This document shows positions 1-64,000 of a stretch of DNA of 64,000 nt, in pieces. A program made the translations under genes and the position numbers. Where the stretch lies: contig NZ_RJJD01000003.1 of NCBI RefSeq assembly GCF_003721515.1, positions 310,001-374,000 of the forward strand. Reading direction: 5' to 3'. This DNA is from Rufibacter latericius (lineage in GTDB: Bacteria > Bacteroidota > Bacteroidia > Cytophagales > Hymenobacteraceae). The notes under the pieces are model-generated. The model was not told where the DNA came from. It worked only from the letters and a program-made list of their open reading frames with translations, and made no database searches. Each line of letters starts with the position of its first letter. The first letter of the stretch is position 1.

Positions 1-988
1 ACAGGGGCGATAGCTCATCGTTGTGCAGCAGGGTCACCGTCTGGGTTTTCTCTTTTGCCTCATGCGGAATGCGAAGACCCGGGTTCGCCGAAAAAGCAAT
101 GACGTAATCGCCGCTGCCGTTGGAGGCGATGCCGCCGGTTTTCCCCAGGCCCAGCATGGCGCGTTGGGCCATCCGCTCCAGGTTACGGGCATCCACGGGT
201 GCATCGGTGGCCACGATGATCATGCAGGAACCATCGGCTTTCTCCAGGATTTGCTGCCGGAAAGAGAATTTTTCCAGTTCCTCTCCTACCGGTGCACCGG
301 CCACCTGCAACACGCCCCCGAAATTGGTTTGCACCAGCACCCCCACGGTGTAGCCGCCCAAACTGGCCGGCAGTTTCCGCGAAGATGTTCCTATGCCGCC
401 TTTGAACCCGAAACAGATGGTGCCGGTGCCCGCGCCTACGTTTCCTTCCTCCACCGCCCCGCCCCTGGCTTTCTGGATAGCCTCCAGCACGTGTTTCTCC
501 GTGACATGGCGTGACCGGATGTCGTTCAGGCCGCCGTCGTTGGTTTCTCCCACTACCGCGTTCACCGACTGCACCTTTTCATTGCCGGGCTGCTGCAGGG
601 TGTGCGTGATGACACCGTTCATGCCGGCAGCCACGCTCAGGGTATTGGTCAGGATGATAGGGCTTTCCAGGTTGCCCAATTCCTGCACCTGCGTGGTACC
701 TGCCAGCTTCCCGAAACCGTTCCCAACGAACACCGCCGCCGGCACTTTCTCCTGGAACAGGTTCCCAGTGTGCGGCAGAATAGCAGTGACGCCTGTCCGG
801 ATATCTTTGCCTTTGTTTAGCGTCACCTGGCCCACCTGCACGCCCGGCACATCGGTAATGGCGTTGAGTTGGCCGGTGGGCAGCACGCCAATCTTAATCC
901 CGTATTCCCTTACCCGTTTCCTTTCCTGGGCCTGGGTTTGATTAGTTAAAACCATCATCAGAAGAAATAGCAGCAGGAACTGTTTCAT
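1..988 (-). CDS. P1 (DmpA) family peptidase, 3' end outside window
   Basis: About 329 residues are visible with no stop, from ATG at 988 to the window edge. Residues 1-20 (MKQFLLLFLLMMVLTNQTQA) form a signal peptide, so the protein is exported. After it come typical S58/DmpA features: DVPGVQVGQVTL near residue 46, ILTNTLSVAAGMNG near 112, VVGETNDGGLND near 145, and GIGTSSRKL at 198-206. Enzymes of this N-terminal nucleophile family cut themselves before a Ser in the Gly-x-Ser-Ser segment, and that Ser becomes the nucleophile; substrates are N-terminal residues of D- or L-peptides, amides and esters. The substrate here is unknown. It is divergent from the amidase gene, sharing a 162-bp spacer that holds one palindromic repeat. 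The call is firm; the C-terminus is missing only because the window ends. Confidence 0.9.
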   Translation of the reverse strand, partial: MKQFLLLFLLMMVLTNQTQAQERKRVREYGIKIGVLPTGQLNAITDVPGVQVGQVTLNKGKDIRTGVTAILPHTGNLFQEKVPAAVFVGNGFGKLAGTTQVQELGNLESPIILTNTLSVAAGMNGVITHTLQQPGNEKVQSVNAVVGETNDGGLNDIRSRHVTEKHVLEAIQKARGGAVEEGNVGAGTGTICFGFKGGIGTSSRKLPASLGGYTVGVLVQTNFGGVLQVAGAPVGEELEKFSFRQQILEKADGSCMIIVATDAPVDARNLERMAQRAMLGLGKTGGIASNGSGDYVIAFSANPGLRIPHEAKEKTQTVTLLHNDELSPL

Positions 989-1063
989 GCCTTGGGGTTG
1001 GTTACGGAAGTAAATCTATCGGTTCTGCCGGATATTCCCTTTTAACGCCTGAAATCAACGGCT

Positions 1064-1099
1064 GTTTAAAGGCCGTTTTCCCGAAAATAGCCTCAAAAC
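1064..1099. repeat. Intergenic palindromic element, copy 1
   Basis: GTTT...TTTTC-cc-GAAAA...AAAAC frame. Thirteen of 17 arm positions form Watson-Crick pairs and one more is a G-T wobble. It lies between two divergent genes, so it cannot be only a terminator. Confidence 0.75.
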
Positions 1100-1150
1100 A
1101 GCTTTTCATATTTACTCTGGATGAAGTATCTTTCTACAAAATCCAAACGA

Positions 1151-2821
1151 ATGAACAGACGAAATTTCCTAAGAACCGGTTCTTTGGCCGGGATCACCTT
1201 ATCAGCTTTCGGGTTGGGCGCCTGCGCAACCACCCCAACGGCTACTGCCGCTCCTGAAACTGCCACCAAAGAAACCACAGGCGAGGCCACTCCTGCGACA
1301 ACTGCGACTACAGACCCAACCGATTTCCAACTGAACGAAGTAACCATCCAGGAACTGCAACGCAAGATGCAGTCCGGTGAGTTGACATCTAAAGCCATTA
1401 CCCAGCTTTATTTAGACCGTATTCAGGCGGTGGACAAAAGCGGACCCAAGATCAACTCGGTGATTGAGGTGAACCCAGACGCCTTGCAGTTTGCCGAGGA
1501 AATGGACCAAGAGCGCAAATCGGGCAAGATACGTGGGCCTTTACACGGCATTCCGGTGATGGTGAAAGACAACGTGGATACCCATGATAAAATGTCTACC
1601 TCGGCCGGTGCCCTGGCGCTCGCCGACAACAAAGCCAACAAAGACGCTTTTATTGTGAGCCAGTTAAGAGCCGCGGGCGCGGTGATCATTGGCAAAACCA
1701 ACCTGAGTGAGTGGGCCAACTTCCGGTCTACTAACTCTTCCAGCGGCTGGAGCGGACGCGGTGGGCAAACTAAAAACGCCTACGTGCTGGACCGTACTCC
1801 CTGTGGCTCCAGCTCCGGATCAGGGGTGGCTGTGGCGGCCAACCTATGCGCCGTAGCTGTGGGTACTGAGACCAACGGTTCCATTGTCTGCCCTGCTGCG
1901 GTGAGCGGTGTGGTAGGCTTTAAACCCACCGTGGGCTTGGTGAGCCGCTCGGGCATCATTCCAATTTCCCACACCCAGGACACTGCCGGCCCCATTGCCA
2001 GAACCGTGACCGATGCCGCCATCCTCATGGGCGTATTGGCCGGCGTGGACCCTAACGATGCCGCCACCAAAGAAAGCACCGGCAAAGCGCATACCGATTA
2101 CACCAAATTCCTGGACGCGAACGCCCTGCAAGGGAAGCGAATAGGCGTGGAGAAATCTTTCCTGGAAGGCCACGTGGCCATTGACGCCCTGCTGCGCCAG
2201 GCATTGGATCAGCTAAAAAGCAAAGGCGCTACCATTGTGGAAGTAGAAGCCATGAAAAGCATCCGGGATGTCTCCAGAGACAGCTTCAAGATTCTGCAGT
2301 ACGAGTTCAAAGACGGCGTAAATAAGTACCTGGCAACGGCCAATGCCCAAGTGAAAACCTTGAAAGACGTGATTGAATTCAACAAGCGGAACGAGAAAAC
2401 CTCCATGCCTTTCTTCAAGCAGGAGATTCTGGAGATGTCTGACAAACTGGGCGACCTGAACACGAAGGAGTACAAAGAAGCGGTGAAGAAACAGGTTTCC
2501 GGTTCCCGGACGGCTATTGACAAGATCCTGAAGGACAACAAACTGGATGCCATCGCGGGCCCTACCTACGGTCCATCGTGGTGCATTGATTTGGTGAATG
2601 GTGACTCTTTCACGGGCTACGGCATGTCTACTCCGGCGGCTATTTCGGGGTACCCGCATGTGACGGTTCCTTTGGGTCAGGTGCAGGGCTTGCCGGTGGG
2701 TATTTCCTTCTTTGCGGGTCCGTACTCAGAGCCCAAACTGTTCGGGATTGCATATGCCTACGAGCAACTCTCCAAGCATCGTAAGGCACCACAATTCCTG
2801 AAAACCACCAATCCGTCCTAA
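1151..2821 (+). CDS. Tat-exported amidase-signature lipoprotein
   Basis: Amidase-signature hydrolase acting on amide bonds. The start is taken at 1151, which gives MNRRNFLRTGSLAG, a twin-arginine signal; an ATG 30 bp upstream only adds an unsupported extension. A Cys in GLGACATTP looks like a lipobox, so the enzyme is probably folded before export and lipid-anchored. The Ser-cisSer-Lys machinery is visible: Lys in GIPVMVKDN, cis-Ser in CGSSSGSGVAVAAN, nucleophile Ser in GTETNGSIVCPAA. The extracytoplasmic location and family suggest peptide or amino-acid amide hydrolysis rather than the GatA role in tRNA amidation, but the substrate cannot be read from sequence. It ends in TAA and is monocistronic, followed by a repeat-rich spacer. 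Confidence 0.9.
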   Translation: MNRRNFLRTGSLAGITLSAFGLGACATTPTATAAPETATKETTGEATPATTATTDPTDFQLNEVTIQELQRKMQSGELTSKAITQLYLDRIQAVDKSGPKINSVIEVNPDALQFAEEMDQERKSGKIRGPLHGIPVMVKDNVDTHDKMSTSAGALALADNKANKDAFIVSQLRAAGAVIIGKTNLSEWANFRSTNSSSGWSGRGGQTKNAYVLDRTPCGSSSGSGVAVAANLCAVAVGTETNGSIVCPAAVSGVVGFKPTVGLVSRSGIIPISHTQDTAGPIARTVTDAAILMGVLAGVDPNDAATKESTGKAHTDYTKFLDANALQGKRIGVEKSFLEGHVAIDALLRQALDQLKSKGATIVEVEAMKSIRDVSRDSFKILQYEFKDGVNKYLATANAQVKTLKDVIEFNKRNEKTSMPFFKQEILEMSDKLGDLNTKEYKEAVKKQVSGSRTAIDKILKDNKLDAIAGPTYGPSWCIDLVNGDSFTGYGMSTPAAISGYPHVTVPLGQVQGLPVGISFFAGPYSEPKLFGIAYAYEQLSKHRKAPQFLKTTNPS

Positions 2822-2823
2822 GC

Positions 2824-2859
2824 ATTTAGGCCAGAATTCCAGAAATCGGCTCTAAAACA
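2824..2859. repeat. Intergenic palindromic element, degenerate copy
   Basis: The right half matches the family (GAAATCGGCTCTAAAAC) and the left half is eroded. It starts two bases after the amidase stop. Confidence 0.45.
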
Positions 2860-2915
2860 GAATGCCTGGTTTTAACGACAGTAATGCTTCTACTGATTTC
2901 TGTCTGCACACCCCC

Positions 2916-3003
2916 GTCCTCTTGGAAAGATCTTGTGGATGTACTCGAAAGGCTGAGAGTAGGCGCTATTCTGGTTCGCTCACAAGATCTTTCCAGGATG
3001 ACA
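2916..3003. repeat. MITE-like 88-bp inverted repeat
   Basis: The arms carry a perfect 15-bp match (TGGAAAGATCTTGTG at 2923-2937 against 2981-2995) that extends imperfectly to about 22 bp. A 43-bp middle with no coding potential separates them. It lies between convergent genes. The layout fits a small non-autonomous mobile or extragenic repeat; no second copy is seen in the window. Confidence 0.55.
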
Positions 3004-3111
3004 AAAGGGAGTGGAGTATTTTAAAATCAAGGAAGATTAGGTGCTTTCAGGATTAATGCTTTTCGCCTATTACTCTGAATTTCAATTTAAAAGCTTAATT
3101 TCAATGAAACA

Positions 3112-3144
3112 AAACGGGCTTGAACATGATGTTCAAGCCCGTTT
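3112..3144. terminator. Hairpin, probable terminator between convergent genes
   Basis: Perfect 15-bp stem (AAACGGGCTTGAACA / TGTTCAAGCCCGTTT) with loop TGA. The A-rich left side and T-rich right side would let it act in both directions, between the amidase and the PepSY gene. Confidence 0.7.
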
Positions 3145-3203
3145 GCATTTGACGCTAAACCTAAATTTTCCGCCGGAGGCGCACTACCTTCACGGCAGAC
3201 TTT

Positions 3204-3238
3204 GTTTTGGGGCTCTTTTCAGGAAATCAGCCCCGAAA
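3204..3238. repeat. Intergenic palindromic element
   Basis: Family frame GTTTTGGGGCTC-TTTTCAGGAAA-TCAGCCCCGAAAT; the GGGGCT and AGCCCC arms pair. It lies 12 bp from the stop codon of the minus-strand PepSY gene. Confidence 0.7.
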
Positions 3239-3250
3239 TAAGTTGAAAGA

Positions 3251-4561
3251 CTAGACTCTGGTGACCGCTGGCCTAGCGGAAACACTTACCAGCTTTTTAG
3301 ATTTTTTCTTGAGTTTGTTCCACCAGATCAGGGTACCGGTAATAGGCAAACTGGTGGCGATCAGGCAACAGATGAAATAGATGATCTTGGAGAATGTTCC
3401 GAAGATTTCGCCCAGGTGCAGGCCTCGCACGGATGCCGCAATTTTCTCGTTCAGCTTTTTATCAGAGAACTTCTCCACCTTCAGGGCTTGGCCGGTGTAC
3501 TGATCCAGCTGTACCTTATCGGAGGCTGAAAGGGCGAAGAACCCGGACTGGGACTTGTTCAAGACCACGGATCCGGTAGAATCAGCGGGCAACGAGATGC
3601 GGTAATTTCCTTCATAAGGCAGAATACCATTAGCGGTTTGAATATAATCGGCGATGGTGGGCTTCTGGTTTGTCATCCCGGCGAGGTTAGACTCCAGGGG
3701 TTTTTCAAACTTCTGCTTGAAGATTTTATCGCCCAGAACGGCGCTGGCTCCATCTCGGTACCATTCAAACGACCAGCAAAGCCCGGTCAGGGCCATGATC
3801 AGCAACAGGAAAGAGGAATAGAACCCCAGCGAGTTGTGCAGGTCATGGTTGATGCGTTTCCAGTTTCCGTCGGTTTTTATTTTCAGGCCCTGCTTCCAGT
3901 TCTTGAGCTTCTTGGGGAACCAGATCACCAGTCCGGTAATAATAATGAACACGAAGATGATGGTGGAAGCGCCCACGATGATTTTACCAGGGTTGAGGGA
4001 ACCAGGCTCCCCTTTCACCAGCAACGTGCGGTGCAGTCCCTCTACGGCTTCGAAAAACCCATGCGCCGGGCCCACAGTGGTACCTTTTACTTCTCCGGTA
4101 TATTGGTTGACCAGGTAAGTGGTGCCACGACCGCCGCCGCCAGGGCCACCTTTGCCGCCCTTCTTGCCTTCTCCCTTGCCTCCGGATGGACCTTGCGCCA
4201 AGGCTTTCGGACCCTCAGCGCTTTTGGCTTTATCGCTTTCAGGTTTTCCTTTCTTGCCTCCCTCCTCTTTTTTGAGGGTAAGGCGGTAGGGTTTAGTAGG
4301 GTCCTGCGGAATCTGCAACGCAGTAACGTTTCCTTTTTGGGTGCTTTTCAACTTGGCAATCAATTCATCCGGTGAGAGGGCTACGGCATTGGCCGGTACC
4401 TGCACCTGGTATTTTTCTGGTTCCAGCGCTTCTTCTATCTCGGTATGAAACGTGAAGATGGTACCGGTCAGGCAGACCACAAACAACACCAGGCCGCTGG
4501 CTAAACCTAACCAAAGGTGGATGTCGTTGAATAATTGACGCAAGGTGAACCCCTTTTTCAT
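3251..4561 (-). CDS. PepSY-associated membrane protein
   Basis: PepSY_TM family protein of 436 residues. An N-terminal helix (about 18-38, LGLASGLVLFVVCLTGTIF) is followed by a periplasmic region, two further helices about 200-270, and a last helix near 395-415 ending in a basic tail. Family members are inner-membrane proteins, some of which act as ferric-siderophore reductases or assist iron uptake; conserved His residues (NDIHLWLG, NDLHNSLGFY, LHLGEIFG) could bind haem. Residues about 100-150 are an unusual Gly/Lys-rich insert in the first periplasmic domain. No TonB receptor is adjacent, so the iron role is inferred from the family. A good Bacteroidota-type promoter lies about 125 bp upstream of the start. 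Confidence 0.85.
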   Translation of the reverse strand: MKKGFTLRQLFNDIHLWLGLASGLVLFVVCLTGTIFTFHTEIEEALEPEKYQVQVPANAVALSPDELIAKLKSTQKGNVTALQIPQDPTKPYRLTLKKEEGGKKGKPESDKAKSAEGPKALAQGPSGGKGEGKKGGKGGPGGGGRGTTYLVNQYTGEVKGTTVGPAHGFFEAVEGLHRTLLVKGEPGSLNPGKIIVGASTIIFVFIIITGLVIWFPKKLKNWKQGLKIKTDGNWKRINHDLHNSLGFYSSFLLLIMALTGLCWSFEWYRDGASAVLGDKIFKQKFEKPLESNLAGMTNQKPTIADYIQTANGILPYEGNYRISLPADSTGSVVLNKSQSGFFALSASDKVQLDQYTGQALKVEKFSDKKLNEKIAASVRGLHLGEIFGTFSKIIYFICCLIATSLPITGTLIWWNKLKKKSKKLVSVSARPAVTRV

Positions 4562-4595
4562 GAATGCTTCTTCTTATTGACTACTTGATTTCGGC

Positions 4596-4629
4596 TTTGA
4601 GGCTGTTTTAAGGAAATCGGGTTTAAAAC
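4596..4629. repeat. Intergenic palindromic element
   Basis: TTTGAGGCTGTTTTAAGGAA...TTTAAAAC frame in the leader between the promoter at 4687-4718 and the PepSY start, so it would be transcribed as 5' UTR. A second, half-length copy (TTTAGGCCTTTTTCCGAAAG) starts near 4861. Confidence 0.65.
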
Positions 4630-4686
4630 CGATATCCAATTGAGAGGCTGGGATATTATGGATAACCCTTCTCCTGGAAACGATGG

Positions 4687-4718
4687 CAAACTAACCATCT
4701 ATTTAGATTAATTCCAAA
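4687..4718 (-). promoter_or_regulatory. Probable promoter of the PepSY gene
   Basis: On the minus strand, TTTG, 20 bases, then TTAGTTTG. The spacing equals that of the tRNA-Glu promoter and the -7 box differs from TAnnTTTG at one position. The remaining 4562-5051 spacer holds one full and one half palindromic element; I saw no gene in it. Confidence 0.55.
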
Positions 4719-5051
4719 CTAAAGAAAAAGATTCACCTTTTCACGACTTCCTTTTAAGCGATTAAAGCCAGAAGAAGATGCTCCTAAATCTGCGGATTAC
4801 CTTTTTATAGGAACTGAGGGCTTATTTTTAAATATTCAGGTTTTTCTATTTAAAAGCATGTTTAGGCCTTTTTCCGAAAGGATACACCTGTCAAAGCAGG
4901 GTATTTAATTGAAATGACCATCCTTTCCAATTCTTGAAAATATGGCCTTGTATTTTCTTTGTATAAACCTTTGCAGGTTGCTGCAACAAGCTCTTTCCCT
5001 CTTTCAAATCAACCAAGCTCTCCGTAACTTACTGCGCATTTCTACCCTTCT

Positions 5052-8000
5052 ATGCTTAAAAGACTATTGTACACCGGGGCACTGGTGGCTAGCACAGTAA
5101 GTGCGGCACAAGCCCAAAACGCACCATCCTGGCTGCGTTACTCGTCCATCTCACCTGACGGCCAAACCATTGTCTTCACCTACAAAGGCGACCTTTATCG
5201 AGTGGCGGCCAGCGGGGGCACTGCCCTTCCGCTTACGGTCCATGAAGCCCATGATTTCATGCCGGTTTGGAGCAAAGACGGCAAAACCATTGTCTTCGCC
5301 TCTGACCGCTACGGCAACTTTGACTTGTTCCAGATGCCGGCCACTGGCGGTGAGGCGCAACGCATGACCTTCCACTCGGCTAATGAGTACCCCTATGAGT
5401 TCAGCCCCGACGGTAAAACCGTTTTCTTCGGCTCTACCCGCATGGACATGGCCAGCAACCGCCAGTTTCCTACGTTTGCCTCGCCAGAGCTCTACAAAGT
5501 GGCCCTTGGCGGCGGCCGTGTGCAACAGGTTTTGACCACTCCCGCCGAAGAGGTGAAGCTGAGCAAAGATGGCCAGACCATGCTCTACCAAGACAAAAAA
5601 GGCGGCGAAAACCAGTGGCGCAAGCACCACGTCTCTTCGGTGGCCCGCGACCTTTGGAGCTTTGACACCAAAACCGGCAAGCACACCAAACTGACCTCCT
5701 TTGCCGGTGAGGACCGCACCCCGGTTTTTACTGACAACGACAAAACCATCTATTACCTGAGCGAGGAAAGCGGCACCTTCAACGTGCATCGCATGGCCGC
5801 CGATAAGCCCGGCACCTCCACCAAGGTAACCAACTTCACTAAACATCCGGTTCGATTCCTGACCGCCTCCAACAACGGGATACTGTGTTTCGGGTTCGAT
5901 GGCGATTTGTACACCATGCAGGGCAACAGTGCTCCGCAGAAAGTGAATGTAGTTATCGCTACCGATGTAAAATCCAACAACGAACGCATTGTGCCGGTAG
6001 CCGGCAATGGCGTACAGGATTTGGCGGTATCACCGAACGGGAAAGAAGTGGCCTTCATCTACCGCGGTGAGGTATTTGTTTCGGCGGTGGAAGGAAACGC
6101 CACCAAGCGCATCACCAACACCCCCGAGCAGGAACGCCACGTGAGCTTCTCGCCCGACGGCAAGACGCTTATCTATGCCACCGAGCGTGGCAAAGGCTGG
6201 AAAATTTACCAGACCCAGATTACCCGAAAGGAGGAGCCTTATTTCTACGCCTCTACCCTGCTCAATGAGACCCCGGTCATCAACAACGACAAGGAAAACT
6301 ACGAGCCCCAGTTCTCGCCAGACGGCAAAGAGATCGCGTTTGTGGAAGACCGCATGACCCTGAAGGTGTACAACATCGCCGACAAAAAGGTGCGCACGCT
6401 GCTCACCACCAACGAGCTGTTCTCCATGCGCGACAACGACCAGTACTTCACCTGGAGCCCAGACAGCAAATGGATCGCGTTTGACTTCTCGGAACCAGGT
6501 TTCGCCAACGGCGAGGTAGGCCTGATCTCGGCTGATGGAAAAGGCAAAAAGATCAACCTCACTGAGAGCGGTTACCAGGATGATTCTCCGCAGTGGATGG
6601 CCGGCGGCAACATGCTCATCTGGAACAGCACCCGCGAGGGCATGCGCGCGCAGGCCAACAGCGGCGGGGCCCAGTCAGACATCTTCGCGATGTTCATGAC
6701 CCAGGGAGCGTATGACAAATTCCGGTTGAGCAAAGAAGATTATGCATTGGTGAAGGAAGCCGATGAAAAAGCCGCCAAAGAGAAGGAGAAAGACAAAAAG
6801 AAGAAAAAAGACGAGGAACTTGCCATTGACTGGGAAGGCCTGAAAACCCGCAAAGCCCGCCTCACTTTGCATTCTTCCCAGTTAGGCGATGCGTTGGTTT
6901 CTAAGGATGGTGAGACGCTCTATTACCTCGCCCGTTTTGAGAGAGGCTATAACCTCTGGAGCACCAACCTGCGCACGAAGGAAACCAAAATGGCGGTGAC
7001 TTTGAACGCCAACCGCGCCAGCATGGACTGGGACAAAGACTTTAAAAACCTGTTTTTGCTAGCCGATGGCCGAGTGATTAAGTTAGACCCTGCCGCCAAC
7101 AAACAGGAGAACGTATCCATTAGCGGCGACATGAACCTGAACGTGGCCGCTGAGCGCGCCTTTATGTTTGAGCACGTGTGGCGCCGCACCCAGAAAACGT
7201 TCTACACCGCCGGTTTCCACGGCGCCAACTGGGCTGCCTTAAAAGACGACTACGAGAAGTACTTGCCGCACATCAGCAACAACTACGAGTTCTCTGAGAT
7301 GCTGAGCGAATTACTGGGCGAGCTGAACGTATCGCACTCTGGTTCCAGCTTCTCCAACGTACCGGTGAACGCCGATGCCACTGCCTCTCTGGGAGTTTTC
7401 TATGACCCTGCTTTTACCGGAAACGGCCTCAAAATAGACGAGGTTATCTTGGAAGGTCCTCTGCAGAGAGCTGGTTTTGACGTGAAGCCTGGCATGGTGA
7501 TCGAAAAAATAGATGGTGAAACCCTTTCTTCAGACAAAGACTACGCCCAGTTCCTGAACCGCAAAGCCGGCAAGAACACTCTGGTATCTATCTATGATCC
7601 GGCTACTAAAAAGCGTAGAGACATCACTGTGAAGCCAATTTCCCAGGGAGAAGAAAGCAGCTTGCTTTACAAGCGTTGGGTGCGCCGCAACGCCGAGGAA
7701 GTAGATCGCTTGAGCAACGGACAGCTAGGCTACGTGCACATCCCGGGCATGAACGACCCAAGCTACCGCACCGTGTACGAAGAAGTGATGGGGAAATACG
7801 CTGGTCGCAAAGGCATGGTGGTGGATACCCGTAACAACGGCGGCGGTGACCTGGTGGCAGATCTGGCCATGTTCCTGAGCGGCAAAATGTTCCTGAACTA
7901 CACCACCGACAACCGCTCTACCGGCGTTGAGCCTTCTTTCCGCTGGAACAAGCCCAGCATCGCACTGGCCAACGAAGCCAATTACTCAGACGGACACTGC

Positions 8001-8273
8001 TTCGCCTTCAGCTACCAGGACCTGAAACTGGGGAAACTGGTGGGAATGCCGGTACCGGGCACCTGTACCTTCGCCGGTTGGGAAGCCCTGCAGGACAACA
8101 GCGTGCGCTGGGGCGTTCCGCCGCTAGGCGTGAAAGACGTGCAGGGCCGCTACCTGGAAAACCTGCAGACCGAGCCCGACGTGAAAGTGATGAACGAGTT
8201 TGAGCAGGTGAGCAAAGGCAAAGACCAGCAGTTGGAAGTAGCCGTTCAAGAGCTCCTGAAAGAAGTGAAATAA
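5052..8273 (+). CDS. Tricorn-like S41 peptidase
   Basis: Large exported protease of 1073 residues with a signal peptide (cut near AAQA-QN, residue 21). Residues about 25-560 are WD40/PD40-type propeller repeats, with SPDGK motifs recurring (ISPDGQTIVF, FSPDGKTVFF, FSPDGKTLIY, FSPDGKEIAF, WSPDSKWIAF). A Lys/Glu-rich linker lies near 570-590. The C1 domain contains NVSHSGS, whose His (about 761) is the expected catalytic one. A PDZ domain covers about 785-860, then the S41 catalytic domain with ANEANYSDGHCFAF, whose Ser near 978 is the likely nucleophile. Archaeal tricorn trims proteasome products; this version is periplasmic or secreted, so it more likely degrades envelope or imported peptides. 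A hairpin terminator follows the stop. Confidence 0.93.
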   Translation: MLKRLLYTGALVASTVSAAQAQNAPSWLRYSSISPDGQTIVFTYKGDLYRVAASGGTALPLTVHEAHDFMPVWSKDGKTIVFASDRYGNFDLFQMPATGGEAQRMTFHSANEYPYEFSPDGKTVFFGSTRMDMASNRQFPTFASPELYKVALGGGRVQQVLTTPAEEVKLSKDGQTMLYQDKKGGENQWRKHHVSSVARDLWSFDTKTGKHTKLTSFAGEDRTPVFTDNDKTIYYLSEESGTFNVHRMAADKPGTSTKVTNFTKHPVRFLTASNNGILCFGFDGDLYTMQGNSAPQKVNVVIATDVKSNNERIVPVAGNGVQDLAVSPNGKEVAFIYRGEVFVSAVEGNATKRITNTPEQERHVSFSPDGKTLIYATERGKGWKIYQTQITRKEEPYFYASTLLNETPVINNDKENYEPQFSPDGKEIAFVEDRMTLKVYNIADKKVRTLLTTNELFSMRDNDQYFTWSPDSKWIAFDFSEPGFANGEVGLISADGKGKKINLTESGYQDDSPQWMAGGNMLIWNSTREGMRAQANSGGAQSDIFAMFMTQGAYDKFRLSKEDYALVKEADEKAAKEKEKDKKKKKDEELAIDWEGLKTRKARLTLHSSQLGDALVSKDGETLYYLARFERGYNLWSTNLRTKETKMAVTLNANRASMDWDKDFKNLFLLADGRVIKLDPAANKQENVSISGDMNLNVAAERAFMFEHVWRRTQKTFYTAGFHGANWAALKDDYEKYLPHISNNYEFSEMLSELLGELNVSHSGSSFSNVPVNADATASLGVFYDPAFTGNGLKIDEVILEGPLQRAGFDVKPGMVIEKIDGETLSSDKDYAQFLNRKAGKNTLVSIYDPATKKRRDITVKPISQGEESSLLYKRWVRRNAEEVDRLSNGQLGYVHIPGMNDPSYRTVYEEVMGKYAGRKGMVVDTRNNGGGDLVADLAMFLSGKMFLNYTTDNRSTGVEPSFRWNKPSIALANEANYSDGHCFAFSYQDLKLGKLVGMPVPGTCTFAGWEALQDNSVRWGVPPLGVKDVQGRYLENLQTEPDVKVMNEFEQVSKGKDQQLEVAVQELLKEVK

Positions 8274-8290
8274 CAATCCTTGATCTCAAG

Positions 8291-8315
8291 AAAAGCCCGG
8301 TTATGCCGGGCTTTT
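8291..8315 (+). terminator. Intrinsic terminator of the tricorn-like gene
   Basis: AAAAGCCCGG stem, TTATG loop, CCGGGCTTTT; perfect 10-bp stem 17 bp after the stop codon, with a T-rich 3' side. Confidence 0.85.
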
Positions 8316-8343
8316 CTGTTTCTGGTGATTTAGGTTAAGGAAG

Positions 8344-8379
8344 GTTTCGGCGGCATTTTCCTAAAGCAGCCGTAAAACG
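8344..8379. repeat. Intergenic palindromic element
   Basis: GTTTCGGCGGCATTTTC...AGCCGTAAAACG; CGGC(GG) pairs with GCCG. It lies between two same-strand genes, 28 bp after the terminator, so termination is already provided for. Confidence 0.7.
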
Positions 8380-8422
8380 GCAAAAAGTTTCCCTTGTTCT
8401 GGTACGGCAAAGCCATTCGCCT

Positions 8423-8971
8423 ATGAAAGACAGAGACCTTAGCAAATTCCTCAGCCTGGTATTGCGCCACAAACCCCAAGCCCTGGGCATTGAACTGGAT
8501 GCCGAAGGCTAGACTTCGGTAGAGTTCCTCCTGAAGCGACTGCAAGCCACTGGCAAACCTTTGACGAAGGATCGGCTTGAAAACCTGGTGGCGCAAAATG
8601 ACAAACAACGGTTCGCTTTTAATCAAAACCATACCCGCATAAGAGCCAGTCAGGGGCATTCTCTTGCTATTGATTTAAAGCTTCAGGCCGTAACTCCGCC
8701 TGCCTTTCTCTTTCATGGAACCGCCGAACGCAATGTAGCGGCTATTCAGAAGGAAGGCATCCAGAGACAATCCCGGCAGCACGTACATCTTTCCGGGGAG
8801 GTGGAGACCGCCAGAAAAGTGGGAGCACGCCATGGCAAACCCTTTGTTTTCCGGGTGAAAAGCGGGCAAATGCATCTGGAGGGAATTTCCTTCTACCTGT
8901 CAGCAAACCATGTCTGGTTGACGGATTACGTAGCCCCTGAATACCTGGAAGCCCTGGATGCATCGTCATAG
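8423..8971 (+). pseudogene. kptA: RNA 2'-phosphotransferase with in-frame amber codon
   Basis: The reading frame from ATG 8423 gives a full KptA/Tpt1-like protein of 182 codons, except that codon 30 (8510-8512) is TAG. The context is LDAEG-stop-TSVEF, where the family normally has Gly-Trp, so one G-to-A change turned TGG into TAG. Before it stands the catalytic-type VLRHKPQ; after it FLFHGTAE, HVHLSGEVETARKVG and a normal C-terminus, all in frame and otherwise intact. The enzyme moves a splice-junction 2'-phosphate from RNA to NAD+. Either the gene has just died, or the read is wrong, or the codon is suppressed. A TTG at 8561 could start a 136-residue fragment, but that lacks the N-terminal lobe and should be inactive. 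Confidence 0.88.
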
Positions 8972-8978
8972 AGCCGCA

Positions 8979-9012
8979 GTTTAGAGGCTGTTTTCCGGAA
9001 AGTGCCCCAAAT
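8979..9012. repeat. Intergenic palindromic element
   Basis: GTTTAGAGGCTGTTTTCCGGAAAGTGCCCCAAAT, starting 8 bp after the kptA stop. The rest of the 8972-9297 spacer shows no further feature. Confidence 0.6.
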
Positions 9013-9297
9013 CCATTTCACCTTCTTTTCAGTCCTCGGTTGACATTTTGGAGGATTCAAGTGCCTATTCTTACGCTTTGGCCTTGTCCTGCTTTCAACC
9101 GATTAGTTTATCGATCATTTCGCTACAAATTATCCTAAAAGGGTAAGACTATTCGTTCCTAATCTGCGTACTAGATTCACAAGACATGCAGGTAAACCGG
9201 CAAGCACCCATTACTCCTGTGATTTCGGCTTCCTTTTCAAGAACTAACCCGAAAACGCACAGGCCATCTTTTAACTTCAGAAAGAAAATAACAGGCA

Positions 9298-10614
9298 ATG
9301 CAGGTGACGGAAAAACTAACGACATATTATCACTTTTATCAGGAACTGAAAGAGAAAGGCGGTCCTGAGGAAAATACTGAGCTGTTTGAGGCGGTTATTG
9401 AATTAGAGGAGGAGATTATGGCCGCTTATGGGCTTCCTCCCTCCCACACCCATCTGCAGATTCTGTGGCAGTTCACGGAGAAGGTTTCTCCTACTTCTGA
9501 GGTATTAGAAGAAACCCAGGAGCAGCTCAAAGCCGCTGCGACAGAACACCTGATGGCACCGGTGAAAACCAACTTGGAGCTATTGCAGGAAGCAAAATCA
9601 GGGAAGATGAGCGCCTTCAACGTGTTGCCTGAGATTGGTCAGCCCACTCATGATTATCCTATTTTCCTTTTTGAGGAAATGCTCCTGAAAGACAAAGCCA
9701 CCCCTGAGGCGGTACTCCAGGAAATGGAATCAGTGAAGGAGCTGGATTGCTATGGAGAAGTAGCCACGCTGCTGTACTATCACCGCAAAACCTTCCGGAG
9801 GACTAAGATCTACAAAGACCTGAAACCGCACCTGCAGTTCCTGGACACCTACCTGCAACAACTCAAGAATTTGGGTGACAGCGAGGAGCACAGCATCTTT
9901 GTTTCCAGCCTTATTCAGAAAGAGATCAAAGAAACCCCGACCTCATTTACCCCAACCTTGCCTGAAGACGAGCTGCTGCCCCTCATCGGGATAGATCCTG
10001 CGTCCTATTCGCCAGAATCTATCCTTCTCACTCAGGTTTTTGAGATGGAGGAAATTGTCTATGACATTGATACCGCCGTAACTGTCTCCGGAAAACTTAC
10101 CTCGGGCCCAGAACCCAAACCTTTGTCGCTGGGGTTTGACGTAAAGGAACTCCTGCAGCTGTTTGCCCAGTACTCTGAAAAAGGCGAACAGATCCTGGAC
10201 TTCTTCGTTCGGGGGCAAGAAGAAGCCTTGGAAGACTCCCCTATTGTCATTAACCTGAAAGACAGAACCGGCGAAACCTTTTCTGCCCATCTGCACTACT
10301 TCAAGGTGTATAAGCCCTTGGTGTTGGGCGAAGACGGTACCCACCAGGTGATGCAGGAGGAGTTTTACCTGGTTGAGGAGATTCTGGAGCGGAAGGCCTA
10401 CGACGCAAAACAACTGGAGACTTCCCAAAGCTCCCTTTCCATCATATTCCAGCACCTCTTGAAAAGCTATCAGCTGTTCACTGAGTTTCTATTAGCCGGT
10501 GAAAAGGAGGACAAGGCTCGGGTTGAAACGGGGTTAGAGAACCCCACCACCTTTGAACTGGCCCGTCAACTTTACACCTTACACCAACACGGCGGCAAAG
10601 TAGATTTCACTTAA
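9298..10614 (+). CDS. Uncharacterised 438-residue cytoplasmic protein
   Basis: I do not recognise a family. The protein is acidic and mostly helical by eye, without signal peptide or membrane segment. Glu-rich helices occur near 20-50 (ELFEAVIELEEEIMAAYG) and there are heptad-like Leu patterns near 75-110 and 160-190. A more beta-like stretch near 290-320 (IVINLKDRTGETFSAHLHYF) is the most domain-like part. Codon use matches the neighbours, and the ORF is long and uninterrupted, so it is real. The next downstream feature is tRNA-Glu, about 350 bp away. The start at 9298 is the first ATG in this frame; an ORF overlapping it at 9186-9368 has no protein character. Confidence 0.75.
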   Translation: MQVTEKLTTYYHFYQELKEKGGPEENTELFEAVIELEEEIMAAYGLPPSHTHLQILWQFTEKVSPTSEVLEETQEQLKAAATEHLMAPVKTNLELLQEAKSGKMSAFNVLPEIGQPTHDYPIFLFEEMLLKDKATPEAVLQEMESVKELDCYGEVATLLYYHRKTFRRTKIYKDLKPHLQFLDTYLQQLKNLGDSEEHSIFVSSLIQKEIKETPTSFTPTLPEDELLPLIGIDPASYSPESILLTQVFEMEEIVYDIDTAVTVSGKLTSGPEPKPLSLGFDVKELLQLFAQYSEKGEQILDFFVRGQEEALEDSPIVINLKDRTGETFSAHLHYFKVYKPLVLGEDGTHQVMQEEFYLVEEILERKAYDAKQLETSQSSLSIIFQHLLKSYQLFTEFLLAGEKEDKARVETGLENPTTFELARQLYTLHQHGGKVDFT

Positions 10615-10689
10615 TACCTGCTTGGGCATATTAGTGAAAGCTACCAGGAAGAAGTAATTTAGTTTGATAGGGATTCTTTAGGTTCCCAA

Positions 10690-10725
10690 GTTTTGAGGCT
10701 GTTTTGCTTAAAAGGGCCTCAAAAC
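10690..10725. repeat. Intergenic palindromic element, near-perfect
   Basis: GTTTTGAGGCTGTTTT-gctt-AAAAGGGCCTCAAAAC. Fourteen of 16 positions pair and one more is a wobble; GAGGC pairs with GCCTC. Confidence 0.8.
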
Positions 10726-10772
10726 GGTTCCTTCTCTGTTTACAAAGCCAGGTATTTTCTGCCAAGGCCTTC

Positions 10773-10807
10773 GTTTTTCGCCTGTTTCCTAGAAAACAGG
10801 TTCTAAG
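10773..10807. repeat. Intergenic palindromic element, second copy in spacer
   Basis: GTTTTTCGCCTGTTTCC...GAAAACAGGTTCTAAG; the inner CCTGTTT pairs with AAACAGG. It lies 47 bp after the previous copy. Confidence 0.6.
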
Positions 10808-10916
10808 AGAAAAAAATTATTAAAAATATTTCGGCGGGATATTTCTTCTGTATCAACTACTTAGAAGAATTCGAGGTATAAAACGATCAAAAACACAGCT
10901 TTTTTTCAGAAAGAAG

Positions 10917-10948
10917 TTTGGCAGATCAAAATCACCCCGCTATATTTG
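10917..10948 (+). promoter_or_regulatory. Promoter of tRNA-Glu
   Basis: TTTG at 10917-10920, 20 bases, TATATTTG at 10941-10948. This is a textbook Bacteroidota -33/-7 promoter (TTTG / TAnnTTTG), ending 20 bp before the mature tRNA. Confidence 0.85.
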
Positions 10949-10968
10949 CACCATCAAAACCGAAAGAT

Positions 10969-11040
10969 GGTCCGTTCGTCTAGGGGTTAGGACACCAGAT
11001 TTTCATTCTGGTAACAGGGGTTCGATTCCCCTACGGACTA
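10969..11040 (+). tRNA. tRNA-Glu (anticodon TTC)
   Basis: 72-nt cloverleaf. The acceptor GGTCCGT pairs with ACGGACT (first pair G-T wobble) with discriminator A. D arm GTCTAGGGGTTAGGAC; anticodon arm CCAGA-TTTTCAT-TCTGG with TTC in the loop; T arm AGGGG-TTCGATT-CCCCT. The 3' CCA is not encoded (CTA follows). It is transcribed alone between its own promoter and a strong terminator, and reads GAA/GAG codons. Confidence 0.97.
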
Positions 11041-11044
11041 CTAG

Positions 11045-11074
11045 AAAGCCTCTCAGTTCCTTCTGAGAGGCTTT
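11045..11074 (+). terminator. Intrinsic terminator of tRNA-Glu
   Basis: 12-bp perfect stem AAAGCCTCTCAG / CTGAGAGGCTTT with a 6-nt loop, followed by further T's, starting 5 bp after the tRNA. Confidence 0.92.
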
Positions 11075-11075
11075 T

Positions 11076-11832
11076 TTATTGACCTTGGGACACTATCCGG
11101 ACACCAATTTACCAGCAGCAAGAAATAAGGCAGCCAATATCTTGCCTTACCAAGCCTTCTGATTAGGTTGAATAGGATGCTTCCCCTGGTTACAAATGCC
11201 CGTAATTCACTGATGACTGCGTTCTCCCCTCCTAATTTTGTCAAGTCCGATTAAGGGGGCGCACGGATCTTAAGGGGGCGCACGGATCCGGTTTAAAGCA
11301 TGGGAAATGGATTATCTGCCCGCCAATTACTTAAAAGAATAGGAAGTCAAATTACCCGGCCCAGAGAGGCCCTTGTGAGGGCCGGTTTAGGCTTCCTAAT
11401 TCCTAATTCTAAGGTAATCGGTGAATTATGATTTCTCCACCACTAGCCAGTTATGGACGGTTTTCCAACCATCATGGATAATTCAAACTGTTCGCTCCCG
11501 CCGCCATAACAAAGGATCTTTCAGTGAATCTCTCACCTACCTGTTTATCAAACAAGAACCAACTTTGAATTATGAAGTGGCTAAAAGGGATGCAACATTG
11601 CTATATGAGCTTACAAAGTTTCTTGTACGATGAAATGGCCGTCCTTTGGGATACCATTGAACATGATTTTTTGCAGTGTTTTTGTTCGGTCCGGAAAGCC
11701 TGGAGTCTGCCTTTGGGTAGGATCGCTGGCTTTTAGGCCTGGGGCAGGGCTACCTTTGGGCTTGGTTGTGTTTCTAACCTTAAAGTGCTTTTACCTTAAA
11801 GTCCAGTAAAGGCTTTTCCATCATAACTAAAC
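11076..11832. other. Gene-poor patch behind tRNA-Glu
   Basis: No gene I can support. It contains a tandem 19-bp repeat (11251-11288), a short GGCCCT/AGGGCC hairpin near 11370-11385, and several short ORFs without family resemblance (11421-11633 and 11572-11736 on plus, 11053-11244 on minus). Sites behind tRNA genes often receive mobile DNA. I searched by eye for a repeat of the tRNA 3' end and found none, so integration is only a possibility. Decayed insertion-sequence debris is an equally good reading. Confidence 0.4.
11251..11288. repeat. Two tandem copies of a 19-bp G-rich unit
   Basis: TTAAGGGGGCGCACGGATC occurs twice back to back (11251-11269, 11270-11288), identical. It resembles the kind of end sequence left by insertion elements, but no transposase is next to it. 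Confidence 0.8.
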
Positions 11833-12372
11833 TCAGCAGCCGCCTTTTCGTGGGACACGTTTAAAAATTTCTTTACCATCCCGTTCCACGTAGTCGCCCG
11901 ATACGATTGGATATGAATACTTGGGCGCATGTGATACGGTACGGCTTCTTATGATTATTCTGTCGTTAACTTTCAGGCTGTGCAATTGCTCAAGTTGCGC
12001 CTTTTCCGGCTCAAATTTTACAATGTAATCGTCACCATTTATCCTGACCATCACTCCGAAACCTAATCGTGAGCCTGGCGGAAGAGAAAGAGAGGTTATA
12101 ACTCCCTCCATATTGGTATAATCCCTAATGGCCTTATTGATTTTAGCCTCACCGGCAAACACTTTTTTACCTGCGGGGGATGCTTCCCATTCTTTGTACT
12201 TTATACCTTCAGGGGTAGCCTCCCATTCTTTCAGTGCGGCTTCCCTTTCAGAAGCAGAGAGCGGCTTCGGGGTTGGTTTTTCAGAAGTTTCCTTTTTGAC
12301 TTCTTGATTTGCAAATACTAGCCCGCTTACCACAACCAGCGGTAAGATCAGTGCATAAATAATTTTTTTCAT
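11833..12372 (-). CDS. Secreted 179-residue protein with WEA(T/S)P repeat
   Basis: The signal peptide (MKKIIYALILPLVVVSGLVFA) ends at about residue 21. A charged linker contains two near-identical units, EWEATPEGIKYK and EWEASPAGKKVF, near residues 49-72. The remaining roughly 100 residues look like one small beta-rich domain (GFGVMVRINGDDYIVKFEP, KVNDRIIIRSRTV). I do not recognise the family. It is divergent from the membrane-anchored regulator next door with 150 bp between the starts, so it is a natural candidate for that regulator's target or its periplasmic ligand partner; this is inference from layout. Confidence 0.7.
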   Translation of the reverse strand: MKKIIYALILPLVVVSGLVFANQEVKKETSEKPTPKPLSASEREAALKEWEATPEGIKYKEWEASPAGKKVFAGEAKINKAIRDYTNMEGVITSLSLPPGSRLGFGVMVRINGDDYIVKFEPEKAQLEQLHSLKVNDRIIIRSRTVSHAPKYSYPIVSGDYVERDGKEIFKRVPRKGGC

Positions 12373-12522
12373 ATTTTCTGTACTTTTGTTTAAAATCGAT
12401 CTTTCTCCTGAGAAATCAGTTCCGTTTATGGTTGGTGCAATAAATATACGTTTATAGTGCTCAGCCCTAGAGACTTTGCCTGTAAATAAGAGTGTAAACT
12501 TTGTAAATTATTTCTTGACATT

Positions 12523-13455
12523 ATGTTTTTTCCAAGAAATCTGTTGCCAGTCAAACGAAAACACCGGGGCGGATTATTACTACTCACTTTTATCTCTATC
12601 ATCTGCCTAGCTTTCAGCATGACCGGCAATGATGACTTTGACTTTGCCAGAAGGGAAATTATGCTTCGTCGAATCGGACATGAAACACTCCTTCAGTCGG
12701 GCGACAGTGTATCAAGGGTACTACCGGTGAAGAAAATCGGCGAAAATGAATACCAGATCAGTTTTGAGAATGCGTTTACCTTTCAACCCGATTCGCTGGT
12801 GCATACGACTAAGCGTTTGCTGGCCAACGACCCGCTGGCAAGTGATTATGTGGTTAACGTTCTGAATTGTGGCGATTCTAGCGTAGCTTATGGGTATGCT
12901 ATTTCCGGAAATAAAAAAGATGACCTTATAGCCTGCCTGGGCAGAAAGCAGCCCAAAGCATGTTATCTTATAAACATCACCTTTCAATCTGCGGAAACAA
13001 ATACAGCAAAGATTGGGTATCTGCTGGGCAGCCTGGCTTTATTAGCGGTTATGGGTTATATTCTTTTGAGACCTGCTAAACCGCTAAGTGTTCTACCCGA
13101 AGATCAGTCTGCTATACCCGAGGATTATCTTACCGGATTCCAGAATCCGTCTACCGGTAAGTTTACCTTGGGGTCGATGTCGTTCGATGCGGAGGCGCGT
13201 AAGCTCATGATAAATGAAAAGACCATGGACTTGACCAAAACAGAAACCCGTTTACTACGCATTTTCGCGTTGACTCCTAACGAGGCTGTAGAGAGAAGCC
13301 GGCTGCAGAAAGAGATATGGGAAGATGAAGGTGTTATAGTAGGCCGCAGTTTGGATATGTTCATATCAAAACTTAGAAAAAAATTGGAATTTGATCCCAA
13401 CATCAAGATTGTTGTCATACGCGGCAAAGGATATAAGCTTGAAATTAGTGCTTAA
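12523..13455 (+). CDS. Membrane-anchored winged-helix regulator (ToxR-like logic, other topology)
   Basis: 310 residues. An N-terminal helix (about 18-34, LLLLTFISIICLAFSM) is followed by an extracytoplasmic domain of about 130 residues with two or three Cys (LNCGDSS, ACLGRKQPKACY). A second helix lies near 165-183 (IGYLLGSLALLAVMGYILL). After a linker comes an OmpR/PhoB-type winged helix from about 215 to the end (FDAEARKLMINEKTMDLTKT, LDMFISKLRKKLEFDP, IRGKGYKLEIS). It appears to be a one-component sensor that stays in the membrane and binds DNA directly, with no receiver domain. ToxR and CadC have the DNA-binding domain first; here it is last. The likely target is the divergent secreted-protein gene. 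Confidence 0.85.
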   Translation: MFFPRNLLPVKRKHRGGLLLLTFISIICLAFSMTGNDDFDFARREIMLRRIGHETLLQSGDSVSRVLPVKKIGENEYQISFENAFTFQPDSLVHTTKRLLANDPLASDYVVNVLNCGDSSVAYGYAISGNKKDDLIACLGRKQPKACYLINITFQSAETNTAKIGYLLGSLALLAVMGYILLRPAKPLSVLPEDQSAIPEDYLTGFQNPSTGKFTLGSMSFDAEARKLMINEKTMDLTKTETRLLRIFALTPNEAVERSRLQKEIWEDEGVIVGRSLDMFISKLRKKLEFDPNIKIVVIRGKGYKLEISA

Positions 13456-14088
13456 GAAAATCCTCCTGCCTCGAACCGAGGTTATTAGATTTCATTAGCC
13501 ATTTGTAAAACCCTAAAAATAGCAGCAGCTGACCCGGTAATATATCTGGTAGGTTAATAGCTGCCGCTATGGCCGCCGGCAGCTCTTCCAAGGTCAGGTC
13601 AGTGCAGTAGCCGGGGCGCCAGTTGTCTCCAGTACTCGGCTAGGGAACCGGCGTCAAATGCATCAAACCCGGTTACCCTATCAAGGTCATAGTCACCCTC
13701 AGGTCAACTTCCCTGTCTGCAGCGATAGGGATGGCAATGCGGTCAGGGCCTCCCGCCGGTCTGCCTTTTATCTCAAAGGAATTCGAACCGATCGCATTCC
13801 AGGCCTTTGCTACCGGGCGTCCTAATTGCTCCCGCACCCAGAGACTTTCGACCTGCCAGTCCTCTATCCTTTCTATTCTACTGTCTCGTTCCGGATAGTA
13901 GTTGGAGGTGTCAATGCAAAAATCAATATGGATAAGGTTCGATAATTCAATACTACGGACTACTTCATAGCCCTTAAGTGAAAGCTGATGGGGATTTTTT
14001 TTAGATCTCCTACCGGGGTGAGACGAACCTTATCACCCACGATTGGCAGTTTGGTTATCAATATGGAGTCGCGATTAATTTTATTCAT
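13445..14088 (-). pseudogene. Frameshifted third gene of the kinase-regulator operon
   Basis: ATG at 14088 lies 4 bp after the regulator stop. It opens a frame reading MNKINRDSILITKLPIVGDK, then VRLTPVGDLKK, then runs into an A8 tract (13995-14002). Moving to the frame equivalent to A9 continues plausibly as NPHQLSLKGYEVVRSIEL and LIHIDFCIDTSNYYPERD up to a TAA at 13673-13675. Further protein-like stretches follow in two more frames: GFDAFDAGSLAEYWRQLAP (stop at 13599-13601), then YCTDLTLEELPAAIAAAINL ending at 13445, overlapping the 3' end of the convergent gene. So three frame changes are needed, or two small genes overlap. I do not recognise the product. Decay is likeliest; slippage at A8 is possible for the first shift. 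Confidence 0.6.
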
Positions 14089-14092
14089 TAAG

Positions 14093-14812
14093 TCAAATCC
14101 CACGCACGCGAATTGTTTTCTCCATTTCCTGCCGATAGTTCCTTCCTACAGGAAGTTCCTTGCCCATTACCTCCACATGGCAGGGGGAGAATGAATCTAC
14201 CTTATCCAAAGCCACTATGTACGACCGATGGATGCGGGCAAAGCTCTCCTCAGGCAGCATCTCTTCCAGAGAGGAGATGGTTTGCTTGGGTACAATCTGC
14301 TTGGAAGTAGTGACGATGCGCACATAGTCCTTCAGGCTTTCGATGTAAAGAATATCTGACACCATTACCTTCACCATCTTGCGGTCTACCCTGAAATAAA
14401 GAAACCTCTCGCTTGAGGCGTGTTGGGTATGGGGAGCAGAAGTGGTGGCACCTGAAAGTTCTGGTTGCTGTATTTTCTGGATGGCCCGCAGAAACCTTTC
14501 AAAGGAGATGGGTTTAAGTAAATAATCCACTACATCCAGGTCAAAAGCCTCTAGGGCGTACTCTGGGTAAGCAGTGGTGAAAATAACTTTGGGCGGGTGG
14601 CGCAGGGTCCTAAGGAAATGGGTTCCCAACAACTGGGGCATCTTTATGTCCAGGAACATCAGGTCTATGGGTTGCCGCTGAAGTTCTTCCAACGCTGCAA
14701 TGGCATTATGGCATTGCCCCACCAATTGCAGCATGGGCAAAGAAGCAATATGAGACTGCAACACGGCCTGGGCAGGCGGTTCATCATCTACTAGAAGACA
14801 TTTGATTTTCAT
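14093..14812 (-). CDS. LytTR-family response regulator
   Basis: 239 residues: an N-terminal receiver (CLLVDDEPPAQ acidic pocket; phospho-acceptor Asp in LMFLDIKMPQ near 56; TTAYPEYAL and LLKPISFERF signatures) and a C-terminal LytTR DNA-binding domain (ILYIESLKDYVRIVTTSKQI, FARIHRSYIVALDKVDSF). It should be phosphorylated by the kinase encoded just upstream; the ATG overlaps the kinase 3' end by four bases (14809-14812), indicating translational coupling. Target genes are unknown; LytTR regulators bind paired direct repeats, often near their own operon. Confidence 0.93.
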   Translation of the reverse strand: MKIKCLLVDDEPPAQAVLQSHIASLPMLQLVGQCHNAIAALEELQRQPIDLMFLDIKMPQLLGTHFLRTLRHPPKVIFTTAYPEYALEAFDLDVVDYLLKPISFERFLRAIQKIQQPELSGATTSAPHTQHASSERFLYFRVDRKMVKVMVSDILYIESLKDYVRIVTTSKQIVPKQTISSLEEMLPEESFARIHRSYIVALDKVDSFSPCHVEVMGKELPVGRNYRQEMEKTIRVRGI

Positions 14813-15996
14813 AGAGATTCATTGTAAAGCGGTTCTTCGGCGGATTTTCTGAACGTCAACCTGGTTTCGGTAGAATCCTGCTCGTTGCCTTGCTCCTCCA
14901 ATTGGAGTGTGAGGGTCACCAGAAAGGTTTCTGCTTCCTGCCAGATGCTCAACTCATGTATATTAGGATAAAGCAATTCTAATCTTTTCCGGACATTGGC
15001 AAGCCCAATCCCAGGCGCTACTGTATGCTCTCCCGGAAGTTGCGCCTCAGGAACGGCGTTCATGACCTTGAACTTCAACGTATGGCCCCTCACCAAAAGA
15101 TCAAGGCTCACCCAAGCCTGGTCCAGTTGTTCGCTTGCACCGTGTTTGAAGCTGTTTTCCAGAAAAGGCAGTAAAAGCAAAGGCGCGATCAGCATCCCTT
15201 CCAAATTCCCTTCAATGTTGACAGAAAGGTCAAGGCGTTGACCATACCGCATCCTCTCCAGCGCCAGGTAGTCCTGTAGCATCCCTATTTCTTTGGCGAG
15301 CGGCACTTTGGCCACGTTGCATTCATAAAGCATGTAGCGCAGCAGGCCAGACAGCTTGATCACCACCTCGGGGGCTTGTACCGATTGCACCAAGGTCAGG
15401 GAATACAGGTTATTGAGCGTATTAAACAGAAAATGCGGATGAACCTGGGCCTTCAACAATTTTAACTCTGCCTTCAGCTTCTCCCCCTCCAGTTGGATAG
15501 AAAGTTGGTTTTTATAGTACCAATGTTTCGCCAGTTTGATAGCCCCGGCAAACCCCGCAATACTTAAACCGCCCCGCAATCCCGCCATCAGGCCGAAGTA
15601 AAAACTGCTGCTTGGTTTCTCTACCCGGAAATAGTCCCGGAAAAAGACAACCAGGGTATCTGATATAAGATACGAAAGCGAGGAGGCGAGCAGGACGGTG
15701 GCGATCAAGCCAAGTAAAAATTCTGCATACCTCCCTTTGAACAGAAACCGGGGAATGAGCAGGTACATGAACGTGTAACTCAGCAACATGTGCGTAGGCA
15801 GAAAAGCCAACCCTTCTAGAAAAGAGAGCTTATAAAGGTTCGTCAGGTAGATAGGTGGTGAGATGGTGCCGCCCACCGGTTTGCTTCCATAGACAAGAGT
15901 AAAAAAGACCACGCAGACTGACCAGAAAACCAAGTGCCTGGCTACCCGATACTTTAGCTCCTCCGCGAATATGAACTTTGTGCCTACGGTTGCCAT
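14809..15996 (-). CDS. LytS-type sensor histidine kinase
   Basis: Start chosen at ATG 15996 (MATVGTKFIFAEEL), preceded by AAAAAAAGGAGCTTGTT, a clear Shine-Dalgarno sequence; a GTG 39 bp upstream opens the same frame but has no such site. Four or more membrane helices fill residues about 20-165. They are followed by a His_kinase domain with the phospho-acceptor in QVHPHFLFNTLNNLYSL and a HATPase with LLLLPFLENSFKHG and PGIGLANVRKRLELLYP. There is no large extracellular sensor domain, so the signal is probably sensed in or near the membrane. First gene of an operon with the LytTR regulator and the frameshifted gene. Confidence 0.92.
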   Translation of the reverse strand: MATVGTKFIFAEELKYRVARHLVFWSVCVVFFTLVYGSKPVGGTISPPIYLTNLYKLSFLEGLAFLPTHMLLSYTFMYLLIPRFLFKGRYAEFLLGLIATVLLASSLSYLISDTLVVFFRDYFRVEKPSSSFYFGLMAGLRGGLSIAGFAGAIKLAKHWYYKNQLSIQLEGEKLKAELKLLKAQVHPHFLFNTLNNLYSLTLVQSVQAPEVVIKLSGLLRYMLYECNVAKVPLAKEIGMLQDYLALERMRYGQRLDLSVNIEGNLEGMLIAPLLLLPFLENSFKHGASEQLDQAWVSLDLLVRGHTLKFKVMNAVPEAQLPGEHTVAPGIGLANVRKRLELLYPNIHELSIWQEAETFLVTLTLQLEEQGNEQDSTETRLTFRKSAEEPLYNESL

Positions 15997-16244
15997 AACA
16001 AGCTCCTTTTTTTGCTTTAAGATACAAGAAGGCACCTCAAAAGTCCACTTGGAAATCTCTTTGTAGACGAATGACTGGTTTCAGTCGCTGAACGGCAAAA
16101 AGCACCCTATTTTTCGGATAATCCTCCGGCAACGGTAGAGTAGCGATGGTTTAGTTACGACGGGCGAATAGCTGGGCAAAGGGTTTTCCCGCAGGTTACT
16201 TTAGCCTTACATCATCAAGGCATTTTAAACTAACCATTACTTCC

Positions 16245-16550
16245 ATGAAAAACATATTCCTGAAATTCGTACTCGTAGTTGGGCTTTTCACATTCCTTCC
16301 CAGCCCAAAGGTTTCCGCCCAAGCCCCAGCTAGTTCCTGGTACTGGGTGGTGGAATCCAATACCAGGCAGAAAAAGAGCAGTATTGTGCGTTTTTACAAC
16401 AAGGAACACCAACTGGTTTATGAGGAAAGTGTAACGGGCCGAAAACTGGACATCAAGAAGCCAAAGACCCGGAAACTGCTGGACAACGCCCTTCAGCAGG
16501 TGATGGTCACTCCTCCCACCTACGCCATATTGGGCAACAGGAAACCCTGA
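16245..16550 (+). CDS. Small secreted protein, 101 residues
   Basis: A signal peptide (MKNIFLKFVLVVGLFTFLPS..., cleavage near VSAQA) is followed by about 75 residues including SSWYWVVESNTRQKKSSIV and FYNKEHQLVYEESVTGRKLD. The pattern resembles small periplasmic proteins common in this phylum, with no catalytic motif. It is transcribed away from the kinase-regulator operon across a 248-bp spacer, so it could be a target of that system; this is inference. Confidence 0.7.
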   Translation: MKNIFLKFVLVVGLFTFLPSPKVSAQAPASSWYWVVESNTRQKKSSIVRFYNKEHQLVYEESVTGRKLDIKKPKTRKLLDNALQQVMVTPPTYAILGNRKP

Positions 16551-16652
16551 AAAACCAAAAGAGGAAACATTGATTGAAATTTCCTCTCCGCAATCTAAAA
16601 TGAAGGCTAAAAACGGAGAACTGGGAGTCAGCCGAACAGGCCATGGGTTTCC

Positions 16653-16687
16653 GTTTTTAGTCCATTTTCCTGAAACACTGCTAAAAC
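16653..16687. repeat. Intergenic palindromic element
   Basis: GTTTTTAGTCCATTTTCCTGAAACACTGCTAAAAC. The outer TTTTTAG/CTAAAAC and inner TTTTC/GAAA parts are conserved while the middle is loose. Confidence 0.65.
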
Positions 16688-16716
16688 TTCGAAATACGGT
16701 GTGGCGGATAATGTAA

Positions 16717-16753
16717 GCAAAGCCTTCCTATTGTTTCAGTAGGAGGGCTTTGC
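16717..16753. terminator. Hairpin, probable terminator
   Basis: GCAAAGCCTTCCTA pairs with TAGGAGGGCTTTGC (one wobble) around a 9-nt loop. It is the likely terminator of the small secreted protein gene. Confidence 0.6.
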
Positions 16754-16801
16754 TATTGTATTATGGGAGACTTATGAGATATAATCTCCCTTATACAATA
16801 G
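16753..16801. repeat. Imperfect AT-rich inverted repeat
   Basis: CTATTGTA...GGGAGA (16753-16770) faces TCTCCC...TACAATAG (16785-16801) with a 14-nt middle. It lies about 200 bp upstream of the 1509-residue gene and could be a leader structure or an operator. No other feature is seen up to 17005. Confidence 0.45.
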
Positions 16802-17005
16802 CATTTTTCACGTGTTTCCTAAAAAAATAGCATATAACTTCTAAAGAAATAAAAAAACCAGGAATACGGGTTTCCAGAGTGCACAATGGCAGGAGATTTC
16901 AGTTGTAGACTGATAAATATATAAAAGTTAGGATAAGAGAATTCTATATATTTACATAGCTAAATACATGAATTACAGCTATTCCAAATTATATAAACCA
17001 AATAA

Positions 17006-20000
17006 ATGAGAATACTTCTACTCTTCTTAGCATCCCTCCTTCCTCTTTCTACTTCATTTGCTCAGAATTCACCCTATCAGAAAAAATTTGATCTAGGCAG
17101 TGTTCCAGCCATGGGTATACATAGCATAGCCTTGGACAAGGAGAACAACTTTTATTTGACAGACATGTCCAGGGTTGTTAAAGTGAAGGACGGAAGAATC
17201 TTGTTGGATTTCAAAGTAAGTATTGAGGATTATAAAGCAGGGTATGATAATAGTGAGGGTGTGTATTTGAGCTTGGTAGTTGATCAGGAAAAGTTCATCT
17301 ACATAGTGAACTCACAGAAACACCGCATAGAAAAGCATGATCAAACCGGTAAACTCATTAAAACTTTTCCGCCGGTTGAAGAACTATACCCAGGTGCGTA
17401 TTTATCAATACACCTTGATCAAAATGGCCATGTAAGTTTATTTGATCACGCTCACCAAAAGCTTCTTGTATATAATTCTGAAGGAGATATTATTGAAACA
17501 ATAACCCTGGAAGATCCTGAACCAATTTGGGATTCTGGTTCCACAAGCATTGCATTTGATAATCAGAACAACATCTATATTGCTGAAATGATAAACGGCT
17601 CATGGAGTCCTACTGCCTCTATAACCCTCTTTAACCGTAAAGGCAAAATCATACAGAGGTTCAGCGAAGCTGTGATGCAAGAAAGTGGGTTTAATAGGCC
17701 TTATGGTTTAGCAATTAAGGTGGATAAAAATGGAGACATTTACGCCTATAATAATGGATCCATTTACACCAATACAATCAATTGGCCTATCGTTGTCTTT
17801 TCTGCAGATGGTTCATTGAAAAAAAGACTCCCAATCAATGCAGAAAGAGGTAGTTTACTTCTATTTGATGACCAGAATAACATGTATTTGAAAATGGTGA
17901 ACTCAAATGGAGACTACATCATGAAATATGATCAGGACCTTAAGTTTGTTGAAAGGATAGGAAACCTGAGCCGGCCCTATGAAGTTGCCTTTGATAAATC
18001 TGACAATTTCTACGTACTAGACCATGTAAAACGCCGACTAGTGAAATTTAACTCTGCCGGCGAAGAGGATAAGAACTTTAAGTTAGATGATCCAATTCTC
18101 CTAAACAATTTAACGGTAACTATAGACGATAAAGGATTCATATATATTCTGGAATTTAATGGAAGCTCAACCTCAAGAATTAAAAAATTTGACTTACAGG
18201 GAAAGCTGATCACATCCTTTGTTTCAAATACGGGATCCTTTAACGGTTATGCCCTGAAATATGCTTCAGCTGGATTAGCAGTTGATCATGAAGGCAATAT
18301 TTATGTAACAAGGTACTCCAACTATAATACTCCTGCCTTACTAAAATATGATCCTAAGGGAAAGGAAATAGCACAGTTGGTGCCAACCGGAACAGGACCA
18401 GGACAAGCATTTAAACCCCTGGATGTAAGCGTAGATGCTGCTGGAAACCTTTTTGTATTAGATATGAATGGCACAAGAATACAAAAGTTTTCTTCCAGTG
18501 GTAAGTTTCTCCAACAATTTGGGTCCTTTAAACAAAAGGTGGAAGACTTTCCCATGCGTGCCAGCATTTCTTCAGATGCATTCGGGAACGTTTTGGTATC
18601 CTCTCTGGCAGGTAACCATTTAGGCATCAATGGTCCGGATGTAAAATATTATGATTTAACCGGAAAGTTCATCTTTTCTCTTCCCATCAACACTCCAAGT
18701 GTCGCCATGAACAGGAGTGGCAGTTTGTTTGTAACAACAGATCCACAATATGACCTCTTGACGGTGTATGAAACATCATCACCTCGGGAATACAACCTGA
18801 TAGAAGGTAACATATTCCATGATAAAAATTCTGATTGTGTAGTGGACGCGAATGAAACCGGGCTTGCAGACATTATTGTGAAAGCGGAACCAGGTCCTTA
18901 TTACGGGGTCACTGATAAGACGGGCAACTACCGGCTCCTGGTTGGAGAGGGTACCTACACCGTAAGTCCGGTTTACGAGAATACTACCGGAAAATCGCTA
19001 ACCACTACCTGTGTGGCTGGTGGTGCCGCTACTGGGGGCATCCATTTTGAAAACTCTGGCAACTATTCTTCGGGTAATAACATTGGGGTTAACGTCAGCC
19101 TCTCTCCCTACCTCAACGTAAGCGTCTCCTCTGACCGCCGACGTCGCTGCTTCCGCAACAAGACCACGGTTTCTTACTCCAATATGGGCTTCGCTACTGC
19201 TCCAAATGGCCAGGTAAAAGTGCAGTTACCAGAGTTCGTCTCCTTCATCTCTGCCAACGTTCCACACACCCGTGACGAAGAAGGAAATTTCATTTTTCAG
19301 GTGGGAGACCTGGAGCCTAGCCAACGCGGCACCATCACCATCACTGACTCCGTCTCCTGTGCCGACCCTACTATCAGGGGTCTCACCGTCTGCACCAAAG
19401 CCTGGATCTCTCCTGGGAACTCCTACCCAGTTGAACCTACTTACAGCAAAGCAGATATGATTATTACCGGCAGTGACCTGGGAGATGGACAAACCCGATT
19501 CGTGGTCAGGAACCAAGGATCAGGCAACATGGCAGACAGCCTCTCCTTCCGGGTGTTTCAGGACCTGGAACTTTCCCTTTCCAGTAAGTACAAACTTTCC
19601 GCCGGTGACAGTTTGGTGCTGCGCTTCCCCACAGAAGGCAGAGTAATACGGGTAGAAGCCGACCAACCTCAGGGGCATCCCATGAAAACCTTGTCCAGCG
19701 TCAACTTGGAAATACGGGAGCGTAACAATGGAATCCCTGCCCTGCCTATGATGGCGCTCCCTCCTGATGATCCAGAGCCGGAGATCACCGAAGAGTGTCT
19801 GCCCATCATCGATTCCTTTGACCCCAATGACAAACAGGTAGTCCCGGCTGGGGTTACCGCTGAACACTTTACTCCAACCAGTACTCCCCTTCGCTTTACT
19901 GTCAGGTTCCAGAACACGGGCACCGATTATGCTTACCGGGTAGAAGTAGTAGATACCCTGTCTGCAGACCTGGACATGAGCACCTTTCAGGTTGGGGCCG

Positions 20001-21535
20001 TATCACACCCCTACCAGATGCGAGTTAGCGGAAAGGAACGGCCGGTACTCACCTTCACCTTTGACAATATCATGCTACCCGATAGCGCCCGTGACCAGTT
20101 AGGCAGCAACGGTTCCATCCAATTCAGCGTGCGGCCTAAGGCAAATCTACCAGAGAAACACCTGATAGAGAATTTCGCCGATATCTTCTTTGATTACAAC
20201 GAGCCCGTACGTACCAACACCACCCAAAACCGCATCTATGACATGCCACCCGTGGTGAACCCGAACCGGAAGCTCTCTACAGAGGAAGTGGTGGCCTCTC
20301 CATCCATCACGGCAATCACTCCTAATAAAGCCCGAGCCGGTTCCTTGGTTACCATCTCAGGAAAAGACTTCGCGGCAGTCGCAGCTGACAACAAAATCAC
20401 TTTCAACGGGGTGAACGCACTTGTAGAAAGGGCAACCGAAATTGAGTTGAAGGTGCGGGTACCTTCAACTGCTTTCTCCGGCAAAGTAAAAGTGGTTACC
20501 CCAGATGGTGCGGCCAGTAGCTTGGGTGATTTTACCATCTATCATCCGCCCACTCTCACGTTATTTTCCCCATCGGAAGGAGTAATCGGTTCAGAGATAA
20601 CCTTACAAGGAGACTATCTGAATGAAGACCTGGTTGAGGCAGTACAACTAGGTTCTGTTTCCTGCGAGATTATCCGCTTTGGTCAGAACACTTTAACCGT
20701 CAAAGTCCCCGCCGGTGCTTCTACTGAAAAAATTACCATTCTGAGCAAAGGTGGCACAGCGGTAAGCACCGCTTCCTTTAAGGTTTGGTACTCTCCCCTT
20801 CTTACAGGGTTTGACAAGGCCAGACAGAGGGTAGGCGGAAACCTTACGCTTCAAGGAGAAAACTTCGCGCCAACAGCGCAGCGCAATGAGGTACTTTTTG
20901 AAAACAAACCGGCGCAGGTGCTGAAGGCAAGCGAAACTCAGTTGGAAGTGCGGGTTCCAGAAGGTGCAAGAACCGGCCGCGTGAGCGTGACCACCCCTGG
21001 GGGAACTACCCAACGTTCTTTTGAAGTCATTCCCGCACCTGTGCTTACCCAAGTGCTTCCTGAAGCAGGTACTGTTGGTACCGTGGTAGAGTTGAAAGGG
21101 GAAAACTTCAATGCCCTGGGAGAACAGGACACAGTTACCTTTGGGGAGGTAAAGGCAGTGCTGCTGGAGTCATCAACTACCTACCTGAAAGTGAAAGTGC
21201 CCCGCGGGGCAACCACGGGTAAATTAACCATTGCAGGCCTGGGAGGTCGGGCAGAGAAAGAATTTACAGTGGAGGAGCTTACCCCAGACCAAGCCATACA
21301 GGTGTACCCTAATCCGAGTTCAGGCAAATTCACTGTTGACTTTACCACTGCTAATTTCAAGGTGCAGGGCGTGCAGGTGTTTGACATTGCAGGAAAGCTT
21401 ATCCTCAGCGAAAAGCAGCTTGCCGGGCAGCTTGAGCTAATGGAGATAAACCTCTCAGGCCAAAAACCTGGTACCTTCTTGATAATAGTACAAACAGAGC
21501 GCGGTAAAGTGGTTAAGAAGGTGTCGGTTCTTTAG
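17006..21535 (+). CDS. Giant secreted NHL-propeller / IPT protein with T9SS sorting domain
   Basis: 1509 residues, signal peptide (MRILLLFLASLLPLSTSFAQ). Residues about 25-590 are NHL-like propeller repeats (VDKNGDIYAYNNG, IDDKGFIYILEF, VDAAGNLFVLDMNGTRIQKF). About 595-660 is a SdrD_B-like domain (GNIFHDKNSDCVVDANETGL). About 940-1080 is a DUF11-like unit (DSFDPNDKQVVPAGV, FQNTGTDYAYRVEVVDTL). Four IPT/TIG domains fill about 1099-1425 (ITPNKARAGSLVTISG, FSPSEGVIGSEITLQG, FDKARQRVGGNLTLQGENF, VLPEAGTVGTVVELKGENF). The last 80 residues are a Por sorting domain (IQVYPNPSSGKFTVDF, ending VVKKVSVL), so it should leave through type IX secretion and be surface-bound or released. Function is unknown, probably adhesion or polymer binding. 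The propeller half is much richer in A+T than the rest. Confidence 0.92.
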   Translation: MRILLLFLASLLPLSTSFAQNSPYQKKFDLGSVPAMGIHSIALDKENNFYLTDMSRVVKVKDGRILLDFKVSIEDYKAGYDNSEGVYLSLVVDQEKFIYIVNSQKHRIEKHDQTGKLIKTFPPVEELYPGAYLSIHLDQNGHVSLFDHAHQKLLVYNSEGDIIETITLEDPEPIWDSGSTSIAFDNQNNIYIAEMINGSWSPTASITLFNRKGKIIQRFSEAVMQESGFNRPYGLAIKVDKNGDIYAYNNGSIYTNTINWPIVVFSADGSLKKRLPINAERGSLLLFDDQNNMYLKMVNSNGDYIMKYDQDLKFVERIGNLSRPYEVAFDKSDNFYVLDHVKRRLVKFNSAGEEDKNFKLDDPILLNNLTVTIDDKGFIYILEFNGSSTSRIKKFDLQGKLITSFVSNTGSFNGYALKYASAGLAVDHEGNIYVTRYSNYNTPALLKYDPKGKEIAQLVPTGTGPGQAFKPLDVSVDAAGNLFVLDMNGTRIQKFSSSGKFLQQFGSFKQKVEDFPMRASISSDAFGNVLVSSLAGNHLGINGPDVKYYDLTGKFIFSLPINTPSVAMNRSGSLFVTTDPQYDLLTVYETSSPREYNLIEGNIFHDKNSDCVVDANETGLADIIVKAEPGPYYGVTDKTGNYRLLVGEGTYTVSPVYENTTGKSLTTTCVAGGAATGGIHFENSGNYSSGNNIGVNVSLSPYLNVSVSSDRRRRCFRNKTTVSYSNMGFATAPNGQVKVQLPEFVSFISANVPHTRDEEGNFIFQVGDLEPSQRGTITITDSVSCADPTIRGLTVCTKAWISPGNSYPVEPTYSKADMIITGSDLGDGQTRFVVRNQGSGNMADSLSFRVFQDLELSLSSKYKLSAGDSLVLRFPTEGRVIRVEADQPQGHPMKTLSSVNLEIRERNNGIPALPMMALPPDDPEPEITEECLPIIDSFDPNDKQVVPAGVTAEHFTPTSTPLRFTVRFQNTGTDYAYRVEVVDTLSADLDMSTFQVGAVSHPYQMRVSGKERPVLTFTFDNIMLPDSARDQLGSNGSIQFSVRPKANLPEKHLIENFADIFFDYNEPVRTNTTQNRIYDMPPVVNPNRKLSTEEVVASPSITAITPNKARAGSLVTISGKDFAAVAADNKITFNGVNALVERATEIELKVRVPSTAFSGKVKVVTPDGAASSLGDFTIYHPPTLTLFSPSEGVIGSEITLQGDYLNEDLVEAVQLGSVSCEIIRFGQNTLTVKVPAGASTEKITILSKGGTAVSTASFKVWYSPLLTGFDKARQRVGGNLTLQGENFAPTAQRNEVLFENKPAQVLKASETQLEVRVPEGARTGRVSVTTPGGTTQRSFEVIPAPVLTQVLPEAGTVGTVVELKGENFNALGEQDTVTFGEVKAVLLESSTTYLKVKVPRGATTGKLTIAGLGGRAEKEFTVEELTPDQAIQVYPNPSSGKFTVDFTTANFKVQGVQVFDIAGKLILSEKQLAGQLELMEINLSGQKPGTFLIIVQTERGKVVKKVSVL

Positions 21536-21661
21536 TCAGTTAAACAATACCCTGGGTACTTTCAGGATCTCTATCTGTAGGTATGCCTTTCCATTTATAA
21601 TGTTCTTGGATACTACCAATGCCAGCCTTATTTAGTGCTCCCCTGGTTCAGAGAAAATTGT

Positions 21662-22063
21662 TTAGACATGTTGTTTCTGAGGGATCTGGCTTGCAGGTCC
21701 CTCAAATCTGACGAATATGCTTATCCAAAGGACCCGGGCCAACCGGAAGAAAATGGGCAACATTCCTAAAACCGTCACTAAAACGATACCCACCAACATT
21801 ACCATGGTTACTTCCTCCACGAACTGCGATAGCACCAACAGCACAACCAGGAAAACCCCTACGTTGAACCCGAAACTTACATACATAGCTCCGTAATAGT
21901 ACCCTGGCTCCGGCTCAAAAGATTGGCCGCAGCAAGGGCAATACTTGTTCATGTCTGCGAACTTGGTGGAATACAAAGTCCCCTTCGGAAACATATTTCC
22001 TTCCCGGCATCTTGGGCATTTCACATTCGCAATGCTATAGAATAATGATCTTTGCTGGCTCAT
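21662..22063 (-). CDS. DUF983 zinc-ribbon membrane protein
   Basis: 133 residues. Two Cys pairs (VKCPRCREGNMF at 15-26 and KYCPCCGQSFE near 42-52) form a probable zinc ribbon, then EPGYYYGAMYVSFGFN, the hallmark of DUF983. Two membrane helices follow (VGVFLVVLLVLSQFV and VMLVGIVLVTVLGMLPIFF). Family function is unknown. A -7-like box CAAAGGTA (TACCTTTG on the coding strand) lies at 22088-22095 just before the gene. Confidence 0.88.
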   Translation of the reverse strand: MSQQRSLFYSIANVKCPRCREGNMFPKGTLYSTKFADMNKYCPCCGQSFEPEPGYYYGAMYVSFGFNVGVFLVVLLVLSQFVEEVTMVMLVGIVLVTVLGMLPIFFRLARVLWISIFVRFEGPASQIPQKQHV

Positions 22064-22332
22064 TACCTTTTAAAGTTGTTTTACATCACAAAGGTACAAG
22101 AGGTACTTCCTTCCCTAACGGGACAAAAAATCCTTTGTATTGGACTTTTTAGCCTATAAACCTGAAGACGTTATTCAAGAGGGGAAACTCCCAGTTATAG
22201 GTCATCCATAGTTATGAACTGCCCCCCTCCCTGCCTTCAAAGCAACTAAAAAACGAGGACCATTCGCCGGAGTTGTAACAGTTCCCTAGGCTTTGCAAAA
22301 TCACTACCTTAGCCTTTACCAAGCTTATCTAT

Positions 22333-23211
22333 ATGCCCAAGGAACTATTGCCCATTTACCAGATCCAGGATTTTAACGCGCAGGTTCAAAAGGAACGCTA
22401 TTTCTACCAGAGTTCCTTTGCGTCGCATTTGAAGGAGCATCTTTTCATTCGTGAACCCCACAAACACAACTTCTACATCGTCCTATTTATCACCCAAGGA
22501 ACGGGTACCCACACCATCGATTTCAAGAAATATGACGTTAACCCCGGCATGGTATTCTTCATGGTTCCCGGCCAGGTGCATAGTTGGGAGCTTTCAGCGG
22601 ATGCAGATGGCTTTGTCGTTTTCTTTACACCGGAGTTTTACCTGAAGGTTTTCCCACATAGGAAACTAGTTGAATTCCCTTTTTTCAATGCCCTTTTACA
22701 TAGTCCTATTCTTCCGATTTCTCAGGAAGATAACGCCTTGGTTGTGTCAGCCTTCCAGAGATTACAGGAGGAATACCTAACCCAGGGGTTGATGCGCAAT
22801 GAAGCCTTGTGCTGCCATTTAGAGCTTCTTTTGATTCATCTTTCGCGCATTTATCAAAGACAAGGAAATGAATCAGGGACTCCCAACAGTGAGCTTTCCT
22901 TATTGCAGTCTTTGGAGGACCTGGTGGAACAACACTACAAAGAGCACCTTCCTGTCACTTACTATGCAGAACTCCTTCATGTAACTCCTAAGTACCTCAA
23001 AGATATCTGCAAACGAACCTTAGGAAAAACTACTACCGGCCTTCTCCAGGAACGTTCCGTTTTAGAGGCCCAACGACTGCTGGTTCATTCTGAATTAACC
23101 AGTTCTCAGATAGCCACCGAACTGGGATATTTTGACAACCATTACTTTTTCAGATTCTTCAAGAAGCACACCGGGTGTACCCCAGAGCAGTTTAGAAGTA
23201 GGAATAAATAA
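22333..23211 (+). CDS. AraC-family transcriptional regulator
   Basis: 292 residues. An N-terminal cupin sensor (REPHKHNFYIVLFITQGTG, MVFFMVPGQVHSWEL) is followed by a C-terminal pair of helix-turn-helix units (YYAELLHVTPKYLKDICKRT and SSQIATELGYFDNHYFFRFF then KKHTGCTPEQFRSRNK). The sensor probably binds a small ligand, often a sugar or aromatic in this family. The next gene on the same strand is a sugar-type oxidoreductase, 413 bp further on, and could be a target, though the gap is large. Nothing else is recognised in the 22064-22332 spacer. Confidence 0.92.
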   Translation: MPKELLPIYQIQDFNAQVQKERYFYQSSFASHLKEHLFIREPHKHNFYIVLFITQGTGTHTIDFKKYDVNPGMVFFMVPGQVHSWELSADADGFVVFFTPEFYLKVFPHRKLVEFPFFNALLHSPILPISQEDNALVVSAFQRLQEEYLTQGLMRNEALCCHLELLLIHLSRIYQRQGNESGTPNSELSLLQSLEDLVEQHYKEHLPVTYYAELLHVTPKYLKDICKRTLGKTTTGLLQERSVLEAQRLLVHSELTSSQIATELGYFDNHYFFRFFKKHTGCTPEQFRSRNK

Positions 23212-23295
23212 TTAGTTTGAAGCGAAGGTAAATTGGGCCATTTGGTCCTTTAAGGATAGGAAAGTCCATCATTTGAAGGCTTTCTCCCCATTTTC

Positions 23296-23331
23296 GTTTT
23301 ACAACTGTTTTCCGAATAATGAGCCTAAATC
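23296..23331. repeat. Intergenic palindromic element
   Basis: GTTTTACAACTGTTTTCCGA...GAGCCTAAATC. The frame is present but the arms are weakly paired. Confidence 0.5.
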
Positions 23332-23499
23332 AGGGTCTCCCTCTCTCCTTTGTGCACCCTAGGGTTTTTACTACATGCTTAGATCTTACGAATTCTAGTC
23401 TCACGCCCACCATAACTGCATGGTTAGTTTTCCATTACTAGTCAGGCAAAGTTGATTCTTGCAACGTTTGGTGAAGCGGGACAGTAAGAGGGTAGAAAG

Positions 23500-23535
23500 G
23501 ATTTTTTACTTGTTTCTGAAAACCAGGCATAAAAC
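23500..23535. repeat. Intergenic palindromic element, weak copy
   Basis: GATTTTTTACTTGTTTCTGAAAACCAGGCATAAAAC. Inner TTTC/GAAA and outer TTTT/AAAAC are kept. The rest of 23212-23624 shows no gene. Confidence 0.45.
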
Positions 23536-23624
23536 CTACTAACTTAAAACTTCCCGCCTAAGCCTAAGGAGATTTCTATGTAGTTTAAAATGCTCCTTTG
23601 TTTTCAGGCGACCATACACCATCT

Positions 23625-24797
23625 ATGAAACCAAATGGCATGAATTCAGAAAATAGCCGCCGTACTTTCCTGAAAGGGCTAACGTTCACCATAGGATCTT
23701 CCGTGATAGGAATACCCTTGTTTTCTTTCTGTTCCGGTGAATCCTCAGGAAGCCAACCGGAGGAAAAACAAACCGGGTCCGCCGCCAGCCAGAACAAAAA
23801 ACTGGGGATTGCCCTGGTAGGCCTTGGCGGGTACAGCACGCATCAACTTGCCCCCGCCCTGCAGGAAACAAAGAACTGCTATCTGGCTGGAATTGTCACG
23901 GGCACTCCTTCCAAAGCCGAGACCTGGAAAGCCAAGTACAACATCCCCGACAAGAACATCTACAACTACCAGAACTTCGATCAGATAGCCGAAAACAAGG
24001 ACATTGACATCGTATACGTGGTCTTACCGAATGCCATGCACGCCGAGTACACCATCAGGGCTGCCAAGGCAGGGAAGCACGTCATCTGCGAAAAACCAAT
24101 GGCTACCTCAGTGGAAGACGCCCAGCGTATGCTGGAAGCTTGCCGCCAGAACAAAGTACAGTTGGCTATTGGCTACCGTCTGCACTATGATCCTTTCCAT
24201 CAGCGGGTAATGGAACTTGGCCAGAAGCAGGTATTCGGGAAGGTGAAGAGCATCAGGGCACACAACGGCTTTACCATGGGAGGTCCGGGCAGTTGGCGCC
24301 TGGACCGGGAACGGTCAGGCGGAGGCCCTCTGATGGATATGGGCATTTACTGCGTACAAGGAGCCTGTTACACCCTGGGGAAAGCGCCTGTTGCCGTTAC
24401 CGCAAAATTTGGGGAGGTAACCAGGCCAGAACTCTTTAGTGAGGTAGAACAATCCATCAGTTGGCGAATGGAGTTTGAGGACGGGGTAATAGCAGAATGC
24501 AACAGCAGCTATGCCGAGCGGGAAGATTTCCTGGAGGGCAAAGCCGAAAAGGGTTGGTGGCGCCTGGGGCCTTCGTTCGGGTATGAAGGGAAGCAAGGGG
24601 AGACCAGCCAGGGCAGGATGAATTACCCCAACATTTTCGAACAAGCCTGGCAAATGGATGGGCAGGCCGAAAGCTTCAGAAACAACAACTCCTCAATTGT
24701 CCCAGGCGAGATGGGCTTGCGGGATGTTAGAATCCTGATGGCAATCTATGAGTCTGCTAGATCAGGTGGGAAACGGGTGCCTATATCCTACAAATAA
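23625..24797 (+). CDS. Tat-exported Gfo/Idh/MocA oxidoreductase
   Basis: NAD(P)-dependent sugar dehydrogenase-type protein with a twin-arginine signal (NSRRTFLKGLTFTIGSS). ATG 23625 and ATG 23640 both fit; 23640 gives the shorter, more usual Tat leader, and the TTG at 23598 is unlikely. The Rossmann fold begins at LGIALVGLGGYSTHQLAPAL. EKPMATSVEDAQRM carries the family Glu-Lys-Pro motif, GYRLHYDPFHQR follows, and MGIYCVQGACY includes the likely catalytic region. It is closest in layout to exported glucose-fructose oxidoreductase-like enzymes, which fold with their cofactor in the cytoplasm before export. The C-terminus (GLRDVRILMAIYESARSGGK) is complete. The substrate is unknown. Confidence 0.92.
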   Translation: MKPNGMNSENSRRTFLKGLTFTIGSSVIGIPLFSFCSGESSGSQPEEKQTGSAASQNKKLGIALVGLGGYSTHQLAPALQETKNCYLAGIVTGTPSKAETWKAKYNIPDKNIYNYQNFDQIAENKDIDIVYVVLPNAMHAEYTIRAAKAGKHVICEKPMATSVEDAQRMLEACRQNKVQLAIGYRLHYDPFHQRVMELGQKQVFGKVKSIRAHNGFTMGGPGSWRLDRERSGGGPLMDMGIYCVQGACYTLGKAPVAVTAKFGEVTRPELFSEVEQSISWRMEFEDGVIAECNSSYAEREDFLEGKAEKGWWRLGPSFGYEGKQGETSQGRMNYPNIFEQAWQMDGQAESFRNNNSSIVPGEMGLRDVRILMAIYESARSGGKRVPISYK

Positions 24798-25581
24798 AGG
24801 GCTCCGTAATCCCTTCATAAATGAATCAGGGAAAATGGAGCAAAGGATCGTTTTGGCAAGTTTTTGGAAAAACACCAGCAAAAAGCTCTCAAGAGCTTAG
24901 AACCGTTTTGCAGGAGAACTAACCTAAATTCTATTTCTAACAGAGGGTTTCATCAATCAATTTTATAAGAAGGAATATTTCACCCCATGTCCGAGTTACC
25001 AATTCTCGTGTATGGGGTTTTGATTTCAAAATGGCAAGTCACCTGGCGGAGACTTTCGGTATGTCAAAACCTACAAACCTTGCCAAAATCCAGCCCTTAA
25101 CGCTTTGTTTTGGAATCCAGACAATTGATTATTAATGTTTTATAAACTAAATTAGGTTAGTGTTAAGACCACAGCAAGGCAGCACGTCTTACCCTGAACC
25201 GGACCTCACTTCAGCCACCAGGCTAATCTGCCTAAGGAGCTGGTACAGGGTGCCCCCTTTATCCTGTCCTGACTTTTAAGGTTTTGGTATTTCCCAATGT
25301 TTCGGGCTGCACCTAAAGGAAAACCTATTCCTTCTCTGGTAATTAAATCTACCCCTCCTTCCATCAACTTTTACTTGAGTTGGAGTTTAAATCTATTCAT
25401 TTATCCATCCTGACCACATATTTAAAGGAAAAATGACTTGATGGTGCCTTCTAGCTAATTTATCCTCTTTTTAGATTCCGCTTTGAAAACCCACTGCTTC
25501 AAGAGGCCTTCAAATAGGATTTGAAACCTTAGCAAATACCAGAAGTGCTTCCCAAAATGTATCAATTTAACTCTTTGAAGT
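24798..25581. other. 784-bp spacer without a gene
   Basis: Contains a palindromic element (24850-24885, GTTTTGGCAAGTTTTTGGAAAAACACCAGCAAAAAG), an AGCTCT/AGAGCT hairpin directly after it, and an ACCCCAT/ATGGGGT hairpin at 24982-25018. I see no ORF with protein character on either strand and no recognised RNA. Confidence 0.5.
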
Positions 25582-27453
25582 ATGAGAAGGTGTTGTTTGT
25601 CTCTTTTACTGGTGGTGATTGGCTTCTCTACCTTTGCTCAAGGGCAAGTCCCCACAATAGGCGTCTATTCTCCCTCAAAGATGGACAGTCTCCGGTATGA
25701 ATTAAGCAGGGAGAAAAGCGACACCGGGAAAATCAAACTGTTAGTTTTGTTGGCGCGCGGCTCCCTTCAACCAGGCTTGGTTGACTCACAACTTATATAT
25801 AGCGAAAGAGCCCTGGCTTTGGCCTTAAAGAACAACTTCCCCAAAGGGGCTTATGGTGCCTACAAGCTAAAAATATCTGCGTTCCGGCAAAAGGGTCGTT
25901 ATCCCGAAGCCCTGCAGGCCGCCTATGATAATCTACACTTTGCCGAACAAAACAAAGACTCCTTGGGGGTTTGGGAGGCCTTGCGCCATGTCATGTTTAC
26001 GTTCAATGACATGGGAGAATACCACAAGACAATACCCTTTGCCCGTCGTTCGCAAAGACTGGTTCATTCGGGTATCTTCCAAACAGAAAAAGATCTAAAA
26101 TTTCGTTCCCTTGTGGGGTATATGAATTTCATTGGTGCTGCATTTGCAGGATTAAACCAATTAGACTCGGCTCTTTACTACAAAAGGCTGGCGTATAAAA
26201 CAGCTTTTTATTTGCAGGATAACCAGGATCTGGCCGTTACCACCTCAAGCCTCGCCCAGTATTTCCATCAAGTTGCAGCACATGACAGTTCCCTGTATTA
26301 CTTCCGGATAGCTTTAGGGTACGTGGGGAAATCACAATTCCGTTTTGACATTGCGGCGGATGCCCAGTACGGAATGGCCGATATTTACTACCAGCGCCAC
26401 CAAAGAGATTCTGCCCTGCTTTACGCAAAACGCTCTCTAAACATCTCTTTACAGGTGAAGCGGCTTGCTGCCCAAACGCAGGCTGCTTCCCTGCTGCATA
26501 AGCTATATGCCGGTAAATCACCCAAAGACAGCGCTTACAAATACCTGGCACTCACTACTACTCTTAAAGACAGTCTCTTCAACGAGGAAAAAATCAAACA
26601 AATAGAAAGCATCAAATACAAAGAAGCCCTCCGTCTTCACCAACTTGACCAAGAGAAACGGGAGGCGCGTCAGCTGTATGAAACCCGCATCAAAACCTTC
26701 AGCTCTATTGGAGGTCTGGTTCTGTTACTTTCCGGTGCTTTTTTCCGGTACCGCATTCACCAGGTTCGGCACGAGGGTCAGCTAAAATCAGTCTTCAACA
26801 AAAAGATTCACCAAACCGAAATGCGGGCCTTACGGGCGCAAATGAATCCGCACTTCATCTTCAACTGCCTCAACAGCATTAACCGCTACATTGTCAAAAG
26901 CGACCATAAAACGGCTTCCGGTTACCTAACTAAGTTTTCACGGCTCATTCGGCTGATTTTAGACAATTCCACTAATGAGAACATCACCTTAGACAAAGAA
27001 ATCCAAACCCTGCAGCTATACATAGAAATGGAAAAGCTTCGGTTTGACAATGTGTTTGAGTATTCTATTGAGGTGCAAGGGGATCTTATACCCGAAGAGA
27101 TAAGCATTCCGTCTATGTTGCTGCAGCCGTATGTAGAAAATGCCATCTGGCACGGATTGCTGCATAAGGAAAGCGGGGGAAAACTCTGGGTTCGGTTTCG
27201 GGAGGCTTCTGATGATCTATTGGTAGCGGAAGTGGAAGACAATGGAATCGGCCGGCAAAAGGCGAAGGAACTGAAAAGCAAAGAAGCCATCAGAAACAAA
27301 TCCTACGGCATGCAAATCACCCAGGACCGGATCTTCCTGATCAATGAGTTATATAGCATCAATGCCACTGTAGAAGTAGAGGATTTAGTAGCACCGCAGG
27401 GAGGCGCCCTCGGGACCAAAGTGAAGGTGCAGATGCCGGCAAAAGTCCAGTAG
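25582..27453 (+). CDS. TPR-containing LytS-type histidine kinase
   Basis: 623 residues with a signal peptide (cut near FAQG, residue 20). Residues about 30-330 are tetratricopeptide-like repeats (ALNNFPKGAYGAYKLKI-type helices, YPEALQAAYDNLHFAEQ, HQRDSALLYAKRSLNISLQV) in the periplasm. A coiled stretch leads to one membrane helix (about 373-390, IGGLVLLLSGAFF). The kinase domain has the acceptor His in QMNPHFIFNCLNSINRYI (near 422), then PSMLLQPYVENAIWHGLLHK and VEDNGIGRQKAKELK for ATP binding. TPR-kinase proteins of this build are common in Bacteroidota and probably sense through periplasmic protein contacts. Operon partner of the LytTR regulator 69 bp downstream. Confidence 0.93.
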   Translation: MRRCCLSLLLVVIGFSTFAQGQVPTIGVYSPSKMDSLRYELSREKSDTGKIKLLVLLARGSLQPGLVDSQLIYSERALALALKNNFPKGAYGAYKLKISAFRQKGRYPEALQAAYDNLHFAEQNKDSLGVWEALRHVMFTFNDMGEYHKTIPFARRSQRLVHSGIFQTEKDLKFRSLVGYMNFIGAAFAGLNQLDSALYYKRLAYKTAFYLQDNQDLAVTTSSLAQYFHQVAAHDSSLYYFRIALGYVGKSQFRFDIAADAQYGMADIYYQRHQRDSALLYAKRSLNISLQVKRLAAQTQAASLLHKLYAGKSPKDSAYKYLALTTTLKDSLFNEEKIKQIESIKYKEALRLHQLDQEKREARQLYETRIKTFSSIGGLVLLLSGAFFRYRIHQVRHEGQLKSVFNKKIHQTEMRALRAQMNPHFIFNCLNSINRYIVKSDHKTASGYLTKFSRLIRLILDNSTNENITLDKEIQTLQLYIEMEKLRFDNVFEYSIEVQGDLIPEEISIPSMLLQPYVENAIWHGLLHKESGGKLWVRFREASDDLLVAEVEDNGIGRQKAKELKSKEAIRNKSYGMQITQDRIFLINELYSINATVEVEDLVAPQGGALGTKVKVQMPAKVQ

Positions 27454-27489
27454 CGGCTTGGTGTTGGGTGGGTAAGGAGTGGTTTATTC

Positions 27490-27525
27490 GTTTTTAGCTT
27501 GTTTTTCAGAAAGGAGGGCAAAATG
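27490..27525. repeat. Palindromic element overlapping RBS and start codon
   Basis: GTTTTTAGCTTGTTTTTC...AGAAAGGAGGGCAAAATG has the family frame. Its right arm supplies AAGGAGGG and ends in the ATG of the response regulator, so folding would hide the ribosome site. Confidence 0.55.
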
Positions 27526-28278
27526 ATAAAAGCCGTTCTTGTAGACGATGAAAAGAATGCATTGGAAATGCTGGAGTGGCAACTGCAAACCTATTGTCCA
27601 CAGGTGCAAATAACGGCTTTGTGTTGCAGTGCAGACGAAGGAATTTCCGCTATTAAAAAGCATGGACCGCAACTGGTTTTCTTGGACATTGAAATGCCCC
27701 ATAAAAATGGCTTTGAGGTGATCCAACATTTCCCAGAACCCCATTTCGAAATCATCTTCACCACGGCCTACGATCAGTTTGCCCTCAAAGCTTTTAAATT
27801 TGCCGCCCTTGATTACCTGTTAAAACCTATTGATGCAGAAGAATTGGTAGAGGCTATTCAACGCTACGAAAAGAAACAGCATCATCTTGAATTCAAAGAT
27901 CAGTTGGAGCTATTGCTGCAGCAATACAAACAACCGCAGCTAACGCCCAGTAAACTACCATTCGCTACCCAGGAAGGAATCATCTTCGTTAAGCCTGAGA
28001 GCATTGTGCATGCCGAATCGTTCCGGAACTACACCACCTTGTTCTTTTCCGATACCTCAAAACTTACCATCTCTAAAACTCTTAAAGAAGTGGAAGACCT
28101 TTTGGAGCCTTACGGTTTCATGCGGGTACATCAATCGCACCTCATCAATATGCAGCAGGTAAGCCGGTATGTTAAAGCTGAGGGTGGGTTCATTGAAATG
28201 ACCAACAAGGTGCAGGTGCCTATATCCAGACAGCGTAAAGATTTGGTGTTGGAAGCATTAATGAAAAAGGCAAAGTAG
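27523..28278 (+). CDS. LytTR-family response regulator
   Basis: 252 residues from ATG 27523 (MIKAVLVDDEKNALEM). The start is fixed by AAGGAGGG five bases upstream, a strong Shine-Dalgarno sequence, which is not always used in this phylum. Receiver: VDDE acidic pair, acceptor Asp in LVFLDIEMPHKNG, TTAYDQFALKAF, LLKPIDAEELV. LytTR domain: IIFVKPESIVHAESFRNYTT, GFMRVHQSHLINMQQVSRYV and the final KVQVPISRQRKD. It acts with the TPR kinase encoded upstream; regulon unknown. Confidence 0.93.
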   Translation: MIKAVLVDDEKNALEMLEWQLQTYCPQVQITALCCSADEGISAIKKHGPQLVFLDIEMPHKNGFEVIQHFPEPHFEIIFTTAYDQFALKAFKFAALDYLLKPIDAEELVEAIQRYEKKQHHLEFKDQLELLLQQYKQPQLTPSKLPFATQEGIIFVKPESIVHAESFRNYTTLFFSDTSKLTISKTLKEVEDLLEPYGFMRVHQSHLINMQQVSRYVKAEGGFIEMTNKVQVPISRQRKDLVLEALMKKAK

Positions 28279-28564
28279 CTTCACAAATTGCGGTTCAGCC
28301 TGTTTCGTTCCTGGGCTGTCGTTCCTGCCTTCCAACGTTTTAATGTTTTTTTGCAAAAGCTTGATTTCACCTTTCCCAAATAACATACTTACCCATTGTA
28401 GCCTGCAATAAAGCAATTTAAGCGATGGGTAACCTCCCTTGAAAACGCAATTTTCACTGGACCTTACCATTTGCTCATCCGACGTGGCAGAATGCTCATT
28501 CAAGCAGCATTTCATTAGAAAGGGTTGGAAATTAAGGGAAACAAACCCTTAACCCATATTTCAT

Positions 28565-29350
28565 ATGAAAAAGCTATTCTACCTCCTGCTATTTTTTCTA
28601 AGCAGCATGGTGCTGCTCCCTTCCTGTGACCTATTTGATGACGATGACCCAGAACCCAATGACGGGCTTCAAATCTATAGGGGCGCCACTGTTGACATAG
28701 GAAATGGCAAAGCCACTGCCTGGATCTCTGTCAACAATGAGGATGAACCGGTAGAACTTGGCTTGGAACTCACCAATGGGGCTTTGCAAGATCTGCCCCA
28801 CACAAACTTCAGCGTTGCTTCTGTTCCCCTACCAGACCAGGCAAAAGAATTGACGCCTTTTGACCACATCCAGATAGACTGGGCTTCCCAGGGGCATGGC
28901 ATGCCGGGCCCAACCGGACCTTCCTTTATAGATCCGCACTATGACATTCGTTTTTTCATGACCTCTCTGCAAGAACGGATGACCATACCAGCACCTACAG
29001 ACCCTTCCGCCAAATTCGATGTTCTTCCCCCAACCGGTTACATGCCCGCCGATTACTTTCCAGGAGGTTCCAGACTTCCGGGCATAGGCCGACACTGGGC
29101 TGATGGATTGGGATTTCTGGGCATGACCAATGCCATGGTTTTGGGTTCCTATAACGGCAAGTTCACTTTTGTATCTCCCATTGTGACCATCACCGAACTG
29201 CAAAGCAGAAACAAAACCTCCACCACTTTTAGTCAGCCCCAGTATTTTCAGGAGTCCAATACCTACTATCCTACCAAATACAATATTTATGCTGACGAAA
29301 CGGGAGAACAGAACCATCAGGTAACCCTCTCTGATTTCGTTTTGAGATAA
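28565..29350 (+). CDS. DUF5602 (TTHB210-like) lipoprotein, paralogue 1
   Basis: 261 residues. The leader MKKLFYLLLFFLSSMVLLPS runs to Cys21 (LLPSCDLFDDDD), a lipoprotein signal with acidic residues after Cys. The mature part reads YRGATVDIGNGKATAWISVN, then PFDHIQIDWASQGHGMPGP, then PHYDIRFFM, and ends with MPADYFPGGSRLPGIGRHW and a strand-rich tail. The HxDxxF-type motif and the GxGxAxxW start match the DUF5602 / TTHB210 family, whose Thermus prototype is an exported protein under anti-sigma control. The role is unknown. A second copy lies at 53813-54580. Confidence 0.8.
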   Translation: MKKLFYLLLFFLSSMVLLPSCDLFDDDDPEPNDGLQIYRGATVDIGNGKATAWISVNNEDEPVELGLELTNGALQDLPHTNFSVASVPLPDQAKELTPFDHIQIDWASQGHGMPGPTGPSFIDPHYDIRFFMTSLQERMTIPAPTDPSAKFDVLPPTGYMPADYFPGGSRLPGIGRHWADGLGFLGMTNAMVLGSYNGKFTFVSPIVTITELQSRNKTSTTFSQPQYFQESNTYYPTKYNIYADETGEQNHQVTLSDFVLR

Positions 29351-29419
29351 GGTCCATTCTTTTGCTGGTTTGTGGAAGTTCAAACATCAAGTTTCATTTG
29401 GCAACGCCAAGGCCTCCGA

Positions 29420-29456
29420 GATTTTGAGGCAGTTTTCACGAAAGTAGCCTTAAAAG
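29420..29456. repeat. Intergenic palindromic element
   Basis: GATTTTGAGGCAGTTTTCACGAAAGTAGCCTTAAAAG. GAGGC faces GCCTT and the inner core is TTTTCacGAAA. Confidence 0.7.
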
Positions 29457-29484
29457 AAAGGGATAGGGTAAGGCTAAATTCCCA

Positions 29485-29531
29485 GTTGGTTGAGAGGGTA
29501 ATCCGTAAAACCGTACACCCTCTCAACCAAC
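29485..29531 (+). promoter_or_regulatory. 15-bp hairpin in the leader of the 2H phosphoesterase gene
   Basis: GTTGGTTGAGAGGGT (29485-29499) is exactly complementary to 29517-29531, with a 17-nt loop. No T tract follows. It ends 13 bp before the ATG at 29545, so it is more likely a leader control element than a terminator. Confidence 0.6.
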
Positions 29532-29544
29532 CTATGTCCTTCCG

Positions 29545-30051
29545 ATGACTGCTAACCCGCTAATCCTGACGTTAACCTTAAACAAAGAAGCCTTTGAGTT
29601 CTTCACCAGCCTGAGAGATGCACACTTTCCGCCGGAGAGGAACTTTCTCAAAGCGCACCTAACGCTCTTTCACCACCTTCCGCCAGGTGAATCCACTATC
29701 CATGAAGTATTAAGTGCGGTCTGCCTTCACCAAAAACAGATGAAATTGGAGGTGCCGGGGTTGATGAATATAGGAAACGGGGTGGCATATAAGATTGCCA
29801 GTGAAGAATTGCAGCAACTGCACAAAAACCTACAGCAACAGTGGCAACCCCTCCTGATTCCTCAGGATAAACAAAAGCTACACCCGCACATTACGGTTCA
29901 GAACAAAGTAGCGCCTGCCGTGGCAAAGGAACTGGAAAGTACGTTAAAAGATACCTTTGTTCCTTTTACGATTGTAGGAATTGGGCTAACCCTTTGGGAG
30001 TACATGGGAGGTCCCTGGAAACTTTACCGGGAGTACAGCTTCCAACCTTAA
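29545..30051 (+). CDS. 2'-5' RNA ligase-like 2H phosphoesterase
   Basis: 168 residues, cytoplasmic. Two HxTx motifs define the family: AHLTLFHHLP near 37-46 and HPHITVQNKV near 112-121. Each contributes a His and a Thr to one active site that cuts or makes 2'-5' or cyclic phosphodiester bonds in RNA or nucleotides. The C-terminus (LWEYMGGPWKLYREYSF) is typical. Spacing between the motifs and total length are normal, so the enzyme looks active; its natural substrate is unknown. The perfect hairpin just upstream of the start is unusual. Confidence 0.88.
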   Translation: MTANPLILTLTLNKEAFEFFTSLRDAHFPPERNFLKAHLTLFHHLPPGESTIHEVLSAVCLHQKQMKLEVPGLMNIGNGVAYKIASEELQQLHKNLQQQWQPLLIPQDKQKLHPHITVQNKVAPAVAKELESTLKDTFVPFTIVGIGLTLWEYMGGPWKLYREYSFQP

Positions 30052-30109
30052 TTCCTGTTCCCGGATTCAAATTAAGTACAACTACCTGACTAAGTGCAAG
30101 GGAAAATGC

Positions 30110-31900
30110 TCATTTCTGAAGCGGGTCTGAAAGGGTTTTCAGGAAAACAATCACTGCTTTTTGTTCTTCTGGGCTCAACTCCAGTTTGTCATTGGGCAGG
30201 GTTTGGTGTTCCAGGTTTAGACCTAATCCAACGCCTCCACCGTTGTTGTAAAATTCCATGACTTCTTCCAGGGTTTCATAAGCACCATTATGCATGTAAG
30301 GCGCTGTTTTGGCAATGTTTCTCAGGGTTGGGGTCTTAAACGCAAATTTCAGTTCATCAATCTTGTTGTGGACGAATCTTCCTTCATCCGGGTCAAGGAC
30401 GGCCTTTTTACTTTTGGGAGACTGCAGCACGCCTAGTACCTCTCCTTCTGAGTTGGCAAAGGAAGGTCCGGCAGTGCCGTTGAAGACCGGCATGAAATGA
30501 CAGGTGCCGCACTTGGCTTTGCCCATGAACAGGTTAAAACCAGTGATTTCCTCCCGAGTCATTTGGTTCTGGTCACCCCGCATGTACAAATCGAACCGAG
30601 ACTGGAACGGAGCCAAAGAACGAACATAGGCAGCCAGCGCCATCATCACGTACCTGGGTTTTATCTCCTGCTCCATGGTAGGGAAAGCGCCTTTGAAGGC
30701 CTGCACGTAAGCAGGTTTCTGCCCTAATCTTTGGGCCGCTTCGGCCACTGAGGCATGCATTTCGTCTTTGTTCGCGATCACATCCATGGCTTGGTTTTCC
30801 AAGGTTGGGGAGCGCATGTCATAAAACTGAGCATGCTGAAACCCGGCATACAGCAAGGTAGGTGCATTTCTGCCCACAAACCGGCCGACCTGTAAAGCCG
30901 AGCTTTTAGGAAGGCCATCGGTGAAGGCTAATTCGGGTTGGTGACAACTGCCGCAGGTACGGGCTCCGCCCGATACAATGGGATTGTAAAACAAGTCTTT
31001 CCCCAAGGCTACTTTCTGGGGGGTAGGCCGGGCCTCAAGATTGCCTACAAAGTAATTCGGGTTAAGGGCATCCTGATCAAAAAGGGTTTCGGCCTGAGGG
31101 TTTATGGCCAAGGCGGACTCCACAAACGGAATTCCCAGTTCTTTCTGCCAAGCGACCATCTGGCGGGTAATGGGATTGGCGAAATCAACGATAAACTTCA
31201 TCCGGTCAAAACCATTGAAATCTATGGTGCGCTGGGTTAGGGCAATGCCTTGAGATAAAGAATGCTCTAAATCGCGATTCTCACCGAAAAAGGAAAGCAC
31301 CTCCCGTACCGAGGTCAAGGCAGCGGCTGTCTCGTTTATGCCTGTTTTCGCCAAAGGAGCATCAAAACCCGAAATTCCCAGGATCATGGTCCTGAACACC
31401 TCCTGCTTGGTTGCCTCCAGAATATGTCCTTCGGTCAGGATGGTTTCATCCAGAATGACGCGGGTTCTTTTGAAGGTGGACAGGAAGGAATTTATTTCCC
31501 GGATGAGTTCGGGCCGTTCTTTATCCTGCAGGGCGGGGAACACCATCTCTTCCATCACCTGCAACCCCGAGGGCGGGAAAACCCGGGTTTCCTCAATTTC
31601 GATCTCGGGTAAAGGTGCGCCATTCATTTCTTTGCTGGCGGTTGGCGCGTAGTATTCCGTGAACCATTCTATTTTCTTGTAGGCCATCCGGGTCTGGAGA
31701 AACGCCTGCATTACTTCCTCAGATGATCCGTTCTGAGCTGTTCTCAGCAGTTGTTGCAGGGCTACGTTCTGCAAAGAATCAAATTGTACTAGCAGATGAG
31801 CTTTGACCTCCTGTGGTATTTTTGGCTCCTTTTCAGGAAAACAGCCTGAAAACAGAAAGTTGAACAATAGGAAAATCCCCAGTTTATATTTTCGCTTCAT
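30110..31900 (-). CDS. Imelysin-like / diheme cytochrome c peroxidase fusion lipoprotein
   Basis: 596 residues. A lipoprotein leader ends FLFSGC. Residues about 30-250 are a helical imelysin-like domain as found in iron-regulated exported proteins. Residues about 280-596 are a MauG/CcpA-type peroxidase with two c-type haem sites, CGSCH near 315 and CGTCH near 463, and the usual TPTLRNIAKTAPYMHNG segment with its Met/His region. It should reduce peroxide or oxidise a partner in the periplasm. The next gene upstream on the same strand is a PhoX-like lipoprotein, but a terminator hairpin separates them. One copy of the genome's palindromic repeat lies inside the signal-peptide codons (31818-31853). 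Confidence 0.9.
   Translation of the reverse strand: MKRKYKLGIFLLFNFLFSGCFPEKEPKIPQEVKAHLLVQFDSLQNVALQQLLRTAQNGSSEEVMQAFLQTRMAYKKIEWFTEYYAPTASKEMNGAPLPEIEIEETRVFPPSGLQVMEEMVFPALQDKERPELIREINSFLSTFKRTRVILDETILTEGHILEATKQEVFRTMILGISGFDAPLAKTGINETAAALTSVREVLSFFGENRDLEHSLSQGIALTQRTIDFNGFDRMKFIVDFANPITRQMVAWQKELGIPFVESALAINPQAETLFDQDALNPNYFVGNLEARPTPQKVALGKDLFYNPIVSGGARTCGSCHQPELAFTDGLPKSSALQVGRFVGRNAPTLLYAGFQHAQFYDMRSPTLENQAMDVIANKDEMHASVAEAAQRLGQKPAYVQAFKGAFPTMEQEIKPRYVMMALAAYVRSLAPFQSRFDLYMRGDQNQMTREEITGFNLFMGKAKCGTCHFMPVFNGTAGPSFANSEGEVLGVLQSPKSKKAVLDPDEGRFVHNKIDELKFAFKTPTLRNIAKTAPYMHNGAYETLEEVMEFYNNGGGVGLGLNLEHQTLPNDKLELSPEEQKAVIVFLKTLSDPLQK
31818..31853. repeat. Palindromic element inside a coding region
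   Basis: On the coding strand GTTTTCAGGCTGTTTTCCTG, then AAAAGGAGCCAAAAAT: full family frame with AGGCT facing GGAGCC. It encodes FSGCFPEKEPK, including the lipobox Cys. Confidence 0.65.
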
Positions 31901-31921
31901 AGAACTCGTCCTTGGGAAAAG

Positions 31922-31953
31922 GCAAAAGCCTTACCGATCCGGAAGGCTTTTGC
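31922..31953 (-). terminator. Hairpin between PhoX-like and peroxidase genes
   Basis: GCAAAAGCCTT / AAGGCTTTTGC, perfect 11-bp stem with a 10-nt loop, 45 bp after the PhoX-like stop on the minus strand. It would end or attenuate that transcript before the peroxidase gene. Confidence 0.75.
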
Positions 31954-31997
31954 AGGTTGACAGACACAGACAGAATGGAAGAAGATACAAAAAGTAG

Positions 31998-33500
31998 TTA
32001 GCGAGCTACCCCGGTCAGAATCACGGTTTGGCCGCCTTCTTTGTTGTTCACGACCCCGCTGCCATCGGCTCCTTTGCCGCCGGGCAGAAAGGCATCGCTG
32101 GTCCAGGTGTGCGGGTGGATGTTCACCACAAACGTACCGGGCACGCCTACCAGATCAGAGATATCGTACATGGCGCCGTACTCCCAGGAACTCAGGCGGG
32201 TGTCATTGCCGGGGTTGAACTTGGTGTTGAAAGCGGCATCGGAACGGCGGTGGTCCATTTCCAGCATGGGCTTGATCTGTTTGGTGGCAATGCTGTATTG
32301 CCAGATGCGGCCATCATGCTTGTTGTTTTTATAGTATGAGTCGCCGTCCTCCTGAATGTAGACGAAGTTCTCGGTCACGCAGATGTTATCCGGGTTCACA
32401 ATGCTGTTCCCGGGGTCAACCTCTCCATCGATCAAAGGAGTGAGTTTACCGGCTAATGGGTTATTGGCATCCAGTTCCAGTTTGTACACGCGTCCCCACA
32501 TGGTTAGGCCTGTCACTGGGGTAAGTTTGTCTGCCTGGCTCACGCCGGTAGACGTGAAGTAAAGGGTACGGTTAGCGGCGGGGCTGCCTTTGCCGTAATC
32601 CAAGTCTTCTACGCGGGCAAACTGAATGGCTCCCTGTTCTACGGTCTGGGCCGCCAGTTGAGCGCCGGTGCTGGCCACCACGTTAGAATACTCCACAAAC
32701 TCCACATCATAGGCGGTATTCACCTGCATATCGGTTTCCACGGCGTTTTTGTTTGTGCGGCGCAGCATGTACAGTTTGCCGCCCTGCAGATCACCGGTAG
32801 AATTTGAAAGGTACAGATTCACCTGGCCCATGCTGTTGGCCGGGTTGCTTTCGTCTTCGCCAATGAAAATGGCCGTTTTATTAGCATAAGCAGCTTTAGG
32901 CAACGGAACGGCGTTTTCGGCACTGCATTTACCAAGAGCAGGCAAAACGCGGCTCGGGTTGTTTTTGTCAGAGGTGAGCCCAAACGGGTTGATGGAGTGG
33001 ATCATGGATTCAATGCCGCTTTCCCCGGCGGTGAGGAAGGTGGGGCCGAACCCGTGCTCCTCTGGCGTAGCCAGCGTGGCGGAACACAATCTCCAGCGCC
33101 CACCCGCACCATCCACAATATATTCTCCCTTGGTGGGTTTCAGGTTTTTGTCCAGGTACACCCGCGAGACCGACTGCAGAATTTCATGGTTGGTGATCAT
33201 GACAAAACCGTCGCCGTTAGGGTCTTTCAGCATACCAGAGCCATCGGGCTGGGCGCCATAGATAAACGACGGAGAGCCCTCCAGTTTGTCCTCGCTGCTG
33301 ATAAGCGGATTGATTTTGATGTTTTCAAAACCGGAGAGCATTTTCACCAAAGAGGGTGTCACCGATTGGCTTTTGATTTCCAGATCGGTGGAGATGGGGG
33401 TGGTATCTTCTGCCGAATCGTCTTCGCGGCAGGCACCCAGCAAGGTGACAGCGGTTAAACCAAGGGTTAAGGTCAGGTTTCTGGTACGAAATGGTTTCAT
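31998..33500 (-). CDS. PhoX-like (DUF839) lipoprotein
   Basis: 500 residues with lipobox LLGAC at 20-24. The body matches the PhoX/DUF839 propeller family: FVMITNHEILQ, GAGGRWRLCSATLATPEEHG, EDLDYGKGSPAANRTLYFTS, NPDNICVTENFVYIQEDGDS, RRSDAAFNTKFNPGNDTRLS, FVVNIHPHTWTSDAFLPGGK. Classical PhoX is a Tat-exported calcium/iron phosphatase; this copy uses a lipoprotein signal and I cannot confirm every metal ligand, so phosphatase activity is a family inference. A -7-like CAAAAGTA (TACTTTTG) at 33525-33532 lies 25 bp upstream. Confidence 0.85.
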   Translation of the reverse strand: MKPFRTRNLTLTLGLTAVTLLGACREDDSAEDTTPISTDLEIKSQSVTPSLVKMLSGFENIKINPLISSEDKLEGSPSFIYGAQPDGSGMLKDPNGDGFVMITNHEILQSVSRVYLDKNLKPTKGEYIVDGAGGRWRLCSATLATPEEHGFGPTFLTAGESGIESMIHSINPFGLTSDKNNPSRVLPALGKCSAENAVPLPKAAYANKTAIFIGEDESNPANSMGQVNLYLSNSTGDLQGGKLYMLRRTNKNAVETDMQVNTAYDVEFVEYSNVVASTGAQLAAQTVEQGAIQFARVEDLDYGKGSPAANRTLYFTSTGVSQADKLTPVTGLTMWGRVYKLELDANNPLAGKLTPLIDGEVDPGNSIVNPDNICVTENFVYIQEDGDSYYKNNKHDGRIWQYSIATKQIKPMLEMDHRRSDAAFNTKFNPGNDTRLSSWEYGAMYDISDLVGVPGTFVVNIHPHTWTSDAFLPGGKGADGSGVVNNKEGGQTVILTGVAR

Positions 33501-33524
33501 AGGTTGGGGTTGTGTTTACTTCAT

Positions 33525-33555
33525 CAAAAGTAGACCGCCCATGTTACCCCTTCAT
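33525..33555 (-). promoter_or_regulatory. Possible promoter of the PhoX-like gene
   Basis: TACTTTTG on the minus strand fits TAnnTTTG; ATG stands 20 bases upstream where TTG is expected. The short leader is plausible. Confidence 0.4.
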
Positions 33556-33651
33556 TAGGCCATATTTATTCCATTGTTAATTCTGGTTCTTCCATTTAAC
33601 GCTCCCGTAACATCAGGCACCCTTTGCAGTTAAAGTCACTTCTGCCTTGCT

Positions 33652-33687
33652 GTTTCAGGATCGTTTTGGGGAAATCGGCTAGAAAAC
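33652..33687. repeat. Intergenic palindromic element
   Basis: GTTTCAGGATCGTTTTGGGGAAATCGGCTAGAAAAC; the outer GTTT/AAAAC and inner parts are kept. It lies in the divergent spacer 33501-33865, which holds no other gene. Confidence 0.55.
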
Positions 33688-33838
33688 GGATTCATTCAGG
33701 TTTGTTCCTTGAAGAAGGATTACTTGGTTCTTTTCAGGTGCTGGGAAACAATTCAATTTCTGTTTAAAGTAGGTTCTTGCGTATACCAGTCTTTACTCTC
33801 AGGGGCATTTATTGCTGAAATAATGAAGGCAGGATTGG

Positions 33839-33846
33839 TATCTTTG
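33839..33846 (+). promoter_or_regulatory. -7 box of the Anbu operon
   Basis: TATCTTTG matches TAnnTTTG, 19 bp before the ATG. The best -33 TTG is 24 bases upstream, slightly far. Confidence 0.4.
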
Positions 33847-33865
33847 CCTACAGGAAAGGGCTATT

Positions 33866-34612
33866 ATGACATATTGCTTAGGAATAAAGGTAAAGGAAGG
33901 CCTGGTAGCCATCGCCGACACCAGAATTACCTCAGGGTCAGACACCACTGAGAAGAAAAAGATCTACATTCAGCAGCACGGGAAGTACTCGCTCTTCATC
34001 ATGACCAGTGGCTTGCGGTCTGTACGCGACAAAGCAGTGTTGTATTTCAAGGAACTGATTGAGGAAGGCGCGGAGCACAACAAACTCTACAAAGCGGTCA
34101 ATGATTTCGGAGCGCAGGTGAAACGGGTAGCCAAGGAAGACCGGGAAGCCCTGGAACACGCCGGCCTGCGGTTCAACCTGCACACCATCATCGGGGGTCA
34201 GTTAAAGGACGATGAAGAGCACAAGCTTTTCCTGCTGTACCCCGAGGGCAACTGGGTGGAACTGGGCCAGGGAGCACCTTTTGTGGTCATCGGAAACTCG
34301 GGCCACGGCAAAGCCATCCTCAATCGCGCCCTCACCGAAGAATCTTCCATGCAACTGGCCCTGAAAACCGGTTTCCTGTCCTTTGACTCTACCCGGGTGA
34401 GTGCCAATGACGTTGATTACCCCATTGATGTAGTGCTGTACCGAAACCACAGTTACGAGATGGTAGAACACCGCTACACCAAAAAAGACCTGGAAAGCGT
34501 CTCAGAGCAATGGGCCGATGAACTGAAGGCAGCCCTCAACCGAATCCCGGATACCTGGATGGAGGATATTTTCAACAAAACGCCCCCAAAACAGGAGAAC
34601 CATGAAATTTAG
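33866..34612 (+). CDS. Anbu (proteasome-type peptidase)
   Basis: 248 residues beginning MTYCLGIKVKEGLVAIADTR. This is the Anbu start: no propeptide, Thr2 as N-terminal nucleophile once Met is removed, with Asp (ADTRITSGSD) and Lys (TEKKKIY) following as in proteasome beta subunits. Further Anbu features are FIMTSGLRSVRDKAV, FNLHTIIGGQ and FVVIGNSGHGKAIL. Anbu forms ring or helical assemblies in the cytoplasm; its physiological substrates are unsettled. The gene overlaps the transglutaminase gene by 11 bp, so the two are translated together. The other usual operon partners, the alpha-E protein and circularly permuted ATP-grasp, are not here. Confidence 0.92.
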   Translation: MTYCLGIKVKEGLVAIADTRITSGSDTTEKKKIYIQQHGKYSLFIMTSGLRSVRDKAVLYFKELIEEGAEHNKLYKAVNDFGAQVKRVAKEDREALEHAGLRFNLHTIIGGQLKDDEEHKLFLLYPEGNWVELGQGAPFVVIGNSGHGKAILNRALTEESSMQLALKTGFLSFDSTRVSANDVDYPIDVVLYRNHSYEMVEHRYTKKDLESVSEQWADELKAALNRIPDTWMEDIFNKTPPKQENHEI

Positions 34613-35444
34613 GGTATCGGCCAAGGTAGGTTTTGAGGTCTTCTCCCCTTCCACCGTACTCCTGAACGTGCAGCCTTTCCCAACCGGAAACCAGATAATA
34701 GAAGAGGAATTCTTTTCGGCTTCGCCGATGGTACCTGTAAAGGAGTTTTTTTCTACCGCCGGTGAAAAGCGGTTCAGCATATTGGAGGTACCAGAGCCCG
34801 GTTTCATCACCTTCTCTTACGCGGCCACCGTGCAGAATGCAATGCGCATAATCCCAGCGGAAGGGTTAAACGATGTGCCCATCGCGCATATGCCTGTGTC
34901 GGTGCTCCCTTACCTCAACCCCAGCCGCTACTGCCAATCAGATAGGCTTTATAAACTGGCGGCCCATAAGTTCGGGCACATTGACCACGGCTTTGAAAGG
35001 GTAATTGCCATCCGGGACTGGATCTACGACAACGTGGAATACCGCAGCGGCTACACCAGCGCCCAAACCTCGGCGTTTGACACCATCACCGAGCAAGTAG
35101 GTGTCTGCCGCGATTTCGCCCATTTGGGTATTGCCCTCTGCCGAGCGCTCACTATTCCGGCCCGATATTTCACCGGGTACGCATATCAGCTGCAGCCGCC
35201 AGATTTCCACGCCTGTTTTGAAGCATACCTGGGCGGGCATTGGGTACTCTTTGATGCCTCTAAATTGGTTCCGCTGAACGGCCTCATCAAGATTGCCACC
35301 GGCACCGATGCCACCGAAACCGCTTTTGCCAGCAGTTTCGGGAACCTTAGGTTCCAGACCCTGGAAGTAAGTGCCACCTTACTGGAGGGTGATTTCAGGG
35401 CGGTAGATGCTTCTTCCACTACCCAAGGTTATTCCTTTTCCTGA
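34602..35444 (+). CDS. Anbu-associated transglutaminase-like protein
   Basis: 280 residues with a bacterial transglutaminase N-terminal domain (about 1-120: MKFRVSAKVGFEVFSPSTVL, VPEPGFITFSYAATV). The core domain has the full Cys-His-Asp triad: Cys in GVCRDFAHLGIALCRAL, His in PPDFHACFEAYLGG, Asp in WVLFDASKLVP. These proteins may act as proteases or amide-forming enzymes; in Anbu operons they are thought to act on the same peptides or conjugates. AGGAG seven bases before the start inside the Anbu gene supports this start. No signal peptide, so cytoplasmic. Confidence 0.93.
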   Translation: MKFRVSAKVGFEVFSPSTVLLNVQPFPTGNQIIEEEFFSASPMVPVKEFFSTAGEKRFSILEVPEPGFITFSYAATVQNAMRIIPAEGLNDVPIAHMPVSVLPYLNPSRYCQSDRLYKLAAHKFGHIDHGFERVIAIRDWIYDNVEYRSGYTSAQTSAFDTITEQVGVCRDFAHLGIALCRALTIPARYFTGYAYQLQPPDFHACFEAYLGGHWVLFDASKLVPLNGLIKIATGTDATETAFASSFGNLRFQTLEVSATLLEGDFRAVDASSTTQGYSFS

Positions 35445-35468
35445 GAATATCCTCTCCCGTGGCTCTAC

Positions 35469-35504
35469 GTTTGTGGGCTATTTTTCGGAAACCAGCCAAA
35501 AAAG
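35469..35504. repeat. Intergenic palindromic element abutting a terminator
   Basis: GTTTGTGGGCTATTTTTCGG, then AAACCAGCCAAAAAAG. GGCT faces AGCC, and its last bases form the 5' side of the terminator stem at 35499. Confidence 0.65.
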
Positions 35505-35532
35505 CCTCTGGCTAAACAGGCAGAGGCTTTTT
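35499..35532. terminator. Bidirectional terminator between convergent genes
   Basis: AAAAAGCCTCTG / CAGAGGCTTTTT, perfect 12-bp stem, 10-nt loop, with T's on both outward sides; ends the Anbu operon and probably the radical-SAM gene as well. Confidence 0.85.
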
Positions 35533-35549
35533 CAACAGGGTGGCGTCGG

Positions 35550-36581
35550 TTAGAAAATGTAGCGGATCTTACACCAAGGAATCACTTCCTGCTGCAACTC
35601 CCGGAACTCTTGAATCCATCGGGCTTTCATTTGGTACTGGTACCGCACGTTGATGCCCCCGAACTGGCTTTGCTTTGTTTCCTGAATGGCCGGCGCCCAG
35701 ATCATCTCCTCGGCTTTGGGGTTGATGGAGAGATTGATCTCGTGCTGCCACTGGTTGTGAGTAAGGAAAATGACCTCACAGTCCATGGTTTGCTTCAGCT
35801 TCTCGGGAACCGATTCGTTCAGTTGCTCAAACAGTTCGCGGTAGTCCTGGAGCCAACCCTCGTAGACAATCACCGGGGAAAAATTCACGTGCAAGTCATA
35901 CCCGGCCTGGTAGAAGTCATTGATGGCGGCCAGGCGTTTGGGCAGGCTGTCGGTGCGTACGTCTACCAGTTTGCTTACCTTCTGGGGCAAAAGGCTGAAC
36001 CGGATGCGCGTCTTGCCTTGCGGGTCATAGGTGAGCATTTCGGGGTTCACGAACTTGGTAGCAAAGGTGGCAAACGCCTTGGGGTGCTCCCGGAAGAAAC
36101 GAACCGCCGTCTGCACGCCGTCTGAAATAGAAGCGTCTACGGACACATCAGAATTACACCCGATGTCATAGGTATAATAGGTGGCGTGTGTCTGGTTGGG
36201 CACCTTGGGCCAGACCTGTTTCTGCACGTGCTTGTTCACGGCCGCCAGAATCTCCTCTGTATTGGTGAACAGCGTAATGGGGTTTACGGGCTTGTTGCGA
36301 TCCACGTAGCAGTAGGCACAGGCCCCCATGCAGCCATTGGCCAGGCTAGGCGCAATAAAGTCTGAGCTTCGGCCACTTTCCCGGCAGACCAAGGTTTTAA
36401 GGCGACCTAACACCAATACATCTGATTTTACCTGGTAATGGTTTCCCTCCAAGGGAGGCAGGCGGTTATGCTGCACAATCTGCTGAGCCACAGCCTCTGG
36501 GTAGGTAAGCAACGCCTTTTGCCCCCGCTCATTCAGGGCATCCGGCGTGTAAAGAAGGATAGACGGATTGAATTTCTGCAT
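35550..36581 (-). CDS. Radical-SAM protein of the spore photoproduct lyase family (A)
   Basis: 343 residues. The cluster motif CMGACAYC (Cys-x3-Cys-x2-Cys) occurs in SLANGCMGACAYCYVDRNKP near residue 88. Then come ATYYTYDIGCNSDVSVDAS, FATKFVNPEML and RIRFSLLPQKVSKLVDVRTD, as in the SPL fold. Classical SplB repairs the spore photoproduct in endospores; this phylum does not sporulate, so the substrate here is open, though repair of UV lesions or another DNA or RNA modification is plausible. It is divergent from a second SPL-like gene across an AT-rich 186-bp spacer, suggesting joint control. Confidence 0.85.
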   Translation of the reverse strand: MQKFNPSILLYTPDALNERGQKALLTYPEAVAQQIVQHNRLPPLEGNHYQVKSDVLVLGRLKTLVCRESGRSSDFIAPSLANGCMGACAYCYVDRNKPVNPITLFTNTEEILAAVNKHVQKQVWPKVPNQTHATYYTYDIGCNSDVSVDASISDGVQTAVRFFREHPKAFATFATKFVNPEMLTYDPQGKTRIRFSLLPQKVSKLVDVRTDSLPKRLAAINDFYQAGYDLHVNFSPVIVYEGWLQDYRELFEQLNESVPEKLKQTMDCEVIFLTHNQWQHEINLSINPKAEEMIWAPAIQETKQSQFGGINVRYQYQMKARWIQEFRELQQEVIPWCKIRYIF

Positions 36582-36767
36582 ACGTATTTACAACATCCAC
36601 TCAGCTCCTTTTGTTCAGGTAAAATTTTATTTATAACACTGATTATCAGATAATTAAAATCATTTTTACATTCTTAAAACTGAATCATACCAAAGGCCAT
36701 TTTGTTGTTCTGATAGCAGCAAAAGCGGCTTTTATGCCTTATTATCCCGTGCTGCGACACCTTTCAT

Positions 36768-37862
36768 ATGACAAGCCATTCCATGCAAGCAGTTCAGGAG
36801 TTAGTAACCCCAAAACCCGAGATACGATCTAAACTATGGATGCCCAAACAGGCGCTCATTACGCCGGCAGCGCTGGAGGAACCCTGGGGCCAGCAGATGT
36901 ACGAGCGCGTGAAAGCACTAGGCATTCCAGTGCAGGAATTGAAGAGCAACCGGCTTGTGGGCCTTCGGGGCGAGGACGAGCGGGAAACTTACCGGAAAGC
37001 CAAAAGCACCCTGGCCATTGTGACCGCTCCGCCCAGCGCGCTTAAGTTACAGCCCATCCCTCCTTCCGCTGATTACCAGTTCCACCTGGCCGAAGGCTGC
37101 CCCGCCCATTGCCAGTACTGCTACTTAGCGGGCAGCCTGCAAGGGCCTCCCGTAATCAGGGCGTTTGCCAACCTGCCTACCATCCTGGAGAACCTGACCC
37201 ACTACAGTAAGCCCAATGAGATCACCACGTTTGAAGCCAGTTGTTACACAGATCCGCTGGGCATTGAACACCTCACAGGCAGCCTGGCCGAGACCATTCG
37301 GTTCTTTGGCGAGCAGGAAAACATGCACCTGCGGTGGGTTTCCAAGTTTGACCAGGTAGACGGCTTGCTGAACCTGGCGCATAATGGCAATACCCAGCCC
37401 CGCATCAGCCTCAACGCCGACTTCATTTCGCGCCGGATGGAAGGTGGCACCGCTTCCATGGAAGCCCGACTGGCTGCTATCCGTAAATTGGCCCTACCCA
37501 AAGCAGAAGGCGGCGGGGGCTATAAAGTAGGCCTGGTGATTGCCCCCATCATGCCCGTGCCCGATTGGGAAGCCCACTATACCCACCTGCTGGACCGGCT
37601 GGAGCAAACCCTTGATTTCCCCTGTGAGATTACCTTTGAGCTGATCAGCCATCGGTTTACGCCGGGTTCCAAGGCGCTGCTACAAGAGTGGTACCCAAAC
37701 ACCCAGATTGACTTCGAGGAGAGTACCCGCTCGCTTAAGTACAATAAATTCGGAGGCAAGAAGTTCGTGTACAACTCCCAGACCATGCAAATGCTACGCA
37801 GCTATTTTTACAGCCAATTAAAAAGCCGCTTCCCCCAAGCTCCTATCCTCTACTGGACGTAA
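36768..37862 (+). CDS. Radical-SAM protein of the spore photoproduct lyase family (B)
   Basis: 364 residues. Cluster motif in LAEGCPAHCQYCYLAGSL (Cys-x3-Cys-x2-Cys near 114-121). SPL-type segments follow: TFEASCYTDPLGIEHLTGSL, LRWVSKFDQVDGLL, ISLNADFISRRMEGG and ITFELISHRFTPGSKALLQE, then TRSLKYNKFGGKKFVYN near the end. This pattern, including the C-terminal Tyr-Asn-Lys-Phe-Gly region, is nearer to true SplB than its divergent neighbour. Cys in ASCYTDPL could be the protein radical relay Cys, but I cannot verify the alignment. A perfect 34-bp inverted repeat starts two bases after its stop. Confidence 0.88.
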   Translation: MTSHSMQAVQELVTPKPEIRSKLWMPKQALITPAALEEPWGQQMYERVKALGIPVQELKSNRLVGLRGEDERETYRKAKSTLAIVTAPPSALKLQPIPPSADYQFHLAEGCPAHCQYCYLAGSLQGPPVIRAFANLPTILENLTHYSKPNEITTFEASCYTDPLGIEHLTGSLAETIRFFGEQENMHLRWVSKFDQVDGLLNLAHNGNTQPRISLNADFISRRMEGGTASMEARLAAIRKLALPKAEGGGGYKVGLVIAPIMPVPDWEAHYTHLLDRLEQTLDFPCEITFELISHRFTPGSKALLQEWYPNTQIDFEESTRSLKYNKFGGKKFVYNSQTMQMLRSYFYSQLKSRFPQAPILYWT

Positions 37863-37864
37863 AG

Positions 37865-37938
37865 AGTGTTCATTTTCTACAAAGCAAAGGCCGGTAAGAA
37901 ACATCTTACCGGCCTTTGCTTTGTAGAAAATGAACACT
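37865..37938. repeat. Perfect 34-bp inverted repeat, 6-nt loop
   Basis: Arms 37865-37898 and 37905-37938 are exactly complementary; loop AAACAT. The inner part (GCAAAGGCCGGTAAG) would stop transcription of the radical-SAM gene, but the stem is three times longer than any other terminator here. Confidence 0.95.
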
Positions 37939-37941
37939 TAC

Positions 37942-38100
37942 ACGCATTTCGTCCCTCTTTGAAGGGTGTAGGGGAATGACAAAGCCGTTTAAAGAACTGG
38001 TAAGAAGTTGCTGAGAAGTAAATAAAATCAGATCTCAGAAATGCCAAGACCTGCAGAAGTATTCATCCCCCTACCCCCTTCAAAGGGGGACAGAATGCGT
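37942..38100. repeat. MITE-like element with 39-40-bp imperfect inverted ends
   Basis: The left end (37942-37980, ACGCATTTCGTCCCTC...) and right end (38061-38100) match at about 33 positions in inverse orientation. The 80-bp middle is non-coding. A related fragment (CATCCCCTTCCCCCTTTGCA...) occurs at 47686-47710. Confidence 0.6.
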
Positions 38101-38159
38101 TTTGATTCCTTGGCAAAAGTGAGGTTTCACCCTAAAGCAGGCAAATAGATTATCATGTG

Positions 38160-38194
38160 GTTTATAGCCCGTTTTCGTGAAAGGAGGTTCAAAG
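38160..38194. repeat. Intergenic palindromic element
   Basis: GTTTATAGCCCGTTTTCGTGAAAGGAGGTTCAAAG, ending 16 bp before the minus-strand regulator's 3' end. Core conserved, arms weak. Confidence 0.5.
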
Positions 38195-38209
38195 CTTAAT
38201 TGCTAACCT

Positions 38210-38905
38210 TTACCGGCTCAGATACGCCGTAAGGCTCTGCCGGAAAGCTTCGCTCAAGGGGATGGTTTTCTGGTGAATGGTGACTTGGTGCCGTTCCACT
38301 TTTTCAATCTTGTTCACCGCCACTACATACGACCGATGCACGCGCACGAACTTATCTGGGGGCAGCAGGTTAATGGCTTCCAGGAAGGTGCTGCGGGACA
38401 AGACGTTTTTGTCTTTTAGGGCAAAGGTGACGTAGTTTCCCGTGGCTTCCAGGTACAGGATGTCCTCAAAAAGCACCTTGATTTGTTCGTAGCCGGTTTT
38501 GATGTACAAATGGTCAGACGTTTCAGAGGCGTTTCTGAAATTATACAGCTCAAACGCCTTGTTGCAGCCTTTGATAAAGCGGGCCAGAGAGAAGGGCTTC
38601 AGGAGGTAATCCACGGCATCCAGTTCAAAGCTGGTAACAGCATGTTCTGAGTAAGCGGTGGTGAAGATGACCAATGGTTTTTTGCTCAGGGAATTGAAAA
38701 AGTCAATGCCGGAGATGTCAGGCATTTTGATGTCTAGGAACAGCAGGTCAATGGGTTCTTTCTGCAGGAATTCCAAGGCTTTGAACGCATCGGTGAACTC
38801 GGCCTTCAGATCCAGGAAAGGCACCTTGGACGCATGCGACCTTACAATCTCCAGGGCAATGGGCTCATCGTCAATGGCAATGGCTTTCATAGAAGAAACA
38901 GACAT
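38210..38905 (-). CDS. LytTR-family response regulator
   Basis: 231 residues (226 if the Met at 38890 is used). Receiver: AIDDEPIALEIV, acceptor Asp in LLFLDIKMPDISG, TTAYSEHAVTSF, LLKPFSLARF. LytTR domain: DILYLEATGNYVTFALKDKN, FVRVHRSYVVAVNKIEKVER, QKTIPLSEAFRQSL. Encoded 14 bp after its kinase and in the same operon. It is close in sequence to the regulator at 14093, which suggests duplication of this sensing module within the genome. Confidence 0.93.
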   Translation of the reverse strand: MSVSSMKAIAIDDEPIALEIVRSHASKVPFLDLKAEFTDAFKALEFLQKEPIDLLFLDIKMPDISGIDFFNSLSKKPLVIFTTAYSEHAVTSFELDAVDYLLKPFSLARFIKGCNKAFELYNFRNASETSDHLYIKTGYEQIKVLFEDILYLEATGNYVTFALKDKNVLSRSTFLEAINLLPPDKFVRVHRSYVVAVNKIEKVERHQVTIHQKTIPLSEAFRQSLTAYLSR

Positions 38906-38919
38906 ACAAGTACCCGAAA

Positions 38920-40440
38920 CTAAGACACCTGCAAGGTAAGGTGTACAAAAAACTCTTTCCCGGTTTCCCGGATAATAAGTTCGTGCCGGCCCGGGTACAG
39001 GAGTTGCAGGCGCTGCCGGACGTTCACCAGTCCGATGCCGCTCTTGTCTTTCTCGGGATCGGTGCCCTGCTTGTCATGCTTGCTGTTGTGCACGTCAAAG
39101 TACAGGGTCTTCTCTTTCACCTCCAGCGTGATGTTGATGTGCGAAGGCTCCCGGAAGCTAATGCCATGCTTAAACGCATTCTCTACGAACGGAATCAGCA
39201 GCATGGGCGAGATCTGAACGGGGCCAATGGGTTGCTCTATCTGGGCCGTGATGCGCACGCTGGGGCTCTCATCGGTACGGAGGCGCTGGAAGCTGATGTA
39301 ATTCTCCAGGTACTCCACTTCGCGCACCAGCGATATTCTTTCCTGCAGATTCTCCTGCAGCATGAACCGCATCATGTTGCCCAGCCTTTCCACGCCTTCA
39401 CTTGTGCGCTCGGCGTTTTCCTGGATGGCGGTGCCATAGATCGTATTCAACGCGTTGAACAGAAAATGCGGGTTGATCTGCGAGCGAAGGAAGTCAAAGT
39501 TGGCGGTTGACTGGCCCAGTTCCTGCTTGAGCACGTGGATCTCGGCGTTGCCCTGCATCTGGCGCTTGAACAGTACCCAGGAAACAGGCACTGTGATGAG
39601 TAACTGAAAGAAAACATTGAAAATCGCAATCAAGAAGGCAAACTCATTATCCTGTACATTACCCTGTACCAAAAGCAGCGCCAGAAACCCGATGGGAACG
39701 AGTGAGGCAATCAGTACCAGAACCGCTTTTCCCACATACGCTCTGAAGGGTTTCTTTTTAGGCAGAGATTTAGGAATAAGGGCATAAAACGAGTAGCAGT
39801 AAAGCAGGATACTGCTAGGTCCCACAATGCCCCAACCCAAAATCAACTCCCCTTCGGCATCCACTACCATCAAGAGAAACATACTGATCATCCAGATCAC
39901 AAAAGCGGCCAGGCCGTCGCGGGTAATGAGGCGGTACTTAGATTGGATAACCTCTGAACTGGACAGCAGGTACAGCCCAACGAATTTTATAAAAGAGTAG
40001 AACCCGATAAGCAGCAGCAACCTGAATGCGTAGAAATAGCTCCCCTGGAAAATGGCCTGGTAGGCCTCGTCCTCCGAGGCGTACCGGTTAAAGATGTAGT
40101 TTTTAGAGTACGTATCGGTGATGCCAAACACCAGCCCTACCAACAGAAACAGCGCCAGCACCGCCAGAATGTTCTTTACTAAGCCTTCTTTCTCCAGAAG
40201 CCGGGGAATGACTTTGAAGTTGAGCACCAGGAATCCCAGGTACAGGAGCGTATAGCGAATGAGCCGCGGGAAGAAGTAGTCCTGGTAGTAGTAAAACGGA
40301 ATCCCCGCCTCCTCAAACCGATGCTGGTCTGGCCCGTGGGAGATGGTGGTCAAAAAGAAGACCGCAAAGACGAAGATGGTGGTGGCGCCCCAGAACTCTA
40401 CTCTTTTGAGGTACGAAGGATTATTGACGAGGTCATTCAT
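38920..40440 (-). CDS. LytS-type sensor histidine kinase
   Basis: 506 residues with eight or so membrane helices over residues 15-290 (FWGATTIFVFAVFFLTTI, NILAVLALFLLVGLVFGI, YAFRLLLLIGFYSFIKFVGL, FLIAIFNVFFQLLITVPVSW). The kinase has its acceptor His in RSQINPHFLFNALNTIYGT and ATP-binding motifs ISPMLLIPFVENAFKHG and KSGIGLVNVRQRLQLLYPGR. The large membrane domain is probably the sensor. First gene of the pair with the regulator at 38210. Confidence 0.92.
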   Translation of the reverse strand: MNDLVNNPSYLKRVEFWGATTIFVFAVFFLTTISHGPDQHRFEEAGIPFYYYQDYFFPRLIRYTLLYLGFLVLNFKVIPRLLEKEGLVKNILAVLALFLLVGLVFGITDTYSKNYIFNRYASEDEAYQAIFQGSYFYAFRLLLLIGFYSFIKFVGLYLLSSSEVIQSKYRLITRDGLAAFVIWMISMFLLMVVDAEGELILGWGIVGPSSILLYCYSFYALIPKSLPKKKPFRAYVGKAVLVLIASLVPIGFLALLLVQGNVQDNEFAFLIAIFNVFFQLLITVPVSWVLFKRQMQGNAEIHVLKQELGQSTANFDFLRSQINPHFLFNALNTIYGTAIQENAERTSEGVERLGNMMRFMLQENLQERISLVREVEYLENYISFQRLRTDESPSVRITAQIEQPIGPVQISPMLLIPFVENAFKHGISFREPSHINITLEVKEKTLYFDVHNSKHDKQGTDPEKDKSGIGLVNVRQRLQLLYPGRHELIIRETGKEFFVHLTLQVS

Positions 40441-40546
40441 GGCTCAGAATTTTAAAACAATGATAGGGCAATGCCCGATTGGAAAATAAAAAAAGTGACG
40501 AGTGCCGCCGAAAATGTGATGAACGCCCACGCCAGGCCGAGGCGGA

Positions 40547-42034
40547 CTACGATTTCCGTTTGGCAGGCGTCACCTCCCAACGGCCTTCGTGCATCCTGAA
40601 CCCCTGTGCCCGACCATCTTTCAAATCAAAGGCTATGCGCAAATCGTCGTTCACATCTGGGATGAACACATGATTTCCCTGGTACCAGAGCCGGAACGGT
40701 TTGCCGCCTGCCAGTTGCGCCTTTAACTTTCCTTCCTCTCTAAATACCCGTATCTCGTGCAACTTCTGGCCAGATTGATACGTGTAGGTACCCCTGTATC
40801 GGGCCAACTCCTGGGGCGGCAAAGGAAGGTCTTGCACCGAAACACCTAGTGCTGCCCGCCCCAGGGCTTTGGCTACCTCCTGTGGTTTTCCTTTAGAGGA
40901 GTTGGTGAGCACCGCCACGGTGATACCTTCTTCTGGGTAATACGCCAGCACCGAGGAAAAACCGTTGGCTACCCAGCTGTGAGAAACCTGCGAATAGCCG
41001 TCCAGTTCATCTACCTGCAACCCAAAGCCGTACCCCACGGTATCTCCTCCGGTAAGGACCGTGGGCGTCACCATCTGCCGCAACGACGCTTGAGACACCA
41101 CTTGTCCGCTGTGAAGCAGGTGTGTCCATTTGATAAGGTCACCCAGAGTAGAGCAAAGAGCCTCGGTTGAACCGGTCACTTGCATGCTGAGAGGGCGTGC
41201 GTTCACCAGTTTGCCTTCTTCGTACTCATATCCTTTCGCCCCGTTCTGGATCACATTTTGGTCATCGCAGAAACAAGTTTTCTGGAGTTGAAGCGGCTGC
41301 AAAAGTTCTTCCTCCACGTATTGCGCATAAGGTTGGCCAGTCACCTGACAGATGATCTCGCCCAGCAGATAATAAGCCAGGTTGTTGTTCTCATACTTTT
41401 GCTCTGGGGCAAAATCAAATGGCTGCGCCACAGAGAAATTCACCGTATGCTCGTAAGTGAGATCTCCTGGGAAGCGCTGTTGGTTTTCCTCGGCCATAAC
41501 CCGAGAGCTTTTAATGCCTGAAGGATGGTTTAATAGGTACCGCACCGTTACCTGTTTTCCTTCGGTGTGATATTCGGGTAGGTACTTGCTGATGGGGTCT
41601 TCCAAGGATATTTTTCCTGCCTCTACCAACCGCATGACAAGAGCGGCGGTGAACTGCTTCGTGAGCGAACCCACCTTGTATACGGTTTCGGGACCGGCGT
41701 CTACCTGGTTTTCTACATCGGCTAGGCCGTAGCCTCGTTCAAAGGCCACTTTCCCGTTTTTAGCCACGGCCAGGCTCATGCCGGGCATCAGGCCCTCTGA
41801 TAAATGATTATCGGCGATGACATTGGCGGCAAATTCAATCCGTTCGAGATCTAAGGAAGAACTTGTAAAAGCTTCTGAAGAAACAAAGGAAGCGGTTTGG
41901 GCTAGGTGTGGTTTTTGGGTACAACCGAAAGGGGCCAGTCCCCCCAGAGAAAGCAGAAAGAAGCTACCGCTAAGCAGGGATTCTTTCCGGAGGGATTTCA
42001 GAAAGGAAAACGGGGTGATTTGGTAAGTTCCCAT
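40547..42034 (-). CDS. Beta-lactamase-fold serine hydrolase, lipoprotein
   Basis: 495 residues from ATG 42034 (an ATG 27 bp upstream is less likely). Signal and lipobox: SGSFFLLSLGGLAPFGC. Serine beta-lactamase (class C/PBP4-like) motifs: Ser and Lys in KVGSLTKQFTAALV, Tyr-x-Asn in QKYENNNLAYYLLGE, and a His-x-Gly-like region near SWVANGF. The last 100 residues form a beta-rich DUF3471-like tail (LARYRGTYTYQSGQ, LWYQGNHVFIPDVN). Such proteins are esterases or D-amino-acid peptidases more often than resistance enzymes. It lies upstream of the kinase on the same strand, 106 bp away. Confidence 0.87.
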   Translation of the reverse strand: MGTYQITPFSFLKSLRKESLLSGSFFLLSLGGLAPFGCTQKPHLAQTASFVSSEAFTSSSLDLERIEFAANVIADNHLSEGLMPGMSLAVAKNGKVAFERGYGLADVENQVDAGPETVYKVGSLTKQFTAALVMRLVEAGKISLEDPISKYLPEYHTEGKQVTVRYLLNHPSGIKSSRVMAEENQQRFPGDLTYEHTVNFSVAQPFDFAPEQKYENNNLAYYLLGEIICQVTGQPYAQYVEEELLQPLQLQKTCFCDDQNVIQNGAKGYEYEEGKLVNARPLSMQVTGSTEALCSTLGDLIKWTHLLHSGQVVSQASLRQMVTPTVLTGGDTVGYGFGLQVDELDGYSQVSHSWVANGFSSVLAYYPEEGITVAVLTNSSKGKPQEVAKALGRAALGVSVQDLPLPPQELARYRGTYTYQSGQKLHEIRVFREEGKLKAQLAGGKPFRLWYQGNHVFIPDVNDDLRIAFDLKDGRAQGFRMHEGRWEVTPAKRKS

Positions 42035-42245
42035 AGTAGTAAGTGTTTGATTTTGAAACAACCAGAACTAAGCATGGGCAAGAGTAGAAAGCTTTTCCTG
42101 CATCAAAAAAGAAATGTGATGAACAGGCAGGAAAATGGGACAGATGCTTCAGCACCTACCAAAATCAAGAAAAATCAGAAAGAATTAGAGGTTTTTTGCG
42201 GACAGAACGCCCGAAAAAAGGAGTAGAAAGGCAAAGCCCCGAAAG

Positions 42246-42425
42246 CTATTCCTTCGCTTTCAGGGCTGAGTACAACACCGGACTGAAAAACCGAAGGTTC
42301 TCCAACAGGCACGTCATGGTGTAAAATTTATCAAGGTTAACGTCTTCACTTTCGGCCATGGAAACCAGGAAAGCATCCAGGGTCTCTACCAACTTATCAT
42401 CAAATTCCTCTTCGGTCATTTTCAT
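42246..42425 (-). CDS. Small acidic 59-residue protein
   Basis: Begins MKMTEEEFDDKLVETLDAFL at ATG 42425, continues VSMAESEDVNLDKFYTMTCL, and ends at TAG 42246. It is amphipathic and helical by eye, with no signal peptide. Codon use looks like that of neighbouring genes and the hydrophobic spacing is regular, so I think it is real. Family not recognised. The upstream spacer 42426-42688 holds two palindromic elements. Confidence 0.6.
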   Translation of the reverse strand: MKMTEEEFDDKLVETLDAFLVSMAESEDVNLDKFYTMTCLLENLRFFSPVLYSALKAKE

Positions 42426-42479
42426 ACGTTATACTTTACAGGAAAGAAGCCTCCCTTTTAAACCCGGACTTCAGCCCAG

Positions 42480-42514
42480 GTTTGGTGACGATTTCTCAAA
42501 AACAGGCCCTAAAC
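42480..42514. repeat. Intergenic palindromic element
   Basis: GTTTGGTGACGATTTCTCAA, then AAACAGGCCCTAAAC. The right half is identical to that of the perfect copy at 42622; the left half differs. Confidence 0.6.
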
Positions 42515-42621
42515 GCCAGCCCAGAAGTTGGATAATTTTAGATCTAACATCTCCCTTTACTTGGCGTGGCTGCAGGAGAAGAACACCGTTTTTGGCTCAG
42601 TAATTCAAAACGAAGGCATTT

Positions 42622-42660
42622 CCGTTTAGGGCCTGTTTTCGTAAAACAGGCCCTAAACGG
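42622..42660. repeat. Intergenic palindromic element, perfect copy
   Basis: CCGTTTAGGGCCTGTTTT, loop CGT, then its exact reverse complement: an 18-bp perfect stem. This is the best reference copy of the family. Confidence 0.92.
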
Positions 42661-42688
42661 AAAGAATGCTTAAAGCCGTTCTCCTGGC

Positions 42689-43072
42689 TTACAGCACCAG
42701 TTGGTGGTAAAGGCGCTGAAGGGTTTCCTGCGGATCGGTACACAAACCGGGGTGAACGGGAGAGGTCTGGACAATGGTGCTGCGGGTGGCGGTGAGCCAC
42801 CTAAAACGCGAAGCCAGGGGGAACTGGCCAATAGTGCCCCCGTTTTTCCCGCCGGAACAGATGCGCTGAAAAGCTTCCAGACGGTCCTGAAGTTCGGCGA
42901 GTTCTACGGGTCCGGCAAAGGCCTGTAGCCGCGCCTCGTTTAAGTGGAAAACGGTTTGTAGGAAGCCCCGGGCAGAACAGTAGAGAATGACACCTACATT
43001 GAGAAACTCCTCGCGTTCCACGCACGGAACCACCCTTACCACGGCGTACTCAAATAAGTGCTTTTCTTGCAT
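42689..43072 (-). CDS. DUF3037 protein, partner of HipA-like kinase
   Basis: 127 residues from ATG 43072. MQEKHLFEYAVVRVVPCVER and EEFLNVGVILYCSARGFLQT are the DUF3037 signature; the rest is helical with FRWLTATRSTIVQTSPVHPG near the end. The first 23 bases overlap the 3' end of the kinase gene, so the two are coupled. The family has no proven activity. Its constant association with a HipA-like kinase (known from genome annotation) suggests regulator, adaptor or substrate. Confidence 0.85.
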   Translation of the reverse strand: MQEKHLFEYAVVRVVPCVEREEFLNVGVILYCSARGFLQTVFHLNEARLQAFAGPVELAELQDRLEAFQRICSGGKNGGTIGQFPLASRFRWLTATRSTIVQTSPVHPGLCTDPQETLQRLYHQLVL

Positions 43073-43847
43073 TTTTCGCTTCGTTGACAAAAATTTCTGT
43101 ATGGGCCAAACGGGTCTCCAGGAACTGGGCGTACGCCTGCCGATGCTCTTGGGCAGAGGCAAAAGGTGAATCTCCGGTGAGCCAATCTTCCGGGATCAAA
43201 GATACGATGGATTGGATTCTATCGGGCGTAAGAATCTCTTTGTAGGCAGCGTTTACGGCTTCTAACTCGGTGGCCTGAGGCAACAGCACATGGTCTTTGA
43301 TCTGGGCAAACGGACGCTTGGCCTGCTCCTGCCAGTTGTTCCAGGAATGGTGAAAGTAAAAGGCCGCGCCGTGGTCTATGAGCCACAGTTCCTTGTGCCA
43401 CATGAGCATGTTGGTGTTGCGGGCCGTGCGGTCTACGTTAGTAATGAGGCAGTCCAGCCACACAATCTGAGAGGCCAGCTTCGCATCAACGGTGGTCACC
43501 AGGGCATCAAAGGTGATGGCTTTTGACAGGTAATGGAGCCCCAGGTTGAGGCCCTCGCTGAAGCGGAGCAGGTCCTGGATTTCCTCGTCTGGCTCCGTGC
43601 GCCCGAAGCTTTCGTCCAGGTTTGCGAAAACCAGCTCCGGAATGCGTAAACCCAGCAGGCGGGCAATTTCACCTGCCACCAGCTCGGCAATAAGGGCTTT
43701 CACGCCTTGTCCGGCCCCCCTGAATTTGAGCACATAGAGGAACTCATCGTCAGCCTCTACAATAGCCGGCAGAGAACCGCCTTCGCGCAGCGGGGTCACG
43801 TACCGCACCACATTGACGTTTCTTAGCTCTGGTTGCGTATCGTTCAT
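43050..43847 (-). CDS. HipA-like kinase
   Basis: 265 residues from ATG 43847 (MNDTQPELRNVNVVRYVTPL). Kinase features: Lys in FLYVLKFRGAGQGVKALIAE (ATP site), GEIARLLGLRIPELVF, catalytic Asp/Asn in CLITNVDRTARNTNML, and metal-binding Asp in LWLIDHGAAFYFHH. It is shorter than E. coli HipA (about 440 residues) and lacks the N-terminal subdomain that contacts HipB; no HipB-like helix-turn-helix gene is adjacent. HipA phosphorylates glutamyl-tRNA synthetase; the target here is unknown. Confidence 0.87.
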   Translation of the reverse strand: MNDTQPELRNVNVVRYVTPLREGGSLPAIVEADDEFLYVLKFRGAGQGVKALIAELVAGEIARLLGLRIPELVFANLDESFGRTEPDEEIQDLLRFSEGLNLGLHYLSKAITFDALVTTVDAKLASQIVWLDCLITNVDRTARNTNMLMWHKELWLIDHGAAFYFHHSWNNWQEQAKRPFAQIKDHVLLPQATELEAVNAAYKEILTPDRIQSIVSLIPEDWLTGDSPFASAQEHRQAYAQFLETRLAHTEIFVNEAKNARKALI

Positions 43848-43973
43848 AAAGGATAATCTACTAAACATGGACTGGTACCGGGCACGAACCAAAGCGGTAC
43901 TGCCCGGCAAATTTACCAGTTTACTGGGTTGAACTCTCTGTTTACGGAAAAAGACGAAGGTAGCCTAAAAGCC

Positions 43974-44399
43974 TTAGTCATTCAGAAGCCATTCAAGCGC
44001 GGCCTCCTTGTCAAAGTGCACTTTGATGTTCCAGGCCGAAGGTGCTTCTTTCTCAGAAGCAGGCTTTTCGTACACTTTATTGGGGTTGGTCATGACAAAG
44101 CATTCAGGGGCCATAACGATAGCGAATTTACGGAGCTGGAAGGAGGTGAACAATGGCGCCATGTTTTGCTTTAGCCAGGCTTGGTTTTCCGGAAGCATGA
44201 CTTTGATTTTTTGGGCATCGGTGAGCCACAGCTTTATTCCTTTTGCCTGGGCTCGGTCAATGGCCAACTGGTAGCCGTTCCTGAACTGCTCCGTGGTGGG
44301 CTGTTGCAGAAACGTGAACTGCAGCATAGCGGCAGGCCTTTCTAACTGTATCCGGATAACCTCATCCTCATAAAGAACTTGCAGGGCCAGGGCTTCCAT
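43974..44399 (-). CDS. Uncharacterised 141-residue protein, possibly SpoIIAA/STAS-like
   Basis: Cytoplasmic, with alternating strands and helices: LYEDEVIRIQLERPAAMLQF, GYQLAIDRAQAKGIKLWLTD, LPENQAWLKQNMAPLF, RKFAIVMAPECFVMTNPN. The pattern resembles SpoIIAA-like proteins of Bacteroidota, but I cannot prove it. It is on the same strand as the HipA-like pair, with 126 bp between, so a shared transcript is possible. Confidence 0.65.
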   Translation of the reverse strand: MEALALQVLYEDEVIRIQLERPAAMLQFTFLQQPTTEQFRNGYQLAIDRAQAKGIKLWLTDAQKIKVMLPENQAWLKQNMAPLFTSFQLRKFAIVMAPECFVMTNPNKVYEKPASEKEAPSAWNIKVHFDKEAALEWLLND

Positions 44400-44497
44400 G
44401 TTTTCTTTTCCAAGTTTCCGTTCGCTGAGGCACGTTTCAGAAAAACGTTCTACCTAGGTTTTACTCGGTCTAGGCCCAAACGTTATTTTCCAGTTTT

Positions 44498-44932
44498 CTA
44501 GCTTTTCTTACGGCCTTTCCAGTTCTTTCTGGATTTTTCTTTCTCTTGCTCGGTCCTGAACTTCTCAAATTCATCGTTGGGCAAGGTCACCGAATAGTAA
44601 GCCGAGGACAGAATAATTAAATCTTCGTCAAAGTCATATTCCAGGGTTAAGAACAACTGCTTGGCAGGATTATGCACGTACTCCTCCCCTTCCCTGTCAA
44701 ACACCTTGAACTCGTATTCGCCGTCCTGGGGTTTCTTGCCGCTGACCCGGGCCAGGCAGTCGCCGGTGATGACCAGAGGGGTTTCCAGTTCCACCAGGTA
44801 CTCAAAATCCTGATAGTAGCGGCCGTCTTTCTTGCTGGTCAGGTATTCAATGTCGTCAAGGTAGACTTCTATGTTCTGATGCCGGCTGTCGCGCTGCGTG
44901 GAGATGTCAAGAATGTTGCCTATTACTTTCAT
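44498..44932 (-). CDS. Uncharacterised 144-residue beta-rich protein
   Basis: MKVIGNILDISTQRDSRHQN then strand-rich acidic segments (EYLVELETPLVITGDCLARV, LTLEYDFDEDLIILSSAYYS) and a basic tail (EKSRKNWKGRKKS). No signal peptide. Not recognised. A convincing promoter lies 59 bp upstream, so it probably begins a transcript running to the 43974 gene or beyond. Confidence 0.65.
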   Translation of the reverse strand: MKVIGNILDISTQRDSRHQNIEVYLDDIEYLTSKKDGRYYQDFEYLVELETPLVITGDCLARVSGKKPQDGEYEFKVFDREGEEYVHNPAKQLFLTLEYDFDEDLIILSSAYYSVTLPNDEFEKFRTEQEKEKSRKNWKGRKKS

Positions 44933-44990
44933 GGATTTGGGCTAAGAAGGCTGGCTGCCCACTTGGGGCAATGCGTTTCAAAGTAAACGC

Positions 44991-45019
44991 CAAAGGTACG
45001 GCTTTAAGTTGTACATCAA
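44991..45019 (-). promoter_or_regulatory. Promoter of the 144-residue protein gene
   Basis: On the minus strand TTG, 18 bases, TACCTTTG; an exact TAnnTTTG box with near-normal spacing. Confidence 0.6.
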
Positions 45020-45113
45020 GAATTCGGACCGGACCTGCTTTCTGAGCCCTTCGCCGCAACCACTTTGCCTACTTAGTTAGGCCCATATTTCCCTCGGGCT
45101 TAATGCCGATTCC

Positions 45114-45149
45114 CTTTTAAGCCCGTTTTGTTTAAAACATGCCTAAAAC
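45114..45149. repeat. Intergenic palindromic element
   Basis: CTTTTAAGCCCGTTTTGTTTAAAACATGCCTAAAAC. CGTTTT/AAAACAtG inner and TTTT/AAAA outer parts pair; a few mismatches in the arms. Confidence 0.65.
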
Positions 45150-45173
45150 AGAATTCACCCTCAATCCCAGGCT

Positions 45174-46730
45174 TTAGTTATACCGCCCTTTCCGTTGGGG
45201 ATCCTGGAGGAAAAGTTGGAGGAAGATTTTCTGGTCGGTGATGACCGCGCGCTGCGTGGAAAATTCCTCTAACCGGCGGTTGGTGGTATACCCGAAATGC
45301 TCGTACCCCAGACTCAGGTTTTTGTACACCTGCACCGTGACCCTCGGCCGAATGATCCCGATGGAATTGCTGCCTTCCAGCCCCTCAAATGTCTTCAACC
45401 AGTAATGGTAGTACACAAAGGCGGCGGTGGCGTACCTTCCCAAGCTCAGGGTGCTTTCCACTTTACTGTGCAGACCGGTGGTATAGACATAGTCGCGGAG
45501 ACCGTTTTCATCTGGGGCGAAGCGGGTGCTGTTGCCCGCCAGCGGAATTACGCCCAAGTGCGCATTGGTGTACAGGTTCAGTTGGTTTGTGATGGGCAAA
45601 CGGCTAAACACGCCTCCCCCGAAGCCCAGAGCTCCCAAGTCAAAGTTCCGGGTGTTCCAGTAGTCATAATACTGAAAAACGCCCGAGAGCAGATCCAACT
45701 TACCTAGTTTTCCGTTTTTGCCCCATAAAATGCCATAACCCGTGATGTTGTTGATGGTGCCCGCTTTGGTGTCTTCTCCACCCTTGCTGAACTCCGCCCT
45801 TATCCGGAATAAATCAAAGGGTTTGCGTTTCTGCAACTCAAACGGGTTTCCGTAATCCAGCTGCACGTTGAGCATGCCCTTGGTATCGGCGGGGCCGAAG
45901 ACATCGTCCTGCTTTTCGTTCTGACGGTGCACCCCGGCAAACAAGGTGATGTTGATGGGTTCCTTCTCGTACACCTCTTTGTTGGTGACCTGGAAGGTTT
46001 TCCCCTGTAACAGACGGTTCAGGCCCCGAACGGGGTTCACCAAACCGGCGGCAATCTCGCGCACCGCCCGTTCTCTGCCCCTGGTTCTATCATCCAGTAT
46101 GTTAGAACTCAACCGGTACAGAATCTCACCAAGCGCCGCGCCGTTCAGCGGGGTATAAATCATGTCATTGTAAGAAGGCAGCGTGTTCTCGCCCAGGTAC
46201 TCCCAGGTTAGGCTTCCGCCCACGGCAAACGGCAGCGATTGCCAGTAATTGTACCCTTGTGAACGGGCGGCGTTGAAGTACAGCGTCCCTTGGTACGGGT
46301 GCCCGATGAAGTTGATTCCGAACTCATCGGTGTCCCACTCAGGCTTTGATTTAAGGTTGGTTCTCCAGGTACTGGGACTCACGTAGCCGTATTCAGCCTT
46401 GGCCACATAGCGATTGTACCCCATAAAAAGAGCATTGACCCCGATGACCTGGGCGGTAGGTTTCCAGAGGGGTTGCCGCTTGTTGTACTCCGGATCATCG
46501 TGGAGCAGGTCTCCGTATTTATTGAAAAGGGTGGTGTCAAGCAGGAAGGCGGTAGCGGGCTCGGTGCCACCGGGTGCCTCGGTGAAAAGGCTTTTCTTGC
46601 GTTCCTTAATGCGTTGGAGTTGCTCCTCGCGGTTGCCCCGCCCCGGCTTTATGGAGTCTGGGGCCGTAATTACCTGGGCCTTAGAGACCGTTACCCAAAA
46701 TAAAAAAAAGAGAATAAGTTTATAGTTCAT
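45174..46730 (-). CDS. DUF3943 outer-membrane protein
   Basis: 518 residues from ATG 46730; signal peptide MNYKLILFFLFWVTVSKAQ. The conserved DUF3943 region includes PTAQVIGVNALFMGYNRYV, FGINFIGHPYQGTLYFNAAR, SQGYNYWQSLPFAVGGSLTW and YTPLNGAALGEILYRLSS. The C-terminal half has alternating aromatic strands (LDLLSGVFQYYDYW, YATAAFVYYHYWLKTFEG) that look like a beta-barrel ending near LFLQDPQRKGRYN. Its function is unknown; it is probably an outer-membrane barrel. Monocistronic. Confidence 0.85.
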   Translation of the reverse strand: MNYKLILFFLFWVTVSKAQVITAPDSIKPGRGNREEQLQRIKERKKSLFTEAPGGTEPATAFLLDTTLFNKYGDLLHDDPEYNKRQPLWKPTAQVIGVNALFMGYNRYVAKAEYGYVSPSTWRTNLKSKPEWDTDEFGINFIGHPYQGTLYFNAARSQGYNYWQSLPFAVGGSLTWEYLGENTLPSYNDMIYTPLNGAALGEILYRLSSNILDDRTRGRERAVREIAAGLVNPVRGLNRLLQGKTFQVTNKEVYEKEPINITLFAGVHRQNEKQDDVFGPADTKGMLNVQLDYGNPFELQKRKPFDLFRIRAEFSKGGEDTKAGTINNITGYGILWGKNGKLGKLDLLSGVFQYYDYWNTRNFDLGALGFGGGVFSRLPITNQLNLYTNAHLGVIPLAGNSTRFAPDENGLRDYVYTTGLHSKVESTLSLGRYATAAFVYYHYWLKTFEGLEGSNSIGIIRPRVTVQVYKNLSLGYEHFGYTTNRRLEEFSTQRAVITDQKIFLQLFLQDPQRKGRYN

Positions 46731-46900
46731 ACAGAGCACGTAACATGGGCAGGAAACCCTGGAAAGTTGGGGCAGGAAATAATCCTAAAACCAAGATAAT
46801 TTCTTGTACCTACACGCGTCATACGGCAAAACCTGAGAAAAGTAGTACTTCCTATAGGTGCGGCAATCCTTTAAACCTAACCGAAAAGCTGCGAGCGTTT

Positions 46901-46936
46901 GTTTTAGCCTTGTTTTCAGAAAATTAGCCCTAAAAG
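46901..46936. repeat. Intergenic palindromic element
   Basis: GTTTTAGCCTTGTTTTCAGAAAATTAGCCCTAAAAG, in the divergent spacer before msrB. The 46740-47050 spacer shows nothing else. Confidence 0.65.
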
Positions 46937-47050
46937 GGAATTGAAACTTTTGTTTGTTTCTCCCCGGTTTTCCTCAGCCAAAAACAACAGCAACCTCGGT
47001 CCTACAAAACCTGTTTAAACAGGCATCTTCCCTACTCAAACAGACCTAAC

Positions 47051-47524
47051 ATGATCCGGTGGAGTGACGTAATCAAATATGCCAAGTACAGCAACCCGGA
47101 GCCAGCCACCCGCGTGGAGAGAACCGAACTGGATTGGCAGCAAATTCTTACCCCTGCCCAGTTCCGGATTTTAAGGCTTAAGGAAACAGAATCGCCGTAC
47201 CGAAATGCCTATTGCCGCTCCTATGAACCCGGGGTGTATGCCTGCGCCGGTTGCGGAAACCTCCTCTTCGATTCTTCCCAGAAATACCACGCCATTTCGG
47301 GGTGGCCCAGTTTTACCCAACCGCTTACCAAAAGCGCCCTCAAGTATCTTTTCGATGACACGCACCACATGCATCGGGTAGAAGTGCAGTGCAATGTCTG
47401 TGACGGACACCTGGGCCATGTCTTCCCGGATGGACCTCCGCCTCACGGCTTGCGCTACTGCATCAACTCAGAAAGTTTAGTCAGATTAGAGGCAGTTTCT
47501 GGAAAAGGGGAAGAAAATGCCTGA
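47051..47524 (+). CDS. msrB: Peptide-methionine (R)-S-oxide reductase
   Basis: 157 residues. Zinc site CAGC (YACAGCGNLLF) and CNVC (VQCNVCDGHLGHVFPDG); SGWPSFTQPL substrate loop; catalytic Cys in LRYCINSESLVRL. It reduces methionine-R-sulfoxide in proteins using thioredoxin. No signal peptide, so cytoplasmic, and not fused to MsrA. The C-terminal tail after LVRLEAV (SGKGEENA) is coded by DNA that resembles half a palindromic element, perhaps an accidental extension. Confidence 0.95.
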   Translation: MIRWSDVIKYAKYSNPEPATRVERTELDWQQILTPAQFRILRLKETESPYRNAYCRSYEPGVYACAGCGNLLFDSSQKYHAISGWPSFTQPLTKSALKYLFDDTHHMHRVEVQCNVCDGHLGHVFPDGPPPHGLRYCINSESLVRLEAVSGKGEENA

Positions 47525-47750
47525 GAATGTATGCCACAATGGGTATCCTATGAAAAACGAGTACGCCTTTAATCCTCCTTTGAATGAGTTAGGGGTGATT
47601 ACTCCTACTGATCTTGGCACTTCTGAGAACAGAATTGATTTACTTCTTACCAACTGCTTTCCGATTCCTCAACTGCCCTTTGTCATCCCCTTCCCCCTTT
47701 GCAGGGTGATGAAATGGGATTAGGAAAAGATAACCTTGGGTAAAGCAAAA

Positions 47751-47788
47751 GCCCCATGCATTTCCCTTTTATAGGAAATACATGGGGC
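47751..47788. terminator. Bidirectional hairpin between convergent msrB and M3 peptidase
   Basis: GCCCCATGCATTTCC / GGAAATACATGGGGC, 15-bp stem with one mismatch and an 8-nt loop. Confidence 0.7.
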
Positions 47789-47803
47789 ATTTACCTTTTG
47801 AAG

Positions 47804-47837
47804 TAGCTACTACTTCTTAGTGGCTACTACTTCTTAG
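47804..47837. repeat. 17-bp tandem repeat at the stop codon of the M3 peptidase
   Basis: TAGCTACTACTTCTTAG then TGGCTACTACTTCTTAG, one difference. The inner copy carries the gene's TAG stop, so the outer copy is a duplication of the gene end. Confidence 0.8.
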
Positions 47838-50052
47838 AAGTCTTTTGAGTAGACGTTTTCTGGCTAGGAACCGGAAATCCCCGGTCACGCATGAGTGCGT
47901 CTATCTTGGCGTCACGGCCGCGGAACAGGCGGTACGCTTCGGCAGGGTCCATGGAGTTGCGCGGGGCGAAAAGGTATTTCACTAGTTTTGCCGCCACTTC
48001 CTTGTCATAGAAACCGCCCGGGGCTTCCTCAAAGGCTTCGGCGGCATCTGCCGTCAGGACATCGGCCCAGAGGTAACCGTAGTAGCCGGTGGCATAGCCT
48101 TCGCCGGAGAATACGTGGGTAAAGTGGGGCGATCGGTGACGCATCACTACCTCTTTGGGCATGTTGAGGGCCGCCAGCGTTTCGCGTTCAAATTTGTCAG
48201 GGTCCAAGCCGGTCGGGTCTGGAACGGTGTGGAACTTCATGTCCATCAACGCTGAAGCCAGAAACTCAGTCGTTTCGAAGCCTTGGTTGAACGTAGCGGC
48301 CTTCTTGATCTTGGCTACCAACTCTGGTGGCATCACCTTGCCGGTTTTATGGTGCTTCAGGAACTGGTTAATGACCTTGTCGGTAGACAACCAGCGTTCC
48401 AGCAACTGGCTCTGGAACTCAGTATAGTCACGAACGCCGCTGTTCAGGGTTGGATACTTCACGTTAGAGGCCAAGAAATGAAGCGCGTGCCCAAACTCAT
48501 GGAAAAACGTGGTAGCATCGTCCCAGGAAACCAGCACCGGCTCGCCGGGTGCGGGCTTAATGAAGTTGGAGTTGTTAGAGGCCAGCACCGTCTTCTTGCC
48601 ATCAAACGTAGAGAAGCTGCGGTACTGCGAGGCCCAGGCCCCCGAACGTTTGCCCGGACGCGCAAATGGGTCCAGGTACCACAAGCCAATATGCGCCCCG
48701 GTGGTTTTATCGGTTACCTCCCACACTTTCACATCTTCGTGGAACACGGGTACTGATCCGGCGGGAACTGGCTTAAACGAGAAGTTGAACAGCTCACCGG
48801 CGGTAAAGAAGATGGCCTGGGTGAGATTGCCTAATTCTAAGTACTGCTTCACTTCATCAGAGTCCAGAGCATACTTCTTCTGGCGCACTTTCTCAGCGTA
48901 GTAGCGGTAATCCCAAGGGGCAATGGTGATTTTGGAGCCGCTGGTATTGGCAACGGCCTGCATGTCTTTTACCTCTTGCTTCACCCGGGCCAACGCCGCC
49001 GGCCACACGGCGTTCATCAGGTTCATGGCATTCTGTGGGTTCTTGGCCATGCGGTTCTGCAGGCGCCAGTCGGCGTAGGTGTCATAGCCCAGCAATTTCA
49101 CGCGTTCATCACGCAGCTCCAGAATACGGGTGATGTTCTTGTTGTTGTCGTTCGCATCGCCGTTGTCGCCGCGGGAATAATAGGTGTTCCAGACTTTCTC
49201 GCGCAGGGCACGGTTATCAGAATACGTCAGGAACTGGTCCATGGAAGACCGGGTGTTGGTGATGGCGTACATGTCTGGCTTGCCGTTGTCAGCGGCGGCT
49301 TTGGCAGCGGCCTTCACGAACGACTCCGGCAAACCACCCAGTTGGTCTTTGGTAATGTAGGTCACGTATTTCTCTTCATCGGCGAGCACATTGTTCCCAT
49401 AAGAAGTGTACAGCGAGGACAGCTCCTTGTTGATGGCGGCGTAGCGCTGTTTGGCTTCGGGACTAAGGCCCGCTCCTTCCATGGCGAACTCCTCATGAAT
49501 CAATTGCACCACCCGCTGCTGGTCTGGAGCCAACGGGGTTTTCTGCGCGTTGTCATACACGGCCTTGATGCGCTGGTACAACTTAGGGTTTTGTGAAATC
49601 TGCGACCGGAATTCCGAGATTCTAGGGGCCAGTTCGGCTTGAATCTTCCGGTACTCCGGTGATGACATATTGCTGCCCCAGATGCCGTAGTAAATAAAAG
49701 CCCGGCTTAAATCCTCACCTGCTTTCTCATAGGGCACAATGGTGTTTTCGAACGTGGGCGCGGCTGGATTATTCACAAGGGCTTCGATATCTGCCAAGTG
49801 CAGGGCCATGCCCTTTTCCATTGCCGGCTTGATATCGGATAGTTTCATTTTGTCAAAGGCTGGTACGCCTCCGTAGGGTCCCGTCCATTTGGCTAACAAC
49901 AAATTCTCTGGTTCCTGAGGCGTTTGGGTAACGGCCGGAGTGGCAGGTGCAGTGGCGGTGGGTTGTTGCGGCTGGGTGGAGGTACAGCCCACAAGTGCCA
50001 GCAAGACCAAGAAACCAGGTTTCTTTCTGGCAGGTATAAAGGAGTTGTTCAT
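47827..50052 (-). CDS. M3-family peptidyl-dipeptidase (Dcp-like) lipoprotein
   Basis: 741 residues from ATG 50052; leader MNNSFIPARKKPGFLVLLAL ending in VGC, a lipobox. Thr/Pro-rich linker, then the helical M3 fold. The zinc motif HEFGH is in TTFFHEFGHALHFLASN (near residue 514), with the third ligand Glu about 25 residues on, in the YTEFQSQLLERWL region. Conserved ends: HRSPHFTHVFSGEGYATGYY and YLFAPRNSMDPAEAYRLFRG. It removes dipeptides from peptide C-termini, in the periplasm or outer membrane. Complements the tricorn-like and P1 peptidases in this window. Confidence 0.94.
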   Translation of the reverse strand: MNNSFIPARKKPGFLVLLALVGCTSTQPQQPTATAPATPAVTQTPQEPENLLLAKWTGPYGGVPAFDKMKLSDIKPAMEKGMALHLADIEALVNNPAAPTFENTIVPYEKAGEDLSRAFIYYGIWGSNMSSPEYRKIQAELAPRISEFRSQISQNPKLYQRIKAVYDNAQKTPLAPDQQRVVQLIHEEFAMEGAGLSPEAKQRYAAINKELSSLYTSYGNNVLADEEKYVTYITKDQLGGLPESFVKAAAKAAADNGKPDMYAITNTRSSMDQFLTYSDNRALREKVWNTYYSRGDNGDANDNNKNITRILELRDERVKLLGYDTYADWRLQNRMAKNPQNAMNLMNAVWPAALARVKQEVKDMQAVANTSGSKITIAPWDYRYYAEKVRQKKYALDSDEVKQYLELGNLTQAIFFTAGELFNFSFKPVPAGSVPVFHEDVKVWEVTDKTTGAHIGLWYLDPFARPGKRSGAWASQYRSFSTFDGKKTVLASNNSNFIKPAPGEPVLVSWDDATTFFHEFGHALHFLASNVKYPTLNSGVRDYTEFQSQLLERWLSTDKVINQFLKHHKTGKVMPPELVAKIKKAATFNQGFETTEFLASALMDMKFHTVPDPTGLDPDKFERETLAALNMPKEVVMRHRSPHFTHVFSGEGYATGYYGYLWADVLTADAAEAFEEAPGGFYDKEVAAKLVKYLFAPRNSMDPAEAYRLFRGRDAKIDALMRDRGFPVPSQKTSTQKTSKK

Positions 50053-50245
50053 AAATTGAGACGTTGCAGGCAGGAGCAATCCCCTGCGTTTTAAGGGTAA
50101 TAAACCTAAAGTTACGAAAAAGCAGGGAAAGCATCAGAATCGGGGAAAACACCTTCATTAGGCAACCGTTGCCTTGAGAGGCCTTCTCCAAGCAGGTCAA
50201 ACCACCTAAAATGCGTATCTTCAGGGTTTGGAAACACAGGGCAAC

Positions 50246-53200
50246 ATGGCGGACAGAGAACAGGCAGCAGTAGCAAAAAACATTCACCCCACAGACTATC
50301 TTTTACCCGAGGTTTCAGTTGCTTCCCTCACCTACGCTACCATCGCCCGACATTCCTCAGCCGAGGCCATGGCAGGCGGCACCATCGGTTTTGACCTACA
50401 CCCGGTGCAGATTGAGTTGAATGCCGCCTCTATTTCAGGCACCTCGCCGTTCGGCCGTTTTCCTACGGTGGCGGTAGTCCAGAACCGTTTCGGGTTGCTG
50501 GTTTCCTGTGGTTGCGGAGCTCCAAAACGAGCATTGTGCGCACACCAATCACAGGTGCTCCAGGTTCTTCTGAACCGACAGGACCTGAAGGTATTCTTTG
50601 ACGATCAGCTTCGGCGCGAAAAGATAAAGCCTTTGGCAGCCGAGTACGGGTTGGCACAGGAAGCCGACCTGGACCAGTACTTTGCCCTGGAATACGCCCA
50701 AAAGACCCTGAAGATCAAGCCTCGTCTTCCAGAGCTTTTACCTGTCACCGAGGAAACACAGGCCCTTCTGAAAGAGAAACTGGTGCCCAAAACAGGCCTG
50801 CCATTTCTACCCTCGGGAGCCAAACCGAAAGAAAACACCCAGTACATTCTGGTGCTGGGAGAACATAAATATTACAAGCACCTGAATGTGGAGTTGCTGG
50901 AGGCGGCCACTACCCAAACGGGTAAAATCAAGAACCCGTTGAAAGCCCTCAGCCCGCTGGACTTTGTCTGGAAAACCAACGAACCCGAGGAACTCCGGTT
51001 TTTCACGGCCCTTTCCCGGTTCCAGAACAACTACAACACCGAACCCACTGAGGCCGATCTTGAAGCGTTGAAGGCACTGGTGCACAACCCCTTGAACCTG
51101 GAGGTGTACCAACACAACCCCGAGGCTTCGGCCAACATCACGGCTAGTTCCGTTTCGCCGGTTCAACTGAAAAAAACGCCTTTGGATCTGGTGCTGGACG
51201 TACAGGTCAAAGATGAATTCTACTCCATTACCGCGCAACTGCTTCTGGAGGACCACCCTTTTCCCCTGAAGAACCTGCAACTGAAATATGGGCACTTTCT
51301 GCAAATCCAGAACGGCTTGTATTTACTGCATAACCCAGACCTGCGCCGGGTCATTGATTTTTTTCAAAAGCGCGGGTATTACCTGCTGGTGCACGCCTCT
51401 AAGTTTGAGGAGTTCCGGGAAAACATCCTATCCAATCTGGAAGCCAAAATCCGGGTGTCGTACGCGTTCCTGAAACCGGCCACCCCGCAGCAACTGGAAG
51501 AACAGGGCTTTGACGAAGGCCGCGAGCAGATCATCTATTTATCTGAATCGGAGGATTTCGTGCTGTTGACCCCGGTGATGCGGTACGGGCACGTGGAGAT
51601 TCCGGTGTTTTCCAGAAAGCAGATCTATGGCACCGATGTGCTGGGCAACACCTTCACCGTGGTGCGTGACCGGGAAGCCGAGTTGCAGTTTACCTCCCTC
51701 ATCTTACGGCAGCACCCGCTTTTCAAAGAGCAACTGCACCTAGACTGCTTTTACCTGCACAAGGACCGGTTTATGGCCGAGGACTGGTTTCTGGAGGCTT
51801 TTGAAACCTGGCGGAACCACCACATAACTATTTTAGGCTTCAAAGAACTCAAGCAGAACCGCCTGAATGCACACAAAGCCAAAATCACCATTCTGGTCAC
51901 CAGTGGCATCAACTGGTTCGATACTTCCTTAGATGTGCAGTTTGGCAAGCAGAAGGCCTCCCTCAAAAACCTGCATAAATCACTGCGCAGCAAAAGTCGC
52001 TTTGTGCAACTGGATGATGGTACCCAAGGCATTCTGCCGCAGGAATGGATAGAGAAACTGCAATCCTTCTTCGGGGCTGCCGAGGTAGTGGGAGAACGCC
52101 TGCGCACCCCAAAAATGAACTTCGCCGGAATTGAGGAACTCTACGAAACCGAGGTCCTGAGCCAGGAAGTACGCGAGGAACTGGCCCTTTACCGGCGCAA
52201 ACTGACCAATTTCGAAGCCATTCCTGAAGTGGAAGTGCCGCAGGACCTGACCGCCACCCTGCGCGATTACCAAAAACAAGGCTTGAACTGGCTCAGCTTC
52301 CTGGACGAGCTCAACTTCGGCGGCTGCCTCGCCGATGACATGGGTTTGGGGAAAACGGTGCAAATTTTGGCCTTCCTGCTTTCGCAGCGGGGCAAAGTCG
52401 CGCGCAACACCAACCTGGTGGTGGTGCCCACCTCGCTCCTGTTCAACTGGCAGGAAGAAACCGCCCTGTTCGCGCCATCGCTCAAGATTTTGACCGTTTA
52501 CGGAAACAACCGGATAGATAGCCTGCAGGACCTGGACGCCTACGAACTGGTGTTGACCACCTACGGCACCTTGCTCTCAGACATCGGGCTACTGAAAGAG
52601 TATCGCTTTAACTACGTGATCCTGGACGAGTCACAGAACATCAAGAACCCTGAGTCGCAGCGGTACCGGGCCGTGCGCCTGCTGCAGGCCAGAAATCGGT
52701 TGGTGCTCACCGGCACCCCGCTAGAAAACAACACCTATGACCTTTACGGACAGCTTTCCTTCGCCTGCCCCGGTCTGTTGGGCAACAAGCGCTACTTCCG
52801 GGACCATTACTCCAAACCCATTGATCAGTTCAAAAGCTACAAACGGGCCGCCGAACTGCAGCGCAAGATCAGTCCGTTCCTGCTGAGGCGCACCAAGGAG
52901 CATGTAGCCAAAGAACTGCCCGAGAAAACCGAAATGGTGCTGTACTGCGAGATGGGCACCAGCCAGCGCCAGACCTACGCCGCCTATGAACGTGAGATCA
53001 GGGAGTTTATCTCGGCCCAGGCTGAAGAGGAAATTCAGAAGAACCCCATGCACGTGCTGCGCGGACTCACGCGATTGCGTCAGATCTGCAATTCCCCCGC
53101 CCTGCTGCCCGAAGAAGCCTCTACCGGCGAAGCCTCGGCCAAACTGACCGTACTCCTGGAACAGATTGAGAGCAAAGCGCCCCACCACAAAATCCTGGTG

Positions 53201-53638
53201 TTCTCGCAGTTCGTGTCCATGCTGGAACTCATCCAGAAAGAGTTGACCAAGCGGGGCATCAAATTCGTGACGCTCACCGGCCAGACAAAGGACCGGGCTG
53301 GAGCGGTAGCCACGTTCCAGGACCAGGAAGACGTACGGGTGTTTCTCATCAGTTTGAAGGCGGGCGGCACTGGCCTCAACCTTACCCGCGCCGATTATGT
53401 GTACCTGGTAGACCCGTGGTGGAACCCCGCCGTGGAAAACCAGGCCATAGACCGCACCTACCGCATTGGGCAGGAGAAAAACGTGGTGGCCGTCCGGCTG
53501 ATTTGCCCTAACACCGTGGAAGAGAAAATCATGAAACTACAGGCCACTAAAAAAGACCTGGTGCAGGACCTGATCAAAACCGACGGCGGCTTACTCAAAA
53601 CCATGAGCAAACAGGAATTGCTTGCCTTGCTAGGGTAA
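50246..53638 (+). CDS. SNF2/SWI2 helicase with SWIM finger
   Basis: 1130 residues from ATG 50246. A SWIM zinc finger (Cys-x-Cys-x7-Cys-x-His) lies in LVSCGCGAPKRALCAHQ at 88-100. The middle is an SNF2-associated N-terminal region. Helicase motifs: CLADDMGLGKTVQILAF (Walker A, near 697), VILDESQNIKNPESQR (near 792), LVLTGTPLENNTYDLYG, KILVFSQFVSMLELI, LISLKAGGTGLNLTRADYVY, WWNPAVENQAIDRTYRIGQE. It should be an ATP-driven dsDNA translocase that remodels protein-DNA complexes, similar to HepA-type proteins but with the SWIM finger. Single gene, no nuclease or methylase neighbours that would suggest a defence island. Confidence 0.93.
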   Translation: MADREQAAVAKNIHPTDYLLPEVSVASLTYATIARHSSAEAMAGGTIGFDLHPVQIELNAASISGTSPFGRFPTVAVVQNRFGLLVSCGCGAPKRALCAHQSQVLQVLLNRQDLKVFFDDQLRREKIKPLAAEYGLAQEADLDQYFALEYAQKTLKIKPRLPELLPVTEETQALLKEKLVPKTGLPFLPSGAKPKENTQYILVLGEHKYYKHLNVELLEAATTQTGKIKNPLKALSPLDFVWKTNEPEELRFFTALSRFQNNYNTEPTEADLEALKALVHNPLNLEVYQHNPEASANITASSVSPVQLKKTPLDLVLDVQVKDEFYSITAQLLLEDHPFPLKNLQLKYGHFLQIQNGLYLLHNPDLRRVIDFFQKRGYYLLVHASKFEEFRENILSNLEAKIRVSYAFLKPATPQQLEEQGFDEGREQIIYLSESEDFVLLTPVMRYGHVEIPVFSRKQIYGTDVLGNTFTVVRDREAELQFTSLILRQHPLFKEQLHLDCFYLHKDRFMAEDWFLEAFETWRNHHITILGFKELKQNRLNAHKAKITILVTSGINWFDTSLDVQFGKQKASLKNLHKSLRSKSRFVQLDDGTQGILPQEWIEKLQSFFGAAEVVGERLRTPKMNFAGIEELYETEVLSQEVREELALYRRKLTNFEAIPEVEVPQDLTATLRDYQKQGLNWLSFLDELNFGGCLADDMGLGKTVQILAFLLSQRGKVARNTNLVVVPTSLLFNWQEETALFAPSLKILTVYGNNRIDSLQDLDAYELVLTTYGTLLSDIGLLKEYRFNYVILDESQNIKNPESQRYRAVRLLQARNRLVLTGTPLENNTYDLYGQLSFACPGLLGNKRYFRDHYSKPIDQFKSYKRAAELQRKISPFLLRRTKEHVAKELPEKTEMVLYCEMGTSQRQTYAAYEREIREFISAQAEEEIQKNPMHVLRGLTRLRQICNSPALLPEEASTGEASAKLTVLLEQIESKAPHHKILVFSQFVSMLELIQKELTKRGIKFVTLTGQTKDRAGAVATFQDQEDVRVFLISLKAGGTGLNLTRADYVYLVDPWWNPAVENQAIDRTYRIGQEKNVVAVRLICPNTVEEKIMKLQATKKDLVQDLIKTDGGLLKTMSKQELLALLG

Positions 53639-53662
53639 CAGGAAGGTAATAAGCAATTCCCG

Positions 53663-53697
53663 GTTTGACGTTCCTTTTAAGAAAAAGGCCCTAAAAC
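53663..53697. repeat. Intergenic palindromic element
   Basis: GTTTGACGTTCCTTTTAAGA, then AAAAGGCCCTAAAAC. Inner CCTTTT faces AAAAGG; outer arm mismatched. Confidence 0.55.
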
Positions 53698-53735
53698 GAA
53701 ATCATACCAGGAAAATAGGCCCAAAGATCCATTTT

Positions 53736-53771
53736 GTTTTACCGCCGTTTTCAAGAAAGCGGCGGTAAAAC
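53736..53771. repeat. Intergenic palindromic element, fully paired
   Basis: GTTTTACCGCCGTTTTC, loop AA, GAAAGCGGCGGTAAAAC: all 17 positions pair (one wobble). The arm ACCGCC/GGCGGT differs completely from AGGGCCT at 42622, a clear case of compensating change. Confidence 0.9.
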
Positions 53772-53812
53772 CGTTGGAAAAGTAGTCACAATTACTCTGT
53801 TAAAGCTGGCTT

Positions 53813-54580
53813 TTAGGGTTTGGAGGTAAGTTCCAATAAGGATATGGTGTATTCTTTGGTGGTGCTGTTGTAGGAGTAGCTGTATTTCTGAGGGTACAAC
53901 CCGGGCTTCTGGTAACTGGGTGGCTGCGGAATGCTCATGGTTTCGGTACCTTTCGCAGGCAGGGTGCTCAAGTAAGCCAAAGTGAACATGGGTTCATGGA
54001 AGATGTATTCCCCTTCAAAGGAACCGTAAATAAAGTTCTTCGCGAAATTACCCGGGGCATTGTTCATGTCAGTGGCATCTACCCAGTGCGCTCCCATGCC
54101 GGGCACTATTCCTGGGGTAAGGATATAGTTTTGCGGAATAAACTGGGAATTGGGAGTATCATCCAATTCAAGACTTCCTTGAATGGCGGCTACTTCGGCT
54201 TCGGGAATCATGTAGAAATGAAGGTCGAAGTGAGGCACGTTGTACAATCCCGGAGGTTCATGCCCCTGAGGGTTCCAGTCCAGCATGACATGGTCATAGA
54301 GCGTCTGCTCTGCCTGCGGCGGAAGGGAAAGCATGTACATGCGCATGGTTGTGCCCAGCCCGGCGGCATTTATTGCACCTTCAGAGAAAGTCACCCCGAT
54401 GGAGGTGGGGACCCCTGCTTCATCAGTGGTGACCCAGGTTTTGGCATTCCCCTGCCCTACTCCTATCTGCGGACCATAGAACGTTCCGGCCCGGTTTTCG
54501 TCTTCTTCGTCATCGGAGCAGGTGGTAAACAAAGACAGGCACAGGAGAACACTGCACCATAAAAGCGTTTTGGTTTTCAT
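53813..54580 (-). CDS. DUF5602 (TTHB210-like) lipoprotein, paralogue 2
   Basis: 255 residues from ATG 54580 (MKTKTLLWCSVLLCLSLFTT, lipobox Cys in FTTCSDDEEDE); longer versions of the ORF add implausible leader sequence. Mature domain: FYGPQIGVGQGNAKTWVTTD, LYDHVMLDWNPQGHEPPGLY, NVPHFDLHFYMIPEAEVAAI, ILTPGIVPGMGAHWVDATD. It aligns by eye to the protein at 28565 along its whole length (DHxxxDWxxQGHxxPG, PHxDxxF, GxHW), so both are one family. The acidic run after Cys is shared too. Role unknown. Confidence 0.82.
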   Translation of the reverse strand: MKTKTLLWCSVLLCLSLFTTCSDDEEDENRAGTFYGPQIGVGQGNAKTWVTTDEAGVPTSIGVTFSEGAINAAGLGTTMRMYMLSLPPQAEQTLYDHVMLDWNPQGHEPPGLYNVPHFDLHFYMIPEAEVAAIQGSLELDDTPNSQFIPQNYILTPGIVPGMGAHWVDATDMNNAPGNFAKNFIYGSFEGEYIFHEPMFTLAYLSTLPAKGTETMSIPQPPSYQKPGLYPQKYSYSYNSTTKEYTISLLELTSKP

Positions 54581-54796
54581 TAGATGTGCATTCATGTTGA
54601 CATGGTTTTCTGGTAGAGAAAGCCGGTTCAGTTCAGAAAAAAGTATAGTACATCTTACTGCCCGGGCGATTCCTGAAGTATAGAATGAAACAGAGCCTGA
54701 ACGCAAGGCACGTCAGGAGAAAGGCGGGAATCTCCTCTTAGGGAGGGCGAAGAAAGGGGGACTTTCAGGACCAAGGCAGGGGGAACCCCCCGCTTG

Positions 54797-54831
54797 GTTT
54801 AAGGTATATTTCCAGAAAACAGGGTTAAAAC
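54797..54831. repeat. Intergenic palindromic element
   Basis: GTTTAAGGTATATTTCCAGA, then AAACAGGGTTAAAAC. The 54581-55117 spacer holds this and no gene. Confidence 0.5.
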
Positions 54832-55117
54832 GGCCTTACAGAATTAAGGGCTTTAATCCGCTACTCACTAGGCAGGGTGTCCAATTCTTTTTACCACAGG
54901 TGAAATCCAATTTCCTCCCGGAGATAGGTAGGCTATCTTTAAGGAAGGTAGGCATTGTCTTCTTACAATCCAATAGAGCATTGCTTTTATCTACTTCAGG
55001 CCTTAGCCTTTCCTTTATTTGCCGCTATACGTTCGGTTTACCGGTGGTAAGCAAACCTCTGCTGCCTCCTTTCGGTAAAGAGAAGGGTTTAATTGTCTTG
55101 GACTTAAACCTAAGGGC

Positions 55118-56809
55118 GTGTTCATCAGGAAAATCACCTTTCTCCTTGTCTTCATCGGGCTGGCAGGCTGTTCAAGCCAAAACCTTCATAAACCAGGGCT
55201 GATCACCCATCAGACCATGGTGGTCTCTGCGCATCCGCTGGCCTCTGCCGTAGGTGCCGAAATCTTAAAGCGGGGCGGCAATGCCGTAGACGCAGCAGTA
55301 GCGGTTCAGTTTGCGTTGGCTGTGGTCTACCCCGATGCCGGCAACATTGGAGGGGGCGGGTTCCTGGTTCTCCGACTACAAGATGGTACCCTGAACACCC
55401 TGGATTACCGTGAAAAGGCGCCATCTAAAGCCCACCGCGACATGTACCTGAACGGCCAGGGAGAAGTCATCGAGAACCTAAGCTACAAAGGGCATCTGGC
55501 CCCCGGCGTGCCCGGTACGGTAGACGGCATGGTACAAGCGCACGCGAAATACGGCCACCTGCCCTGGGCCCAATTGGTACAACCTGCCGTTCTCCTCGCC
55601 TCTAATGGGTTCCCCCTGACCAAAAAAGAAGCTAAAAAGCTGAACGAGCAACGAAAGGATTTTCTCAAATACAACACCCGGCGGCCCGGTTTTATCCTGA
55701 AGGACCACTGGCGCGAAGGCGACACTTTACGCCTGAAGGACCTGGCCCGCACCCTGGCCTTCATCCGGGACAAAGGTCGGGCTGGTTTCTATGAGGGTCC
55801 CACCGCAGATTCCCTCGTGGCCGAAATGAAACGCGGCACCGGCATCATCACCAAAGCTGACCTGGCGGCTTACCGTGCGGTCTGGCGAAAACCCATCACC
55901 GGGCAAGTGGGTGATTATCGGGTCATCTCCATGCCTCCCCCATCCAGCGGCGGAATCGCCTTGATCCAACTGCTCACCCTGGCCAAAGACTATCCCGTGA
56001 AACAATGGGGTTGGAACACTATGGCCTCGGCTCACCTCATGATAGAGGCAGAAAGAAGAGTCTACGCCGACCGGGCCCGGCATTTCGGCGACGCCGATTT
56101 CTATGAGGTGCCGGTCAGTGGCTTATTGAACCCCACGTACATCAAGAGCAGGATGAAAGGCTATTCCGCTAAGAAAGCCACTCCCAGCGAGAAAGTATCG
56201 GCGGGAGTGCCGCCACTGCCCGAGGGCAACCATACCACGCACTACTCTATTGTAGATGCCCAGGGAAATGCGGTCTCGGTGACCACTACCCTTAACAGCA
56301 GTTTCGGGAGTAAGGTCTTTGTGGGTGGCGCGGGTTTCCTGCTGAACAACGAGATGGACGATTTCAGCATAAAACCGGGGTTTCCCAACAGCTACGGATT
56401 GGTGGGCGAGGAAGCAAATGCCATTGCTCCCAACAAACGCATGCTCAGTTCCATGACGCCTACCATCCTGGAAAAAGACGGAAAACTGTTCATGGTGGTA
56501 GGGGCTATGGGCGGTTCCACCATCATTACTACCGTGTACCAGATCATCCAGAACGTAACGGAGCACGGCCACACCATGCAGGGCGCCATCAGTGCCGGAC
56601 GGTTTCACCACCAATGGAAACCCAATTGGGTGCTCTCAGAATGGGGTGCCCTGGGGTTCGGGACGGGTGCCGGGCTTTGGCTCAAGGGTCATAAAATCGC
56701 TCCGAAATACGGCGGAATCGGTCGGGCGGCAGGTATCAAGGTGTTACCAGATGGTCGGTTGGAAGGTGGGGCAGACCCACGGGGAGATGATGCGGCTGCG
56801 GGTTTTTGA
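55118..56809 (+). CDS. ggt: Gamma-glutamyltransferase, lipoprotein
   Basis: 563 residues from GTG 55118 (MFIRKITFLLVFIGLAGCSS), needed to give the lipoprotein signal. Ggt signatures: HPLASAVGAEILKRGGNAVD, NIGGGGFLVLRLQDG, VPGTVDGMVQAHAKYG, and the autoprocessing site in GNHTTHYSIVDAQGNAVSVT, where the first Thr of TTH (near 371) becomes the N-terminal nucleophile of the small subunit. SMTPTILEKDGKLFMVVGAMGGS carries the gamma-glutamyl binding segment. It cleaves glutathione and other gamma-glutamyl compounds outside the cytoplasm. Normal length and complete. Confidence 0.95.
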   Translation: MFIRKITFLLVFIGLAGCSSQNLHKPGLITHQTMVVSAHPLASAVGAEILKRGGNAVDAAVAVQFALAVVYPDAGNIGGGGFLVLRLQDGTLNTLDYREKAPSKAHRDMYLNGQGEVIENLSYKGHLAPGVPGTVDGMVQAHAKYGHLPWAQLVQPAVLLASNGFPLTKKEAKKLNEQRKDFLKYNTRRPGFILKDHWREGDTLRLKDLARTLAFIRDKGRAGFYEGPTADSLVAEMKRGTGIITKADLAAYRAVWRKPITGQVGDYRVISMPPPSSGGIALIQLLTLAKDYPVKQWGWNTMASAHLMIEAERRVYADRARHFGDADFYEVPVSGLLNPTYIKSRMKGYSAKKATPSEKVSAGVPPLPEGNHTTHYSIVDAQGNAVSVTTTLNSSFGSKVFVGGAGFLLNNEMDDFSIKPGFPNSYGLVGEEANAIAPNKRMLSSMTPTILEKDGKLFMVVGAMGGSTIITTVYQIIQNVTEHGHTMQGAISAGRFHHQWKPNWVLSEWGALGFGTGAGLWLKGHKIAPKYGGIGRAAGIKVLPDGRLEGGADPRGDDAAAGF

Positions 56810-57132
56810 AACTGCCTTATTTTTGCCTTCAGATAACTGGGATCATGTAAAGGCAATTTCTGGCACTCAGCCTTTGCTTTTTGTTGATTAGTGTTTCCTG
56901 CCCGGGCACTAGGGACGGATACTTTCTGTGCCTTTTTCGGAAACTAGCCCTTAAACAGAGGAATCACAGACCTTGGAAGAGGTACTCTAAAAGGAATCAG
57001 CTTACCTTTAACGATAGAATTTGCATCGATTAGCAAAAAATAAACACCTTAAAAACGCGCAATTACCTTCCTGACTCTCACCGAATTGTCCTTGAAATTG
57101 GGTAAATTAGTTAAGCTCTAAAGGGAAGGAAT
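56810..57132. other. 323-bp spacer, one palindromic element
   Basis: Contains a family copy at 56922-56956 (CTTTCTGTGCCTTTTTCGGA, then AACTAGCCCTTAAAC) and a purine-rich GGGAAGGA before the next start. No gene seen. Confidence 0.5.
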
Positions 57133-57903
57133 ATGCAAGCTGTTCAAGACCAATGTACCACTACAGATGAGGTTATTGCTGAACTTGACAAAATCATTCA
57201 GCACTGTATCATGACCAACGACAGGGCCGGGTATTTTGCTGTCCTGTATTACTGCGTCACCTGCCGGGTGAAGGAAGGAATTCTCAAGCACGAGTTTGAT
57301 GATAATCCCCGCATGGAACTCCTGGATGTGGTCTTCGCCAACCGTTACTTAGAAGCGTGGGGCCTTTGGAAAGCGGGGAAGAAACCAACCCTTTCCTGGG
57401 AAGTTGCCTTTAGAAACTGTGGATCTTCTGAGGCTATTATTCTACAGCACCTGTTGCTGGGCATTAACGCCCACATCAACCTGGATCTGGGCATTGCTAC
57501 GGCACAGGTCATGAAAGGCCAGGATATTCAATTGATCAGAAATGACTTCAACCGCATCAACGCCATCCTGAAAGCCATGGTAGACCGCGTGCAGGACAAC
57601 CTGGGCAAAGTGTCTCCCTTGTTCCGTCTGCTGGATGTTTACGGCAAAAACCATGATGAACTTCTTACGGGTTTCAGTATTCAGGTTGCCCGGGAAGGTG
57701 CCTGGCGCTTTGCCGAAGACTTACACCTGACCTCTGGCCTGCCGTTTCAGACCTGTTTACAGATGAGAGACCAGAAAATAGCCGCGCTCGCCAACCGAAT
57801 AGCGCACCCTTTGGGGCAGTTTTTGAGAATCATGCTCAAAACCATCCGGACCTCAGAATGGCGCCTGCCGGCCACAAACATCAGATTACTGCGCCTAAGC
57901 TGA
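57133..57903 (+). CDS. DUF5995 family protein
   Basis: 256 residues, cytoplasmic, all-helical. Family motifs: AGYFAVLYYCVTCRVKEGI, VVFANRYLEAW, ILQHLLLGINAHINLDLGIA and AREGAWRFAEDL. The His in NAHINLDLG and others (HDEL, IAHPLGQ) could bind metal; Bacteroidota and actinobacterial members are uncharacterised. GGAAGGAAT just before ATG is Shine-Dalgarno-like. Convergent with the MFS gene, 32 bp apart. Confidence 0.8.
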   Translation: MQAVQDQCTTTDEVIAELDKIIQHCIMTNDRAGYFAVLYYCVTCRVKEGILKHEFDDNPRMELLDVVFANRYLEAWGLWKAGKKPTLSWEVAFRNCGSSEAIILQHLLLGINAHINLDLGIATAQVMKGQDIQLIRNDFNRINAILKAMVDRVQDNLGKVSPLFRLLDVYGKNHDELLTGFSIQVAREGAWRFAEDLHLTSGLPFQTCLQMRDQKIAALANRIAHPLGQFLRIMLKTIRTSEWRLPATNIRLLRLS

Positions 57904-57935
57904 AGGTTATAGCTCTTCCTTTATTACGGACAACT

Positions 57936-59111
57936 TTAGGCTACCTCTTTCGCTTCTACCTCAACAGCATCGGTCGTAGAGTTCTCCATCCGGAAGAACA
58001 ACCGGGCAATGGGAATGAGCATGAGACCCGCCAAGGCGAAGGCGATGAACGAAACCTTCAGGTTAAACGCGTGGGCCAGGTACCCGATCATGGGCGGCCC
58101 GATAAGCATGCCCACAATCCCGAAGGTGGCGATGAGCGAGATGGCAATGCCCGGCGAATAGGTTTTAGAGGCCCCGGCCAGGGTGTAGGTCATGGGAATC
58201 ACAGAGGCGGTACCAAACCCCACCATGGAAAACCCGATCATGGCGGGCCAGAAGCTGGGGAACAGGATGGCCAGGGTGATTCCAGAGAAAATAAATACCC
58301 CGCTCAGCATGTAGGTGATTCTCATGCCAATCTTGTCGATGATGATATCAGACATAAACCGCGAGAGCGCCATGAAAGACATAAACGTGAGGTACCCGGC
58401 CGTGAACACCTCTTCGCGCACTACCTGCTGAAAGTAAATGCCGCTCCAGTCAAACATGCCCCCTTCGCAAACCGCGGCAAAGAACACCAGCAAACCTAAG
58501 TACAGAATGTAAGGATCGGGTTTCTTGAAGGACTGTTTATTGCCCGAGGTAGCGGTGTCGTTCTGAATTAAGAAGCGGAAAGCCAGTACGGTAGCCAAAA
58601 AGCTGAGGATAGATACAGTAATCAGGTGCGGCACCATGGGCACTTTGAGGGTAATGAGCAAGGTGGTAAATCCTACGCCCATGATGCCGCCGGTGCTCCA
58701 GAGCCCATGGAAAGATCCGTTGATTTTCTTCTCAAACTGCTTCTGTACGGTAATGGCCTGCGTATTCACCGCGATGTTGAAGATGCGCATGCTCAGTGAA
58801 AACAGAAAAAGCACCATGGCCAGAGCAACCGGCGTAGAAGCTAACCCAATAAATGAAAGCGCGATGGAATTCAACAGAAACCCTACGGCCAGCGGAATTC
58901 GGGTCTCAAATTTAGACACCAGCCACCCAGACAAGGGCACTCCAATCAAGGATGAAACCGGCATGGTGAGCAGCACGGTGCCCAGTTCTGCCTCGTTCAG
59001 GTGCAAAGCTTGCTTAATGGTAGGAATTCGGGAAGCCCAGCTGGCAAAATTAAATCCGGAGAGGAAAAAGAAGACACTCAGCGCAACCCGCTGCTTTTGT
59101 ATTAACTGCAT
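57936..59111 (-). CDS. Major facilitator superfamily transporter
   Basis: 391 residues from ATG 59111 (MQLIQKQRVALSVFFFLSGF). Twelve membrane helices. Helix 1 leads to NFASWASRIPTIKQALHLNE, the start typical of the YbjJ/FucP-related group. Loop 2-3 has SGWLVSKFETR and loop 8-9 carries MSDIIIDKIGMR. Substrate unknown, perhaps sugars or metabolites. The start at 59162 would add an unsupported 17 residues. No linked enzymes. Confidence 0.88.
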   Translation of the reverse strand: MQLIQKQRVALSVFFFLSGFNFASWASRIPTIKQALHLNEAELGTVLLTMPVSSLIGVPLSGWLVSKFETRIPLAVGFLLNSIALSFIGLASTPVALAMVLFLFSLSMRIFNIAVNTQAITVQKQFEKKINGSFHGLWSTGGIMGVGFTTLLITLKVPMVPHLITVSILSFLATVLAFRFLIQNDTATSGNKQSFKKPDPYILYLGLLVFFAAVCEGGMFDWSGIYFQQVVREEVFTAGYLTFMSFMALSRFMSDIIIDKIGMRITYMLSGVFIFSGITLAILFPSFWPAMIGFSMVGFGTASVIPMTYTLAGASKTYSPGIAISLIATFGIVGMLIGPPMIGYLAHAFNLKVSFIAFALAGLMLIPIARLFFRMENSTTDAVEVEAKEVA

Positions 59112-59171
59112 GGTACTGGAATAATGGCGCAAAGATGCGCTATTAATTTTGAGGGAAAGCACAAAATTCTT

Positions 59172-59207
59172 GTTTAGCCGGCCCTTTCAGAAAACGGGAT
59201 TAAAATG
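59172..59207. repeat. Intergenic palindromic element
   Basis: GTTTAGCCGGCCCTTTCAGA, then AAACGGGATTAAAATG, 12 bp before the end of the minus-strand esterase gene. Partial pairing. Confidence 0.5.
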
Positions 59208-59219
59208 GGTTCTACGGAA

Positions 59220-60644
59220 TCACGTGCCGGAGGGGTAAAGATCGGGCGGTTCGTTCCGGGCGGTAATGGTCTGGATGGGTCTCAAAGCCCGGGTACTGTC
59301 TATGTAGAGAAAGGCATCGTAGCGTTTGGGCATCACCGAGGGCACGTAATTGCCCAGATGCTCTAACCTGGGGTTGTACACCACGCCAATGGCCCGGTGC
59401 CCTACCGGACGGTTCAATACTTTGTTTTCCCGGATATCTTTAGACAGGATGATTTTGTCTGTAGGGCTTAACTGGTGCAGAATCTGTTCCCAGCTCCCCT
59501 GCGTGGCAGGCGGTACGTTAATGCTCTTCATGGGCGCTCCCCAACTGCTGGCGGCAATCACGGAGCCTCGGTGAGAGCCGAACCCCACGATGAACACGTT
59601 CTCTTCGCCGTACTCCTTGCGCACCAGTTGGCCTACGTTCACTTCGCCGCTTGCGGCCATGTCGGTGTAGCGGGCATCGCCTACGTGGGTGTTGTGTTCC
59701 CAGACGATGGCTTTGGAATCAGGACCGTGGAAGTCGAGGAGGCGTTTGAGAGTTTGGGCCATGTGGTTGTCCCTAATATTCCAGGATTCGGTGTTGCTGC
59801 TCACAGCGGCCCGGTAATAGCGCTCCCCGTTCAAGGCCACCAACGCGTTCTGATCCGCCACAAACTGGGCTTCGGTAGGCTTAGTCCCTTCAGGTGGGTT
59901 CTGCCGCTGAACCTCTTTCCAGAGCCGGTTGGTTTCGGTGCGGCAATTGGCCGAGGCTGAGGCAACCGCTTCGGCGTACTGCATGGCATCGGAGGAGAAG
60001 GGCTGGAAGCACTTGTGTACTCCTTTGGCTACTTTCACCAGCTCGGGGTTGTTCTTGATGTAAGGCATAAGTTCGGTCATAGACTCCCACAGGCAATACA
60101 CATCCAGGCCGAAGAAGCCTACTTTGGCATTGGCGGGTTTGTCTTGGTTGTAGCCGTTCAGCCAGGTTACCAATGAAGCCACTTCGTGGTTTCCCCACAT
60201 CCAGGTAGGCCAGCGGTTGTACTGCTCCAGCAAGGAAACGGCGGCCAGACTGTCCCTTCGGGGTCCTTTGATGAACTGGTTCACCCGGTAAGAATCGGCC
60301 CACTCCCCTTCCACGGCTACAAAATCAAACCCTTTCTCCTGCATCAAACGCCTGGTGATGGCCGCCCGCCAGACGTAATACTCAGAGGTGCCGTGCGAGG
60401 CCTCACCCAATAACACCACCTTGGCATCGCCGATTTCCTGTAACAGTACGTCCAGGTCGCGCTCGTTCCGGAGCGGGTGATTAGGAATGGTGAGGGTAAT
60501 GGATTTGTCTTTTTTAGGAGCCACCGCTTGGGCGGTTTGCACGTCTCCGGCTTGGGTCTGGGCGGTCTCTTTACAGCCGAAAATCAGAAAACACACCAAA
60601 AACAGAAAACAACAGCGCGGGGCATTTCTCTTCCAATTCTTCAT
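59220..60644 (-). CDS. Erythromycin esterase-like lipoprotein
   Basis: 474 residues; leader ending LVCFLIFGCKE (lipobox). Family motifs: VVLLGEASHGTSEYYVWRAA (Glu and His of the catalytic pocket), FVAVEGEWADSYRVNQFIKG, WMWGNHEVASLVTWLNGYN, IVWEHNTHVGDARYTDM (His-containing) and FIVGFGSHRGSVIAA, with HRAIGVVYNPRLEH near the end. Ere-type enzymes use a His/Glu-activated water to open macrolide lactones, but most members are of unknown substrate and the lipoprotein location argues against a dedicated resistance role. Confidence 0.9.
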   Translation of the reverse strand: MKNWKRNAPRCCFLFLVCFLIFGCKETAQTQAGDVQTAQAVAPKKDKSITLTIPNHPLRNERDLDVLLQEIGDAKVVLLGEASHGTSEYYVWRAAITRRLMQEKGFDFVAVEGEWADSYRVNQFIKGPRRDSLAAVSLLEQYNRWPTWMWGNHEVASLVTWLNGYNQDKPANAKVGFFGLDVYCLWESMTELMPYIKNNPELVKVAKGVHKCFQPFSSDAMQYAEAVASASANCRTETNRLWKEVQRQNPPEGTKPTEAQFVADQNALVALNGERYYRAAVSSNTESWNIRDNHMAQTLKRLLDFHGPDSKAIVWEHNTHVGDARYTDMAASGEVNVGQLVRKEYGEENVFIVGFGSHRGSVIAASSWGAPMKSINVPPATQGSWEQILHQLSPTDKIILSKDIRENKVLNRPVGHRAIGVVYNPRLEHLGNYVPSVMPKRYDAFLYIDSTRALRPIQTITARNEPPDLYPSGT

Positions 60645-60711
60645 ACAGCACTTTCCTTTGCGTTGAATAGATGTTGTGGTGAAAGCAATGAATTTTAAAG
60701 GTCACGTGACC

Positions 60712-60751
60712 AGAAGGGGTTATATCTTATGAAAAAGAATTAACCCCTTCT
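60712..60751. terminator. Hairpin downstream of the SDR gene
   Basis: AGAAGGGGTTA / TAACCCCTTCT, perfect 11-bp stem with an 18-nt loop, 24 bp after the SDR stop (minus strand). GTCACGTGAC just beside it is a 10-bp palindrome of unknown meaning. Confidence 0.55.
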
Positions 60752-60775
60752 GCTCACGCCAACCGTATGCCTTTT

Positions 60776-61984
60776 TTAACCCGATAGCCCTTCTGTTTCC
60801 CCTCCCAGGCCGCTGCCGGTAACGCCGTGATTTCCGGTGGCACTTCCGTGGCTGATGATGGTGCTGTCGTGCATTCCGGCAGTGGTGTCATGGTTGACAA
60901 TGATGCTGCGGTGATGCGCGTGGAAGGTTTCGGCTGGTAAAGGCGGTTCTGGGTGAATTGGTGGCAAAGGCCTTGCATCATCAAAATCAGAGGAGAAGTT
61001 AGCCGGACCAGCTTGCCTTTTTAACCGGTTATAGTACCAGGCACCCAGGGTACCGGCCAAGGCGAGTCCGGCAATCAGCGAGATTTTCTTTCCTTTTCCG
61101 GAGTCTTCGGGAAGCCAGCCGCCATTCACCTTGTTCCAGTTGGTGATAGGTTCATACAAGTTGCCCTGGAACGCTCTGGATGGTTTCCGTTTGAAATGCT
61201 GGGTGGAGATCATCTTCTGCATGTACTTGTCAAAAAGCAAAGCGGGAGACACCAGCCGCTGGAACCGCATCATGCGGGACATGTTGCCTACGGTAACCTG
61301 CTCCTGAGGCTTTTGGGTGAGGCGGTAGATGGTTCTTGCTACCCGTTTGGCCGGAATCACCGGTTTGGGAGCCTTCACCGCCCGGCCCATGTAGTTGCCC
61401 GCGTGCTGGAAAATGGGCGTGTCAATGACGGCCGGCATCACGCAGCAAACATGGATATCTTCTTCATCGGCTAGTTCCTGGGACAAGCTGATGCTCATGC
61501 CCCGAATGGCGAACTTGCTGGTAGTGTACGGAATGGAGAACGGTTGCCCCACCAGCGCCACCATGGAAGAAACATTGATCAGGATGCCGTGCCCTTGCGC
61601 CTTGAACTGCCGGATGGCGGCCCGTGCCCCGTAGATATGGCCAAACAGGTTCACTTCCATCAACTGCCGGATGTCTTGGGTAGGGATTTCCTCAAAGTGC
61701 CCGAAAAGCCCCACGGCCGCGTTGTTCACCCAGACATCGAACCCGCCAAAGGCTTCGCGGGCTTCGGCTGCCAGGGCGTTTACCTGATCTTCGTTTGCCA
61801 CATCGGTGGGTACCGCCAGGGCTCGGCCGCCCAGACGATTGCATTCTTGGGCTACTTCTTCTAAACCGGCCCCAAAACGGGCTGCCAGCACCAAATCACA
61901 CCCTTTGCGGGCAAATTCCAGGGCAGTGGCACGGCCTATGCCACTAGACGCACCGGTGATAACTACAACCATATGATTCTTCAT
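60776..61984 (-). CDS. Short-chain dehydrogenase with membrane and His-rich tail
   Basis: 402 residues, about 150 more than a standard SDR. N-terminal Rossmann fold: TGASSGIGRATALEFARKG (cofactor), NNAAVGLFG, catalytic Ser in INVSSMVALVG and Tyr/Lys in IPYTTSKFAIRG. The extension then has GWLPEDSGKGKKISLIAG and a single hydrophobic helix (ISLIAGLALAGTLGAWYY, about 296-313). After that comes a Pro-rich stretch and a His-rich end, ETFHAHHRSIIVNHDTT... with HGSATGNHGVTG. The enzyme core reduces or oxidises an unknown alcohol or ketone; the tail implies membrane tethering and possibly metal binding. Confidence 0.88.
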   Translation of the reverse strand: MKNHMVVVITGASSGIGRATALEFARKGCDLVLAARFGAGLEEVAQECNRLGGRALAVPTDVANEDQVNALAAEAREAFGGFDVWVNNAAVGLFGHFEEIPTQDIRQLMEVNLFGHIYGARAAIRQFKAQGHGILINVSSMVALVGQPFSIPYTTSKFAIRGMSISLSQELADEEDIHVCCVMPAVIDTPIFQHAGNYMGRAVKAPKPVIPAKRVARTIYRLTQKPQEQVTVGNMSRMMRFQRLVSPALLFDKYMQKMISTQHFKRKPSRAFQGNLYEPITNWNKVNGGWLPEDSGKGKKISLIAGLALAGTLGAWYYNRLKRQAGPANFSSDFDDARPLPPIHPEPPLPAETFHAHHRSIIVNHDTTAGMHDSTIISHGSATGNHGVTGSGLGGETEGLSG

Positions 61985-62193
61985 TTAGATACAACTCAGG
62001 TAAAGAGGTACGCCCCCCTTTCGCTTAAGTTTATGGAAATAAATGAATTAGGTATTTTCCACATGACCTGTGCGGGCTTTCCGCAGATGGGGAAGCTCCC
62101 TGAGAAAAGACTTAGGGTCTCGCCTTAATCCAAAACAAACGGAAATACCAAGCTGTCTGGCAAGTGTTGGGGAGGCTAGCAATCAACCTGATT

Positions 62194-62685
62194 TTAGGCT
62201 TTCTCACCCAAAGTCCAGCCTTCCCGGGCATCTGGGGTTTGGTTAGGTCCTTCCAAAAGGGTATCGGCTACCAACCCTGTAGTGAAGGCGTAAATGCCTT
62301 TGTGTAATAAGTCAATAGCTTGTTCGTCTCTGGGCCAGGTCCAGGGAAGCGCTCCTACGCCGGTCATGTTCTCTTGCGTTTGATCAGCGAGCAACCGGAG
62401 GTTCATGAACAGAAAGGACCCCACCGGACCCCGAAAGCCATGTACCGCCATCAGGCCTCTAAAAGCACCCATCAGAATGCCTTGCCCCCAGTGCATTGTC
62501 CAGTTCAGACCTAATCTTTGGGAGTCGGGCTGGTAGGGAAGGCCTAGAAGCCTTTCCAAGGTATGAGCTGGCACGTAAGAATTAGGGCGTTTTGTAAACC
62601 GCTGTTCAATTTTCTCAGCCAGGGTCATGGCGACCGTTCCGGCGGCTCCAGCCACCAACCCGTAAACTATTGCTTTTCCTGTCAT
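62194..62685 (-). CDS. Uncharacterised integral membrane protein, 163 residues
   Basis: MTGKAIVYGLVAGAAGTVAM opens with a glycine-zipper-like helix. A second hydrophobic segment is GQGILMGAFRGLMAVHGFRG. Then WTWPRDEQAIDLLHKGIYAF and a last segment TTGLVADTLLEG. AAAGGAG six bases before the ATG is a good ribosome site. Small membrane proteins of this shape occur beside SDR genes in Bacteroidota stress clusters, but I do not know the family name. Same strand as the SDR, 209 bp upstream. Confidence 0.65.
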   Translation of the reverse strand: MTGKAIVYGLVAGAAGTVAMTLAEKIEQRFTKRPNSYVPAHTLERLLGLPYQPDSQRLGLNWTMHWGQGILMGAFRGLMAVHGFRGPVGSFLFMNLRLLADQTQENMTGVGALPWTWPRDEQAIDLLHKGIYAFTTGLVADTLLEGPNQTPDAREGWTLGEKA

Positions 62686-62901
62686 AGATCGCTCCTTTAA
62701 AATGGTGGTTGATTCTTCCAGCCTAACTTCCTGATTTTGAGGATTTCTTTGCTTGCGCCTCCCTTAAGCAGAAACACATTTGGGGTTTACGACTAAAAGG
62801 GAAGGATAGGTTTAGAACATCGGGGCCTTCATACTGCACCAGAAGATTTGTTGAAAGTTTCCAAAACTTAGACCTAAAAACCTCTATCAAAGGCTTTTAC
62901 T

Positions 62902-63735
62902 TCAAAAGGAATAATGCTCCTTCAGGATTCTCACAAACTCCGGTTGGTTGTGTGACCAGGGAATGTGGCCGCTTGCAGGAATGGTGTAGTGGGAAGCGGC
63001 AGGGAAGCGTTCCAGCACATACTTTCTGGTTTTACCAATAATGTCCTGGTCTCCGAAGGTAATGGTGACTTTGCATCCTGGGTCCTGCCGGATGGGAAGC
63101 AAAGGAGCAATCAATATAGTCTTGATGGTCTGGTTAATGGCTTTTGCCTTGATGCACTCCACCGCAAAATACTCTGAATGTGACTCCCTGAACCCTCGAC
63201 TGAAATTCTTCAGAGCCTGGCTGTAGAACCGCTTATACCCCTGGTCACTGCCCAACAGTCCCAGCCCCGCGTTCAGGTTCAGGGCGACAAATTCCGGCAG
63301 ACTGCTTTTCTTACGGTTGTAACGGGTAATCTCCAGAGAGGTCTCCGCCCATTGCCGGCCAGTTCCCGAGGCGGGGCTGCACAGAAACAAACTCAATAGC
63401 CGATCCCGGTTTTCCTGCGCATAGATCTGGGCGTACAGCCCACCCCAGGAGTGCCCGAACAGGTGAAACTTCTCAAGTTGAAATAGCTCAGCAATGCGGT
63501 TGATGTCTGAAGTATACCCCTCCAGCGAGTAGTCATGAGAAGGATTAGGAGACTTGAGGGTTCCCCGCTGGTGAAACATAATCACTTGAAAATACCGGGA
63601 AAGGTACTTCACCAGAAAAGTCATACCGTGCGGAACCCCTGGCCCACCATGAAGCAAGATGACCGTTTCACGCCCGCTTTTAGGAAAAGCCAGGGTAAAC
63701 AGATGGGTATCTTTGTTTTTGATGAGCATTTCCAT
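62902..63735 (-). CDS. Alpha/beta hydrolase (proline iminopeptidase-like)
   Basis: 277 residues, cytoplasmic. Oxyanion motif HGGPGVPHG near 29, nucleophile Ser in LFGHSWGGLYAQIYA near 95, catalytic Asp in TFGDQDIIG, and His in PASGHIPWSHN. HGGPG plus GxSWGG is typical of S33 proline iminopeptidases and related esterases. Lid region 130-200 is helical. Its substrate is unknown; the Met at 63729 is an alternative start. Confidence 0.88.
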   Translation of the reverse strand: MEMLIKNKDTHLFTLAFPKSGRETVILLHGGPGVPHGMTFLVKYLSRYFQVIMFHQRGTLKSPNPSHDYSLEGYTSDINRIAELFQLEKFHLFGHSWGGLYAQIYAQENRDRLLSLFLCSPASGTGRQWAETSLEITRYNRKKSSLPEFVALNLNAGLGLLGSDQGYKRFYSQALKNFSRGFRESHSEYFAVECIKAKAINQTIKTILIAPLLPIRQDPGCKVTITFGDQDIIGKTRKYVLERFPAASHYTIPASGHIPWSHNQPEFVRILKEHYSF

Positions 63736-63849
63736 AATCGCTGCTTTTAGGATTTCTGGATTCAGGTCTGGTGGCTTAACAAAAGCACAACTCTTTCCTA
63801 CTTCTAAACTTTCAGGAAGTTTACTTCTCCTACCAGGAAAATCATCGGT

Positions 63850-64000
63850 CTACTTCTTATTTAAAATCACCTTCAGGGCGGCGGCCATTTCGTGGAGGAC
63901 CTGTTGCCAAACTTCGGGTTCACCGTGCAGGAAGAGCTTTTGGTTTATCTCCAGCTCAAATCCGGCGTACTGGTCATTGTTGAATTTGGTGCGCAGGTAG
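63850..64000 (-). CDS. C-terminus of a gene running off the right edge
   Basis: 49 codons and TAG at 63850, reading YLRTKFNNDQYAGFELEINQ then KLFLHGEPEVWQQVLHEMAA and ALKVILNKK. The YAG(F/I)ELE(I/V)NQK pattern is like the end of N-formylglutamate amidohydrolase-type proteins; this is a weak resemblance on a fragment. The rest is outside the window. Confidence 0.55.
   Translation of the reverse strand, partial: YLRTKFNNDQYAGFELEINQKLFLHGEPEVWQQVLHEMAAALKVILNKK

What the first reader, a model, noticed from the sequence alone, without database searches (positions are those of the whole stretch)
1064..59207. About 27 dispersed palindromes with conserved frame and covarying arms
Most intergenic regions carry one or two elements of about 36 bp: GTTT, 5-8 variable bases, TTTTCnnGAAA, 5-8 complementary bases, AAAAC. 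Arms differ widely (ACCGCC/GGCGGT at 53736; AGGGCCT/AGGCCCT at 42622; GAGGC/GCCTC at 10690) yet pair, so structure rather than sequence seems to be kept. They occur in convergent, tandem and divergent spacers (1064, 4596, 46901) and often beside a proper terminator (8344, 35469), so they are not simply terminators. Options: a REP/MITE-like family copied by a transposase elsewhere, a nucleoid or topoisomerase site, or a mRNA end-processing signal. I do not know a described family with this form.
Basis: partly seen in the sequence, partly recalled or inferred. Interest (0 to 1): 0.8.

Follow-up and report, generated by a model that had tools for sequence, protein, structure and literature searches.

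The report
One dyad DNA site per spacer
In Rufibacter bacteria more than half of the gaps between genes carry a 36-base symmetric DNA site whose T/A frame is strongly conserved while its arms drift, which looks like a binding site for an unknown protein rather than an RNA hairpin or a jumping element.

Summary
The elements are real: 30 in the window at 24 bits or more, 0 in the reversed window; 566 against 15 reversed in 864 kb, roughly 3,600 per genome. The genus is Rufibacter. All 16 of its genomes searched have the family in mass; sampled other genera have none or a few copies. What is kept is sequence. Between two species the core TTTT/TT positions differ at 2.3%, arms at 26%, flanks at 25-50%, and in 55 of 59 testable intervals an element is still present. 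It is strand-symmetric, about one per spacer, rare in genes, mostly without target-site duplications, and follows neither terminator loss nor RAYT genes clearly. Best reading: a double-stranded-DNA site for an unidentified dyad-binding protein at transcription-unit boundaries. Species dialects, near-identical copies in one species, and fewer terminator-like hairpins in some Rufibacter leave mobile and terminator readings open. Five aimed searches of one open-access library found no description.

The parts
1064..1099 (.). dyad element
   Evidence: 41.8 bits; tandem spacer; an element in the same spacer in G005, G013, G015, none listed in G003
2823..2858 (.). dyad element (weaker)
   Evidence: 26.5 bits; convergent spacer
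3204..3239 (.). dyad element
   Evidence: 38.7 bits; convergent spacer, elements also in G013, G015, G003
4594..4629 (.). dyad element in a divergent spacer
   Evidence: 36.6 bits; none in the same spacer of G015, the one genome compared
8344..8378 (.). dyad element
   Evidence: 32.3 bits
8979..9013 (.). dyad element
   Evidence: 32.5 bits
9221..9256 (.). dyad element (weaker)
   Evidence: 24.7 bits
10690..10725 (.). dyad element, better-paired arms
   Evidence: 39.1 bits
10773..10808 (.). dyad element
   Evidence: 29.6 bits
16653..16687 (.). dyad element
   Evidence: 29.4 bits
23296..23331 (.). dyad element
   Evidence: 27.6 bits
23501..23535 (.). dyad element
   Evidence: 28.0 bits
27490..27525 (.). 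dyad element
   Evidence: 29.3 bits; of five genomes with this spacer only G013 has one
29421..29456 (.). dyad element
   Evidence: 32.8 bits
31333..31368 (.). dyad element, inside a long called ORF
   Evidence: 27.4 bits; ORF
31818..31853 (.). dyad element near the 5' end of a called ORF
   Evidence: 37.3 bits; ORF
33652..33687 (.). dyad element
   Evidence: 29.6 bits
35469..35504 (.). dyad element overlapping the start of a terminator-like hairpin
   Evidence: 31.5 bits; sequence, hairpin by eye
38160..38195 (.). dyad element
   Evidence: 32.8 bits
42479..42514 (.). dyad element sharing its right half with the next one
   Evidence: 30.5 bits; sequences
42624..42658 (.). near-perfect palindrome, arms 22 nt with one mismatch at the centre
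   Evidence: 40.1 bits; arm length
45114..45149 (.). dyad element; the same spacer is occupied in 10 of 10 other genomes compared
   Evidence: 35.5 bits; (in G008 and G007 the interval is over 2 kb)
46901..46936 (.). dyad element in a divergent spacer; the same spacer is occupied in 7 of 7 other genomes compared
   Evidence: 36.4 bits; (G001's copy is weak, 17.5 bits)
53662..53697 (.). dyad element
   Evidence: 29.8 bits
53736..53771 (.). dyad element, well-paired arms, convergent spacer
   Evidence: 34.4 bits
54797..54831 (.). dyad element in a divergent spacer
   Evidence: 32.5 bits; present in 2 of 4 genomes compared
56922..56956 (.). dyad element
   Evidence: 28.5 bits
57808..57842 (.). 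dyad element (weaker)
   Evidence: 27.1 bits
59172..59206 (.). dyad element (weaker)
   Evidence: 25.0 bits; present in 1 of 5 genomes compared
61843..61878 (.). weak match inside a called ORF, possibly chance
   Evidence: 24.2 bits

Best explanation
The element is a 36-38 bp dyad-symmetric site in double-stranded DNA, recognised by a not yet identified Rufibacter protein that binds as a dimer or dimer of dimers. Its contacts are the TTTT tract (half positions 3-6) and the TT tract (14-15), about one helical turn apart in each half. There is about one per intergenic spacer, most reliably where a spacer has room away from promoters. Shown: the sequence-specific frame, strand symmetry, purifying selection on the frame at orthologous sites of one species pair, about one per spacer, rarity in genes. 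Inferred: that a protein binds it, and that its job is at transcription-unit boundaries (insulation, RNA-polymerase roadblock, or anchoring or topology of the chromosome between genes). The perfect palindromes are explained as occasional copying of one arm onto the other by template switching at a quasi-palindrome, not as selection on RNA structure (inferred).
For: Real family: 566 against 15 reversed in 864 kb. In 50 one-to-one ortholog pairs between G008 and G012, core positions changed at 14 of 600 (2.3%), arms at 156 of 600 (26%), ungapped flanks at 500 of 1000 (50%); flanks aligned with gaps 24.7%. 40 of 50 pairs have no change at 12 core positions against 1.7 expected at the gapped flank rate. 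In 55 of 59 testable intervals an element is present in G012 (at least one G012 element is counted for two neighbouring G008 elements); the other 4 intervals are much shorter in G012 and none is a clean empty site. Orthologous spacers over pairs of genomes (not independent): both occupied 108, neither 31, one only 44 of 183 (expected both 92.3, neither 15.3). Left and right halves, read along the upstream gene in 181 tandem copies, differ at p<0.05 in 1 of 24 positions. Spacers with 0/1/2/3+ elements in G000: 165/265/50/1 against about 260/131/55/36 for random placement; four other genomes 250/252/44/3 against 327/141/52/29. Occupancy at 80-120 bp: convergent 20/25, tandem 21/51, divergent 4/7 in G000; 22/26, 22/61, 2/12 in the four others. 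Half-sites rarely occur alone (at 18 bits 5 isolated, 299 inside elements, 1 in the reversed control). Only 8 of 108 (G008) and 8 of 98 (G012) lie fully inside blast-supported coding sequence that covers 68% of the DNA, and some of that support may be shadow frames.
Against: No binding protein was identified. Species have different consensus 'dialects', which for thousands of sites is easier to picture with copying or drive. G014 has 45 pairs of identical cores against 1.2 expected under an independent-site model (maximum 10 in 30 simulations), which looks like recent spread. Covariation is small but real: double changes at paired positions 25 against 14.6 expected, 11 of them paired in both species, against 0-3 in slid registers; in A2 71 cells against 44 shuffled (inflated by dialects). 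In G000 pairing exceeds control in tandem and convergent but not divergent spacers (z 3.9, 3.9, -0.8; the 12 others 0.4, 2.9, -0.3), as a transcribed hairpin would predict. 'One per spacer with room' does not by itself name a function. Spacers between genes not syntenic in the other species are occupied about as often as syntenic ones (10/19 against 46/84; 7/15 against 54/88). The selection estimate comes from one species pair and from sites detected in both. Gene calls are crude ORF calls.
Confidence: 0.5

Rival explanations
1. A mobile or formerly mobile short palindrome (REP- or MITE-like), amplified in the ancestor of Rufibacter and again in single species, surviving mainly in spacers.
For: Thousands of extragenic palindromic copies. 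Genus-limited mass occurrence (16 of 16 Rufibacter; 0 of 147 other genomes sampled from the order with the strict pattern; 1-7 model matches in 22 of 104 other genomes of the family). Species dialects. Near-identical cores in G014. An excess of 2- and 3-bp flank matches in G003 (0.364 against 0.076 and 0.045 against 0.005, 22 copies). Y1 transposase (RAYT-like) genes in 15 of 16 genomes, with an element within 300 nt downstream in 12 of 20 loci against 0.36 of 143 control ORFs (upstream 7 of 20 against 0.35, both sides 5 of 20 against 0.15). The literature describes Bacteroidetes TnpA-REP genes with atypical hairpins copied elsewhere in the genome (PMC6006769, passages and section 25 read).
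Against: No target-site duplications in the other 4 of 5 genomes tested. No clean empty site among the 4 absences. Frame conserved and arms drifting at fixed orthologous sites. About one per spacer instead of clusters. G012 has no PF01797 match yet is full of elements, G014 has 6 matches, and 28 of 33 non-Rufibacter genomes have RAYT-like genes without the family in mass. 6 of 20 RAYT-like genes have no element within 300 nt on either side.
Confidence: 0.25
2. A bidirectional transcription terminator or mRNA 3'-end processing or stability signal, working as an RNA hairpin or with a bound protein.
For: High occupancy of convergent spacers even when short, and median 70 nt after the stop in tandem spacers. 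Slight excess of arm pairing in tandem and convergent but not divergent spacers in G000. More T downstream (0.31 against 0.26). In two of four Rufibacter sets terminator-like hairpins are rarer at gene ends than in Pontibacter (tandem 0.11 and 0.12 against 0.23; convergent 0.23 and 0.22 against 0.32).
Against: RNA folding energy hardly better than half-swapped chimeras (median -6.15 against -5.90; means -7.72 and -6.43; below -8 in 0.35 against 0.27). Strand symmetry. Terminator-like hairpins are not depleted where the element is present (93 of 286 against 26 of 126), and in the two other Rufibacter sets they are as frequent as in Pontibacter (tandem 0.24, 0.27; convergent 0.33, 0.35). In 51 of 93 cases the element lies beyond the terminator-like site. 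Long divergent spacers are occupied too (17/19 in G000, 16/27 in four others).
Confidence: 0.14
3. A DNA uptake sequence: the species' competence machinery prefers DNA with its own dialect, so the site spreads by biased transformation.
For: Thousands of copies with species dialects resemble the Neisseriaceae case (PMC3630211, seen as search listing with start of abstract).
Against: Half-sites are not used alone. The site is a long dyad and is rare in coding DNA. One-per-spacer spacing is not expected from drive.
Confidence: 0.06
4. Chance A/T-rich palindromes around terminators, no family at all.
For: Short T and A tracts are common in spacers; A/T-rich flavobacterial loci give a slight excess over reversed sequence with the same matrix (42 against 34 at 14 bits, 5 against 1 at 20).
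Against: Reversed and Markov controls; no excess in Pontibacter plus Cesiribacter loci (5 and 5 at 14 bits) against 45 and 0 in Rufibacter loci.
Confidence: 0.01

Closest known systems
REP / PU / BIME elements (repetitive extragenic palindromes)
   Same: 20-40 bp palindromes in high copy number, proposed roles in supercoiling, termination, mRNA stability (PMC3733652, start of abstract seen in listing); extragenic and frequent at 3' ends of genes (recalled).
   Different: Fully strand-symmetric with no one-sided tag; frame conserved while arms drift; about one per spacer; kept at orthologous sites between species; weak or no link to RAYT genes.
Atypical REPs of Bacteroidetes TnpA-REP subclass 2.6
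   Same: Bacteroidetes; secondary structures with copies elsewhere in the genome (PMC6006769, section 25 read).
   Different: There they flank the tnpA gene; here 5 of 20 Y1_Tnp genes have an element within 300 nt on both sides and 6 of 20 on neither, and the genus-wide mass does not follow the genes. Sequence of the 2.6 REPs not compared (figure not held).
DNA uptake sequences (Neisseriaceae DUS; Pasteurellaceae USS recalled)
   Same: Thousands of copies, species dialects.
   Different: DUS are short and non-palindromic and act singly (recalled); here the complete dyad is the unit and it avoids genes.
Intrinsic terminators
   Same: Inverted repeats in spacers near stop codons.
   Different: No T-run rule, A/T at both ends and centre, poor arm pairing, strand symmetry.
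Sites of chromosome-wide DNA-binding proteins (parS, matS, Noc, SlmA sites; recalled)
   Same: Dyad-symmetric, sequence-specific, dispersed.
   Different: Roughly 3,600 copies, about one per spacer, over 36 bp; no known protein matched.

Membership tests
REP in the broad sense | short palindrome, extragenic, high copy number | tested here: met
REP of the RAYT type | tag tetranucleotide at one end (asymmetric element) | tested here: not met
   halves indistinguishable at 23 of 24 positions; both halves begin GTTT in the consensus
REP of the RAYT type | cognate RAYT gene in the genome, flanked by the element | tested here: not met
   no PF01797 match in G012, no relation of gene number to copies by eye; RAYT-like genes common where the element is not in mass; of 20 RAYT-like genes 5 have an element within 300 nt on both sides, 6 on neither (control ORFs both sides 0.15); downstream 12 of 20 against 0.36 is a weak signal the other way
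MITE / insertion sequence derivative | target-site duplication | tested here: not met
   3-9 bp matches at or below control in 4 of 5 genomes; G003 (22 copies) shows an excess of 2- and 3-bp matches
MITE / insertion sequence derivative | insertion polymorphism with precise empty sites | tested here: inconclusive
   4 absences in 59 intervals, all much shorter in G012 and none clean; no closely related strains available
Structured RNA element | compensatory covariation across copies and orthologs | tested here: inconclusive
   weak overall, essentially confined to 7/7 copies; some double changes in orthologs
Structured RNA element | match to a described RNA family | tested here: not met
   only tRNA-Glu in the window at the gathering threshold
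Intrinsic terminator | stem that pairs and folds better than chance, one strand | tested here: not met
Intrinsic terminator | substitutes for other terminators | tested here: inconclusive
   not within G000; against Pontibacter equal in two Rufibacter sets, lower in two
DNA uptake sequence | short word acting singly, also in genes | tested here: not met
DNA uptake sequence | preferential uptake of marked DNA | not testable with these tools
   needs transformation assays
Protein-binding dyad site | dyad-symmetric sequence conservation with helically spaced constrained positions | tested here: met
   per-position divergence; strand symmetry
Protein-binding dyad site | a protein that binds it | not testable with these tools
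   no candidate identified

The most novel reading that the evidence does not exclude
Rufibacter has a genus-specific chromosome architecture in which an unknown dyad-binding protein occupies a dedicated site in most spacers between transcription units, a bacterial analogue of boundary or insulator elements. Site and protein specificity have shifted together into species dialects.
Probability: 0.3. Interest if true: 0.85.

Novelty: new variant of a known kind. Interest (0 to 1): 0.62.

Why it matters
If a protein marks most spacers of a chromosome with one sequence-specific site, it gives bacteria a boundary element with no described counterpart that I know of, in a genus where it could be removed and replaced site by site. 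It also shows how an apparent 'covarying hairpin' family can arise from a symmetric DNA site plus rare arm-copying events, a caution for covariation-based RNA discovery. The species dialects make a natural experiment on how thousands of sites change together.

Tried and rejected
RNA-structure reading: tested by frame-only selection with whole-arm shuffling, per-species shuffles in 14 genomes (excess above 2 sd in G000, G009 and G015; G008 1.9 sd; G011, G012, G007 below the shuffle; the rest within 2 sd), chimera folding, ortholog double changes, context split and counted pairs. Rejected as the main constraint, kept as a minor or mutational signal.

RAYT/REP: (one search placed the ORF in only 10 of 20 loci because it looked at one strand; one search repeats it on the strand named; element density around RAYT-like genes 7.2 per 10 kb against 4.5 in the control stretches). 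Terminator replacement. Target-site duplications and isolated half-sites. Occurrence in other genera of loci. The blind search for short inverted repeats by spacing gave nothing useful. Copies in other genera of the family: a few convincing ones, several near integron attC-like repeats; no shared neighbouring gene that could be the trans factor was seen among the 10 neighbours scanned. The comparison with integron attC ends and with type II CRISPR repeats (which also start GTTTT and end AAAC) was from memory and dropped. Duplicates counted for G010 are an artefact, because the same contig stretch was included twice; I do not use them.

Dropped rows and limits: ortholog divergence used 50 of 108 G008 elements (71 with both flanks mapped, 59 testable, 50 one-to-one with 2-bp centre). 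Spacer statistics used spacers of 50-1000 bp. The R1 search scored only the 52 best candidates per genome (150) with stricter filters, so its counts are saturated in Rufibacter and may miss weak copies elsewhere. Order and family searches are samples. G002 and G006 were searched by pattern, model, one protein and PF01797 and read only as 3-kb loci.

Full report
1. The observation. A half-site matrix trained on 864 kb of the same genome (the window plus two 400-kb stretches) finds 566 elements at 14 bits or more, against 15 in the reversed sequence, and 465 against 2 at 20 bits. Scaled to 5.67 Mb this is roughly 3,000-3,600. In the window there are 30 at 24 bits or more, none in the reversed window, and none in 20 first-order Markov windows. 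The family is real and dense.

2. Where it occurs. Protein matches name the genus Rufibacter (R. glacialis, R. sediminis, R. psychrotolerans, R. ruber are the nearest named records). A strict 36-base pattern with up to 3 mismatches is found in 16 of 16 genomes of the genus (5 to 737 copies) and in none of the other 147 genomes sampled from the order. A sequence-only model built from 56 copies of 14 genomes saturates in all 16 Rufibacter and gives 1-7 matches in 22 of 104 other genomes sampled from the family. A few of these look genuine, some of them near integron attC-like repeats. They may be genes acquired from Rufibacter or a relative; I did not test that. With the same matrix, loci of Pontibacter and Cesiribacter show no excess over reversed sequence (5 and 5 at 14 bits); flavobacterial and other loci, which are A/T-rich, a slight one (42 and 34 at 14 bits, 5 and 1 at 20); four Rufibacter loci 45 and 0.

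3. Sequence or structure. Selecting 617 copies on the T/A frame alone and leaving the seven arm positions out, 38.5% of arm positions are Watson-Crick paired against 34.9% (sd 0.6) after shuffling whole arms among copies. Across 14 genomes the excess is above 2 sd only in G000, G009 and G015. When copies that pair at 7 of 7 are removed, little or nothing is left (0.439 against 0.424, sd 0.009, in G000; 0.572 against 0.580, sd 0.007, in 12 other genomes). The 7/7 copies exceed expectation in tandem, convergent and divergent spacers (12 against 1.0, 7 against 0.4, 3 against 0.3 in G000; 40 against 20.8, 24 against 9.0, 7 against 3.0 in the others). A subset extends with near-perfect complementarity into flanks that are different at each listed locus: in G000 13 of 566 have arms of 20 nt or more with at most one mismatch, up to 35 nt; in G014 17 of 121. 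All-or-none pairing that runs into private flanks fits copying of one arm onto the other (template switching at a quasi-palindrome) better than selection on a hairpin. At 42624 the left arm is the exact complement of the right, while left arms in the same spacer of two other species differ. This is inference from sequence.

4. Selection. G008 and G012 were compared over 260 kb each, about 84% identical at the mapped element flanks. Of 108 G008 elements 71 had both flanks mapped and 59 were testable; in 55 of these intervals G012 has an element, at least one G012 element being counted for two neighbours. The 4 absences have much shorter intervals in G012; none is a precise excision. In 50 one-to-one pairs the core positions (3-6 and 14-15 of each half) changed at 14 of 600, the arms at 156 of 600, the ungapped neighbouring bases at 500 of 1000; gapped flanks give 24.7%. 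40 of 50 pairs have no core change, where 1.7 are expected at the gapped flank rate. Pairs had to be detected in both genomes, which favours the frame, but the undetected sites are at most the 4 absences and the unmapped ones. Arm divergence follows local flank divergence (Spearman 0.47) with only borderline overdispersion (variance 5.94; the simulated 95% bound is 5.96). So elements evolve in place, with the frame under strong purifying selection. Against a purely sequence-based reading, double changes at paired arm positions are 25 where 14.6 are expected, and 11 of 25 keep pairing in both species (slid registers 0-3). These appear partly concentrated in a few well-paired copies.

5. Symmetry and position. 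Read along the upstream gene in 181 tandem spacers, left and right halves differ at p<0.05 at 1 of 24 positions. RNA folding of the elements is hardly better than of half-swapped chimeras (median -6.15 against -5.90, mean -7.72 against -6.43 kcal/mol). There is about one element per spacer: in G000 165, 265, 50 and 1 spacers with 0, 1, 2 and 3 elements against about 260, 131, 55 and 36 (three or more) for random placement by length, and the same tendency in four other genomes. So 316 of 481 spacers of 50-1000 bp are occupied in G000 and 299 of 549 in the four others. Convergent spacers of 80-120 bp are occupied in 20 of 25, tandem in 21 of 51, divergent in 4 of 7. Above 400 bp all classes reach 80-91% in G000 (12/15, 43/47, 17/19); in the four others 13/15, 28/39 and 16/27. 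Few elements lie inside supported coding sequence (8 of 108 and 8 of 98). Across pairs of genomes, 183 orthologous spacers show both occupied 108, neither 31, one only 44.

6. Dialects. The half-site consensus differs by species: G003 GTTTAGGGGCTnTTTTT, G008 and G012 GTTTTTGGCCTGTTTTC, G014 GTTTTCGGGCTCATTTC, G005 GTTTTnGGCCTGTTTTn, and a diffuse form in G000 and several others. The TT at 3-4 and the T tract at 14-16 are common to the 14. G014 has 45 pairs of identical cores against 1.2 expected; outer flanks of its listed copies differ. This is the strongest sign that copying between loci, or very tight selection, has acted recently in one species.

7. What it is not, and how far that is shown. 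Terminator-like hairpins are found at 93 of 286 gene ends with an element and 26 of 126 without, beyond or before the element about equally often (51 of 93 with the element beyond). Against Pontibacter, which lacks the family (tandem 0.23, convergent 0.32), they are as frequent in G000 (0.24, 0.33) and G008+G012 (0.27, 0.35) but rarer in G005+G014 (0.11, 0.23) and in seven other genomes (0.12, 0.22). So replacement of terminators is not supported within G000 and is open for some species. Target-site duplications are absent in four of five genomes; G003, with 22 copies, shows an excess of 2- and 3-bp matches. Y1 transposase (RAYT-like) genes occur in 15 of 16 Rufibacter but not in G012, and in 28 of 33 genomes of other genera in the family. 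Of 20 such genes in Rufibacter, 7 have an element within 300 nt upstream, 12 downstream, 5 on both sides, 6 on neither, against 0.35, 0.36 and 0.15 for 143 control ORFs: at most a weak downstream excess. Isolated half-sites are near control.

8. Mechanism. The two constrained tracts in each half lie about 11 bp apart and are mirrored around a 2-bp centre, the pattern of a dimer or dimer of dimers gripping one face of the helix (inference). Because one copy sits in most spacers that have room away from promoters, on neither strand in particular, I think the most likely job is at the boundary between transcription units: insulation, a two-way roadblock to RNA polymerase, or a chromosome anchor or topology site. 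I put about 0.75 on a protein-bound DNA site of some kind and 0.5 on the reading as stated. The protein is unknown.

9. Novelty. In the broad sense it is a repetitive extragenic palindrome; in the narrow sense (one-sided tag, RAYT) it fails the tests. Five searches of one open-access paper library aimed at it (one search listed 20 of 314 papers) and Rfam at its gathering thresholds gave no description; some searches looked for related systems. RepRanger (PMC12306157, passages searched only) does not name Rufibacter, Hymenobacter or Pontibacter in its main text. PMC6006769 (passages and section 25) describes atypical REPs of Bacteroidetes that were not compared in sequence. Most subscription papers are not in that library.

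Noticed in passing
L243:9285-9357, L244:9349-9422, L252:9729-9805, L245:8486-8545, L250:7108-7168: Copies of the element in genomes of other genera of the family lie within about 3 kb of 60-75 bp repeats that look like integron attC sites (TAACGGC...GTTAGG, recognised from memory), so some may travel on integron cassettes.
   Followed up: partly
window 42479-42514 and 42624-42658: Two neighbouring elements share the unusual right half AACAGGCCCTAAACG although their left halves differ, as if one half had been copied between neighbours.
   Followed up: no
L156-L165 and L199-L201 (G014): One Rufibacter species has a different central tract (CATTTC..GAAATG) and many near-identical copies with unrelated flanks, possibly a recent round of spread.
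   Followed up: partly
Rufibacter sets: Terminator-like hairpins at gene ends are about half as frequent in G005+G014 and seven other Rufibacter as in G000, G008+G012 and Pontibacter in tandem spacers, about two thirds in convergent ones; the reason is unknown.
   Followed up: no
window 36768-37862: Protein matching the spore photoproduct lyase family (PF20903, 306 bits) in a genus not known to me to form spores.
   Followed up: no
window 59220-60644: Erythromycin esterase family protein (PF05139); function not examined.
   Followed up: no
window 43050-43910: HipA-like kinase domain protein (PF20613), possibly part of a toxin-antitoxin pair; neighbours not examined.
   Followed up: no
window 11833-23211: Stretch whose called ORFs mostly have no match in the fetched stretches of other Rufibacter and with few elements; possibly acquired DNA, or simply outside the fetched stretches.
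   Followed up: no
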